Source of the DNA: Ulota crispa
Taxonomy: Eukaryota > Streptophyta > Bryopsida > Orthotrichales > Orthotrichaceae
Direction: 5' to 3'
Length of the DNA stretch: 64,000 bases
Assembly: GCA_963920765.1 (NCBI GenBank)
Contig: OY987251.1
Span: 3,660,501-3,724,500 of the forward strand
Shown here: in pieces, positions 1-64,000 of the stretch
Numbering within the stretch: the stretch's first letter is position 1
Layout: every line of letters begins with the position of its first letter
Notes under the pieces: generated by a model
What the model was told of the DNA's origin: nothing
Database searches by the model: none
Seen by the model: only the letters and a program-made list of their open reading frames with translations
Made by a program: the position numbers and the translations under genes

Positions 1-1041
1 CTTGCAAAAAACTATGCCTCCCAAAGTAGAAAAGGATACTATAACTGTTTAGGAACTAGATCTGGTTTCTTGTGTTGATTTGTCTCGATTATAAAGCATC
101 AGGTGTCTATTTGTCACAAGAAACACAAAATTCTCTACTATAAAGCATTGGGTCTACTGGAAATTCAGAGAGAGGGAGGGAGAGGATATGGCAAGGGAAG
201 GTGAAAAGTCATTGGAAATTTGAGGGTGAGAGGGAGAGGAAAAGAATTGTGAAAAGTCAAAGGGACGGTGAAAAGTCACCAAAAATTAAGAGGGAGACAA
301 CACCAAAGAGCAAACAAGTTGAACTTACAGAAAGTGATGTAAGCATGATTTGATTGAATGTTCATGATCACTGCTCTTTGGATGGAAACGAAATCAGTTG
401 TTATAATTTACGACAACCTCCCATATAGAAATTGCACAACAGTTTCATTCTTAGTGTTGAAAATTGGATACAAAATAGATTTGGCTCTTGTACCCACAGA
501 TCTCTTCACATCAACCCAAAATCACTCTACATGTCAAAAAGCTTATACTGTAACGACGCAAACAATATCCTCTATCCCCGCTGAATATGTGATACTAAAT
601 TATTTCAATGCTGTAGATATCACCTTGAAGGATTACAAAATCATATCAAAAAGTACAAGTTGCATTAGAGGAAACTGTAGAATTCCATGAATGTATCTTT
701 TTGGTGATAGACGTTCACCACAAAAGGTTGCATGCAAAAAGCAAGCTACAACGGTAAAGGAAGCCTTAAAGGCCTGGCTGGTGGATTCGATTACATTTTC
801 AAGGCAACTTGTATCCGTGATGTTCCCAATTTCTACAAAAGCAGATGTGTTACAACAAGATTTCACAAAGGAAGTACAAAAATTCACCGGCCATATCTTT
901 AGGCCGGGTAAGGAATCTCCACGCGGATAACTTTTGATGTAAGGCGGCCTACAACCTCATCAGTAGAAATTTAGTCTACATAGACTGAACCTTAAGACCC
1001 ACACTTGATCTAGTTTGTTGTGAAATGACAAGTTAAAACAA
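1..1041. other. Left flank, no recognised gene
   Basis: AG-rich leader followed by a plus-strand frame from 358 to 930 that is open except for one TGA at 688-690; it is listed separately. No RNA gene or further known protein was recognised. The last nine bases (1033-1041) are the left target duplication of the first palindromic element. Confidence 0.4.
358..930 (+). pseudogene. Unidentified reading frame with one internal stop
   Basis: Two open stretches of 110 and 79 codons lie in the same frame, separated only by the TGA at 688-690, so the frame would run 190 codons with a single stop. That is long for such AT-rich DNA and could be a decayed exon or gene. The product shows no motif I recognise. 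The second half looks more protein-like, with a mixed charged composition and a Lys/Arg-rich end. There is no convincing start context or splice structure. It may be chance or an unrecognised transposon-derived protein. Confidence 0.2.
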
Positions 1042-1359
1042 GGGAAAATTTCATGGATACCCCTGAAGTTTGCCATGTTATCATATTATCATAGATACCC
1101 CTACTTTTTCAGAAATTTCACAAATGCCTTTGTACCAAATTTTCAGGGGTTTGTTTTGTTGTGCATGCCACTTCCCTTCTTTCTTTGTGCACACGCATAA
1201 CAAGAAAGAAGTAGTGTGCGCACAAAGAGAGAAGGAAGTGGCATGCACAACAAAACAAACCCTTGAAAATTTTGGTCCAAGGGTATTTGTGAAATTTCTG
1301 AAAAAGTAGGGTACCTATGATAATATGGCAAACTACAAGGGTGTCCATGAAGTATTCCC
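1042..1359. mobile_element. MULE-like palindromic MITE, copy 1
   Basis: Almost the whole element is an inverted repeat: it starts GGGAAAATTTCATGG and ends in the imperfect complement, and the centre pairs CTTTCTTTGTGC with GCACAAAG. The 9-bp flanks TTAAAACAA (1033-1041) and TTACAACAA (1360-1368) match at 8 of 9 positions, as expected for a Mutator-type target duplication. It has no coding capacity; the short frames inside it are by-products of the palindrome. Confidence 0.85.
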
Positions 1360-1371
1360 TTACAACAAATA

Positions 1372-1694
1372 GGGAAGTTTTTATGGATACCCTTGAAATT
1401 TGCCATATTTACATAGATATCCCTAGTTTTTCAGAAATTACACAAATATTCTTGGTCCATAACTTTGAGGTGCTTGTTATATTGTGCATGCCACTTCTTT
1501 CTTCCATGTGTGCACATTGCTTCTTTTTTGTTCTATTGCACTCCTTGTTTTAACATTGGTCATAAAAGAAATAACATGCATAACAAATCAATCACCTAAA
1601 AATTATGATCCAAAGATATTTGTGCAATTTCTGAAAAACCAGGGGTATCTATACAAATATCGCAAACTTCAAGGGTATCCATAAAAAATTTCCC
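1372..1694. mobile_element. MULE-like palindromic MITE, copy 2
   Basis: This is a more diverged member of the same family, starting GGGAAGTTTTTATGG. Flanks CAACAAATA (1363-1371) and TAACAAAAA (1695-1703) match at 7 of 9. Its left flank overlaps the right target duplication of copy 1, so the two insertions used nearly the same site. Confidence 0.8.
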
Positions 1695-2581
1695 TAACAA
1701 AAACGGGTCTTAAAACCTAGTCTTTGCGAACCATACTTCTCCTAGTGCCTTTGTGCTCACCCTCTGAATAGAGGATCCTTACATCACATATTCCCTTGTG
1801 TGAATTCCTTACCTTCTAAGAAAAGCCTCATTCCAGTACACATTGACTCCCATTCTACTGAACAGGCTTCACATACGACCGAACCCCAAACCTAAAACTC
1901 TAAAACCCTAAACCCTAAACCCTAAAACTCTAAAAACAACACAGTCAAAAACACAATGGCTGACTAACTGGATTTCCTGACAATGAACAACAATCACGAA
2001 AAAAAGGAAGTCATAATAAAAATGTGACAGTCACATCTCACCGAAGCTATCAAGACCTCGTAAGAAGATTCAGCTGTCCATCCCAAAACCGTAAGAATCT
2101 TCAACACGTTGCCTGATTCCTCTGCTTCAGTGATAACATAAAATTCCATTCCCTACAGGTATGCAGAAAACCTAAACGATTAGCAGGTGGGATTACATTA
2201 GAAAACTGCCTTGAAGTACATTAAAATCGGCAAGGTTTACCCTAGAGTACCAAGGCTAAAAGCGAAAATGGTAGAAAATCCAGAAGGCAAGTACACTAAC
2301 GGAGTTTCTTTACTTTTCCTTACATCAGAACTGAAGTAGCTGATCTCATTGCCACAAAGATTTCTAGACATGTGAGTAATTTATGGAATTTCTTCACTGG
2401 GTCTTGAACACCACAATCTACTGTTTGATGGAATTGTATCGGAGTATGTGTGTTTTCAAAGTTTACTTGTAGCACATCCTAGTTGCACAGAAAACAAGTT
2501 GCTCTACAGTCTATAATATAGCCTTTTCTAATTGCATAGGGTTTTCTACGACCGGTTGTACTTGTGTTGGTGTAATTCCAA
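1695..2581. repeat. Intergenic stretch with interstitial telomeric motifs
   Basis: Around 1881-1930 there is a cluster of CCCTAAA units mixed with degenerate CTAAAACT units, the complement of the plant telomere repeat TTTAGGG. Nothing else coding or structured was seen here. Confidence 0.55.
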
Positions 2582-2907
2582 GGGAAAATTTCATGGATAC
2601 CCCTAAAGTTTGCAATATTTACAGAGATACCCCTGCTTTTTCAGAAATTACACAGATACCCTTCGACCATAATTTTTAAGTGATTATTTGTTGTGCATGT
2701 ATTTTCTTCATGACCAATGTTGAAGAAGGGAATGTGATGAAACAAAAAGGAAGCAAAATGCACACAAAGGAAGAAGGGAAGTGGCATGCACAGCAAAACA
2801 AATGCCTAATTTTTTTGGTCCAAGGGTATTTGTGTAATTTCTGAAAAAGCAGGGTATCTTAGTTATGCAAACATTGCAAACCTCAGGGGTATCCATGAAA
2901 TTTTCCC
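2582..2907. mobile_element. MULE-like palindromic MITE, copy 3
   Basis: Ends are GGGAAAATTTC and GAAATTTTCCC. The flanks TAATTCCAA (2573-2581) and TAATTTCAA (2908-2916) match at 8 of 9. It lies about 270 bp upstream of the methyltransferase start, within its probable promoter region. Confidence 0.85.
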
Positions 2908-3181
2908 TAATTTCAACCGCAGCCTCGCACGAAGAACTCAGATTAGGGTTTCGAGAAAACCAACAGAGTGGCAGCGGTCTTCGTGCATCCACGTCTTGGA
3001 TGACAACTCGGACAATGTCGATTGGTTTTTTTCAAGTTTTTGTTTTGTTTTGCAGGACGACATTCGAGTGAGGGTGGAGATCATGTAACTTATGTTGAGT
3101 AAGTTTAGCTCTAATTAAGCCTCTTTCTTTGCAGTTTGCAAGAATGTTGCGAACCCTAAACCCTAAAATTTAAACGTGGAC
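2908..3181 (+). promoter_or_regulatory. Probable promoter/leader of the RsmI-type gene
   Basis: This short region lies between a MITE and the start codon at 3182. It ends with two telo-box-like AACCCTAAA motifs near 3151-3168, an element common in promoters of plant translation-related genes. No clear TATA box was found. A CAG near 3132 could be a leader splice acceptor, but that is only a possibility. Confidence 0.35.
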
Positions 3182-6100
3182 ATGCTGAAGACGATGACGA
3201 TCTCGTTGCTCGCACGAGGCGGCATTGTGTCTCCTGCAAGGGGCTCCTTCTCAGGATCCCCCCGCTCTCCCTACACCGTGCTCGTTGTGAGTAGCAGGTT
3301 ACTTCAACCGGGAGCATGCCACCGTCCTGGTTTAGGGTTTGAGAGCAGGACCCAAGTTCAGTGTCAAGCGAGTGGGGAAGGACTGGCAGATGTGATGCGT
3401 GTCAGGGAGGCACTTGTGGCTGATACCCCCATTGACGAGGAAGCAGAGAATGTCACCTCTGAAGCTTCAATGCTCAAGGTACAACAATTCTTGATCACCT
3501 CTGGGATTGCCAAACTCTCTGTACAGATTCTATATAGGGAAAATTTCATAGATACCCCTGAAGTTTGCAATATTTTCATAGATGTCCCTGCTTTTTCAGA
3601 AATATTACAAATACCCTTGGACCGAAAAAAAATTCAGGCGTTCGTTTTGTTATGCATGTCACTTCCTTCTCCCTTTGTGCGGACACTACTTCTTTCTTGT
3701 TATGCTCGTGCTCAAAGGAAGAAGGGAAATGACATGCACAACAAAACAAACACCTAATTTTTTTGGTCCAAGGGTGTTTGTGAAATTTTTGAAAAAGCAG
3801 GGTATCTATGAAAATATTGCAAACTTTAAGGGTATCCATGAAATTTTTCCTTCTATATACACCCACTTTGTTCATTAGGAGAAGTATATCATTGTACACT
3901 CCCACCATATTTTACCAATTTCACATACTAATGAAACCGCCTATGGCTGGTCCGGGGATGCAACCCCACCAAACCCTAAAAGGCATTCAACAGGTTCTAT
4001 ATACATCATGGATTTGCTGTGGGGTTTTTCTTTGTGTAGGGCAAATTAGAAGGTGGCCTGTACCTGGTTGCAACCCCAATTGGTAACCTTGAAGACATGA
4101 CCTTTCGGTGAGCAGTAGTACTTCTCCAGTCATCATGAAATCAGAAACGAGACGAGTAGCTCCTCTGACAAGTGAGGGTTTAGGGTTTAGGGTTTAAGGA
4201 AAATAAGTAGTTAGTCTTCTGTGCCAATTAAGCAGTTCGATTCATGTTGTTGTGGAATGTGGTCTATTGCAAAATCGCAGGTGTCTCGAAATGCATTTAA
4301 GTTAACTTTCGCGTATCATGGACACTTTGCTTGGTTTGACCTAATTGTTCAACATCTATGAGACTTTTTCATTTTGAGTCTGAAATCCTGGTGCCATTAT
4401 CTTTTACCTAGTGGATATCGGTTTCAACACCTCGGGCCTTCGGTAGAGGATACCAAATTGCATTACTTTCTTTTGTAATCTTTCAGATTGTATTCAAAGG
4501 TTTAGGGTTTAAGGAAATTAAGTAGTTAGTCTGTTCTGCCAATCAAGTAGTTGGGATCGATGCTGTTGTGGTTTAGGGATCTATCGCAAAAATTGCAGAG
4601 GCCTTGAAATGCAATTAAGATAAACTTCACGTATCATAGACACTTTGCTTTGTTTGAGCTAATTGTGAAACATTTAACCCCTAAACGCCCGGCTGATCAC
4701 AGTGCCTGCCTGTCCCTGTCTCTATAGTAGTGTTGGCAAGTGCCCACCCCTTATGATATCAAAAGTTGTAAAAGTCACTAGTGCATGATGTCCTCATGAC
4801 ACCATTGCAAGAAGGGCAGCATAGGACCTAACACCATGTTTGTGAATCTTCTCACAATTTGGGTTACCTAAAAATATCTGAAAAAAATTAGAACTTTTTT
4901 CCATTATACATAAGATTTTCTTGTTATTCAGTGGATAAAAAACGTCCTCTTCGGCGTTAAGAAACTTTTTCATTTCGAGTCTGAAATCTTGGTGCCATCA
5001 GCTTATTACGTAGTGGATATCGGTTTCAACACCTTGGACCTTCGGTAGAGGATACCAGAATGCATGAATTTCTTTTGCAATCTTTCAGATTGTTATTAGG
5101 GTTAGGGTTAGGGTTTAGGGTTTATAGGGTTTTTATGTGAGTATTCAGGCACTTGATTTGTAATGGGCTTTTATGTCAGAGCGGTGCGTGTACTGAAATC
5201 TGCGGAGGTGATCCTTGCTGAGGACACGAGGCATTCAGCAAGGCTTTTGCAGCATTATGATATCATCACTCCCATGGTCAGTACTGCAGTCTTCTCATAT
5301 TTAGGTTGCCAACGCACTAGCAATCTACGGTGGTTTACCAGATTTGATTAAGGAACCTAAATTTGCACTTGCACTTTGGTGGATATTTATAGATGAGCTA
5401 CCATAAGTTCAACGAGTTTGCAAGACGGGATGCTACCATAGAACGCTTGAAACTTGGAGGAATTCTAGCTCTTATAAGCGACGCAGGAATGCCCGGCATC
5501 AGCGATCCTGGCACTGAACTTGTATGCCTTGTTCTCTCTTTCATAAACTCTTGCTGCTTTTGTGCTAGTTTTTTTTTACTTATTCCATGAGAGACCAAGA
5601 ATTTGTGGTTTGAAATTGACCAATTTAAGTGATCATATTGTGATGAATAATGTAGTCAGCTGGGACTAAATTTTATATAACTAGAAATCAACACAAGAAA
5701 GTTGCATATATTAGTCCAAAATTAAAGAAAAGTGGACAAAAGGAATTTTTTTACTGTGCCAGAGCTTCTCACCAGTGGCTCTCTGCTTTGTAGGTGAAGG
5801 CATGTGTGCAATCCAACGTGCGAGTGTTTCCCATTCCTGGTCCTTCTGCTGTCCTCACTGCCTTGGTTGCTTCTGGTTTACCAACAGACGAGTTCACTTT
5901 TGGTGAGTGGCTTTTGCTCAAAATTTGATATTTATTTTACTGTTTAAATAGGATAGGGGGTTTCAAAACTCAGTAGATTTCTGTATATCTGTTTCTCTCC
6001 GCCTCTTTCCTTTTTGAGGAGATGAATCTTGATTTTGCACGGTGGTTTCAAGGCTGGTTTCTTGTTGTCTTCTCACGCGAGAAAGCCCATGCTTGCGCTT

Positions 6101-8049
6101 TTCTGTTTTATTTTTGGTTTTCTCATGAGAAACTTGATTTTACGAGAGAAAATGTCCTTTTCCTCCTGCAAAAACCCTCCTCTCAAGAATACTCTATATT
6201 ACTTAAGGTTTGAAACCCCCTGAAATGCATGAGAGTTTGAAGGTTTCTTATCCTGCTTAAACTTGTAACCCCATCTTATAAAATGCTGAATATTTGTGAT
6301 TTGGTTTCTCTTTCTTTATATGCAGTAATTTGGAATAATAGGAGTCCGCCCTGATGTGTTGCTGTGCAGCTGGATTTCTGCCACTGCAGACCACAACGAG
6401 GAGGAAGAAGCTTGTGTCTGCATCTAAGCAGACGGCAACGCAGATATTTTATGTCCCTCCTCATAAATTGAACAAAACTTTGGAGGACTGTGTGTCGGCT
6501 TTTGGATCATTACGGTGAAACACTAAATTTTGTTTTTCCTTTGATTGCTTTCACTTACCAGAATGGACATTGTAACTATAATGCTCCTGCTTTTTCATCA
6601 ATCATTAAGAAGTTTTGATTCGATGCTGGATCATCTGAGTCAAACTTCTATGCAGTTTCTTGAGCATGTTTGTGACATGGCCATTTTTCAGTTTATTGAG
6701 TTTGTTTGTGACTTGGAATTTTGGTTGAATGATTTGAGTTTGTTTGTGACATAAAAGTTTTGTGATTGAGCAGGCGTTGTGTGGTGGCAAGAGAGATGAC
6801 TAAATTCCACGAAGAGGTGAAATTTTACCTTCTATGGTAGTTTTTTTTGGGAAAATTTCATGTATACCCCGCAGTATTTTCATAGATACTACTGCTTTTT
6901 CAGAAATATCACAAATGCCCTTGGACAAAAAATTCCAGGTGTTTGTTTTGTTGTGCATGTCGGTTCCCTTCTTTCTTTGTGCGCATGCATAACAAGAAAG
7001 AAGTAATGTACGCACAAAGGGAGAAGGAAGTGACATGCATAACAAAACAAACGCCTGAAAATTTGATCCAAGGGTATTTGTGATATTTCTGAAAAAGCAG
7101 GGGTATCCATGAAAATATCGCAAACTTCAGGGGTATCCATGAAATTTTCCTTAGATTTTTTTGCTGTGGTTTTTCAGAGTAACTCAAATTTTCTTACTCA
7201 GTGAATTTCTGCATTGCCTTTGATTCTTCCATTTTGCACCCAATTTGTCGTAGTACTGACTTGGTTTTCTAACACAGATCCAATGCACTTCTGATAAGGT
7301 TATGTGTTTGACATGTTTTCAGTTCTGGCGTGGAACTCTAGAGCAGGCGCAGGAGGAGTTTGAGAAGCGGAATCCTCGTGGAGAGATGACGCTGGTGATT
7401 GAGGGACTTTCGGAGAGTGCAGCTGATGAGTTGCCCTCAGAGGAAGATGTTGAGTCCGAGCTGCGGAGTCTTTTGGACGCTGGGGTTAGTCCGTCTGAGG
7501 TACGAATTTTATTGGAGCCCATTTCTTGTGATATCGTGTTCTTTTTTAAACCCTCGATCGTGCAATCCATTAAGTCTGGTAAATGTGTAAGTTGAGCCTA
7601 GTCTGTACTTCCATGCTTCCATGTCTTGGCATGTTAGTTCTTACAAAGTTTGTAAGGTAGGAGCACCATTTACCAACATGGACCTAATGGCGTCACTTTC
7701 TACACAAGGTAGTCATTGTAGAACTTAAATCTAGGTACACCATAGATAGATAGCTTATTGTTGTTGATCAAGATGATGTGTACCCAGATTTAAGTTCTAG
7801 AATGACTACCTTGCGTAGAGAGTGACGCTATTAGGTAAAATGTTGGTAATAGGTACTCCTACCTTACTCACCATTAGGTACAATGTTGGCAACGGGTGCT
7901 CCTACCTTACTCCTTGCTCTTGCGGGGCAACTGAGATTTTTCTGTGTAATTTGCAGGCTAGCAGACAAGTGGTGGAAGGAACGGGCATGAGGAGGAAGAT
8001 GGTCTACGCACTTGCTTTAAAGTTATCAAAGACTTCAAAAAACTCTTGA
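3182..8049 (+). CDS. rsmI: RsmI-type 16S rRNA (cytidine 2'-O) methyltransferase, nine exons
   Basis: Inferred exons: 3182-3478, 4040-4107, 5180-5276, 5393-5521, 5794-5902, 6370-6514, 6774-6816, 7323-7499 and 7957-8049. All have GT/AG borders and compatible phases, giving 385 residues against about 286 in E. coli RsmI. The extra ~100 N-terminal residues are rich in Ser, Arg and Ala, fitting an organellar transit peptide. Family motifs appear in order: GLYLVATPIGNLEDM (about residues 105-119), AEDTRH, SYHKFNE, the glycine-rich SAM-binding stretch ISDAGMPGISDPG, PIPGPSA and TFAGFLP, then VVAREMTKFHEE. The bacterial enzyme methylates the ribose of C1402 in 16S rRNA; here the likely substrate is plastid or mitochondrial small-subunit rRNA (inference). 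The ATG at 3182 is the first in frame. Introns 1 and 7 carry MULE-like MITEs, and introns 2 and 8 carry other repeats. Confidence 0.93.
3537..3850. mobile_element. MULE-like palindromic MITE, copy 4 (rsmI intron 1)
   Basis: Flanked by a perfect 9-bp duplication, TTCTATATA, at 3528-3536 and 3851-3859. This is the clearest target duplication of the family and the best single proof of transposition. It starts GGGAAAATTTCATAG and lies entirely inside the first intron. Confidence 0.92.
4170..5128 (+). repeat. Tandem duplication with telomere-like junctions (rsmI intron 2)
   Basis: A segment of about 320 bp (roughly 4180-4497) is repeated at roughly 4498-5095. Shared marks include AAGTAGTTAGTCT, ATCATGGACACTTTGCT or a close variant, and GTGGATATCGGTTTCAACAC. 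TTTAGGG or TTAGGG motifs lie at each boundary (about 4170-4196, 4500-4514 and 5098-5128). Copy 2 is longer because it carries an inserted element. Confidence 0.8.
4673..4961. mobile_element. TIR element inserted in duplicate copy 2
   Basis: It starts TTAACCCCTAAACGCC and ends GGCGTTAAG, short imperfect inverted ends. Aligning with the uninterrupted copy 1 (around 4345-4360) shows this block as extra sequence, so copy 1 gives a near-empty site. No coding capacity. The ends place it with the TTAACCC-ended elements elsewhere in the window. Confidence 0.65.
6849..7150. mobile_element. MULE-like palindromic MITE, copy 5 (rsmI intron 7)
   Basis: It has GGGAAAATTTCATG at the left and the complement at the right. 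The flanks are T-rich (TAG followed by a T run on the left, TAGATTTTT on the right), so the target duplication is plausible but not clean. It sits between exons 7 and 8. Confidence 0.8.
7652..7910. mobile_element. Palindromic element with GTAAGGTAGGAG ends (rsmI intron 8)
   Basis: The left arm (7652-7740) and right arm (to 7866) are near-complementary: GTAAGGTAGGAGCACC faces CTCCTACCTTAC. A second partial right end follows directly (about 7867-7910), giving a duplicated terminus. Non-coding. The terminus is shared with the element beginning at 63778 and resembles those at 34685, 43115 and 43518. Confidence 0.75.
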
Positions 8050-8737
8050 CCAGCATTACTATCTCCGAGCAGATCGTTGACTGAAAATGAAATCTCTGTG
8101 GTTTCAACATTGCTACTGTGAGAAGCTCAGATGGAAAGATCTGCGAGTTTGTTGCTGCTAAACCTAATCCAAAACCTTCGCAGTAAGTATGACATTCCCT
8201 TTTTCTTTATGTCATTGATCACGGAAATAAAAACTCACTGGCCAAAAAGCGGGATCTGCCCGAGTGATTGGTTATTCTATCCCTCCTTTAGTTACACTTC
8301 TTGTGCACTAGTCTTAACTAAATAAAGATCATGCCGTTACCTTTGTTTGTTTGCTTTTCTAAATAACTTATCTATAGTTTCATCATATATCTTACTGCAA
8401 AATCTGTTTTTTTCCAGGGCAAGTTTGATGATCAGCATCCTAGGAATAGGTACCAACGTACTCAAAATGTTCAAGGCAGTAAGATAGGGAATGCTAAACC
8501 ACCATTAGAAATCTGATTCCAACTCATATATTGACCTTGTTACCAATAGCACCGTATTGGCTAACATATATGGCCACCTCTGTACTCTACAATCTCCGAT
8601 TTCGAGATTGTACAAGAAATCCACTCAATGATAATAAAAATTTGATCTCAGCAGACTTGTCTACAGCTCTTTACTGATTTTGCAGTAAAGTACAATTCTA
8701 ACGCATTGGTGAACATGTTTAAAGTAACGCAAATGTC
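8050..8737 (+). other. 3' flank of rsmI
   Basis: Probable 3' untranslated region and convergent intergenic space between rsmI and the minus-strand gene. The only frames are short and without recognisable content. AATAAA-like motifs occur, for example near 8324 and 8629, but none can be assigned as the poly(A) signal. Confidence 0.4.
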
Positions 8738-9120
8738 TTCTAATTTCTGTACTTGAATGCAAAAGAAATTGTGTGAATTAGGTCATGTATGCCAGGTTTT
8801 CATGTTCAGAAGTATGAAAAATGAACATACCAGTCAGGCGGGGGTGCTTCACGATACTCTGCAACATCACCACAATATGGACGGACAAGCTTTTTTTTCT
8901 TTTTTCTAAGTGTCGAATCCAGAGTATTCTAATTTCTGTGCTTGAATGCAAAAGAAAACTGTGTGAATTAGGTCATGTATGCCATGTTTTTATGTTCATG
9001 ATCATACCAGTCAAGCGGTTTAGGGTTCATGATACTCTGCAACATCACCACAACATGGACAAGGTTTTGCAACATCACCACAAGGTTTTCTTTTTTTTGC
9101 TAAGTGTCGAATCCAGAGTA
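8738..9120. repeat. ~190-bp tandem duplication at the 3' end of the minus-strand gene
   Basis: Two units, about 8738-8928 and 8929-9120, both run from CTAATTTCTGT through GTGTGAATTAGGTCATGTAT and CTCTGCAACATCACCACAA to AGTGTCGAATCCAGAGTA. The right unit contains the stop and last codons of the minus-strand gene, so the left unit is an extra copy of its 3' end and downstream region. The right unit also has a small internal repeat of GCAACATCACCACAA. Confidence 0.85.
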
Positions 9121-9678
9121 CACTCCGGAGTCCCGAAGCAACCGCTTCTCCTCCTCGACGTAGTTCTTGCCTCGGCTGGCTTGCCCCATCTCCCGCTTCC
9201 GCTTCTCCTTCTGCGCAAACGACACGGCCTTCTGCTCAGCGATGGCATCTCGTTTCTGCTTCTTGCTGAAATCGTACGCTGCCACTGCCCTCGCAGCTGC
9301 CATTTCCGCCTCCTCACCAATAGCGCCACGTGTGCGCTCTCGATGCTCGATGGACTCCCCCTCCACATCGCCCTGCTTGCGCTTCCCCGCTGACCACGAC
9401 CAGTCTTGCTCTCCCCCGTCCTGCGTAGGCGCCGGTACGTTCATGATCGACAATCCACCCGTGTAGCCATGCCGACTCAACGCCTCATAATCCAACCCCC
9501 CTACTGCTGCTCTCTTCTTCGTCACCTCAGAATCTGCTCCATCGGCTTCCTCTACTTTACCATTGCCCGCCTTCTCCTTCTCCTTCTCCTCGTCCTCGTC
9601 CTCCTCCGACGACGACGATGACTCGCCAGAAGACAAGGCTGCCAACGGATCCATGGCGCTCCACTTCGCCCCCGCCAT
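9100..9678 (-). CDS. Conserved-looking protein of unknown function, acidic-Ser N-terminus and basic C-terminus
   Basis: A single open frame of 192 residues; I chose the ATG complementary to 9676-9678. An earlier TTG-initiated extension has no ATG. Residues about 9-45 are very rich in Ser, Glu and Asp. The middle contains DYEALSRHGYTGGLS followed by a VPAPT segment and QDWSWS, and the C-terminal half is Lys/Arg/Glu-rich, probably helical, ending GKNYVEEEKRLLRDSGVYSG. The ordered, non-repetitive motifs suggest a real nuclear protein of a kind conserved in plants, but I cannot name the family with certainty. Telo-box motifs lie directly upstream. Its 3' end has been tandemly duplicated. No transmembrane or signal segment is visible. 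Confidence 0.75.
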   Translation of the reverse strand: MAGAKWSAMDPLAALSSGESSSSSEEDEDEEKEKEKAGNGKVEEADGADSEVTKKRAAVGGLDYEALSRHGYTGGLSIMNVPAPTQDGGEQDWSWSAGKRKQGDVEGESIEHRERTRGAIGEEAEMAAARAVAAYDFSKKQKRDAIAEQKAVSFAQKEKRKREMGQASRGKNYVEEEKRLLRDSGVYSGFDT

Positions 9679-9715
9679 AACTCCCAATCCCTAAACCCTA
9701 AACCCTAAATACCGG
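9679..9715 (-). promoter_or_regulatory. Telo-box cluster upstream of the minus-strand gene
   Basis: Three consecutive CCCTAAA units (about 9691-9708) lie a few bases upstream of the minus-strand ATG. Telo boxes (AAACCCTAA) near transcription starts are typical of plant genes for translation and growth. Whether this copy functions is inference. Confidence 0.5.
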
Positions 9716-10318
9716 TCCCTCCCTCGCAATCCCGCGGCAGGCTCACGATTGAGAAGACCTGAGATTTTTCAACGAGAGATTGTTCGTACGCCTCTGGTCG
9801 ATCAACGTGGACCGTTATCGTGCATCTAATGACACGGATGAAGCGCTTTAGAATTGCTGCTGAGATTCTCAAAACCCTAAACCTTCAGTTACTACCGGCA
9901 AAAAAAAATGTTGTACCGCAAATTGTAACATACGGCACTAACTTAACTTAGATCACGAGGGAGGGACCTGTAATGAGATTTTGTGTCGGCAAGGGTTTAG
10001 GGGATCAATCATCACTGTGTATCAAGCCCTGGGACCCTAATTGTGCGTGTACTTGGAAACGAAAGGAACTTGAAGCGATAAGGGCTGGTGCTGCGATGCA
10101 AATCCTAAACCCTAATTTGACCGTCCCGCCTGGCCCATTCAAACATACCCCGGAGAGAGGCTCTTGTAACTTAAATTTACTAGGAAGGTCTTCCACAACT
10201 TCTGGGGAGGAGCTGACGTGGACTTCAGGTGGGACCCAGAGGCAAGCTGGAAGCCACGTCATGGGATATGTCGTGCCGGTGTGGTATTATCCTTGCCGCC
10301 AAACATTCTTACCGATAA
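9716..10318. other. Intergenic; start of segmental duplication copy A
   Basis: No gene was recognised; the 116-codon frame at 9973-10323 has no family resemblance. From about 10183 (GGTCTTCCACAA, GAGCTGACGTGGA, CAGGTGGGACCCA) the sequence matches about 18131 onward, marking the left part of the diverged duplication that also includes the citrate synthase relic. Confidence 0.45.
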
Positions 10319-11003
10319 GGTAATCTGCTCAAAAACCGCGCAGGCTCATAAACCGCGCAGGCTCATAAACCACGCAGGCTCTAAAACCACTCACCTCACC
10401 AAATGTACTCATTTGGTACATGTTTTTTTTTATAGCTTTTCAATAATGTATATGTGATGTATATTTGAGGAGGTGGACGGTTTTAAAGACCTATGGCCTT
10501 TTCACTTCAAAATTTCATAACTAATTCTGCAAAACTCCAAAAAAAATGAAACAACTTGGATTAAATGTCAATTCTCCTTGTTTTTCAAGGAAAATTTATT
10601 GAAAAATAATTCAAGAAGTTTCACCTCCCTCAAATTTAGTTTCAGCCCTTAGATGGATAATTTATGAGCACACTACCTTAAGAGGCTCTAATTTGGAGCA
10701 GGTTTTAAATGGAGCACCTCCTCAAATGTACTCACGTTGTACATGTTATTTTTCATAACCCTTCAACAATGTACAAATCATATACATTTGAAGAGGTGCT
10801 TCATTTTAGAGCCCTATGGCCTTTCCACTTCAAAATTTCATAACTAATTCCATAAAGTTCCAAAAATATGAAACAACTTGGGATAGATGCTAATTCTTCT
10901 TATCTTTCAAGAAAAAATTAATGAAAAATATTTCAAGAAGTTTCACGTACCCAAAATTTGGTTTTAGCCCATAGATGCTCCATTTATGAGCCTCCTACCT
11001 TTC
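10319..11003. mobile_element. Two abutting MITE copies ending in CTACCTTA-type termini
   Basis: Copy 1 runs about 10319-10680 and copy 2 about 10677-11003. Both carry TTCACTTCAAAATTTCATAA or a close variant, then GAAACAACTTGG, and finish with ATGAGC...CTACCTT. Copy 1 begins with three tandem ~20-bp units around AACCGCGCAGGCTCAT (10332-10383). The matching position of copy B (about 18240) lacks this block, so it was gained after the duplication or lost from B. Confidence 0.65.
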
Positions 11004-12400
11004 AATTGATACTTTGTAAACTCAAGGCCAAGCCACACTAAAACAAATAAGCATCTCTGCGTCTAGAAGATGCATTTTGCAAAAAGCAAATTTTACATGT
11101 TTGTGAAAAGTAAATTTTTTAATCTTTACACTCACTTTTATAATTTGTGAAAAAGTAGACTTTTTGATATTTTATACCCACTCTTTTTATTTGTTCAAAA
11201 TCAACAATTTTAAGAGTTCATAAGGCGACGTCTTGCAAAAAAAAATCAGCTTTTACTTGTTTGTGTAAAAGTTTTTTTTTTAATATTTGCACCTATTTTT
11301 TTAGTTTGTTCAAAAGTACAGTAGACTCTTTTCATATATTAATTCCGCTTTTTTAATTTGTTCAAAATCAACGATTGTGAATATTTACAAAGCGGTGTCT
11401 CAAACATCATGCCCTAAAATGATGGAGAGGTTATTTTTAGTAAAATAACTAGCATTTAGAGCTTGCCACGCTATGCATTCATTAATAAATTTTTATTAGG
11501 ATTTTCACATGTTAAATAAAATGCAAAGTAAAAATTTCAATAAGTTTCCAATTTTATCTATATGATAATATCACAAAGATTGGAAATGTGATTATAGAGA
11601 TTGATATGTGATGTTACAAAAGTCACTATGATTTTAGTAGTATGATGATTTTATTACCTATTTTCAACCCATTTCTTTAACCTCTCAAGACAATTTAGTC
11701 ACTCAAACCCACGGCCTTTCTATTTGGTTAGCAATAGTGTGAAGCGGCTCCAACATAAGTTTAATCTTCAATGGCATCATAAGTTGTTGAAAGTTCTATT
11801 TTTACGGTTCTATAAACTCAACAACTTTAGGAACTCTAGAAATAGGGGCATGTTTTAACTCCTAAACACCCAATTGATATTTTTTTGGTTGCTACCCTTT
11901 TTTGCAAGTTGCTTGGGATGGAAAAAAAAAATTTTGAAATTTTTGAAATACATATTCACAAAGGAAAGCAAATTGTTTTCCAATCCATTTTGAATTGTGT
12001 CAATCCAATTTAAGTTCTACCAAGGGGAATTTTCCAAAGGCAAACATTTCAATATTTGTTGTTGTTATAAAATTTACTATTTTGGGAAACTAATAATCTT
12101 CTCTCCTCTGAAAGTTTGCATCTCTAAATTTTAGACTATAATGTTTTGTTTTTAACCAATTGTACCAAATTTTTAATTCTATGAATAAGATTTGTAGTTT
12201 TGATGAATACCATTGATAAAGGCTTCTAAATTCATTAAATAAGAGTCCATAACTTTTTTGAATGTTTGACCGTATAGATAATCACTAACACCTCATGATT
12301 CTCAATTTCTCTTTTGTAGCAAAATTCATCAAAGGTTACAAAAAAATCATTTTATAACGCAATCTATGTTTTACCCTTATCCCTTGTGCATTTAGGGGTT
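11004..12400. other. AT-rich non-coding stretch within copy A
   Basis: No gene. 11220-11400 holds T-rich repeated phrases, and 11457-11850 is the part most similar to copy B. The motif TGTGATNTTAC recurs here as in B. Nothing else structured was identified. Confidence 0.4.
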
Positions 12401-12489
12401 CAAAAGAATTCAAAGTTTACATAGTTTATTATTTCATACAAGTTGGTAAACCCATTTACCACCGTAAATGCAAGTTTGAGCATAATTAC

Positions 12490-13368
12490 ATGCCCCCCAT
12501 GTGCCCATGTTCCCCATGCCCCATTCCATGTCCCCATCCCATCCCCACGTCCCATCCCCACGTCCCATCTCCACGTCCCATCCCCACGTCCCATCTCCAC
12601 GTCCCATCCCCACGTCCCATCCCCACGTCCCATCCCCACTTCCCATCGCCACTTCCCATCTCCACGTCCCGTCCCCCATCCACGTCCCATCCACATCCCA
12701 TCCCCCATCCACGTCCCATCCCCCATCCACGTCCCATCCCCCATCCACGTCCCATCCCCCATCCATCCCCCATCCCCCATCCATCCACCCCCCATCCCCC
12801 ATCCATCCACCTCCCATCCCCCATCCATCCACCCCCCATCCCCCATCCATCCACCCCCCATCCCCCATCCATCCACCCCCCATCCCCCATCCATCCACAC
12901 CCCCCATCCCCCATCCATCCACCCCCCATCCCCCATCCATCCACCCCCCATCCCCCATCCATCCACCTCCCATCCCCCATCCATCCACCCCCCATCCCCC
13001 ATCCATCCACCCCCCATCCCCCATCCATCCACCCCCCATCCCCCATCCATCCACCCCCCATCCCCCATCCATCCACCCCCCATCCCCCATCCATCCACAC
13101 CCCCCATCCCCCATCCATCCACACCCCCCATCCCCCATCCATCCACACCCCCCATCCATCCATCCACACCCCCCATCCATCCATCCACACCCCCCATCCA
13201 TCCATCCACACCCCCCATCCATCCATCCACACCCCCCATCCATCCACACCCCCCCATCCATCCACACCCCCCATCCATCCACACCCCCCATCCATCCACA
13301 CCCCCCATCCATCCACACCCCCCATCCATCCATCCCCCATCCCCCATCCCCCATCCACCCCCTCTTAT
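12490..13368. repeat. C-rich minisatellite (CCCATCC-based)
   Basis: Almost uninterrupted variants of CCCATCC. It begins with 12-13-bp units (CCCATCCCCACGT) to about 12670, then about 22-bp units (CCCCCCATCCCCCATCCATC) to about 13130, then CATCCATCCACACCCCCC units to the end. Because the array lacks stop codons, five frames on both strands stay open for about 290-340 codons; these are not genes. The G-rich strand has many runs of three to six G and could form quadruplexes. Confidence 0.95.
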
Positions 13369-13449
13369 CTGCCAAGCTGGTAGTAATTACCCAAAGGACA
13401 GGTAGTGGGGGGCATTTTTTTATAAGTATTAGATGTTTGACTTTTATGT

Positions 13450-14335
13450 ACTATGGCCTCCAAGGTAGTTTAGTTTACCATGTTTTACCCTTCAATTTTT
13501 TTGGTATTTTATAAGATAAAACTAGCATTTTAGGATCTTGTACCATTATTTTTAATTCTTACTCAATCCTAATCAAGCATAGCAAATTTTGAGTTTCAAA
13601 AAACCAAAATCCTATTTTTGGTGAATTGTTTTACATAACATTCATGGTTTTACATGATAAATGATTAAAAAAAATTGGTAATGAATTTTTGAGATTTGAT
13701 TGCATGGATGCATAGGAAACATCCACACACACATCTTTTCTTCTAATAAGCATCTCCAAAAAAAATATATAATTCATTCTATGTAGATTTTAACGTTGGA
13801 GTGATCATGATCAAATTTTGTAAAATAGAGATTTATGTATTTTTAACTAGTTTTTGGCAAAATAACCATATCATTATGCTCAAAGATTCAAACCTAACAA
13901 TATTGTATGAGTCAAACAAAAAAATATGATTACCATGAAGAAATATCTAATTTACAAGATTTGGTTGTAATCACTTCATCAATAAAATCTACATAGAAGG
14001 AATTATATATTTTTTTGGAGATGCTTGTTAGAAGAAAAGATGTGTGTGTGGATGTTTCCTATGCATCCATGCAATCAAACCTCAAAAATTCATCACCAAT
14101 TTTTTTTAATCATTTATCATGTAAAACCATGAATATTATGTAAAACAATTCACCAAAAATAGGATTTTGGTTTTTTGAAACTCAAAATTTGCTATGCTTG
14201 ATTGGGATTGACTAAGAATTAAAAAATAATGGTACAAGATCATAAAATTCTAGTTTTATATTATAAAGTACCAAAAAAATTGAAGGGTAAAATAAGGTGA
14301 ACGTAACTACCTTGGAGGCCATAGTACACCAATTG
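13450..14335. mobile_element. Large palindromic element (arms of about 330-380 bp)
   Basis: The left arm starts GTACTATGGCCTCCAAGGTAG (split as GTACTATGGCC and TCCAAGGTAG) and the right arm ends with its complement. The arms stay alignable through GGATGCATAGGAAACATCCA at 13706-13725 and 14052-14071 and beyond, leaving a loop of only about 200 bp. No coding capacity. A related half-copy lies at 46320-46735. Class unknown; a foldback DNA element or a head-to-head insertion pair are both possible. Confidence 0.8.
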
Positions 14336-14569
14336 TAGAGACTAGTGTGCGGGGAGATTTTGAGCTTCTTTGGCAAGAAGCTTGCATTTCTCATTTTCAT
14401 CCAATTTTTTTAGTGGATGACCGGCTATTCCCTATATACTTACATTATAAGATAGATTTTTTTCAAAAATTTAGTCGGTTGATTTAAATTTCAATCAATT
14501 TTTTGCACATTTTATTTGGCTGACTTCCTATTGATTTTTGGCTCTCCCTATACATTGGACTGGACTTTT

Positions 14570-14960
14570 ATTTTTTATCCTCTCTCTTTGTATAGTTGGA
14601 AACCTACTTGGAATAAGATTACTTCTCACTTCTCACATATACTTTAGTTATATCTCTTTTTGTAGCTTTGTTGTGTTTTCAATTCTCAACATTTAGAAAA
14701 AACCTTAAACTTTTCCACATAGTACCGCCGTATTGGTAGTGAACCCTCCGCAACGGCACCAATGCTAGCCCTTCCCCAAATTCCTCAAAACCCTAATTTG
14801 CTGGTATTGTTGCAACTCTTTCCATCAATCTTCCGCTCTCATCTTTTTTTTTTCTCTCAGTCTAAGCTTACAACAGGGTGTTGCTGTTGCCAGCTCACTT
14901 CCAACTCGGTATCACATAGTACCGCCGTACCTGTAGTGAAGTGAACCCTCCACAATGGCA
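14570..14960 (+). pseudogene. Relic of citrate synthase promoter/5' leader
   Basis: Closely parallels 21950-22310 in front of the real gene: TTATATCTC, CTTTGTTGTGTTTTC, CATTTAGAAAAAA, CTTCCCCAAA, AACCCTAATTTGCT and CTTCCAACTCGGTA occur in the same order. It also contains a small duplication of CACATAGTACCGCCGTA (14717 and 14913). No exon 1 coding sequence was recognised after it. Confidence 0.75.
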
Positions 14961-16277
14961 TCAATGCTGTTGTTTTTGTTGCAAATTGTTAATAAGAATA
15001 ATATATGTATCAAATAATTTGGTTTTTTAACTTTTTTATCTTATTTTATTTTTGTCGTATTCTAATTATTTATCAACAAGTGATAAATTAAATATTGAAC
15101 TCTCTATATTATAAACTTGGATATACATATTTTGGCATTAGTAAAAAATTTGACATTATTGTACATTTAAATTAGCTCATTTAAAAAAAATAAAAATAGT
15201 TGGTGAATCTAGGATTTAGGATTTATTGTAACGCAAATGAAATAAATGAATATTGATTTTATATTTAGAAAATGTTAAATGGTTGTACAAATAATTATGA
15301 TATATAACACAAAAATTTCTATTAGTTTTTACTAGATTCTTTCCAGCACTAAATTGTTGTATGTTTTTATATAATACTTTAAAGTCTTGGATTATAGTAG
15401 TACATTTTTATGTAAAGTTGTTTGATTAGAGTTAAGCATATTAAAAGTACTCTTGATATTCTAATTCTTGTATTATTCTCAAGAATTTTGAAAATGTTGG
15501 AATGTATATGTTGCTAAATTCTATAAATATATTTTTGAATGCTAAATAAAAATATAAAAAATTGACATATTTTGATGCAGTATTATAGTTTTAAATATAT
15601 TTTGAAGTATTAAAAATATGTCTAGATGATAGTATCATATTTTTTAGCTAAAAAGTATAGAAGTCCTATATTTAAAAAATAGGATTAATAATAATGTGAC
15701 ATGTTATTTTTAATTTTATCTATTAAAGTCTAAAATATGTTGAATTGATTGATTAAAAAACATTCCAAATAGTTTTTCCAATCATTTGTTATTTAATATA
15801 TATTGATTTACTTCAATGATTTCATTTTTAACATCTTACTTAAATTACATAAATATCAAATTTTAATATCCAAATAAGTAGATGCAACTTATAAAATATT
15901 TCATAAATAGATATCTTATTCTTTATTACTACTCTAGAAACTAGTACGTTGAAACATGAAACAAAAAGACTTGGAAATGATCATTGGCCAACAATTTTGG
16001 ATTTGCATCTATTGGTATTTAGAGATCACACATATGTGAACACTAACAATTTTAAACAACCAAATTGGGAAGAAGTATGTTATTGAAATTAGAAAGAGGT
16101 ATGATGAAGACTACAAATTTTAGAGATGTGGAATATTGATTTTTAATCCTACATTGAGTGTGAGACTCAGGCAATGAGTTTGAATTTTTTTTGCGGCTAG
16201 ACTAGCAAGTCTAAAAGCATTGGAGACTTTGCAAAATTGAACACATAGTTGCTGAACAAGTGATGATGCAAGGTATT
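14961..16277. other. Very AT-rich stretch without genes
   Basis: Dominated by A/T runs. Exon 1 of the citrate synthase copy would be expected here but cannot be recognised, so it was probably deleted or replaced. Nothing else identified. Confidence 0.4.
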
Positions 16278-16458
16278 ATAGATTACTGCAAATGGAGATG
16301 GAGATGGACTTTGACTGTTTGGTTCAAGATATTTGAATACCACACCGATGCATTCAACAATATTGTTTATTGATGGTGACAAGGATATCTTGAGGTACCA
16401 AGGTTGTTCTATTGAGGAGCTTGCTGAGAAGAACACCTTTCTTGATGTTGCTTTTTTT
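16278..16458 (+). pseudogene. Citrate synthase exon 2 relic
   Basis: Equivalent to exon 2 of the intact gene (23100-23280). Read in that frame it still gives FIDGDKDILRYQG and IEELAEKNTF, against [13 protein letters not shown] and [10 protein letters not shown] in the intact gene. It carries an in-frame TGA near its start where the gene has Arg, and the splice donor has become a T run followed by TAG. No further exons follow. It is a non-functional fragment, not a second gene. Confidence 0.88.
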
Positions 16459-18120
16459 TTTTAGTAAGAGTTTTGGAAATCTAACTTTTAAGCTTTTGAT
16501 TGTACATTTGTGTATTATTAGTCGTAAAACTTTGCAAGGTATCACTCATATGTTATATAAATATATTTTTGTGCATTTTTGGTTAATTTTAAGTATTTTA
16601 TTGCAATATATTTGATTTTAAAACAACATGACAAAAATAATGCATTTGATTCATATTATATATCTATATATATAGTCCATTAAATTATTATTTTAGTGTA
16701 TAATATGTATTGGTATCATGAATTGTTTTCTCACATCATATTAGTTTAAGACTTGAAATTTGTCTTCAAAATTTAGTGCTTTTGTTTTGTTATTCCAAAA
16801 GTGGATGTTAAACTACCTTTACTGTTTTGTTTTTAAGTAAATAGTCAAATTAACTACGTTAAATAGATGTTTTAGCCTTATTTGTAGTGCTCCATTAATA
16901 ATTAGGAGTATGACAAAATATCTTACTTTTCACTTGATTGAGATTGCATGCAACAACATATTTTATGCTCTAATTCAACAAATGAGGTTTTAGTCCAACC
17001 ATAATTGTCGTAATTATATTCATTGTTGTAGTTATGTTCATTTGACATATTTAAGTGAAAAAGTTTAGTGTAAAAAGATCATGCAATAATTCTTGTTTCA
17101 GTCATTGTGTTTTCAAAATATGTTAGAATTAAAATTAATGTCAAACTTGATATTGTTGTGTTTTGACTTATCATTGTGCATTTGATATTTATATTTATAA
17201 AATGAAAAAATAAACAAAAATCAAAGATTATTTCAATGACTAATCTTCATTGAAAGTTGGAATGAAGAAAAAATTAAATGCCCATAAAATGTTTTTGGAT
17301 TCTCCAATACTTTCAATCAAAACTCCAAAATATCATACAAATTATAAAATCTATAGATACATGCCCAAAGTATTAGTTGTCCCTTGAGGGGACAACTGGT
17401 CTTTTAGGCGTTAAATAAGCAAAAAGAGACTTTGCATTTTCTATAATTGAAAACTATACCAATAGAATAGTAACAAATTAGGTGATACCATCAAATTAAA
17501 GTTGGAGAGATACCATGGAAGATACATTATTTCCAATATCAGCTTAAATGTTGATATTGCAATCTTTACTTGCAACAACAACTATCCTAACCACATGCTT
17601 CATAACTTCCCTTGGGTACAGTTAAGCTTTTTCTCCTCCAATAGTACCTACAATAAAAGGCAACATATTTCATCTGTATTTGAACTATATCAATATAAAA
17701 CGGCTATGAAATACAAAAAAGTTCAAATTTTCCACCAATAATTTTAACACGTTAGAGAGTTTTTATCGCCAAACAACTTGAAATTTAAATTCTATGAAAA
17801 TTAAGTAAACAAAGAATTTATTTAAATTTTTTTTTTTTTTTTTTTGTAAATAATGTGTTTCTTCATTTCTATGAATAATAGATAATGTAATATTCTCAAA
17901 ATAAGGACTTCATTACTTTTCTTAAAATTAAAAATTTGGACTCAGTTTCTATGGAAACAATTTAATTAAAAAAAATTGAGTTAGAAGTTTTAAGATAAAT
18001 GTAATTGGATTGGGCAAGAATCACTTAGAATTTTTAAAAAACCCAAAGATTTTGAAAGGTGAAATGAAGAGATTGGTGAATTAGAAAAAAAACATGGTGT
18101 CCTTAGTGGGAGGAGATAAA
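16459..18120. other. AT-rich non-coding stretch
   Basis: No gene was recognised. 17250-17416 resembles the right end of the elements at 20962-21899 and 44783-45966 (ATGCCCAAA, GGGACAACTGGTCTTTTAGG), so a degenerate third copy probably ends here; its left end was not found. A T run occupies 17829-17846. Confidence 0.4.
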
Positions 18121-19129
18121 TTACTAGAAAGGTCTTCCACAAATCTCCAAAAGCAGCTGACGTGAATTGCAGGTGGGACCCAAAGACAGGCTAGAAGCAA
18201 TGTCAAGGAAACATTATCATTGCCACCAAATTTTGTTATTTTACTTAAAACTTTGTGAATTCAAAGTCAAGCCACACCAAAAAAATCAACTTCTAGACAT
18301 TTAGAAACATCGCTTTGCAAGAAGTAGCTTTTGCTTGTCTTTCTATCTACTTTTGTGACTTATTTAAAAATAGATTGTTTAATTCTTTATACCCATGTTT
18401 TTTGATATGTTCAAAACTGCTAATTTCCACCAAAAAATGTTGGAGAAACTATATTTTTTAAAATAACAAATAAACCCTAAAAATATGATTGACTCCCAAT
18501 TTTCAAAAAACATAAATTACTTCTTCATCCATTTCAAACCAACTATTTTTGACTTTTAGCTCGTGTGGCTTGGGCATCAAAAGCACATTGAGACTAATAT
18601 TTGGCTTACATGGGCACGTCAAGGCTAAAGTTAGGATTATAATGGCTTACTTTTGAAGGAAAAGAAACATGTACGCTACAAGAAAGGCTCTATTCTATCC
18701 TTGTAGGGATGGCTCTCCTTTTGAGGAAGGTAGCCTATTTGAACTTCCTTGGGTTATGTTTTTCTTGATTGAAAGCATACTTCCTATTGTCTAGAGTTAC
18801 TAATAAAATAAATGCGAATGGGGTACAGTCATGCCCAAGAAAGAAAATCAAAAGTAATGGCACATCAAATATTGAAAATTTGGTGCGCTATTACTATAGA
18901 TTCTCCTCCAAAGCTTGATTTACAATCTTTTTAGTATTTTAGTTTTTTTCAATGGGTTTTTTAATTTATTATCTCATTTCCAATTTTATACATTATTAGC
19001 GGTTGGTGCTTGATGCACTACGTATTTACAATATTTTTTTTAGAATTTCCATAGGTCACATAAAACGCAAAATAAACATTTCACTAAGTCTTCAAATTAT
19101 ACATATGTGGTAATATCATAAACCTAAGA

Positions 19130-19330
19130 CTATAAATGTGATACTACAAGGATTGAAGAAGTGATATCACAATAATTGGAGTTGTGATATTACAAGAACT
19201 AGAGTTGGGATATCACAAGAACTAGAGTTGGGATATCACAAGAACTAGAGTTGCGATATTACAAGAACTAGAGTTGTGATATCACAAGGATTGAAGATGT
19301 GATACTACAAAGATATAAATGTGATATTAT
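19130..19330. repeat. 23-bp minisatellite with GATATCAC core
   Basis: At 19201-19290 a perfect or near-perfect 23-bp period is seen (AGAGTTGGGATATCACAAGA...), flanked by more diverged units with ATTGAAGATGTGATA. The core GTGATATCAC is self-complementary. Single related motifs occur near 11580, 19570 and 22435. It is not a CRISPR array: there are no unique spacers. Confidence 0.85.
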
Positions 19331-19897
19331 ATAGGTTATTGTGATTTTAGTAGTTTGAATGAATAACAGTTGACACTTGCCACGCTACACATTCACTATT
19401 AAAGTTTTATTAGAATTTTCATATGTTATATAGAATGCAAAGTAAAACTTTTAATAAGTTTTCAAATTATGTATTTGTGATAATCTCAAAAAAGACTAAA
19501 AATGTGATATTGTAAATGTGCAAATGTGATATTATAAAGGTCTTTGTGATTTTAGTAATATTGGTATGATATCACAAAGATTAAAAATGTGATATGGCAG
19601 AGGTGCAGATATTTTATTAAAAAGACCATTGTAATTTTAGTAGTGTGATGATTTTATTTCTTATTTTCAACCCATTTCTTTGACCTCTCAAAAAAATTGG
19701 CCACTCAATCCCACAGCCTTTCTACTTAGTTGACCTTAGTGTAAAACGCCTTCAATATATGTTTAATTTCCAAAGGCACTGTAAGCTGTTGAAAAAAAGT
19801 ATTTTTATTGTACTATAAATTTAGTAACTTTGCAAACTCCAAAAAGAAGAGCATATTTTAAAATATAAATCCTATGAACAAATATAAAGTTCTTAAC

Positions 19898-20643
19898 GTG
19901 GGTGATTGCAAGAAACACTTGTACTATTTTTTGTCCCCTTGGTCTTTGGCGGGTGGCTTTTTGGCTATAACTTTTGCATCATAAACTTTTTTTTACTGAA
20001 ATTTAAAGTAAAGGTACATGTAATAGTCACAAATATTATTTGATTTTTTGAATATTTATAAAATTGGTTTGCTATTTTTAAATAGCCCCCAATTAGGTGT
20101 CTACTTTGGCCATTTTGGGGGTTTTGAGTACTATTTATGACCCTAAAATGCAAACCTGATGGCCAAAATTCACAAACAAGTTCTTGTACTAATGTACACA
20201 CCCTTCCAAAAGATTTTTCAAAAATAGTAAAATATCCACTTTCAATGTGAGTTCAAAGTGCACTACTTTTGCACAAGTGCACAGAACACAATTTATTTTT
20301 CCCAAAAATGAATTTAATGGAAAAGGAGCACCTTCAAGTTAGAAAAAATGGCCAAATTTTAGTTTATTTTTTGATTTTTTTTACTATTTTCCCAAAAGCA
20401 AAAGCAAAGTGTCATTTTTCTTGGTGTTTTTAGTCTCTCTATTTTTGTGCATAACTTTTGGGATTTGTTTTTTCTAGGTTTGAATTTCCACAAGTATGCT
20501 ACTTGAAGTGCTTTACAAATTACCCATATTTTGTTTTATTTAAAAAATATATATTCCAAAAGCTCACAATACTACTAGTACCAAGGGTCTTTAAGGCTTT
20601 TTGAGACAAAATTGACAGGTGTTTCTTGCAACGACCCACCTAC
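19898..20643. mobile_element. TIR element with GTGGGTGATTGCAAGAAACAC-like ends
   Basis: The left end GTGGGTGATTGCAAGAAAC at 19898 is answered by GTTTCTTGCAACGACCCAC at the right, an imperfect TIR of about 20 bp. The interior is AT-rich with no coding capacity. Superfamily undetermined. Confidence 0.65.
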
Positions 20644-20961
20644 AAAAGTCCATGTTGAAAAAGAAAAAAATTGAAGAAAAAAGATTCCTTTGCCCCATCT
20701 TTCTTTATAGCAGCTCAGTTTATTGCATATGCATTGATGTGGGAACATGGTGGAGAAGTATTGTTTTTTGACATACCAAAAAATGTGAGAGTTTAGATTT
20801 TTACCATTAAATGATTAAGTTTGGAAATTGTGAATTCACATTTGGATTTAGAGACCTTGCTTCAGATAGGACCCTTAAGGTGGCAATATAACTGAATAAC
20901 AACAAAACATGGGCCAATTTTGTTAAGAATAAATATTATATTAATACGTTCTCAACTATAG

Positions 20962-21899
20962 TTAACCCCTAAAGGATCCAGCCCTTTTTACTGTGAAAAT
21001 CACTAAAAATAGCCACTTTTTGGGGAATGAGTAGAAATGTATGAAAATAAGTTCTTTTCGGAAACCAACCATAAAATCTTGCCCTAGACTGGGGGGTACT
21101 TGTGGGAGAAAAACCAACTCATTCTAGATGTAGAAGATTGAGATATTGACATTTGAAGTGGAAATAAGTTTTTCCCCTATTGCCCAAAAATTTCAAAAGT
21201 CGTTGACCGCTTCTATATAAAAAATATTGCTCTATGTAGAGTTGAGGTTTATTTTTTCCATATAGAAGACCAAATTAGGTAAGTGTGGCAGAATTTTCAA
21301 ATGAATTGGAGGTGTGAATCATACTTTGTAAAATCTTGCAATACCATAAGGCCATGAAATTTGCACATACACTAGGCAAAATTGAAGGATTCATGTAAAA
21401 TTCAGAAATCTGAATTAATTTGATCCAAATGGTGAAAACCAAGGAATATTAGTTTACCACAACTTGGAAAATAAAAGAGTCAAAAAACAAACACACAAAG
21501 AGCTCAAAAAAGTAAAGGACAAAATTTTACAAGGGGCAAAAGAAATGGAGGTTTGGGAGTCCTTGCAAACTAAAACTTCTCACTCATCAATCAAAATTGA
21601 ATGATTTAAAGCTTCCCACATATATATCAATGTAAAGAACCAATTTCAAAATTTTATTTTAAAAAATGCAATTTTTAAGGAAGTTTTTGGGCTGCCTACC
21701 TTCCCCATATTCCAAAAATTCTTGCATAACTTCTTCAATAAATGTCAAAATGAAGATAAAATGAGATGCCCAAGTAGATCTTTGAATTCCACATCTTCTC
21801 TAAGAGTTTCAAAAAATTACACAAATTAGTTCAACCGTAGGGACATGCCCAAAATCCCATTAGTTCCACAAAGGGACAACGATCTTTTAGGGATCAATT
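20962..21899. mobile_element. TIR element, TTAACCCCTAAAGGA family
   Basis: It starts GTTAACCCCTAAAGGATC and ends GATCTTTTAGGGATCAA. The same order of internal blocks (GCCACTTTT, TCTAGATGTAG, GACCAAATTA, TAGATCTTTGAATTCC, ACATGCCCAAAATC) occurs at 44783-45966, which is about 250 bp longer because it holds a nested element. No coding capacity. Confidence 0.75.
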
Positions 21900-21949
21900 A
21901 GAGTTAGTAAAAGAATCCATGAACCAATAGTAGAAAAAAACTTTTACTT

Positions 21950-22692
21950 TGCTTTTACTTTTATATCTTCCCTCTTCATATAGTGGAAAACTTACTTGAA
22001 AAATATTACCTTACTTCTTTCTTCTCACATACTTTGGTTATATCTCCTTTTATAACTTTGTTGTGTTTTCTATTCCCAATATTTAGAAAAAAACTTAAAT
22101 TTCTCCACCCTGGCCCCACATTGACGTGTATGTGTAGTAACGTGATCCCTCAGCAACCACTGATGCTGTCGTTTGTGTCCACTTCCCCAAACCCTAATTT
22201 GCTCCCCGCTGCTGCCACAGCGGCTCTCCCCCATCGCTCTTCCCCCATCGACTTTTTTGTCTCGCAGCTCCTCGCACTTTAGCCAGCTCGCTTCCAACTC
22301 GGTACGCTTTCTCCCGCGGCCATTTTCATGCTAAACTGCAACCTCTTTAATATCACTACGTGCACCCTCTCTAATATCACATCAACTTCAGCGACTATCT
22401 CCTCGTTTGCCGTTTTCTATAATCTCACAAAGAGATTGAAGATGTGATATTACAGAGGGCCAACAATTTTTTTTTTCCTTTGCTCTAGTGTATCTCTGTA
22501 GCGGTGCGGCGGCTCGCTTTTTAAGGAAGGCTACCTACTAGGGGTAACTTAGCTTTTCTCGATTTTAAGCATTCTCTCTCTCGTCCAGAGTTGATGAAAC
22601 AAATGTCCGAGGGGCTAATTTGGCCCGTTCTTATCAAAATTTGTCATTTGCAGAAGCCTTACGGTGCGTGATTTGGTTCTATTTTCGTAGAT
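21950..22692 (+). promoter_or_regulatory. Promoter and 5' leader of the citrate synthase gene
   Basis: Turns from AT-rich to more GC-rich at about 22100. It includes an AACCCTAAT telo-box-like motif near 22190 and CT-rich tracts at about 22205-22320 typical of plant leaders. Conservation of 21950-22310 in the decayed copy at 14570-14960 confirms that it travelled with the gene. The exact start of transcription cannot be read. Confidence 0.55.
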
Positions 22693-28338
<5,646 letters not shown>

Positions 28339-28933
28339 GTATGAAGCGATTCCCAAATTCCCCTGCTTTCAATCATTCCCTTTCAATGAGAAAGTGTATT
28401 GAGTTAGCCAAAGGGAGTTCACCGCTCAGTCATGAATCCTATACAGAGTACTTTGTAGTATATAGTCTATCATTTTAGAAGGAGTTATTCTGTAGGTATT
28501 CCCCTGGTGATCGAGTCTCGGTAATAAATCTTCTCATGCTTTGACATATAAATAATAGCTAAGGATGTTTGCGTGAGTTTTCTGCATTCGGATTCTGGAC
28601 CCTTAGGTCATACTGGAAGCTGTCTGAAGTGAGGTTGATACCTTTGGACTAATATTCCAAACCTGTAATAAATTTGAAAACTTTTCTTCAGTAGTGAAAT
28701 TTTTACTTGCAGGTTGGGTTGTGTTCCGTGTAGTTACATTTGAATGTGTTATACCTTGGATTCTATAAACCTTGTTGTAGTTTGGATTATTCCATTTGTA
28801 CATTTGGAAAAGTAGCAGCAAAAGAAATTGAAAAGGAAGTTTATCTTATAGTGTTCTTTCCTATCAAATGTGGGTCCGGTCATGGCAGAATGTCCAAGTT
28901 TTAGAGGATGGTTTTTCTAAGGTTTCTTTCATC
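28339..28933 (+). other. 3' flank of the citrate synthase gene
   Basis: Probable 3' untranslated region followed by intergenic DNA. AATAAA-type motifs occur near 28523 and 28665. No further gene seen. Confidence 0.45.
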
Positions 28934-29574
28934 TTAACCCGTAAATGCCCAAGCTGTATCTGAGCTTCTTGGACTTTCCATGAAATTAAACAATCAATCA
29001 ACCTTTTCATAGATTCCATCAAGTTTTTTTCAATTGTAACCGTACAGATCTAAATTAAATATGTTAGAGATTACATGAAAAAAGTAAACATAACAATATC
29101 ACTTATAGTTTGAAAGATTATAACGTTTGAACATGAGGGTGTTAAAATTGCAAAAGTGACTTGAAGTCTTCTAATCCTCATTTCCTATGTCAAATCTAAA
29201 AAGTTGATCACCAAAAAAATATGAAGTTTAAGGTCATTACATGTCTAACTCTAATCAATTTACAATTCTAAAAGTCTACTCCTACATTTTTTAAAAATGG
29301 ATATGTAATGTGGATTTTTCTCCAAGCTCTAGTGTATTTGAGGCTCATTTTCAAGATCTTCAAACACTAAAAAACTCAAGATTGCACTAGACACCCTTGT
29401 AGAAAATCTTGAGTAGAAAAATCATCAACTTTCAATTTCAAAATCAATTTTGATGTTGAAAGTAGACTTCAAAACAAACTTACATTGAAAAAAAAATATT
29501 GAAAATAATGATTTGATAAGGTTTTATTCATCTTCAAAGTTTGTAAAGACCCGCTTGGGCATTTAGAGGGTTAA
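28934..29574. mobile_element. TIR element, TTAACCCGTAAATGCCCAAGC ends
   Basis: The left end TTAACCCGTAAATGCCCAAG is matched by CTTGGGCATTTAGAGGGTTAA at the right (19 of about 21 positions pair). Interior AT-rich, no coding capacity. It shares the TTAACCC-type terminus with other elements in the window. Confidence 0.75.
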
Positions 29575-31194
29575 TTCAATGCACCCCCACCTCCGTGCGC
29601 ACGGTCACACAAGCTACTCGACTATCGACACCCTTCACCGTCCACGCCATTATTGTCGACGTCTGCTGTCGTGAACATGTATCATACATCCTCTCCATAC
29701 GTACACAACCGTACATACTTCACTTGCCTTCTTTTAAGCTCTTTCTCTGTCTCCTCCGCTATCGCAATTGCGCATTTCGTCGACAAAAATCCCAAACCGG
29801 AGCTCCTCCTCCGGAGACACAGCCATCGATCGAACCATTGTCTTGCGCGTTTCTGCAATACCGTAACCGCGTAACAAAAACCTTCAAGTTTTTGTTTTAG
29901 TTCTCCGGTTTAGAGTGAAACGCAGTGAGCTAGGGTTTGTGGAAAGGTTGGGGTTAGATTGATTCCCTATCGCAGTTTGCACGATGTAGAATTTAGACAC
30001 CTTGTATGAACGAGTGATCGACGATGGAAGAGCCGTCGCTGGTGCCTGGAAGATCATTTTCTGGAGGAATGGACCTAGCTAGGTAGTGGATTTGGAGAGG
30101 AAGCTGAGATTTGAGATGAACAGGCTTAAGAACGAGGTGACGTGATTGCAATGACGAACGCACTAGAGCTCTGTTGTTCTCAGTCCGGGAGATGGACGAT
30201 CTTTGAAGATTGCGCTTCTCGGCACCGATTTCGGGGTCTTCGTCTTTGATCATGCTCTGTTTTTCTTGCACATATGAATTAGGTCGGGTTCACATCGCAC
30301 TATTGCCGTTTTTTTTGCCTTAGTAGTGTTTAGAACTGGATAGTTGACGTTAATGTTGTTTGTTATCTTATGAATATCTGTAGTCCGCAATACAGTACGA
30401 CTTTTCTGTATTTTTTTCTTCCAACAGTTGCTGCTATTGCTCTGTTCTTAGTCCGGGAGATGGACGATCTTTGAAGATTGCGCCTCTCGGCATCGATTTC
30501 GTGGTCTTCGTCATTGATCATGCTCTGTTTTTGCAGTTGAATTAGGTCGGGTTCACATTGCACAGTGCCGCGTTAATCGATTGTTTTGCCTCTCGGCAGT
30601 TCTTATTAGTGTTTAGAACTGGATAGTTGGCGTTAATGTTGTTTGTGCAATACGACTTCTCTATTTTCTCGTCCGACAGTTGCTGTTATTGATGTTGCAG
30701 ATCGAGTCAGAGTCTGTTAGGTTTTTAGTGAACGTATGTTGTGTATCTAGTTTGGACATTGACAGATATTGAAGGATTTTTTTGTTCGTAAGGTGATAGG
30801 CTCTACCTAATTGTTGAGATATCTGGACGTGAACAGCATTTGAATAGCTTTTCACTTGCCAGTTTTCGTCTGATTTTGAACTCAGAAGGTCGGGTTTGTC
30901 TGCTTCCTGAATCAGCTTATGCTTTCTCACGTTATACCAGTGCTGGTGTACTGTACGTTGACATCGTGAATCCAAAGAGTTGCAGTAAGATTTGTGTGTT
31001 AATAATGACAGGCTAAACTGCAGTGTGTGTGATGGAATCCAGCAATCTATGTGAAAAGGACATGATGGCTGATGGATATGTGTTTTTGTCATTCCAGAGG
31101 CGATTCCTGAATTATTCCAGTGCAAACGTTCAGTTTTCCTCGCTTCAGCCTCGACCTGAGATAGAAGTAGACTTTTTTGACGTCATTTTTCAAT
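29575..31194 (+). promoter_or_regulatory. Promoter/leader region of the golgin gene with internal tandem duplication
   Basis: GC content rises from about 29580, consistent with a promoter and long leader. Within it, about 30170-30435 and 30436-30695 are two copies of a ~260-bp unit: both contain CCGGGAGATGGACGATCTTT, TTAGGTCGGGTTCACAT and AGTGTTTAGAACTGGATAGT and end with CAGTTGCTG. A leader intron is likely, but its borders are not certain. Short frames here show no recognisable protein. Confidence 0.5.
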
Positions 31195-34100
31195 ATGGCA
31201 CCAGCTGATGTGGAAGCCCTGAGGGCTGAGAATGCTCGGCTGGCAACGGAAATGGCATCAATGAAGAAGAAGATGATGCTAGCAATGAAGAAACAGAGTG
31301 CAGAGGTCAAATTAGCGCAGCAAAGAGCTGTCGCAGCTGAGGCTGCGCTTGCTGCTACTTCTAATGGAAGCCTGGATGCGGCCGACTCGTCTTCTGGAAA
31401 TGAAGGAGCTTCTTCTGAAGTCCGGTCGCATCTGCACACTTTAGTGTCTGAGGACAGTAGTGGATTTCGAAATGGCTTTGATTCAGAGATTTCACCTGAG
31501 AAGGAGTACGTCGAGGATCGTGAATCACTTGCTTCAGAAGCTCGTCGGAATGCCGATGAGAAAGAGAAGCTTGATGCTGAGCGCGAAACGCTTGCTTCCG
31601 AAGCTCGCTTACTTGCCGAAGAGAAAGAGAAGTTTGGAGCTGAACGTGAAGCACTTGCTTCAGAAGCTCGTCGGAGCTTTGAAGAGAAAGAGAAGCTTGG
31701 AGCTGAGCGTGAAGCACTTGCTTCAGAAGCTCGTCGGAATGCCGAAGAGAAACTGAAGCTTGATGCTGAGCGTGAAGCACTTGCTCCCGAAACTCGCTTA
31801 CTTGCCGAAGAGAAAGAGAAGTTTGGAGCCGAGCGTGAAGCACTTGCTTCAGAAGCTCATCGGGGTGTTGAAGAGAAAGAGAAGCTTGAAGCTGAGTTTA
31901 GGGAATTGAGGTTGATGTCTGATCAGCTTATGGCGCAGTTGATAGAAAAGAACAGGTCGCTTGAATCTCAGCTGGAGGAAATCACACGCACTAGGGTTGA
32001 GGAGGTTCGATCGTTAGACACCTCTGTACAGCAGCAGCATGAGGGGCCCGGAGAAGGTGAAACACCAGCTTTGGAGGGAGTAAGAACATCTGAAAATGTT
32101 GACGCCCTGCCGAATCCTCTTCTTGAGCAGCAATTGAAAGAAGCAAACGATAAAATACAGATGCTAGAAGATCAGTTACAGAAGCGAGAGGAAAGCCCGC
32201 AGGTCACCGAAGCTGCTGCTGGGGATGCCGACATTTCTCGTCCGGTAGTCGATGATAGAACAACTGACCTCAGTTTAGAGCTTGAGCAAGTGAACAAGCA
32301 GCTAGAAGAGGAGATCACAAAGTACACGGAACTTGATGCCAAATTTGGTCGTTTGCTCAAACGTTCAAAGCAGCGTATTCAAGAGGTTCAAAAGGAGAAG
32401 GATGACTTGGAAGTGCAGTTCAAAGCCTTAGAGGAGAAGGCCACAGAAGCACTCGCCCTGCAGGCTGCATTGCAAGCAGATCTTGACGCCACACGCAACC
32501 GGGCGGGAGATGCTATTCGCAATTTGAATTCCGAACGTCAGCAATTAAACAATTCTCTTCGCAGGGCTAGGCAGGACATCGAAGAGATGCGGCAAGTCAT
32601 GGAAGCCAAGGAGCTCGAGCTTAATGAAATATCAAGTACAGTGTATGAAAAGGAACAGCAAATAGCAGAGCTAGGTTTAAACCTGAAAGAGGCTGAGACG
32701 AATCAAGAGGTTGCAATGTTGGGACTCAAGGAGACCTACCAGAAGGTTGTTGAAAATTACGAGCAGCAGCTGGCGGAGGCTGCCAAAGAATTTATCAAAG
32801 GGGACGAAACTCTTTCCACTTTGCAGGCCCAGCTGGCCGACAAAGAAGCTAAACTGGCAGACGTTGAAGCAGCCAGCAGTGGTGAGCTGGTACGTTTAGG
32901 TGCCTTGTTAGATGCATCTCGAGGAGACATCCAACGGCTTATGTCTGAGCACCAGAAGGAGCTTGATGCAGAAAGAGATGAGCATAAATCAACCGTTTCA
33001 TCGTTGCTGAACAAACTTGAGGCATCTGAGTCGTTGCTAGACCAGGTGGAGATGGCGGCCGGAAGCAGGCGAAACCAGCTTGAATTGGAACTCGAGGGTT
33101 GTCGTCAGATTTTAAGTGCTACTCAAGTCGAGCTTTCTACGGCCAGATCCGAGACTACCATGCAAGCGCAAGAGCTAGCTGCCTACAAGGTGAGGGCTCA
33201 TGCTCTTTTACAGAGAAAAGAGGCAGCGCTGCAGGCTGCCCAAGATCTGTCAACGATGGGAGCATTGGAATCAGCTCTTGAGGACGCAAAGGCACTGGCT
33301 GCAACAGCTACCGCGGCCAGAGACCAAGCAACGAGAAGGCTAGATACAACTGTTGCTGACTATCAGCGCCAGCTTAATGCACAGGCCGGTGTTATTGAAG
33401 AAGCAGATCTCCATATACGAGAGTTGGCTACTCAGCTTGAGCTGAGTAAAGCTTTGGTGAAGTCTCAGCAGATAGAGTATGAAAGGCGCCTTCATCATGT
33501 AGAAGAAACTTTATCCACGAGACCAGAGGTTCCTGCTCCACCAACCTCACCTATGAACGAGGATCTGGAGAGGGAGTTCTCTGCTCTACGCATTGCGGAG
33601 AAGCATTTGAAGGGAGAGTTTGAATCGTACAAGGAAATGACAGATTCCATGATGGCGAACAAGGATGAAGAAATCATGCGCCTGGTTGAGGAGAAAAACT
33701 CTCTGCAGAAGCACCTCTCCCAAAAGGCGCCTACGGATGTGGTGGACAGGGTAGCAATCAGTTCACCACCCCCTCTTCTTGCCGAGCAACAGATCCTGTC
33801 ACTGGCCCGGCTTCAGGCACAGAAAGAGGAAGAAGTAGCCAGATGTCTGCGCCACATTGACGCATTGCAGGACGAAATCAAGGAACTGGAACAGGAGAAT
33901 CGTCTGCGGGTTCACCAGATCACAATTCTGAAAGAAGAGTATCAGAATTCTGAACGAAGTCAGAAGCGGTCCAGTGTGGATATGACGTATGTCAAGAATG
34001 TGATTCTGAAGCTATTGGAAACTGGTGAAGTGGAAGCTCTGCTACCTGTGATAGCAATGCTTCTCCAATTTAGTCCAGAAGAGTTGCGACGATGTCATGA

Positions 34101-34212
34101 GGCCTACAGGATTCAGAGTGTCACTGAAGTTCCTTTAAGCGGGGCCGCCGCAGTTGTGGATGCCGCCGCATCTGCTCCCCGATCGTTGCTTTCAAGATTT
34201 ACGTTAAGCTGA
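31195..34212 (+). CDS. GRIP: GRIP-domain golgin (long coiled-coil protein), single exon
   Basis: The product is 1005 residues. The ATG at 31195 is the first in frame after an upstream in-frame TAG (31168-31170). Nearly the whole chain is predicted coiled coil, rich in Glu, Lys, Leu, Ala and Gln. The GRIP domain lies near the end (about residues 930-975), with YVKNVILKLLETGEVEALLP and AMLLQFSPEELRRCHEAY. In plants and animals this domain binds the small GTPase ARL1 and directs the protein to the trans-Golgi, where the coiled coil tethers vesicles. Arabidopsis GRIP is shorter (about 790 residues), partly because of a repeat block here at residues 112-234. Absence of introns over 3 kb is notable beside the intron-rich neighbours. 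Confidence 0.93.
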   Translation: MAPADVEALRAENARLATEMASMKKKMMLAMKKQSAEVKLAQQRAVAAEAALAATSNGSLDAADSSSGNEGASSEVRSHLHTLVSEDSSGFRNGFDSEISPEKEYVEDRESLASEARRNADEKEKLDAERETLASEARLLAEEKEKFGAEREALASEARRSFEEKEKLGAEREALASEARRNAEEKLKLDAEREALAPETRLLAEEKEKFGAEREALASEAHRGVEEKEKLEAEFRELRLMSDQLMAQLIEKNRSLESQLEEITRTRVEEVRSLDTSVQQQHEGPGEGETPALEGVRTSENVDALPNPLLEQQLKEANDKIQMLEDQLQKREESPQVTEAAAGDADISRPVVDDRTTDLSLELEQVNKQLEEEITKYTELDAKFGRLLKRSKQRIQEVQKEKDDLEVQFKALEEKATEALALQAALQADLDATRNRAGDAIRNLNSERQQLNNSLRRARQDIEEMRQVMEAKELELNEISSTVYEKEQQIAELGLNLKEAETNQEVAMLGLKETYQKVVENYEQQLAEAAKEFIKGDETLSTLQAQLADKEAKLADVEAASSGELVRLGALLDASRGDIQRLMSEHQKELDAERDEHKSTVSSLLNKLEASESLLDQVEMAAGSRRNQLELELEGCRQILSATQVELSTARSETTMQAQELAAYKVRAHALLQRKEAALQAAQDLSTMGALESALEDAKALAATATAARDQATRRLDTTVADYQRQLNAQAGVIEEADLHIRELATQLELSKALVKSQQIEYERRLHHVEETLSTRPEVPAPPTSPMNEDLEREFSALRIAEKHLKGEFESYKEMTDSMMANKDEEIMRLVEEKNSLQKHLSQKAPTDVVDRVAISSPPPLLAEQQILSLARLQAQKEEEVARCLRHIDALQDEIKELEQENRLRVHQITILKEEYQNSERSQKRSSVDMTYVKNVILKLLETGEVEALLPVIAMLLQFSPEELRRCHEAYRIQSVTEVPLSGAAAVVDAAASAPRSLLSRFTLS
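31528..31896 (+). repeat. 63-bp coding repeat, six units, within the golgin
   Basis: Units start at 31528, 31591, 31654, 31717, 31780 and 31843 (the last partial). Each encodes 21 residues, exactly three heptads, of the form LASEARRNAEEKEKLGAERE. Units 1-3 and 4-6 correspond pairwise (RRNA, LLAE, then RRSF/HRGV), suggesting the array doubled from a 189-bp block. The frame and heptad register are preserved. Confidence 0.95.
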
Positions 34213-34684
34213 TGAGAGGTAACTGTGACAGCATCATCTTTTCTATTTTGTTTTTTTATTTAAGCTGCTACATATTCCACTCCAAGGTGTTACTGATTCT
34301 TCATGGAGTTTACTTTCGGCTAACTAGACGAGCACGAGGTTCGGACATTGTATTTATCGCTTATGCGTTTATCCCAGGTGCGATGGCCATGATTGATGGG
34401 TTCCCAAGGTAAAGTTGTGTAGCCATATAGGAATCGATCACCTATTTTTACTGTAGGACAGTTTTCCCCTGTAGATGTTAGGCTCTGGATCTTTTCTTTT
34501 CTTCAAACATAACATCCAATTCAAAACCTGGAACAATGTTCACTTTAATTTTTCGACATTCCAAGCGGGCGTGGATTGCATGCTTCAAATTCTTCAGAGC
34601 ATTTTGAATGCCGAGTATTACTAAATTTTAAGGGTCTTTTCTTATGTGCTCCGTTTCTATTATCTGATTGTTATATCTGATTGT
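34213..34684 (+). other. 3' flank of the golgin gene
   Basis: Probable 3' untranslated region, T-rich. The small frame at 34212-34412 shows nothing recognisable. Confidence 0.4.
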
Positions 34685-35025
34685 TAAGGTAGGAGGCTCT
34701 AATTCGGCTCAGGCTCTAAAATGAATCACCTTCTCAAATGTAATATTGTTATACATGTTATTCACAGGCTTCAGCAATGTAGTGTATAATACAGGCAATG
34801 TATTGTACATTTGAGGAGGTGATCCATTTTAGAGCCCTATGCCATTTCAACTTCAAAATTTCATAACTAATTCCACGAAGTTCCAAAAAATATGAAACAA
34901 CTTGGTTCAGATGCCATTTCCTCTTGTTTTCGAAGGAAAATTTACTGAAAAATATTTCAAGAAGTTCCACCTCCCAAAATTCAGTTTCAGCCTTTAGACG
35001 ATCCATTTATGAGCCTCCTACCTTA
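34685..35025. mobile_element. MITE with TAAGGTAGGAGGCTC ends
   Basis: TAAGGTAGGAGGCTC at the left is an exact inverted match to GAGCCTCCTACCTTA at the right. The interior repeats the blocks of the copies at 10319-11003 and 43115-43428 (TTCAAAATTTCATAACTAAT, ATGAAACAACTTGG, ATTTGAGGAGGTG). Non-coding. Confidence 0.85.
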
Positions 35026-35871
35026 GTACTGATGCTGTCTGTTGACTTATTTTCACTTTGCATTCCCTTGACATACGTTGATTACAACTCGACATATTGT
35101 ACCTATGGGTCTGATTTGGTACTCGTTGAAATGATTGGATTTTCAAATTCAGATTCTTCTAATTGTCCTTTTAGTTTCGTTCGTATTTGAAGAAATTTAC
35201 TAGTTAGGGGATTACAGTTCGCAAAGTAAAAATTTAGGGTTGTTTGTCTTTACATTTTAGATTTGATAGTTCAGTTTATGCAAATGTTGGACATGCTTTC
35301 ATTTCACTGATTTTCACGATATTGACAAAGGTGCACCTTCCCGCTATTAGAAGTTGGCAAAGTTGGCAAACTTCGAATTCCGCTCTCCTTATTCGGAACG
35401 GTCAATGAGATTGCATATGCAACAAGGTTTTGGAGGGCGTGGTGAGATTTAGTTCATAAAGTTTAATCTATTTAACAATAAATCGGTAGTCCTGAAAAAG
35501 ATTTGCAATTTTACCAATTATACGAAAACAACTAAATTAATTGTAAGACCTTGTGATGAAAAGGTAAATTGACAATAAAAAACTGATTTTGTTACACCAA
35601 TGAACTACAACGACCACTTCTATGGTACGATTAAACTTTGGAAACTCATGTTACATGCCAAATTTACTTATCTTAACTATCCATATAATTTTGGACCTTG
35701 TTTGTATAACATAGGAAGGTTTCCCAATGTTGAGTTGCATAGACTTTCGGGTGTTTTTTTTTAATAGATCTCCTTTTATTTTAAATACAATATATGCAAA
35801 ATATTGAAAATTCTCTTTTCATATTTTGCACATGAATTATGAATTTTGGACTTTGTATTGTCTAGAATTGG
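35026..35871. other. Intergenic, nothing recognised
   Basis: AT-rich DNA without credible reading frames, RNA genes or clear repeats. Confidence 0.4.
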
Positions 35872-36482
35872 GGAAATTACAAATAGGGGCACAAAAACAA
35901 AAAAAAAAAACATTAAGGGGCACAAAAACAAAAAAAAACATTACAAATAGGGGCACAATTTCAAAACCCCTTTATTAAAATTTTATTACTTAGGCTTAAT
36001 TTGGAAAGGCCTTTAAGTTTTTTGGAAGTTAGCTAACATTTAATGTGATGTATTTCAATCAACCAAATCAAAATTTTATGGAAACTTACAAATTCAAATT
36101 GTGCCCCTATTTGTAATTATTTTAAAATCGTGCCCCTATCTACAACATAACATTCAGTAGCCTGTAGAGAGGCTGCCTTTCCCTCTCTTCAGGTATCATC
36201 CACAAACTTCATCATGACACAAAAAAAAAAAAAAAAAAAAAAAAAGTTTTTTACTTTTTTGTTTATTTTTATTTTTCTGACATGGCTGGCCCCCACATCA
36301 ACGTATGTGCACTAAATTGAGCCTCTCTTTCATAAACTCTTTGACAAATTCAACCATGAGTCCTTTTAGCTACTAATGGGTGTGGAACATTCCACACTCT
36401 TCATTTGGAGGGAGGATAGGCATAATGGGCACTACTGAATGTTATGAATACTTTTCATTTTTGTGTCCCTATATGTAATTTC
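35872..36482. mobile_element. Inverted-repeat element with AAATTACAAATAGGGGCAC ends
   Basis: The left end GAAATTACAAATAGGGGCAC is repeated twice in the left 100 bp. The right end has TTTTTGTGTCCCTATATG then TAATTTC, with a second inverted match at about 36098-36140. An inner inverted pair ACATTCAGTAG / CTACTGAATGT (36148 and 36433) suggests a nested insert, which includes a 24-bp A run at 36222-36245. Non-coding. Confidence 0.6.
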
Positions 36483-37849
36483 TCTATTTAGAATTAGTCA
36501 TAGATGACCATATAAGTTGTTTGATGTTTAATCGTTTAGTGTTATAGTGCAAATTCTCCTTAGATTGATTGTAAAGAAAGTAATCAAACATAGTACATTT
36601 GTTTAAGTGTGGTTATGTTTGTGTTAAGTTTTGGATATGCTTATTTGACATAATTATTTAATGTATGTGTATATTTAAATGTATAACAATTGATTTATTA
36701 TGTACATCATAAAAAAATTCCCTCTCTTGATTCCTTTGGACATATATTTTTAAGTTGTTAAATTAATATTTCAAGTTATATCAGTTTTGAAATGACAAAC
36801 ATTCATAATTGCATGCTATTTCATCATATTGAGATGGCTTCTTCAGAAATTTGAGTTTTGGTTCTGCCCATGGTTCTGATCTTAGTGTCTCAATTTGTAA
36901 TATTGCAAGGCCTTTTCTTGAAATTTAAAAAACTATAAAAATGCATAATATGAGAAGTAGCATTTACCTTGTTAGTTTTAAAAAGAATAAGTTAGAAATC
37001 CAATATATTCATGAACAATATTAGAAGTATAAACATGATATGTATTCATGGCCAATGAGGGAGAAATGAATACTATAGTCTTCTAAGATGGAATCCATAG
37101 GGATGCCACTTTCATTTTGAATTTAAAACCAATATGTTCTAAATTTGCACAATAAGGTTCATATGAAAAATCAGAAAGTATAAAATCTAACAAAATTTGG
37201 TTCAACTTAGTTACTTCTCAAATAAACAATCCAATGATAATTTACAAAGCTCTATAACCTCATGTCCTTATTTAATCACTTATCAAAATTGAAGAGTGAG
37301 AACAAATTCTTTCAAATCTAGTTAATATTTTTGTACCTGTTCCGTCAATGCCAAGAAGTGAAAATGTGAGAGTCCACTTTTGGAAGCTAATCATTTCAAA
37401 CTTGAAGGTTATAAAAGTATTCAACTTCTTCATTGTCAATATGAATAAATGAATTCATGTTGTTTCTTTGTGAACAAATAATAAATATGCACAATGGACA
37501 TATAAAACATTTAGACATTCTCTTCCACAAGTGATCTTTGAAGTGATTTTTTTGAAAAAACAACTTTGTTTTCATAAAAGTAATATCAATTTGCCTTAGG
37601 AACAAGACAAGTCTTTCTTTATGAATTCAAGAATAAGTAAGAAACTATTACATTCATGGTCTTTCAACTCTTAGGTGATAGGTAAATCACTAATAATAAA
37701 TTTTAAACTCACTTTTATAGTTTAAAAAATATAAGTTCTAATTTCTTCTTTGTACTAGTACATTTTGTTCATTTTCTTAAAGTTGACTAAATATTTTATT
37801 TTGGTTCTTATAAATGTATTTTATTTCAATCACCAAAAGCTGTAATAGT
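36483..37849. other. AT-rich intergenic, nothing recognised
   Basis: No gene or clear repeat; only short chance frames. Confidence 0.4.
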
Positions 37850-38790
37850 GAGCACTTCTGGCCATTACAACACTATGGGTTATACCAATTTCCTAAATTT
37901 ACAACACATTTGTATAAATGTATTTTATTTCAATTACTAAAAGATAAAATGATAAGCACTTTGTAGTCATTAGAACACTATAGGGTATACCAATTTCCTA
38001 AATTACACAAAATTTGTTCTTTTAATTTACAACAAATTTACATGACCTATTTATGAGGGATAGAAAAATGGGAAAAGTTCATGGGTATCCCTGAAGTCTC
38101 CCATATCTACATAAATACGCTTGGTTTTCCAGAATTTACACAAACATCCTAGGTCCATAATTTTCAGGTGTTTTTTTTGTTATGCATGCAACTTCTTTCA
38201 TTTCCAATGTGCGAATGAGTAGTGCAATAGAACAAAAAAGAAACAACGTGCACACAAGGGAGAAAGAAGTGACATTGCACAATATAACAAACGCCTCAAA
38301 CTTTAAATCAAGGATATTTATATAATTTTTTAAAAATCAAGAGCATCTATGTAAATATGACAAACTTCAAGGATATCCATGAAATTTTCCCTAAGAAAAA
38401 TGAACATGGATATAATTGATATTCTTACACAAAACTAGGAATATTTTTTATATTTGGGTAAATTTGATATTTTGAAAGAACTGAGAGGCATTTCTGATAT
38501 TTTCCCTCTAATTCACAACAAATTTTTGTGACCTATTCATAATGGATAAAAAAAAAATCAGAATAATTCTGTGGTGGAATCGAATTTTTTCATCAGTCTC
38601 TTGATTTAATGATAAGCACTTGTAGTCATTAGAAAACTATAGGGTGTACCAATTTCCTAAATTCCACGACATTTGTTCATTTAATTTACGACAATTCAAA
38701 TTGCTGCGACCTATTCATGAGGAATAAAATAATAATAATAATAAATTCTGTGGGGGATACGAATTCTTCATTAGTCACCTGATTGTGTGC
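37850..38790. repeat. Degenerate direct repeats interrupted by a MITE
   Basis: The phrases ATAAGCACTT, GTAGTCATTAGAA, ACTATAGGGT and TACCAATTTCCTAAAT recur at about 37850, 37945 and 38610, and GACCTATTCATGAGG-like phrases follow each. The second repeat is split by the MITE at 38070-38391. Confidence 0.65.
38070..38391. mobile_element. MULE-like palindromic MITE, copy 7
   Basis: A diverged member starting GGGAAAAGTTCATGG and ending GAAATTTTCCC. The flanks ATAGAAAAAT and TAAGAAAAAT are similar, consistent with an old target duplication. Confidence 0.75.
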
Positions 38791-39475
38791 TGATGTTGAT
38801 AGGGATTAATTAATCAATAAAAACCCACTCAGTCCTCTAAAGCATATTCTGTCCCTTTCAGGAATGATAACTTAAGTCGGAGCCAATCCTCCAGCTCAAG
38901 ATTCTGGAACGGTCAGCACCCACATCTACGTCTCCACTGATTCCCCCCCGCACCAAATCTCCTACCTCAGTACATACTCAATCCGGTGCGGGGGGTTAGT
39001 TATATGAACCGCAAGACTGCTACGAAGGCCAATCTTCCTTGACGATGTTAATACGCTCTAGAGGTTAGATATGTAAAGGTCGTGCATAATTACGGACGAT
39101 GATTAGAAGATTTGAAAGGGGACCGGAGAGAGAGAGAGAGAGGTTGGCACCTTCCTCGGGAAGAACATCGCCATCGCCATAGCTGAGCTTTGCCACGGCA
39201 ACTCCGGCGCTCTCAAAACATTTTCCACCTCACCAGCCATGCTCAGATTGTGCGCCGCCTTTTTAAGCCCCTTTCGATACCATTTTTTTGTTAAGCGGAC
39301 GACGAAGTAGTAATATCGGCATGATCAATTGTTTCAAATCCATGGCAACCAGCGGCGCATCGCCATGTACGTCGAGATATATAACTTAGAGAGAGTGTCC
39401 TTCTTTTGGCGGTGGAAAAGAGACATTTGAAGGTTGTGATCGAGATTCATATTTAAGCTTATTGGCTGAGTGAAG
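38791..39475 (+). promoter_or_regulatory. Upstream region of the EBS-like gene, left of the gap
   Basis: More GC-rich than the neighbouring DNA, with a (GA)n tract at 39127-39141 and short purine/pyrimidine tracts. Probably promoter or distal leader of the EBS-like gene. No coding sequence recognised. Confidence 0.4.
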
Positions 39476-39675
39476 NNNNNNNNNNNNNNNNNNNNNNNNN
39501 NNNNNNNNNNNNNNNNNNNNNNNNNNNNNNNNNNNNNNNNNNNNNNNNNNNNNNNNNNNNNNNNNNNNNNNNNNNNNNNNNNNNNNNNNNNNNNNNNNNN
39601 NNNNNNNNNNNNNNNNNNNNNNNNNNNNNNNNNNNNNNNNNNNNNNNNNNNNNNNNNNNNNNNNNNNNNNNNNNN
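39476..39675. other. Assembly gap of exactly 200 N
   Basis: A fixed-size run of N. The 43 bases before it (39431-39473) are repeated identically after it (39685-39727), so the contigs probably overlap here rather than being separated by 200 bases. Frames drawn through it are meaningless. Confidence 0.99.
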
Positions 39676-39807
39676 AAACCTTTGAGGTTGTGATCGAGAT
39701 TCATATTTAAGCTTATTGGCTGAGTGAGTGAAGCAGAGTAGTAGTCGTTATTAGTTAGGCTTGGAGTGTCGTTAATATTTATTTATTCGCACAGAAACGA
39801 AGAAGTT

Positions 39808-39850
39808 TGTATTGTTGTTGTTATTGTTGTTATTGTTTTTATTGTTGTTG
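39808..39850 (+). repeat. TTG/TTA microsatellite in the EBS-like leader
   Basis: Alternating TTG and TTA triplets directly before the start codon at 39858, in the probable 5' leader. Likely to be length-variable. Confidence 0.7.
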
Positions 39851-39857
39851 TTTGGCG

Positions 39858-42526
39858 ATGGCGAAGTCGAAAGGCGCCAAGAAAACTCTGGACTCGTATA
39901 CTGTGAAAGGCACGCACAAAGTCGTCAAAGGTAAGTCGAGAGCAAAAAACCCTAACTAATATAGCCTTAGCACTCACTGTCAACATGTTTTTTTTTGTTA
40001 ATCTGCGCTTTGTTTTTGAAGTTTCAGTTGTCAAAGAAAAGAAAAGCATTGTCGTGCGTGTGCATTTGTAATTATTTTTTGACATGATCTTGATGAACGC
40101 TGTCGCGGTTTTTCAGTGCATTTTGCAAGACTATGATGAACTGACAAGAAGAACTTTTCAAAGCTTCTTCGTCTCTGGTTTTTTATTTTTTATTTTATTA
40201 TCGTACAGCTTAATCTCTGCTTATTTTTTTCTTCGAATGCGTCTTTCTAGATTGTAAATAAATACTGGAACTGATAAACAAGAAGCGCTAGGACAGTCGC
40301 GAAGTTGATGATTGAGAGCTTGCATTCTGAGGAGTTTTTGGAGCCTGGTGACGTAGTCTGATAAATAATGAGACACGTATCTAGTTAATAAATTTTGCGT
40401 TTTATTAGTCGCGCTTCAGGATCACTCCACACTTTTTAATTTATGTAATACGTTGCGACGTTGCCTTTTCTCGAAAATAACTCGCGCAAGGATTTTTTAA
40501 AAATGTATCTCATAAGTATCTGTGGAGGCTCTCATGGAAAATGTAGGACAATAATGTCGAGGAGCGCTCGACCGGGAGCGGCGTTGTGTTTATGCCAAGA
40601 AACACCAGTAGCATTTAAGAAATAGTGTTTTTTTAAATTTTATGTTAGAAATCTTGAAGCTTCCGCCAAAGAGTTCTAAGTTTTAAATTCCTGGTTTTTT
40701 TTAGGTTTGCCTTCAAAGTATCATCTTCCTGTGTGCCCTAATCTTTATCATGCAAAAGAACTACTTTACTATCAGTGTTCAGCGATAGCAAGTTTTGAAA
40801 GCTTATTAAGGGCTTCAGATCGCAACTCTTAGAGCTCGCTTTGATTGCAGCTTTGCATGACCCGGACGTTTGTAGTAAGGATCTTGTTGTTAGTGTTTGA
40901 AAACAAAAAGTCGCAGTTTCAGAAATGTAGCGTCTATAGCGTGACAGTTCCTTTTGATGCTCTTGGATTGCTATCTGGTTTTTCTTAGTATCAATATTTT
41001 GAGGGTTGAAATTCCAATGAATGTCGATTTTAACTTTGCTTTTTATAGGTCGCGTAGTTCAAGCAACTACTTGGTCTGAGGGATTGTAACTGAGTTCTGT
41101 ATATCAAGTGAGTGAGCCGACCGTTCTTGTGACAACAGCACGTTGCGTGATTTGACGTGATTTTTCTGTCTGGACTTTTACAGTTGGAGATTGTGTCTTG
41201 ATGCGGGGGCAAGATTCTGATAAGCCACCCTACGTTGCCAAGATAGAGAAGATCGAAGCTGATAATAGAAACAACACCAAAGTACGAGTTCGATGGTATT
41301 ATCGACCGGAAGAATCGATGGGAGGAAGACGGCAATTTCATGGTTCAAAAGAGCTTTTTTTGTCTGATCATTACGATATTCAAAGTGCGGATACAATAGA
41401 GGGAAAGTGCGTTGTGCATACTTTCAAAAACTACACCAAGCTGGAGAGTGTTGGTTCTGAAGACTACTTCTGTCGCTTTGAATATAAGGCTTCCACGGGT
41501 GGATTTACTCCTGATCGAGTAGCTGTGTATGTGATTTTTCACTCTACTTATTTGTTTACCTGCCTGTCAGCATGATTTTTGGACTGGAGATTTGGAACGC
41601 ACCATTCACTAACCTCGTCAGCATTAGCTGTGTATGTAGGACTTTCAATTAGAGATATCTGCTTGGTGTCTATTTTTGATGCATGTGTGTGCAAGCATCG
41701 TGAATTTCACTTTGTACCTGACATGAAGGCTTCCACTAGTTTTGACATGAAGGCTTCCACTAGTTTTAACATTCATTTTGTTAATTTGTGGTCCGCATTC
41801 GAGTGCTTATTGCGACTTTAAGCCTGACACGTTTTATGTTCTTTGACGATATGTGTGTAGGTACTGTAAATGTGAGATGCCTTACAATCCCGATGATTTG
41901 ATGGTTCAATGTGAGAATTGCAAGGATTGGTACGATCGCGATACCCCATCCTTATCTCCAAGTTCTATTTTGCAGAACTTAAACTGCATGTAATTTATAA
42001 TTTCCCTCGTCACTTTGTTCATGCTTTGTGAATATCATGAACCCGAGTTGAGTTCTTGGTTGCTACTGATTGTTGCGAAGTTGAAGTGTATCGTCAGATT
42101 AACCAGATTACATGCTAGTCTAAGTTTTGTTTCCATTTTTTGGATATAGGTTTCACCCTTCTTGCATGAGCTTCACACCAGATCAGGTGAAGAGGATGGA
42201 AAAATTTGTCTGTCCAGATTGTTCCTTGCCCGACGGGGACAGGAAGATGCGACACTCTTCTCCTGGTTCTTCACCACCTCCTGATCATTTCAATAAGGTA
42301 CGTCGCTACTAAAACATTCGTCTATTGTACGTTTGTGCTTTCTCTCTGTCACACCAATTTTCGATCACAGGAAACTGATCGTCTTGTAGGAAATTTGACA
42401 GTAATATGTGACTTTTCTCTCACTTTCTACACCTGCTCTCGGTTAGATAATGGTTTCTTATGGATATCTTACTAATTTATCTGCTTTCTTGAGTGGCAGC
42501 CGGAGGCAAAGCGGCGGAAGAGGTGA
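39858..42526 (+). CDS. EBS: BAH-PHD histone reader, EBS/SHL family
   Basis: Inferred exons: 39858-39930, 41184-41526, 41861-41929, 42150-42297 and 42500-42526, giving 219 residues (Arabidopsis EBS has 234). The start [20 protein letters not shown] and the end KRRKR resemble EBS more than SHL. The BAH domain covers about residues 25-135, with [12 protein letters not shown] and [16 protein letters not shown]. The PHD finger has all eight C4HC3 zinc ligands: Cys141, Cys143, Cys156, Cys159, His164, Cys167, Cys183 and Cys186. In Arabidopsis these proteins read H3K27me3 (BAH) and H3K4me3 (PHD) and repress flowering genes; in a seed-free plant the role would be general Polycomb-linked repression (inference). 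The final exon encodes only eight residues plus the stop, including the basic tail. Confidence 0.95.
41722..41769 (+). repeat. 24-bp tandem duplication in EBS-like intron 2
   Basis: Two adjacent copies of CATGAAGGCTTCCACTAGTT plus four bases. The phrase AAGGCTTCCAC also occurs in exon 2 at about 41487, so the seed of the repeat may be exon-derived. Confidence 0.7.
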
Positions 42527-43114
42527 CACGCGATCCTTTGTTTATTTGTTGTACTTTGGTGTGCACATGCTGCGGCACAATTTTGTGTAGAAGGATGGTT
42601 TCGAAGAAAAGTATGTAGAGACTCTACAGATTTGGCCCAGAGGAGAAACATGAATCATGTAGGATAGTTAGAACGATAGGTAGAAGGAACCTAACACGGA
42701 CTTCTGACTGGAGGGTTCCAGTCGATGTCTGGATGGGCCCACTGGTGAATTCTGGAGGCTCGGCTTGTGGTCCACCTTCGCTGTAGATTAAAGTGACTAC
42801 GAGTGTCCTTCCGCATTAGCATTACACAGGATTCATGTCTTTTCCTAGAGACTTGAGCGTTGCAGTGGGAGTGTGATTGATCTGATCTTGTCCAGTCCAG
42901 TCCAGTATCGAGGTGTATGGAAGCGCGTGTTGTAATCAACTGCACAATGTTATGTTATGGTCATGTCAGTAGTCTGGATCTGCAAGGATGATGAAACTGT
43001 ACGCTATTTTAGCCCTGTTTAACGATCGTGCTGCAGCTTGGGTACTTCTGAACGGACTGCATGACCGGCGAGGGCCGTGAGGCCGGATAACAGCGACCGA
43101 TTTGTTACAACACG
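42527..43114 (+). other. 3' flank of the EBS-like gene
   Basis: Probable 3' untranslated region of relatively high GC, without recognisable further coding sequence. Confidence 0.4.
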
Positions 43115-43428
43115 TAAGGTAGGAGGCTCATGAATGGAGCATCTAAGGGCTAAAACTGAATTTTGGGTAGGTGAAACTTCTTTGAAATATTTTCAGTAAA
43201 TTTTCCTTGAACGACAAAGAAGACTTGGCAACTAACCCAAGCTGTTTCATATTTTTTGGAACTTTGTGAAATTAGTTATGAAATTTTGAAGTGGAAAGGC
43301 CATAGGGCTCTAAAATGGAGCACCTCCTCAAATGTACATCTCATGTTTATTGTTGAAGGGTTACGAAAACAACATGTACAAAGAGAGTACATTTGAGGAG
43401 GTGCTCCATTTTAGAGCTTCCTACCTTA
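43115..43428. mobile_element. MITE with TAAGGTAGGAGGCTC ends
   Basis: It lies in the opposite orientation to the copy at 34685-35025: here the GAATTTTGGG and TTTCAGTAAATTTTCCTT blocks come first. The right end GAGCTTCCTACCTTA differs by one base from the perfect complement of the left. Centre palindromic (CACCTCCTCAAATGTAC / GTACATTTGAGGAGGTG). Confidence 0.85.
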
Positions 43429-43517
43429 GTAATCTTTTTGGTATAGTGGGATATTTTAAACAATGTTCATAGAAGTAATTGCAGAGTAGAGAAGGAATGA
43501 CGTGCTAGAATTGGCCC

Positions 43518-43941
43518 TAAGGTAGGACTAGGAGGCTCGAAAATTGCCCAAGCATTTTGAACCGCCATGTAGAGTGTAGTGAAATGGTGCAATGGGGTGG
43601 TTCTTAAATGACCTCTTATAGTTATTGAATGCATGGGAGAAAAGTTGTTTTTAATTGCAAAGAGTTAGTCAATCATTCTCCTTGCTTTCCCAAATCTCTT
43701 CACAACTTCCAAGTGAACGGTTCTTGGAAGGTCATGGGTCATAAATAGGGAACTATGACACATGGACTTTGAAAATTTATAAGTAACTCAAAAATGCTTC
43801 AAAAAACATGAAACTATTTGTGTTACATTCTGCATCTATTTCTCTCTGTTTGAAGAATGAACTGAAAATCCTCCCATCCGTGGAAAACCATGAAAAAGGG
43901 GATGAGCCCTAAGATGGTCGGTTTTCGAACCTCCTACCTTA
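43518..43941. mobile_element. Second element with TAAGGTAGG ends
   Basis: TAAGGTAGGACTAGGAGGCTCGAAAA... at the left pairs with TTTTCGAACCTCCTACCTTA at the right. Its interior is unlike that of the neighbouring MITE, so it is a different element using similar termini. Non-coding. Confidence 0.7.
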
Positions 43942-44782
43942 GACGAGCTGGTAGAGAATCACTACGAAGAGGTATCCCGTAGCAATGAAAAAGCCCTTGG
44001 TGATGGCAATCGTGCGAGGTTATAACCAGCTCTCCCGAAGGTTTTTTTGTAGTCGAACTAAGGTAGAAATACCATAAACGATTAAATAAGGCACTTTAGC
44101 TTGAAGACATGGGGAATTTCTTGAGAAATTAAGCTCAATCTGTAGAGAAACAAGGATAAGGAAGAGTGAAAAAAAAAAAAAAAAAAAAAAAAACTTAAAA
44201 ATGAATATTTTATGCAATATAAATGTGGATTTAGGGTTTGGATTGATTCTGGTTTCATACGTGCACCTTAAACAGTTACCTCTAGAACCTTGTTCCAAAA
44301 TAAATATGAACCAATCAAATGCAAGGAAAGAGCATCTTTCTGAAATCTCTTTCAAAACCAGCTCTTGTTGGTGTAAGGACACTCTACTCTACCATTATCA
44401 AGTAGTAGCTGTTTATGGTATTTCTATCTTAATTTGTAAGAACTCTTAGATTAGTCCAAGGAGCTTGAATTTGATTGCAGCTTTTTATTTTCTTCGATTT
44501 CTAGTCCTAACAAGTAGGCGGAGTTGGGTGAAAAGAATTTGAGGAATAGCTATGACATACACATATAGCAACAGCGCCGTTTAGGAATTATCCAGCAGTA
44601 GGCTTATCACAGGTTTCTGCATTGCATGCATCGAAAAAGGTTCTCGTGTACTGTTCGGTTACAATATATAGTCTTAATCTCACTGTTGCAGATGAACAAA
44701 GGTTGAAGGACCTCAAGATACCATAATTTGATGAGCTTGAAGCATTTTAGTATGCTGGGTGTTGTTATCAGTGGAGCTACCA
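43942..44782. other. Intergenic, nothing recognised
   Basis: Contains an A run (44168-44193) and no credible gene. Confidence 0.4.
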
Positions 44783-45966
44783 GTTAACCCCTAAAGGACC
44801 AGGCCCTTTTCTCTGTGAAAAACACTGAAAATTGCCACTTTTGGGGATGAAAGGAATGAACGGGATATTCATTAATTTGGGAATAACATGAGTCCCATTT
44901 TGTACTCCACCTCAATCCAAAATAGTTTCCTCAAACTATATTCAAAAGTATCAAGTTCAGTCTGAGCCACTAAGAGTTTTTCCCTCACAAATTTCTCCTC
45001 TTAGGTGAGGACAAGTGTACCAAAGGGGCTTGGTTTGGGGTGATCACCCCAATCTTCCCAAATTTTTAAAAGTCCCAAAATGAACGTTTTGTCCCAAATT
45101 AATGAATATCTTGTTAATGGTCATTCTTTTCATTTAAAAAAAATTTGATTGTAAGATTTTGCTCTAGACAGTATGAGGTACTTAAGAAAAAAACTAAGCT
45201 TATTCCAAATGAAAAGGAGTGAGATATTTACATGTGAAGTGAAGAAAAGAGTTTTTTTTGTAATACCCAAAAATTTTAGAAGCTAATGACCACTCCTATA
45301 TCAAAAACTTTGCTCAATGCAAAGTTGAGGTTTTTTTTCCAGTGTAGAAGACCAAGTTAAGCATGTGTGGGAGAATTTTCAAATCAATTGGAACTATACA
45401 ACACATGGAAAAAAATAGTAAGTAAAAAGAAGTAGAGAATGAGTCAAAACACTAAATTGTTAAGAATTTAATTATTAAAATGAAAAATGCAAATCCCAAT
45501 GGTTATAATGTTGTGATAAACAATCTACATCCTTTAATTTTGTTTGTTTTTTGTTAAAATAATGAAAATTGAGTAAAATAAAGGACTTCAACATTTATTT
45601 TAGAGTAGAGAATCTAGAACCGCCTGCAAAAAAAAACTCCTCATGAATTCATCTCATCTATCAAAATTCAATGATTCAAAGCTCCCCACGTCTATATAAG
45701 TCTAAAGAACCTATTTCAAATTTTTATTTGAAAAAAATGAAATTTTAAAAAAGTTTTTGGCTGCCCAGGGAGCTGCATTTTCTAGATTTTTGTGCATATT
45801 TTCTTCAATAAATGTTGGATTGAAGAAAAAATTACATTCCCACGTAGATCTTTGAATTCCTCACCTTCAATAAAATTTTCAAAAAATTACACAAAGTAGT
45901 TTAGCCATAGGTACATGCCCAAAATCTTGTTTGTCCTCCAAAGGGACAATGATCCTTTAGGGGTTC
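44783..45966. mobile_element. TIR element, TTAACCCCTAAAGGA family, with nested insertion
   Basis: It starts GTTAACCCCTAAAGGACC and ends GATCCTTTAGGGGTTC. It matches 20962-21899 block by block. The extra length is explained by the nested element at 44861-45115: without it, 929 bp remain against 938. Another element, MITE copy 8, begins seven bases after the right end. Confidence 0.8.
44861..45115. mobile_element. Nested element with TTCATTAATTTGGG ends
   Basis: GATATTCATTAATTTGGGA at the left is answered by TCCCAAATTAATGAATATC at the right. The interior (CCATTTTGTACTCCACCT, GCCACTAAGA, CCTCCTCTTAGGTGAGG or variants) is shared with the copies at 52401, 59405 and 62725. Confidence 0.8.
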
Positions 45967-45972
45967 ATAATA

Positions 45973-46258
45973 GGGAAAATTTCATGGACACCCCTATAGT
46001 TTGCAATAATTTCATAGATACCCCTACTTCTTTTGGAATTTAACAAATACCTTTGGACCAAAATTCTTGGGCATTTTTTGTTGTGCATGTCACTTCTCTT
46101 CTTTCTTTGTGCCCCTGCAAAGGGAGAAAGAAGTGACATGCACAATAAAACAAATGCCTAAATTTTTTTGTCCAAGGGTATTTGTGAAATTTTTGAAAAA
46201 GGAGGGACCATATCCATGAAAATATTGCAAACTTCAGGGGAATCCATGAAACTTTTCC
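45973..46258. mobile_element. MULE-like palindromic MITE, copy 8
   Basis: Flanks TTCATAATA (45964-45972) and TTAATAATA (46259-46267) match at 8 of 9. The left flank overlaps the end of the preceding TIR element, so this insertion came later. Confidence 0.85.
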
Positions 46259-46319
46259 TTAATAATAAAGATACATACCAATGTATTTTGCAAGTCAAAG
46301 GATTTGCATAATATATAGT

Positions 46320-46735
46320 ATAGTTGGTATTTTTTTGTCTTTCATCATGGTTTTGTAATTCTTATGCAATCCCAATTAAGCACACCAAATTTTAGTGCCA
46401 AGAAAGCTAAATCCCATTTTTGATGAATTTTTTGTATTAAATTTGTGGTTTTACATAATAATTGATTGAAAAATATTGGTGATGAATTTTGAGATTTGAT
46501 TGCATGGATATGTACAAAACATCCATATGCATATTGTATATTTCCTTCTTAAAAACATCTCTAAAGTTTTTTCAAAATTCTTATTATGGAGATTTTAATG
46601 CTGATGCAATCATCACTAAATTTAGTAATATAGAGACCTCTAATTTTTAATTAGCTTTTGGCAAAATAAACATATTTCCATGCTTAAAGATACAAACTTA
46701 ATTGTAATGTATGAGTCAAATAGTAACAGGTAATC
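46320..46735. repeat. Half-copy of the large palindromic element
   Basis: Follows the order of 13490-13920: AAGCACACCAAATTTT, TGATTGAAAAATATTGGTGA, TTTGATTGCATGGAT, ACATCCATATG, AGCTTTTGGCAAAATAA. It has only one arm plus the loop, so it represents a single-orientation version of the sequence that is inverted at 13450-14335. Confidence 0.65.
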
Positions 46736-46835
46736 ATTGTCATTTACAAGAGCTACTAAATCATTGAGTGGAATATAATTTAACAACTATAAAGTGTTGT
46801 TTTTCACAAATTCTATGCAAATGTGCAAAGTCTAT

Positions 46836-46976
46836 ATGCCTTGTGGAAAAATAAAGAAATGGAAGAGGAAATCTTGGAAGAACTAGATTGCAATACATAC
46901 TTTTGTGTGCCTTGTGGAAAAACAAAGAAATGGAAGAAGAACTAGATTCACAACTAGATTGCAATACATATTTTTA
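46836..46976. repeat. ~73-bp tandem duplication
   Basis: GTGCCTTGTGGAAAAA or a near variant, AAAGAAATGGAAGA and CTAGATTGCAATACATA appear in both halves. The second half also has a smaller internal repeat of ACTAGATT. Non-coding. Confidence 0.7.
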
Positions 46977-47082
46977 AACCTAGTCTCAAATTGTTGCAAC
47001 CAACCAACACAAATGCTTGCGCAATGTGTAGCATGCACCATGTGAAATGGGAAAAAACAAAGGGTTTGTTTACAATCAATGC

Positions 47083-47136
47083 TTGGATAAGGTCAACATT
47101 TTTTTCTAGCCCAAGACATTGACCTTATCCAAATAC
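47083..47136. repeat. Short inverted repeat (hairpin)
   Basis: TTGGATAAGGTCAA pairs exactly with TTGACCTTATCCAA across a loop of about 26 bases. Function unknown; possibly a collapsed element end. Confidence 0.7.
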
Positions 47137-47510
47137 CGTTGTATTTGAGTGTTATTGTTTTTGATTTTCTACTCTATATTTCTTAAAGTGTTAACATTTT
47201 AGAAGTTGAAATGCTTTGAGCTCCTCCCAAAGCATAATACCTCTAGAGGGCCAATTGTTTTGATACCATGTTTAACAAAATTATGTGAATATAGTCCAAA
47301 TATAACAATCTTTATAAAAAAATCATGAGATGTATACAAACCATCAAGAGATATATGCAACTCAATCATATAAAATCTCTCAATGTTTTGCAAACAAAGT
47401 CTAGAATACATTAAATAGTATAGATTTGGTTAAATGTAGTATAATAAAACATACTCCAAGAAAAAAAACTAAGGTAAATGCTTAGATCCTTTAAGTTGAG
47501 TGACCACTAG

Positions 47511-47770
47511 AACGTGTTATTCATTAAATTGGGAAAAAGCCTACATATTGGTACTTTTGAATTTTTCATTTTTAAGAATTTCTATAAGGTGATTTCTAGT
47601 GAATATTATGATGGTTTACTCAAGACATTACATCAATTATGAAACACCTTACATGATTTATCAAAAAAATGAACTTCAAATCATCAACTATCTTCACAAA
47701 TGCAAAAATTAATATTCCCAAAATACATTGTGTGAAAGTGTTTTTCCCAATTTAATGAATAATGCGTTCT
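47511..47770. mobile_element. Element with AACGTGTTATTCATTAAATTGGG ends
   Basis: The left end AACGTGTTATTCATTAAATT is mirrored by AATTTAATGAATAATGCGTT at the right. The interior (CATATTGG, GGTGATTT, ACACCTTACATGA, TTCAAATCATCAA) is shared with 58836-59090. Non-coding. Confidence 0.8.
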
Positions 47771-49310
47771 AAGCTCCACTATGCTTAAGGTATCTACTAC
47801 ATTTTGTTTGTAATTTTCTAAATCTCAAAAAAGTTTGCAACTCCTTTTTGTGTATATTTAAGGCTACTACAGCAAAACGCCATGTTTCTCATATCAATTA
47901 TATTCATTCAATCCCAAGCTCTTTAGAAAATAATTACAAAGTATTCTTCTCTTTTTTACTGATGTCCGTAATTGGGTTTGCAACCTTGCTTTGCACTCAT
48001 ATCCTTCACAACTTGGTTTGTTGTGTACATACATGTATGAATACTAAAATTATGGCATGGATTAAAAAATTTACTAATTAATTCCAATCTCTTCCAACTC
48101 ATACAAGTAGTGTTTAAAATTCAAACGCCATCCTTGAACATCACCCAAGTTTTAAAGAAAATTATTTGTCAGTAACAAATAAAACAAAATCTTACTGGCA
48201 CACAATCATGAATTATGAAGTGCGGTTTCTTGGATATAGATTAACCTGTCTTTTCGGATATAAATGCTCTAATGTTTTATCGAATCATTAACATTTACAT
48301 ATGTACTACATAATTAGTCAAGCCACTGATATTGGACATAACCCTCTTTAACACATTGAATAAAGACAATTCAATCTTGGAGATTTACTACTCTCAAAAA
48401 ATGAATGAAAGAAAAATAATGATTTTCTATCATTATTCCTCTTTCCAATTGCCCCATGTCAAGTGGCAATGAAAGTGTACAAAAGAGTTATGTACGTTAT
48501 AATGACCCACTTTAGACAAAAGGGTTTTAAGTCAAACTCTTTATGATACCAACCAACATACCAACAACAAGAAAGTGACACATTTGCCTTTAAAAACTAA
48601 ACCTTGTTGCAATGGTCATTACGTATGTGAAAACAGCATGTAAAGCAAAAATAGAGACATTTGTAAACGCTACACCACACAAAATTGAATGGTGGGCAAT
48701 GTTGGATTTTATTGAAGAAATGTTGGTTTTTACTGAAGATATGTTGTTTCAGCCAACCAGAATTTGCAACATTTGCAACAATTCAGTGGACTGTGATGAA
48801 TGGCTTGACAATTGCCAATGCGAGTTTTAAATGAAAGAACAATTTACAAATTTTAAAAGGCCACATCATTGGACATGGCCATTTTTGTAGAGGCAAATGA
48901 TTTTCTAAGGTTAGTTTGAGGTAGTTATTTTTTGGAACTTTTGGGTGGACTATTCTCAATGGTAGTTATTAGAGATACAAGATTGCTTGAATAAGGAATA
49001 AGTCCATTAGTCCCAACACTCTCACGTTCAAAATTCTTTTTTATATTGGAGATTGGAGGTGATCAAGTACATAAATTGTTTAAATTAGTGGAGGGAGTTT
49101 GAAAGGTGCAAGAGCCTTGCACACTAATTTGGGTGAGTTTTGTAAAATTAGTGTGAAGGTGTAGCATATTCCTTGCCTTCATTCTTCAAGTAGGGTTTTG
49201 GTCACATCTTTTTGCTCATCCTCAAGTAATAGTTTGATATCACAACCTTCATTTATAGTGTGACATCCTTCATGCACTTTTTGGTCAAGTTACATGCTCA
49301 CAAACCCTCT
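47771..49310. other. AT-rich intergenic, nothing recognised
   Basis: Short frames such as that at 48612-48830 show no family features. No clear repeats. Confidence 0.4.
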
Positions 49311-49557
49311 TTAACCCCTGAGCGCCCCAGGAGCCCAAATGTGGTCGCTCAATTTTTAAAAATGTACATGTTTAACTCTTATCCTCTTCTTAATGGTAAA
49401 GTCAAAGGACTTGTACTTTTTCATGTACCTCTAGACACGTATCTACTACCACTCAAAAAAATCAAACTATTTGACTTTACTTAGGTAATACTTTTATTGG
49501 ACTAAGTACACAAGGGTATGGATTTGAGTGAAATAACTCTAGGCGTTCAAGGGTTAA
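49311..49557. mobile_element. Short TIR element, TTAACCCCTGAGCGCC ends
   Basis: TTAACCCCTGAGCGCC at the left faces GGCGTTCAAGGGTTAA at the right (13 of 16 positions pair). Non-coding, 247 bp. The termini resemble the other TTAACCC-ended elements. Confidence 0.7.
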
Positions 49558-50520
49558 AATTTAAACCACTTTAGGATTTTGGCCACTTTAATCACAATAT
49601 TTGAGATAATGTTTAAATATTATCACCCATAATATACTAAATTCACTCAAATAATTAGGTTTTTTAGTATGCCTCACAAACTCACTTGTTTGTTGAATTA
49701 GTATAGGTTAGCATTATTAGTGCCAAGCGCAGTTATTGAAGTAACTTGTGCAGTTCATCTGGTTCATAGCTCCAGTTCAAATAAGGATTGGCAGGTATAA
49801 AGGATTCAATTCATAACACTTTTTGTCTTAAAATCAATAACAATAGAGTTACATCTATTCATCCTTACGTAGAGTCCGTAAAATTAGCCAAGTGTGTGTT
49901 TCTTTTTTCTTTTTTCCTTCTCTCTTCAGTCAAGACCATATTAATAGATTAATTCACAGGAAAAAAGAAAATAATGATAAAAACAAAAATATCAATTTTA
50001 GGTAGATAAGCATGTGTGCTAGCATTTAATGGGGATTCCCGGATTAGTGTAAATCACTCCATTGTGCACCAAGAGCAATAAAATATACACTAAAAAGAAT
50101 CAAATTGGCTTTGCATAAAGAGATAAGTTATTTTGAGGAAGTTTGAGTAAATACCAACTTGAAAAGAAAACCAGTGTTACAACTTACAAGGATAGAGTCT
50201 CTAATAGCGTATTTTCAAAAATAGAGATATTGCAATTCAAATACTTTTGATCATTTTCAAAATATTCTTCATAATTTGTTTATTTTTCTTCTAATTGAAC
50301 ACAGTGTTTTCCTTGAAACTTTGGCATCTCTTTTTGAATCATTTTCTACGAACCTTGCTTTTAGGGGTGTATGGTCAATGTTTTCATACAACTTTTGGGA
50401 TCTACATCATTAAAGAGGCCAGACATCACCATAGAATTAAGGGTGGCGCAGCTTGTGGGCTCACTCCGGCATTTGCAAGCTCTCCGCAGGTTTTGTTTTG
50501 GACCACTCATTTTGTTTTTA
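49558..50520. other. AT-rich intergenic, nothing recognised
   Basis: No gene. A short GC-richer island at about 50440-50490 stands out but does not encode a recognisable protein. Confidence 0.4.
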
Positions 50521-50833
50521 GGGAAAATTTTATGACCGAAGTTTGTCATATTTGTACAGGTACTCCTAGTTTTTCAGAAATTGCACAAATATTTGTGGAC
50601 CATAATTTTTAGGCATTTGTTCAATTGTGCATGTTACTTGTTTCTCTCTTGCGCTCAAGCTGCTTTTTTTGTTCTATTGCACTCCTTGCTTTAACATTGG
50701 TCATGAAGAAAATAGCATGTACAACAAAACAAATGCTTGAGAATTAATGTTCAAGGGTATTTGTGCAATTTCTAAAACCCAGGGATCTCTATACAAATAT
50801 GGCAAACTTCAGTGATATCCATCAAATTTTCCC
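50521..50833. mobile_element. MULE-like palindromic MITE, copy 9
   Basis: Flanks TTGTTTTTA (50512-50520) and TTATTTTTA (50834-50842) match at 8 of 9. It has lost a few bases of the left arm near GACCGAAGTTTG. Confidence 0.85.
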
Positions 50834-51882
50834 TTATTTTTATTGGAGGGAATGCCATAGAGGGTCTTCTCTTTTGTAGCTTGTATATATATTATCATTT
50901 GTATGATCTAAAACACCTATAACTCTTTACTTTTTAACCCCTTACATAAAAGGTATCGTACTTTTCCAAAAATGTGAAGACGTGTTATAATGTTCAATCT
51001 AGAAGAAGAATTAAGTGAATCTTCAAACACAAGTTTTAGATGGCAAGATTCATATAATTGGATTCACACTTTACTCATCAATATACTTATGTCCCAAAAA
51101 GAAGTTGTGGTTTCACTCTAGGTAACAACTTAAACTACCTCAAATCACAACTTCTTTCTAGAAACGAGTACTTGTCTGTCGATTGTCAGAAGAGTTTCTT
51201 CACTTTTAACTTTTAAGTTTATAGTGTGAAATTCTAATAGAGGAGCGTTAGAAAGGATTCTATTACAATTAATTTTTGAAGTCGCTTTTTGAAAAGCCAT
51301 GTTTTGAACGAGAATATTTTATTTTCAGGTGAAGCATGCAACATACTTTTATAATTTTGAATTTCTGAATGTTTTCACATACGTATGTTTTTGGAGAACT
51401 ATATTGTACAAAAAGCTGGAAAAGGGATACAAGGATTCGAAATCGTATGACTGGATGGAAAATAATCAAATTCTCATGTAGATGAGACCTACTTTCATTC
51501 ACTTTTAGCTCAAATTTTAAATCCTTTGTTCTCAACCCATAATTAAGTCCTAACATACAGTTTTAACTTTTAAGCCGTTAAGTACTTTTGGATAGGCTAT
51601 TCTAGCTGTATTTTATCTTCTATTATTCTAAAACTTTGATTAAACCTTTATTTATTAGTTTATTATTTTGTAAATTTTACAAAAAATTGGACTGCGGTTC
51701 AAAGGCTGTACATTAGAATGGCTTTATTTTTAACTAGGGCAATTTAGGTAGACATGACGGATAAATATAAAATAACAGGAGCCACTACTGTATTGCTTTT
51801 TTGAAGAAAATTATTGAATTTTTACTAATAACAAAAAAGAATTTTTGAAATTATGTAAATAATTGATGTGTCATTGTTTTTA
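50834..51882. other. AT-rich intergenic, nothing recognised
   Basis: No credible gene or repeat apart from short chance frames on both strands. Confidence 0.4.
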
Positions 51883-52203
51883 AGAAAATTTTCATGGATA
51901 CCCTTGAAGTTTGCAATATTTGCAGAGATACCCTTGCTTTTTCAGAAATTGTACAAAAACCCTTGACCATAATTTTTAGGCATTTATTTGTTTTGGTTGT
52001 ACTTCCTTCATGATCAATGTTTAAGGGAAAGTAATGAAACAAAAAAGAAGCAACAAGCACATAAACACAAAGAAAGAAGGGAAGTAGCATGCACAATGAA
52101 ACAAACGTTGAAATTTTTGGTCCAAGGGCATTTGTGCAAATTTGAAAAAGTAGGGGTATCTATGCAAGTATTGCAAACTTCACGTACTCATGAAATTTCC
52201 CTC
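51883..52203. mobile_element. MULE-like palindromic MITE, copy 10
   Basis: The ends are eroded (GAAAATTTTCATGG at the left, GAAATTTCCC at the right) and the flanks are only loosely similar (TTGTTTTTA and TCAGTTTTA). The body is typical of the family. Confidence 0.8.
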
Positions 52204-52400
52204 AGTTTTATGTGATGAACTCCGCTATTACTAATAGATCATGCTTGGTATACCAGGCTTTTCTGTTGAGTGGATTGAGGATGACTCCACCACAACGGCA
52301 TGAGTCCTCAAGGAAATGCAGCAACTCTTGTTTCTTGTGTTCATCTACAATTTTGCCCACCTATGCAACTTGGCAGTTTAACATTCAGTTTAACATTTAG

Positions 52401-52657
52401 AACGTGTTATTTGTTAAATTGGGAAAAACGTAGGTATTATTTTGTATTTCATCTGAAATCCAAAAAGTTACTTTAAACCAGATTCAAAGGTATCAAATTC
52501 AGTCTCAGCCACTAAGATTTTTTCCCTTGCAAATTCCTCCTCTTAGGTGAGGGCACGTGTACAAAAAAAATGCTGTGAGTTGGAATTTAGGTGATCACCT
52601 AAGTTCTTGAAAGTCCCAAAATGTACTGTTTCTCCCTATTTAACGAATAACGCGTTT
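52401..52657. mobile_element. Element with AACGTGTTATTTGTTAAATTGGG ends
   Basis: AACGTGTTATTTGTTAAATT at the left is mirrored by TATTTAACGAATAACGCGTT at the right. The interior matches 44861-45115, 59405-59650 and 62725-62972, including GCCACTAAGATTTTTTCC and the self-complementary GGTGATCACC. Confidence 0.8.
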
Positions 52658-52769
52658 TAGCCAACAAGAAGCCTTCTTGTTTGAAAAGTAGATAGATTTG
52701 ATATCATGGCTTATTCAACTAAAAGAAAAATAGCATTTTGGAGGAGTTGCTACGCATGCTAAAAAACAC

Positions 52770-53426
52770 CATATCAAGTAAATTGGGAAAAACAAAGGGA
52801 CCATTTTGTACTCCACCTTAATCCTACATACAATAAATACAGGCATAACCATAGCTCAAAGTTGTGATTATTTGAAATTCTTGCATTGAGACTTCACTAT
52901 TGTAAAAGAAAGTGCACACTTGTTTTTGGGAATTGATATGCGCACACTAGGGGGTTGATATTTGCACACCCCCTTGGGAGGTAAATTATAGATGTCTACC
53001 ATCAAAAATCTGAATTTGAGAAATTTGAATTCAGATTTGGACTTAGAGACCATGATTTAATCTAGAACCATAAAAAAAAGTTGCAATTTATCAACACCCA
53101 ATGAAAAAGCTTATCTTTTTTTACAAACAAAAGTAAAAGTAACACTTTTTCCCCTAACTAAGCTTTTTCATTGGATGTTGATAAATTGCAACTTTTTTTA
53201 TAATTCTATACTAAATCATGATCTCTAAGTCCAAATTTGAATTCAAAATTCTCAAATTCAGATTTTTGATTGTAGAAATCTATAATTTACCTCCTAGGGG
53301 GGTGTGCAAATATCAAACCCAGGTATGCACATATCAATTCCCTTGTTTTTTTGTAATATGCTAAATTGTACACAATGACTGAAATAGTGAAAGCCCCATA
53401 ATATACTATTTTTCCCAATTTACCAA
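52770..53426. mobile_element. Fragmented TTGGGAAAAA-ended element carrying a nested palindrome
   Basis: The left part has AAATTGGGAAAAAC followed by CCATTTTGTACTCCACCT. The right part has AATATACTATTTTTCCCAATTT. Between them is a separate palindromic element, so the outer copy was split by a later insertion. Confidence 0.65.
52928..53343. mobile_element. Palindromic element with GGGAATTGATATG ends, copy 1
   Basis: The arms pair from GGGAATTGATATG to CATATCAATTCCC and through AAAGCTTATC / CTAAGCTTTT-type centres. The flanks share TTGTTTTT on both sides, an 8-9 bp target duplication. Non-coding. A second copy is at 61636-62046. Confidence 0.85.
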
Positions 53427-53662
53427 ATATGGTCTTGAAAACAAAGAATTTACAATACAAGAGGGAATTGTTTGACAGGTCTGAGCATCAACATTGACCT
53501 CTTTTTCATCCGAAAGTGTCTCTAACAAGGCAAAACGCCGGGAGAGTGGAGATGCTCCCACGATAATGCCCACAGCACTGCAACGGAGTCTACAACTCTA
53601 CATACAAATCACACAATCGACAAAACTCTTCGGCATATCACCGATCGATCTCTTCTGCAAAC
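53427..53662 (+). promoter_or_regulatory. Proximal promoter/leader of the PPO gene
   Basis: GC-richer than the DNA to its left. In the frame that opens at 53494 there is nothing resembling PPO, so the ATG at 53663, which gives a signal peptide, is preferred. No clear TATA box. Confidence 0.4.
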
Positions 53663-56600
53663 ATGACGACGACGACACCGATCACCGCGTTCCTGGTGGT
53701 ACTAGCACTGACCAGCATCCTCATCACAACAGGACTACCATTCCCAGCGCCAGATCTACAACACTGCCGAAGCACAGAAGACTGCTGCATACTCCCTCTC
53801 GACAACCAATCGCACCCCGCCACGGAGGAGTTCCAGTTCCAGAGCTTCTTACCAATACGACTCCGCCCTGCAGCGAATCTCGTGGACTCCCAGTACGCTA
53901 CCAAAGTGTGAACATGTAACCTTAGTGTTGTTGGTTAATATGGGTACAATGGCTGTTTGCTCTTTAAAAATTCACACCTTATTCTCGCAGTATCCAAATA
54001 ATACATTCCAAAGTGCAAATTTTTTATTTTTGTGTTGCTAACATGCTCCTATAATTTGCTAGGTAGATGTTTGTTTGTTAATAGTCATCATGTTCAAAAC
54101 CTTAAACTAACGCTTATGAGTGTTCCTACCTAAGTTGCAGAAGGCGTACGAGCTCATGCGCTCTCTTCCTGACTCGGACGGGCGGTCTCTGAAGAACCAG
54201 GCCAAGCTGCACTGCGCCTACTGCGACAACTGCTTCTATTTCGAAGGGAACCAGTCGGGGAACCAGTCGGGGAACGGAGAGGGGAACGAGGTGTATCCTT
54301 TGGAGATCCACCAGAACTGGTTGTTTCTGCCCTGGCATCGACTGTTTTTGTATTTTCATGAACGCATTCTGGCAAGGTTGCTGGATGATGACAGCTTCGC
54401 TCTTCCGTTTTGGTACTGGGATGATACTTCGATGGGTTTGGGGTCTGGAGGAATGCTGCCTGCTGTGTATGCTGGCTATGGAGATAATGCTTCGTCTTTG
54501 TTTGATCCGGATCGGAATGCGTGTGCACAGCGACCGCATATTGTCGACTTGGTGAATCCATTTGTAGGTGAGTGGGAGTAAGTTAGTTGAGATTGATATT
54601 AATTGTTTTGTGAAAATGGCGAAGATGTGTGTAGAAGCTACTAGATTTGTCCTTGGTTTTTTTAAGGGAAAATTTCATGGATACCCCTGAAGTTTGCAAT
54701 ATTTTCATAAATACATACCCCTGCTTTTTCAGAAATTACTCAAATATCCTTGGATCAAGGCTCTTTTTGTTGTTGTGCATGTCACTTCCTTTCTCCCTTT
54801 ACACTATTCTTTTTTTGTTTTGAGTGTGCACAAAGAAAGAAGGAAAGTGGCATGCACAAAAAAAAACACTTGAAAATTTTGGTCCAAGGGTATGTGTGAA
54901 ATTTCTGAAAAAGCAGGGTATCTATGAAAATATTGCAAACTTCAGGGGTATCCATGAAATTTTCCCTTTGTTTTAATGTTATTTATGGCCATGGGTATTT
55001 TATGAGAGTGTGAACGGAAGCTTTTGCTGATGGGAGGATGAGGATTATTATGCCTTGGAGCTGAATCGGCTGGGGTCTAAATTAGTCGGTTTTGGACTAA
55101 TTGGTGGCTAATTTAAGGGAAAGATTCATGGATACCTTCAAGTTTGGCATCTTTACATAGATACCCCTGAACTTTGGCATATTTGCACAGATACCCCAGG
55201 CATGCTTTTTCAGAAATTGTACAAATACATTTGGTTCATAACTTTCAAGCGTTTGTTTTGTTATGCTTGCTATTTCTTTCATGACCAATGTTAAAACAAG
55301 GAGTGCAATAGAATAGAAAAGAAGCAACATTCACACATAGGAGAAAGAAGTAGCGTGTATAACAAAACAAACGCCTAGAAATTATAGACCAAGGGTATTT
55401 TGTAATTTCTGAAAAACCAATGGTATCTATGTAAAAATGGTAAACTTCAAGGGTGTCCACGAAAATTTCCCTAGGTACTAATAATGCAAATTTCAGCTTT
55501 GTGGAAATGAATAGTTTTTTTATTAAGCATATAGATGATCTGGTATAAAAGGGAAATTTAGAAATCGGCTTCCTCCAAACTTCAAACTCCTCTGGGTTAA
55601 AACGGGAGAAGACGGGTTAAAAGCGGCTTTGAAGTGAGCTCAAAAGGGGGCCAATCCTACTCCTTAGTTTAAGACTTTAAGTTAATAACTCCAATTCTTA
55701 CCCACACATGGGTTGCTCATTCTTTTACGCTAAACAACCCTTTCAATTTGTATACCGGTAGTCCAGTACTTGGATTGAGCATTTGGGCTATCTATTGGCA
55801 CACAGAGATACATACATCATGACTCCCTTCTAGAAGTCCATAGAATAGATTTTCGGTAACTGGATTTTCAAATTTCGTTTTTCTCTGAAAAACTCGCAGC
55901 GAAAAAAACCTACATCTCGAAGAGCCAACCAAAAGCAAAAGGGGGCAATGTTACCTTATTCTCAGAGAATCCTCCTTCGATGTGACATTTCTTTTTGGAA
56001 GGCCCCTCTCTTTTTGCCTCTTCAACCCTTTTCTTCCTCACATCCTTTTCAAGTCTCTCTCAAGGATGGATTCCCGTCAAAGTTTCATCAGTGGTTTTTC
56101 AAAGAACACGTCGAAAGTGGTATTTTGAAAACTGAAACCAAGAGGCAGTGTGGACGTCCACTAATGGGTTCAAACTGAATGAGACTCTGCTTAACCATGC
56201 TTCCTTTGGTAGCAAATCAATCCATTCCTGGATTGATATTCATTAATTTGAGAAAAGTAAATGCAATTTTTGGTATTTTGGATTTTATGTTTTTAAGAGG
56301 TTTTTGGTAATTTAGAGTGAATTTTAGGATGATTTCTTCAAGACCTTACAACAATAGGGTAGTCACACCTTCTGCGAGATTAAATTTTTTGTGAAGAATG
56401 AGAATCATGGGAGAGGCATTAGGAGCCAATGGGAGCAGTTCTTGCATGAAAAAGGTGTGACTTCCCTTTTGCAGGTGATGGAGAACAGAGAATGGAGAAC
56501 TGGTAAAACAGACACAGGCACAGAGATTTATTGAAAGTAAGAGAGTGATTACTAAGAACAGAAAGGTGGTGGGTATGCTCACAAAGTGTTTTCAGCTTGA

Positions 56601-59600
56601 TTCTTCACCCATAGAAGAGAAAACCTTCTCAATCTTCAGAGAATGGGACTCCTTCCAATCGTGGACGGTCTGCCATGTCCTCATTCTTTGAAGATTGAGA
56701 ATGGGGGTGGAAAAGTCATAGGGGTGGAGAAGCTGTGACAAACCCTTTCATGAAATATCTTGAAAAACTTATCAAAGAACTCACATCAAATCACTGAAAT
56801 ATTCTCGTGTACACAAAAATTTGGTATCCCAACTTTTTCCCAAATTAACGAGGGAAAATTTCATGGATACCCTTGAAGTTTGCAGTATTTACACAAATAC
56901 CCTTGCTTTTTCCAGAAATTTCACAGATACCGTTGGACTAAAAGTTTCAAGTGTTTTTTTTTTGTTGTGCATGCCACTTCCCTTCTCCCCTTGTGGACAC
57001 ACTACTTCTTTCTTCTTATGGTTGCGCACAAGAAAAAAGGAAGATGGCATGCACAACAAAAAAAAAAAAAAACACTTGAAAATTTTGGGCATTTGTGAAA
57101 TTTTTGAAAAAGCACAAATATCCATGAAAATAATGCAAACTTCAGGGGTATGTATCCATGAAAGTTTCCCAATTTACTAATATCGTGTTTCTGAGACTTA
57201 GCAAAAGCAACAACAGAATCTGCCAGCTAAGATTGCTTAAACACAAGGTCGGGTGAATGAATGTGAAGATGTCGACAACAACTCATAACATATACTGCAA
57301 TTGGATAATGTAATGCATGAGCAGGATGCCTGGCGAACAAGACGGACGAGGAACTGCGAAGCGAGAACGCGCACGTGATGTACACGCACGTGGTGGCGGG
57401 GGGAGTGACGCCGTCTCTTTTCTTCGGAAGGCCGTACCGGTGGGGGGAGGAGGGGGGCGTGGGAGGGGGCACTCTGGAGGTGAAGCCGCATGCGCCCGTG
57501 CATCTCTGGGTGAATGTGGTGAAGATGCTCACCAACAGGCTGTCGGCGTCGGACCCCGTCTTCTTCGCCCACCATGCCAACGTGGATCGGCTGTGGAGCC
57601 TGTGGAAGGGATTGCCCGGGGGGGTCAGGCAGGATGTGTCGGATCCCGACTGGTTGCACTCGCAGTTCACGTTCTTCGATGAACGCGGCCGCCTCGTGTA
57701 TGCGAGTGTGGCTCAGTCTCTTGACACCGACAAGTTAAGGTACAGTCACCCGCTTCATAATAACCTTACAGCATTTCGAGTCCTGGTGATCACATTCAGT
57801 AGGGGCTTCAAACATCAATTTTTTCAGGTGACTCTTGTTGCGATTTACCTCGGTGCATTCACTAGTGAACAGCGAGGTGAGCCACTCCTAGAATTCACTC
57901 TTACCAAAACTCACTTTAGCACAACTCATAGGTGCCTCAGACACTAAGACCCCTGATTTGTGCACAAAACCCTAACTGCAAACTCACTACTGTCCTAAAT
58001 TTTGGGCATGCCATTGAACAAAAATAATGCACTAGTGAACTGTGGGACCTATGAGGTGAGAAACTCGTAGACCATATTTTATGTTTGAAGCCCCCTAATA
58101 TATAAACATGGTTGTCACCTTGAATTGCCTGACATCTGCTCACCCGTTTGCCCAAAGTGCCCAATTGAGCTCATGTCCATCTAATGTAGTCAATTCATAA
58201 TTGATTTTTGAAAATGATAAAAATGATTTAGAAAATTTACTCTATAGGTGACACTCGACAGTCAACATTGGAGTCAAAATGTGGATTTGAAGCCATATTG
58301 CATAGTGAAAAGGAAAAAAATAGTAATTTGATTCTTCTCTTTTAAAGTCAAAATCTTAGAAATTCTTTAAATAGGGAGAGTGGACGGACATGTTTGTTTG
58401 TGCCATCTGTTTTGTGCATTTGTCTATGCTGTCCGACATCCATTCTTGCCTGAAGTAACAACCATGATATATAATAGGCTTAGGCATGTTTTCACAACCC
58501 CAGATTCTACATTTTGGGACAATTTGACACATTTTGGACAAACATCAATTTCCATAATGCCATGACTTGGGCGCGATTTGGGCCACGTAAACTAAAAAAT
58601 GAATCTACATTTTCCCTGTAGTGTGGATTGGAATTGGACGGAATAGGACTAGTGTGAAGATTATGTCACTATTGACGCAAGATTGCCACCAACTTAACAA
58701 AATTGAGTTTGAAAACAACTAATGTCAATTTCACTGGTCTGGCAATTGCCATTACTTGGGCACGGTTTTGGCTATGCGGCCTAAACGCACAAACTTAAAA
58801 ATCTATTTAGATCTTAGATTATGGAATGAGACTGGAACGCGTTATTCATTAAATTGGGGAAAAACTTACATATTGGAATTTTTTAATCTTTCAATTTTAA
58901 AAGTTTTAAGGTGATGTAGGGTGAAAATTATGATGATCTTTTCAAGACCTTACATCAATGATGAAACACCTTACATGAATTATCAAAAAATTCACTTCAA
59001 ATCATCAAATATTCTCACAAATACAAAATTTAGTATCCAAAATACGTTTTGGGAAAGGGTGTTCCCAATTTAATGAACAACGTATTTTGGACTCTTGTGA
59101 GACAAATATCACTAATTTTGGAGTATGAATAACACCAATTTAACACAATTGACTTTAATTGTTATGAGTAATGTTTTGGGAACATGCAATAGTTACTTTA
59201 ATTCACTCTTGGGATAATTTGTGAAATTATTTTCAAATTGCAAGTGTCAATTTGTGTCAATCATTTAAACAAAATTTCCTCTTGGACACTTGGTAAGACT
59301 TTCCTTTCTGATTCTTAATGTTAGAAACAAGCTATTGTCAATTTTGCTAAATTAGTGCTATGCCAATACTCCATAGCAGTTCAACTTAAACAACCTAACA
59401 ACACAAAATTTGTTAATTTGGGAAAAATGGTACATTTTGGGACTTTCAAAAATTTGAGGGGATCACCTCAAACTGAGCTCAATGTTTTTTTTCTGTATAC
59501 ATGCCCTCACTTGAGAGGAGGAATTTGTGAGGGAAAAAATCTTAGCGGATCAGATTAAATCTGATATCTTCAAATCTGATTTAAATTAACTTTTTGGGTT

Positions 59601-62600
59601 CCAGTGGAGTACAAAATGGGACACCTGTTTTTCTCAAATTAACGAATTTTGGGTTAAACCCAAAATCTGTAATTCCTGTACCAGCTGTTTGGTCCTAATT
59701 TATGAACTAAAACTACACCTTTGTGAAGATATATGTCACGACTTTTGGAGCATGAATAATGCCAATTTCACAAAATGGATGTTAACTCTGAAATCATCAA
59801 ATCAGTGAGACGTGTCTAACGTTGAAATACATTATTTTTTTCAGCAACGTTTTCAGTGTGTTGACATCTAGTAGTGTATTCAGCGATGAGCAACTGAGCC
59901 GGTGTGTCCATGTAGGTAAATGATAATTCAAGCATCAAAACAAGATCTTGTGTGACAGCATGCCGTTCCAAAGTTTTGACTTGATTTCTGCAATCCAGAG
60001 CAGGCCTTTTCTTGGATTCTTTTTTAGTTCTGAACTATACTTTATTTGTTTAATTTGAATTCCTGACAACAAACAAAGCGTTTTTTATCTGGATTTTATT
60101 GAGTTAAATCTTCTAACCCCGCTGAGTAGTATTAAGGCCGTGACACTCATAAGTCCAAAACTTCAAGCAAATATTAAGTAGGAATAGACCTGGAAGACGC
60201 CGTGTTTTTTAAAATTCTTGTTACGAATCTGACAACATTCAGGGAAATCAGTGTGCGGATAATGGCATCGTGAGTGAAAGATTGTCAATGAGTTGTTACT
60301 GAGATAAACTACGTTCTTTGCGTCAGGGTAGCAGGAGGGAACACCTGAATTTTTGAATTTGAATCTGGAATTTTGCATTTTGAGTTTAGAGTTTAGGTTT
60401 AGAATTTAGAATGTTTTTTACTAATCTGGAAACCGCAAGATTCCATGTAAGTTACCCTGACATGGAAGTCCAAGATCGCCATCTTATACTTCAAATCTAC
60501 GGGCAGCTTTCCTTACCAAAGCTTTCCTTTCTTGATTAGAAGTTCCAGTTCTCGGTCAGCCAGTGACTCTGTGGTCATAGGAACAACTTCCTAGAGGAAG
60601 CATCAAGGTCATCGCCTACACTAAATAGTATTTTTTAGGTTGCCTTACACTAGTTTCTTGACATTTTCAACTATACAAATATTTACCTATATCAAAATAG
60701 TTTGTATTAACAATTATTAATTGCAATACATAATTTTTAACAACAATAAGAACTTGGCAACAACAACAATTTTGTAAAATAAACAAACTAATGTTGTCTA
60801 GGTTGTGAATCATGTGAAACTCTAGTATCTAAAATGCAACACGCATCCCCAAGTGGCCAAAGAATGAATCATGAGATAACTTTCCAAGGTAAGGCAACCT
60901 AATTGTTAGGGCAACCTAAATGCACAATTTAGTGTAGTTAACATACTACCTTAATTTTGGACTATCAATGAATAACACGGCTAATTTATAAAAGAAAGAA
61001 CCTTCAAAACCACATTCTAAAAATGTACAAAGGAATTAGAAGTATTTTTTTTAAAATAAGGATTGTACTTAAACTAGTAACAAACATTTAAAATTGCAGA
61101 GCAAGAACCACAAGTTCCTTAAATAACGTTCTTTCTATCAACATATTTGTGTTGTTCAAATCAAGGAATCCACACAAGTTCCTTAAATAACGTTCTTTCT
61201 ATCAACAGATTTGTGTTGTTCAAATCAAGGAAAACACCCAACTTGACAAGAATTGGCCATTTTCAATCAAGTTGTATGGATTTTCTAACAAGCATAGGGC
61301 ATGGCTCTAATTTCAAGTCCATTTTAAATTAATACTCAAGCTATTTCAAAATAAGACTTTAATTAGTGTGAGACCTCTTTACATTAATTTTGGTGAAAAT
61401 TCACCTAATTATTAATATGAAAATGTGGCATGCCCTCCATCCTTGTTCTCCGCAAGTAGGGTTTTGGGCTTTTGGCCACAACCTTTTGCCAAATTTCTAC
61501 CTCTCAAGTGGCAATTAGGTAGTGGAGCTTCTGTAAGGCAACATCCTCCACACAATCTCGTGTTGAGATATATGCTAGTAAAATCTTCTTGAAACTCTGG
61601 TCACTTGAGCCACAGTATTAGATGTATTGTTAAAAGGGAATTGATATGCCGTACCACACCTTCTTGACTATCCCACCACACACAGGGGTAAATTTTAGGT
61701 TTCTATCATCAAAACTTGCATTTGAGAATTTAGAATTTAGATTTGGATTTAGAGATTTGGATTTTGTCTAGAACCATAAAAAAATGTTTTAATTGAACAA
61801 CATCCAATGATAAAGCTTAGTTTGGAGGAAAAGTATTATTTTTACTTTTGTTTATCTAAAAGATAAGCTTTTTCATTGGGTGTTGTTCAATTAGAATTTT
61901 TTTTGTGATTCTAAACAAAATCCAAGTCTCTAAGTCCAAATCTGAATTCCAAATTTTCAAATTCAGGTTTTTGATGGTAGAGATCTAAAATTTACCCTGA
62001 GATCTGGTGGGATATTCAAGAAGGTGTGGTACGCATATCAATTCCCTTATTTAAATGATGTAACCCAAAATATATTTAATGAACCTAAATTAAGTACTAT
62101 AAATTACCTTCTTAATGCACCTTACAAATTCACCTATTTCTTGAGTTAGTGCAATTTAGCATTATTAGTGTTGTGTGCAGTAACTGAAATAACTTGTGTA
62201 GTTAACAAATCACAAAACTCTTAATTACCTCAATGTCAAGATTGTGACCTTCAATTGATCCAACCTCTAAACCATAAGCAATCATGATGTAGTTTTAGCA
62301 AGCATTTTTATTGTATCCATTCCCTTAAAATAAGTGACAGAATTGTCATGCAATCTAATTTGGCATTTAATGGTAGCTGTTATGTTAATCATGGTGGTCA
62401 CATTGGACCTACTGACCATCCACTTGCCCGTCTGTCAATTGAGCTCATGTCTATTTAATGTAGTAAGCTCTGAACTGATTTCAAAAAATGATAAAAAAGA
62501 AAAAACTTACTTTGTACATGTCAGTGACACTCATCATTATCAACATGAAGTCAAAACGTCAATTTGAAACCATATCACGAAATAAAAATGAAAATCAATA

Positions 62601-63470
62601 ATTTGATTATTACCATATAAAGTCAAAAACCCTAAAGTCACTCTAAAAAGTAAGAGTGAACAAGCACATCTGTTTATGTGTCTGATTTTGTTATCCAAAC
62701 AACCAAATCTTGCCAAAAGTAACAAACAACGTATTTGTTAATTTGGGAAAAACAGAGGTACCATTTTGTACTCCACCTCAAACCCAAAAAGTTACTTTAA
62801 ACCAAATTCAAAGGTATCAGATTCAATTTGAGCCACTAAGATTTTTTTCTCTCACAAATCCCTCCTCTCAAGTGAGGGCACGTGTAAAAAAGAAAAAACT
62901 TTGAACTTGGTTTGAGGTGATCACCTCAAACTTCTTGAAAGTCCCAAAATGTACCAAAATTAACGAATATGGTGTTAACAACCATGATGTTACCTGAGTG
63001 TTTATTTTCTGATTGATTGGAATCTTTTTTCTTCATGTTTTTTTACTTTGAGTTACGTGTTTATCTAGGTACAAGTACCAAGATGTTCCAATCCCATGGG
63101 CAAGAGGAGCAGTGGACAGCAACAGCCCAGCACCATGGCCTGCGTGCTACAACCATTCAACAATAGACATCCTGACCACAATCAACAACACACATCCATT
63201 CCAAAGCCCTCTTGCCTTTCACTCGGAGCCAATTAGCTTCCGAGTAGAGCGCAAGCCTAGTAGTCTGGGCAAGAACTTCAATAGCTCCTCCCAAGGCGAA
63301 GAGGTTCTGCAGCTGAAGGGCAGACTGAATTGGAGTGAGCCCATGGCATTCACGGCGTTTCTCAACCTGCCCGGGGTGACGGAAAACCCATCCTTGCAGG
63401 CATGTCGTGAGTATCTCGGAAGCTTTTCTGCCACTCCCCATCAGGGCAGCTCTCCCCACATTCCTCGCAG
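53663..63470 (+). CDS. PPO: Polyphenol oxidase (catechol oxidase/tyrosinase), secreted type, 3' end outside window
   Basis: Inferred exons: 53663-53905, 54141-54567, 57325-57739 and 63069-63470, with matching phases, giving 495 residues. A hydrophobic start (ITAFLVVLALTSILIT) is a signal peptide; no plastid transit peptide is seen. Then come the Cys cluster HCRSTEDCC and RLRPAANLVD. The CuA site has His105, His138 and His147, with HCAYC supplying the thioether Cys109. The CuB site has His279, His283 and the His306-His307 pair in DPVFFAHHANVDRLW. The last exon gives the PIPWARG region and most of the KFDV domain, ending EYLGSF...PRR. A donor at 63471 predicts one more exon beyond the window; reading through would add 17 codons to a stop at 63520. 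It oxidises o-diphenols to quinones. Introns of 2.8 and 5.3 kb are packed with MITEs. Residues 117-130 are a Gly/Asn/Gln/Ser stretch. Confidence 0.93.
54666..54966. mobile_element. MULE-like palindromic MITE, copy 11 (PPO intron 2)
   Basis: It has GGGAAAATTTCATGG at the left and its complement at the right; T-rich flanks ending TTTTAA on both sides. The left arm has a duplicated ATAC. Confidence 0.85.
55117..55471. mobile_element. MULE-like palindromic MITE, copy 12 (PPO intron 2)
   Basis: The longest member: the phrase ATAGATACCCCTGAACTTTGG is added as a duplicated stretch of the left arm (written as ATAGATACCCC then TGAACTTTGG). No clear flank duplication. Confidence 0.75.
55472..56232. 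other. PPO intron 2 segment of unusual composition
   Basis: From about 55560 to 56200 the sequence is less AT-rich than the surrounding intron and contains a 76-codon frame (55948-56178) without recognised similarity. It could be a foreign insertion (organellar or transposon), but I could not identify it. Confidence 0.3.
56233..56848. mobile_element. Disrupted element with TTCATTAATTTG ends (PPO intron 2)
   Basis: Left part GATATTCATTAATTTGAGAAA and right part TTTTTCCCAAATTAACGA are the expected inverted ends, and flanking blocks match 58836-59090 (GGATGATTTCTTCAAGACC, CAAATCA). About 385 bp of unrelated sequence (about 56360-56745) interrupts it. Confidence 0.55.
56852..57170. mobile_element. 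MULE-like palindromic MITE, copy 13 (PPO intron 2)
   Basis: Flanks AATTAACGA (56843-56851) and AATTTACTA (57171-57179) match at 7 of 9. It ends about 150 bp before exon 3 of the oxidase and sits directly on the end of the preceding element. Confidence 0.85.
57740..58835. other. First part of PPO intron 3
   Basis: No coding sequence. No repeat identified with confidence. Confidence 0.4.
58836..59090. mobile_element. Element with AACGCGTTATTCATTAAATTGGG ends (PPO intron 3)
   Basis: Close relative of 47511-47770, with the same ends and internal blocks (CTTACATATTGGA, GACCTTACATCAATGATGAA, ATCAAAAAATTCACTTCAA). Non-coding. Confidence 0.8.
59405..59650. mobile_element. Element with TTTGTTAATTTGGGAAAAA ends (PPO intron 3)
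   Basis: Reverse orientation relative to 52401-52657 and 62725-62972: here GGGACTTTC and GGGGATCACCTC come first and GAGTACAAAATGGGAC last. It has a small inner duplication of AAATCTGAT. Confidence 0.75.
59651..60635. other. PPO intron 3 segment, nothing recognised
   Basis: No coding sequence or clear repeat. Confidence 0.4.
60636..60901. mobile_element. Short TIR element with TAGGTTGCCTTAC ends (PPO intron 3)
   Basis: TAGGTTGCCTTAC at 60636 is a perfect inverted match to GTAAGGCAACCTA at 60889-60901. AT-rich interior, no coding capacity. An extra GGCAACCTAA follows at 60911. Confidence 0.75.
61110..61234. repeat. 64-bp tandem duplication (PPO intron 3)
   Basis: CAAGTTCCTTAAATAACGTT and the following 40 bases occur at 61111 and again at 61175 with one base difference (CAACATATTTG against CAACAGATTTG). 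The near identity indicates a recent event. Confidence 0.9.
61636..62046. mobile_element. Palindromic element with GGGAATTGATATG ends, copy 2 (PPO intron 3)
   Basis: Same architecture as 52928-53343: arms pair end to end and the centre pairs AAGCTTAGTTT with AAGATAAGCTTTT-type sequence. Flanks TTGTTAAAA and TTATTTAAA match at 7 of 9. Confidence 0.8.
62725..62972. mobile_element. Element with TTTGTTAATTTGGGAAAAAC ends (PPO intron 3)
   Basis: Same orientation and blocks as 52401-52657 (CCATTTTGTACTCCACCT, AAAAAGTTACTTTAAACCA, GAGGTGATCACCTC). It ends about 100 bp before the last visible PPO exon. Confidence 0.8.
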
Positions 63471-63777
63471 GTCAGTCACCAACCCCGTAATCCACATCTG
63501 TAAAAAACGCAACATTCTTTAATTTGGGAGATTACCCAATTTTTGGATTTTATGTCCTTGAAAGATTATCCAATAAGTATTCTTTTGAAGCTGTAAAAAC
63601 TCAAAATTCCCATTTTCTCAAGTTAATCAATGTTGTGATCCAAGCACTGAGAATGGTTTGAAAAAAAATCTATCAAGCCTGTTTCTTGAAGGATCCTTTA
63701 ACAGACTAAAGAATGAATTCTTTGGAAACAAGACACAATCACTATATAAGTTTCAAGTTTTAGGGGCATTTCACACT
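63471..63777 (+). other. PPO intron 4 (start)
   Basis: Follows the GTCAGT donor. 63525-63570 (TTTAATTTGGGAGATTACCC, TTTTGGATTTTATG) resembles the left end of the TTGGGAAA-ended elements. No terminal PPO exon is found before the window ends. Confidence 0.4.
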
Positions 63778-63871
63778 AAGGTAGGAGCACCCATAAGCGT
63801 CAATTTAAGGGTTTTGAACATGATGAGTATTAATAGACAACTAGCAAATTATATGATCCTATTAGGAAGGG

Positions 63872-63902
<31 letters not shown>

Positions 63903-64000
63903 CTTTGAATGTATTATTTAGATACTATGAGAATAAGTTGTGAATTTTTAAAAAGCAAACTACCATTGCACCCATATCCAACACTAAGGTTTCATGTTCA
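63778..64000. mobile_element. Partial element with TAAGGTAGGAGCACC end
   Basis: CTAAGGTAGGAGCACCCAT at 63777 equals the terminus of the element at 7652-7910. A long A run (63870-63896) lies inside. The right end is outside the window or lost. Confidence 0.5.

Follow-up and report, generated by a model that had tools for sequence, protein, structure and literature searches.

What are the near-palindromic repeats that recur along a stretch of 64,000 nucleotides of the Ulota crispa genome (hereafter the window), and what could have spread them? The 13 copies present there are very probably members of a high-copy, non-autonomous Mutator-like (MULE) family of miniature inverted-repeat elements (MITEs). 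This reading is developed below from their shape, their target-site duplications (TSDs) and a transposase-bearing element with similar ends.

Hairpin copies in the window and in the genome

The 13 sequences had been assigned to one family in a preliminary description, and a search of both strands with a profile built from these same copies recovered all of them (286-355 bp; best E-value 1.4e-92, weakest 4.1e-58; Table 1). Besides these, copy 55117 gave a match broken in two at its left edge (55117-55169 aligned with profile positions 1-54, and 55153-55471 with positions 8-312), and one further row was at chance level (E 3.9). No further copy was found in the window by this search, whose profile, being derived from the 13, could let much older relatives escape. 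Five of the 13 copies apparently lie between exons of genes; the gene around copies 3537 and 6849 is one that we take to be RsmI-like.

Table 1. MITE copies of the window and the target-site duplication of copy 3537 (C-type, base C at arm position 33)
Feature	Positions	Strand	Length (bp)	Flank agreement	Remarks
MITE copy	1042..1359	.	318	8/9 (ttaaaacaa / ttacaacaa)	C-type, both arms
MITE copy	1372..1694	.	323	7/9	end set at 1694
MITE copy	2582..2907	.	326	8/9 (taattccaa / taatttcaa)
Left target-site duplication of copy 3537	3528..3536	.			TTCTATATA
MITE copy	3537..3850	.	314	9/9	apparently between exons of RsmI-like gene
Right target-site duplication of copy 3537	3851..3859	.			TTCTATATA
MITE copy	6849..7151	.	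303	5/9 ungapped	apparently between exons of same RsmI-like gene as copy 3537
MITE copy	27365..27674	.	310	4/9
MITE copy	38070..38391	.	322	6/9 ungapped	C-type, both arms
MITE copy	45973..46258	.	286	8/9
MITE copy	50521..50833	.	313	8/9	C-type, both arms
MITE copy	51883..52202	.	320	5/9
MITE copy	54666..54966	.	301	7/9	between two tyrosinase-domain pieces; hairpin z -21.8
MITE copy	55117..55471	.	355	2/9	extra left-end stretch; C-type, both arms
MITE copy	56852..57170	.	319	7/9	between two tyrosinase-domain pieces

A typical copy of ~312 bp consists of two inverted arms and a short centre, i.e. of long terminal inverted repeats (TIRs) around a short body, as expected of a MULE-derived MITE. 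The near-palindromic form was confirmed by folding of a single copy, 54666 (-163 kcal/mol vs -63 for 100 shuffles, z = -21.8). The earlier description of TIRs that join in the centre overstates the case slightly: in consensus, the oriented arms are identical over their first 112 positions, but of the 48 that follow, 15 are different. The arm consensus reads GGGAAAATTTCATGGA, and each arm contains subrepeats of ~30 bp (CATGGATACCCC..., CATAGATACCCC..., CACAAATACCC...).

Copy 3537 served as the query for the genome search. Exact matches to a 22-mer of the arm number 1,804 (reversed control, 0), and the genome-wide count that the preliminary description had called for is estimated at 4,500-9,500 copies in 274.8 Mb. 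The copies are widely dispersed (contigs C1 to C11); some are nested inside other MULEs, and some lie near one another (1042 and 1372, and a pair in locus L021). A density of one copy per ~5 kb, as proposed before, holds for the window (one per 4.9 kb) but probably not for the whole genome, as the flanks of 29 fetched loci contained 3 extra copies in ~87 kb.

Target-site duplication and a transposase-bearing element with similar ends

The agreement of left and right flanks peaks at k = 9 (7.47/9 vs 4.08/9 for shuffled pairs, z = 16.2, 47 copies, 15 of them with perfect flanks), a length within the range of about 9-11 bp expected of a MULE-derived MITE. Among the other lengths from 3 to 14, k = 10 reached z 5.2, and the rest 3.1 or less. 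The lack of a 9-bp duplication in genome-wide copies had been named as grounds for abandoning the MULE interpretation; tested against shuffled flanks, these copies do carry it. At least seven of nine flank positions agree in 37 of 48 copies, and two of the 11 copies below this level (L061, L062) are there owing to edge placement. In the window, 8 of 13 copies reach at least 7/9 (the remaining five have 6, 5, 5, 4 and 2 of 9), whereas 5.1% of unmatched left/right flank pairs among the 48 copies do so (binomial P 5e-8); outside the window it is 29 of 35 copies, 14 of them perfect. The flank counts noted previously (9/9 at 3537; 8/9 at 1042, 2582, 45973 and 50521; 7/9 at 56852, and also at 1372 if that copy is taken to end at 1694) are correct, and copy 54666 adds one more 7/9 beyond them. 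The insertion targets are AT-rich (T-W-N-W-W-W-N-W-A).

A MULE transposase with a matching TIR, the other object of search suggested in the preliminary description, was found on C2. This element of 7,036 bp (positions 860-7895 of the joined stretch) is flanked by a perfect 9-bp TSD (TTTCTTTTA), has the termini GGGAAAATTTTATGGATA and GGGAAAATTGTATGGATA, and encodes the domains PF10551 (MULE transposase, E 8.4e-13) and PF03108 (MuDR DNA-binding, E 3.8e-9) in two open reading frames separated, with no intron modelling, by an in-frame stop. Its TIRs are 324 bp long and 92% identical to each other. The MITE profile matches both TIR ends (E 1.9e-22 and 5.7e-20), and over the first 85 positions, compared ungapped, the TIRs agree with the MITE arm consensus at 69/85 and 68/85, vs at most 38 in 1,000 shuffles. 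The terminal 11-mers are one and two bases off GGGAAAATTTC. The match of this MuDR-type element to the MITE extends over the outer ~90 bp only; further inward the likeness fades, and the inner arm can be aligned to the C2 TIR only with gaps. For this reason the C2 MULE can be called closely related to the MITEs and may mobilise them, but is not their proven parent. As its TIRs are 92% alike, vs 97% for the arms of some search-selected MITEs, the C2 copy may predate the last MITE burst. A sister element on C1 is 92% identical to it over 5,578 bp, and its 5' TIR (the 5' end was read) agrees with the arm at 69/85. A more distant MULE on C9 measures 3,187 bp, with the TIR GGGAAAATATCA and a perfect TSD (TAATTTAAA).

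The genome contains 54 transposase-domain matches, of which 33 were read, 15 of these beyond +/-1.5 kb; no MULE that could yield the MITE by simple internal deletion was found among these 33 of 54 loci. A matching TIR was absent within ~3 kb at E049, E050, E052 and E054, and in the 4.8-kb stretches at L067 and L070. Other candidate partners were rejected: the 5' end of a more distant MULE (E046; 30/85 to the arm, not above its shuffles, 39), inverted repeats unlike the MITE (L033, L036, L045), and a longer partner suspected from a pair of facing arms at a distance of 2.7 kb on C1 (L089), which belong to two distinct MITEs with other coding sequence between them.

The 9-bp TSDs together with this like-ended MULE support the original interpretation as a non-autonomous MULE family, and neither of the two conditions named for its refutation was borne out. 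The MITE arms would correspond to the transposase-recognised ends of a MULE, with the ~30-bp subrepeats as putative binding sites. A MuDR-type transposase from full-length relatives would excise the MITE and reinsert it elsewhere, giving rise to the 9-bp duplication, and each copy would decay after insertion. The closest relatives found are the C2 element and its C1 sister; the true source may be lost or may be an unread sister.

It is highly improbable that the family was instead moved by a probably recently active 5.6-kb MULE on C2 and C8 (L031/L032; L061/L062; 1.08-kb TIRs, 99.4-99.9% identical), which was proposed as partner since it harbours a MITE at the corresponding place in both copies. 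Its TIR (GGGAATTGCTAAAGCC...) does not match the arm (22/85; shuffle mean, 21.5), and the inner MITE has its own 8/9 duplication and therefore looks like a nested passenger. Slightly less probable still is an origin from a superfamily other than MULE that makes similar duplications (Merlin being the nearest), the likeness to MULE ends (GGG start, AT-richness) then being convergent. Merlin duplications measure 8-9 bp and would fit, and the three initial bases have no diagnostic value by themselves; however, the ungapped identity of 69/85 (shuffles, at most 38) is to the TIR of an element with PF10551 and PF03108, and the profile matches both termini of this MULE beside its perfect TSD. That recombination rather than transposition spread the copies, which would then be relics of inverted duplications or of foldback DNA, is hardly credible: near-perfect palindromes and some close neighbours would agree with it, but not the common sharp ends, the length-specific 9-bp duplication and the dispersal from C1 to C11.

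Paired variation in the outer arms

At arm position 33, the 28 facing pairs on C1 comprise 13 C/C, 15 A/A and 0 mixed pairs, and one of 44 aligned copies is mixed. Fixed inner-arm differences of the family are present in two of five C-type copies. Changes in the outer arms of source copies appear to be coupled. It is conceivable, though rather doubtful, that these arms evolve in concert in mobile source copies, with subfamilies told apart by substitutions that are paired between the arms, as though a single palindromic founder had later altered its two outer arms in the same way. Such evolution would call for gene conversion between the arms or for template switching, in mobile copies and limited to the outer ~110 bp, or else for strong selection that keeps the two ends in step with a transposase that changes. 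Homogenisation at the level of single copies was not supported: of 96 arms, just 2 had the other arm of their own copy as nearest relative (its median rank being 32 among 95), and four changes were private to the two arms of one copy, where 0.64 would be expected and permutations gave up to 6. Nor was a subfamily found that is marked by the MITE inside the C2 MULE: the diagnostic 24-mer of this nested MITE occurs at only two places in the genome, the nested copy itself and C1:24886068, by coordinates the equivalent site in the C1 sister MULE.

Relation to known families and significance

The family is a new representative of a type of miniature transposon already known, with MuTAnT and Tm1 as close precedents. 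According to the consulted parts of its description, MuTAnT of Medicago truncatula is a 292-bp foldback element with 144-bp modular TIRs, a G-run start and 9-nt target duplications, represented by 218 elements, with TA microsatellites as target, the TIR mask GGGGTTTGCTAGAACA and a related mudrA-type putative autonomous element of 4,873 bp (PMC4486113). The Ulota crispa family shares with it the foldback form, modular TIRs, 9-bp duplications, the G-run start and a related transposase-bearing element, but its arm reads GGGAAAATTTCATGGA rather than GGGGTTTGCTAGAACA (compared by eye), its copies are estimated at several thousand, and its AT-rich flanks show by eye no TA repeats. Tm1 Mutator/Foldback elements of root-knot nematodes (39 in one species, 22 in another) have TIRs of composite structure that contain subrepeats; the family includes MITE-like members, its duplications mostly measure 9 bp, and its transposase is a MULE transposase of Phantom type, no target consensus being reported in the portions consulted (PMC3169594). 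Subrepeat-bearing TIRs, MITE-like form, 9-bp duplications and the link to a MULE transposase are common to both; the end motifs and copy numbers differ, and a target consensus is given here.

Mutator elements account for 41.5% of MITEs across 207 plant genomes, four bryophytes among them, and no family with these ends was seen in the consulted passages of that survey (PMC12550479). In the consulted literature on Mutator-type and foldback MITEs, mosses and bryophytes, the family was not found described, and a literature search with the terminal 11-mer returned no transposon paper, as judged by titles.

A high-copy palindromic MITE family is tied, in one genome, to a like-ended, transposase-bearing MULE. 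Its estimated several thousand hairpin insertions are possible sources of double-stranded RNA. Furthermore, the paired variation of the arms provides a natural case for testing what keeps the two ends of a DNA transposon alike: conversion, repeated rebirth from parent TIRs, or selection.

Copies, target sites and abundance

The preliminary description had claimed 13 near-palindromic MITEs in the window (named here by start position), and its observation of the family is right: a profile search, with the profile made from the same 13 copies, refound 13/13, and together with a flank comparison it bore out their ends, lengths and flanks. Two small additions can be made, namely that copy 1372 ends at 1694 and that copy 55117 contains an extra piece of its own left end.

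For the claimed 9-bp duplication, left and right flanks of 47 MITEs (13 from the window, 29 fetched loci picked for similarity to copy 3537, and five incidental finds) were compared at lengths 3 to 14 with the same flanks re-paired 2,000 times. The 9-bp length was distinct, with 7.47/9 matches versus 4.08 after re-pairing (z = 16.2); 10-bp flanks gave z = 5.2, and the remaining lengths z ≤3.1. The duplication thus withstood the comparison with shuffled flanks, 15 of the 47 copies being perfect at 9 bp and 30 having ≥8 matches. A subsequent set of 48 copies leaves out L016, whose edge was mis-set, and includes L086 and a copy nested in the C2 MULE described below; 37 of these 48 have flanks matching at ≥7/9 (8/13 in the window, 29/35 elsewhere). 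The consensus of these 37 duplicated 9-mers is T-W-N-W-W-W-N-W-A, with T at the first position in 79% (strands pooled).

A genome count (274.8 Mb, 157 contigs) had been proposed as well. TTTAGGG-type repeats, split genes and a polyphenol oxidase gene suggest that this is land-plant DNA. The 22-mer CATGGATACCCCTGAAGTTTGC from the MITE arm (either inverted half) has 1,804 exact matches (reversed control, 0) and therefore implies a minimum of about 900 copies if each matched in both arms. Among 20 MITEs sampled without regard to similarity (the 13 window copies plus seven incidental ones, two of them representing a single shared insertion), 8/40 arms carry the exact 22-mer, which suggests about 4,500 copies; the density of additional MITEs in the flanks of the 29 fetched loci (three in about 87 kb) suggests about 9,500. 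On these two small samples the family makes up roughly 0.5-1% of the genome, and the window, with its 13 copies, is several times denser.

MITEs 54666, 55117 and 56852 are situated between two parts of a single tyrosinase/polyphenol oxidase gene (PPO1_DWL matched). The gene is split by about 2.7 kb with the three MITEs; seven other of the genome's 13 tyrosinase matches have most of the domain in a single open frame. MITEs 3537 and 6849 lie between peptides of one apparent gene, presumably an RsmI-type methyltransferase, and in the fetched stretch L089 a coding sequence that we take to resemble lipoxygenase has a MITE on either side. The window also contains a CCATCCACCCCCCATCC-type tandem array that has a strong strand bias and can be read without stops in several frames. 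Another feature is a long open frame whose product would have a GRIP domain at its C terminus; an in-frame tandem repeat of 63 bp/189 bp lies within this frame.

Coordinates of elements, gene pieces and repeats
Feature	Sequence	Positions	Further detail
C2 MULE, 7,036 bp	C2	28134589-28141624	positions 860-7895 of C2:28133730-28143600
5.6-kb MULE	L061 (C2)	1531-7113	
5.6-kb MULE	L062 (C8)	2889-8457	
Tyrosinase/polyphenol oxidase gene	window	54120-57944	
Tyrosinase/polyphenol oxidase piece	window	54252-54428	profile 22-65
Tyrosinase/polyphenol oxidase piece	window	57444-57608	profile 158-212
Stretch with two MITEs around a coding sequence	L089 (C1)	26724430-26727190	
CCATCCACCCCCCATCC-type tandem array	window	12513-13360	
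59-bp inverted repeat	window	7682-7836	92% complementary
43-bp tandem repeat	window	7830-7912	
Repeat GGTAGGAGCACCCATAAGC bordering C1 MULE	E053	690-855	
Open frame with GRIP domain	window	31171-34209	

A transposase-bearing relative

The MULE transposase domain PF10551 has 54 matches in the genome, 33 of which were examined (30 at ±1.5 kb, 15 across longer stretches); a protein search added five further loci. The search for a like-ended transposase element, also proposed earlier, led to the C2 MULE. Its TIRs are 324 bp long and 92% identical, its TSD (TTTCTTTTA) is perfect, and it has open frames for PF03108 (MuDR DNA-binding) and PF10551, separated by a single in-frame stop. Both ends match the MITE profile (E 1.9e-22 and 5.7e-20), and in ungapped comparison with the consensus of the MITE arm the TIRs are identical at 69/85 and 68/85 positions (shuffles ≤38). 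A sister element on C1 (92% identity across 5,578 bp) has a 5' TIR that likewise scores 69/85. As C2 TIR and MITE arm diverge past ~90 bp, the direct parent of the MITE is not in hand; none was found among the loci examined (33/54 PF10551 matches and the five protein-search loci).

Other MULE ends are alike in the same register as the arm, though less strongly (shuffle maxima 36-41 of 85). The MULE of L063 (perfect TSD, TAATTTAAA) scored 45/85 and 50/85, that of L071 45/85 and 52/85, and single ends in L065 and L066 44/85 and 45/85. E046 gave 30/85 and 55/85, its 5' end (30/85) falling below the shuffle maxima and thus being no better than chance. The L061 TIR reached just 22/85.

MITEs are nested inside the MULEs of L061 and L062 and the C2 MULE. 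The 5.6-kb MULE of L061/L062, whose ~1.08-kb TIRs are 99.4-99.9% identical, was therefore probably recently active; the corresponding place in both copies is occupied by a MITE, the flanks of which match at 8/9 or 2/9 according to the edge placement used. The inverted repeat at 7682, adjoined by the tandem repeat, resembles by eye the repeat GGTAGGAGCACCCATAAGC bordering the MULE on C1 (E053), which seems to have inserted into a copy of that repeat.

Variation between the arms and known relatives

In the 48 MITEs, the oriented majority arms are the same from position 1 to position 112; over the 48 positions that follow there are 15 differences. The nearest relative of an arm is its own other arm for just 2/96, and post-insertion decay of the two arms therefore looks independent. 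Substitutions common to both arms nevertheless number 133 versus 72 expected (maximum in 5,000 permutations, 112), and common transversions 67 versus 24 (permutation maximum, 49). At position 33, exact 19-mers occur 412 times in the genome in the C form and 1,166 times in the A form. Among the matches listed for the first 27.6 Mb of C1 (C form at 45 places, A form at 100), 28 facing pairs are spaced 200-400 bp apart, of which 13 are C/C, 15 are A/A and none is mixed (Fisher 2.7e-8); the 48-copy alignment has 5 C/C, 38 A/A and one mixed. There, association between arms is found also at sites 68, 40 and 93 and is absent at many other variable sites. Five copies are of the C type: two of them, 1042 and L086, have the inner asymmetry of the family at both position 126 and position 133, and the other three, 38070, 55117 and 50521, are without it at position 126, 133 or both. 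This pattern fits a joint change of the two arms in mobile source copies. MITEs born separately from different MULE TIR pairs would also fit, as would selection for matched ends.

One copy was folded as RNA and gave a near-perfect hairpin, as MITE RNA would be predicted to form; hairpins from plant MITE transcripts can feed small RNAs (PMC12595863, available text). Across 207 plant genomes, Mutator elements are given as 41.5% of MITEs in the consulted part of PMC12550479. In the accessible text of PMC4486113, Medicago MuTAnT, named alongside FARE and Jittery, is a foldback element of 292 bp whose modular TIRs measure 144 bp; it makes 9-nt duplications and has a relative of the mudrA type, a design nearly the same as that of our family. 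Tm1 of root-knot nematodes is another likeness (PMC3169594, in part). No earlier description of the family was found in the portions of the literature searched. The family is new, and the kind of element is already known.
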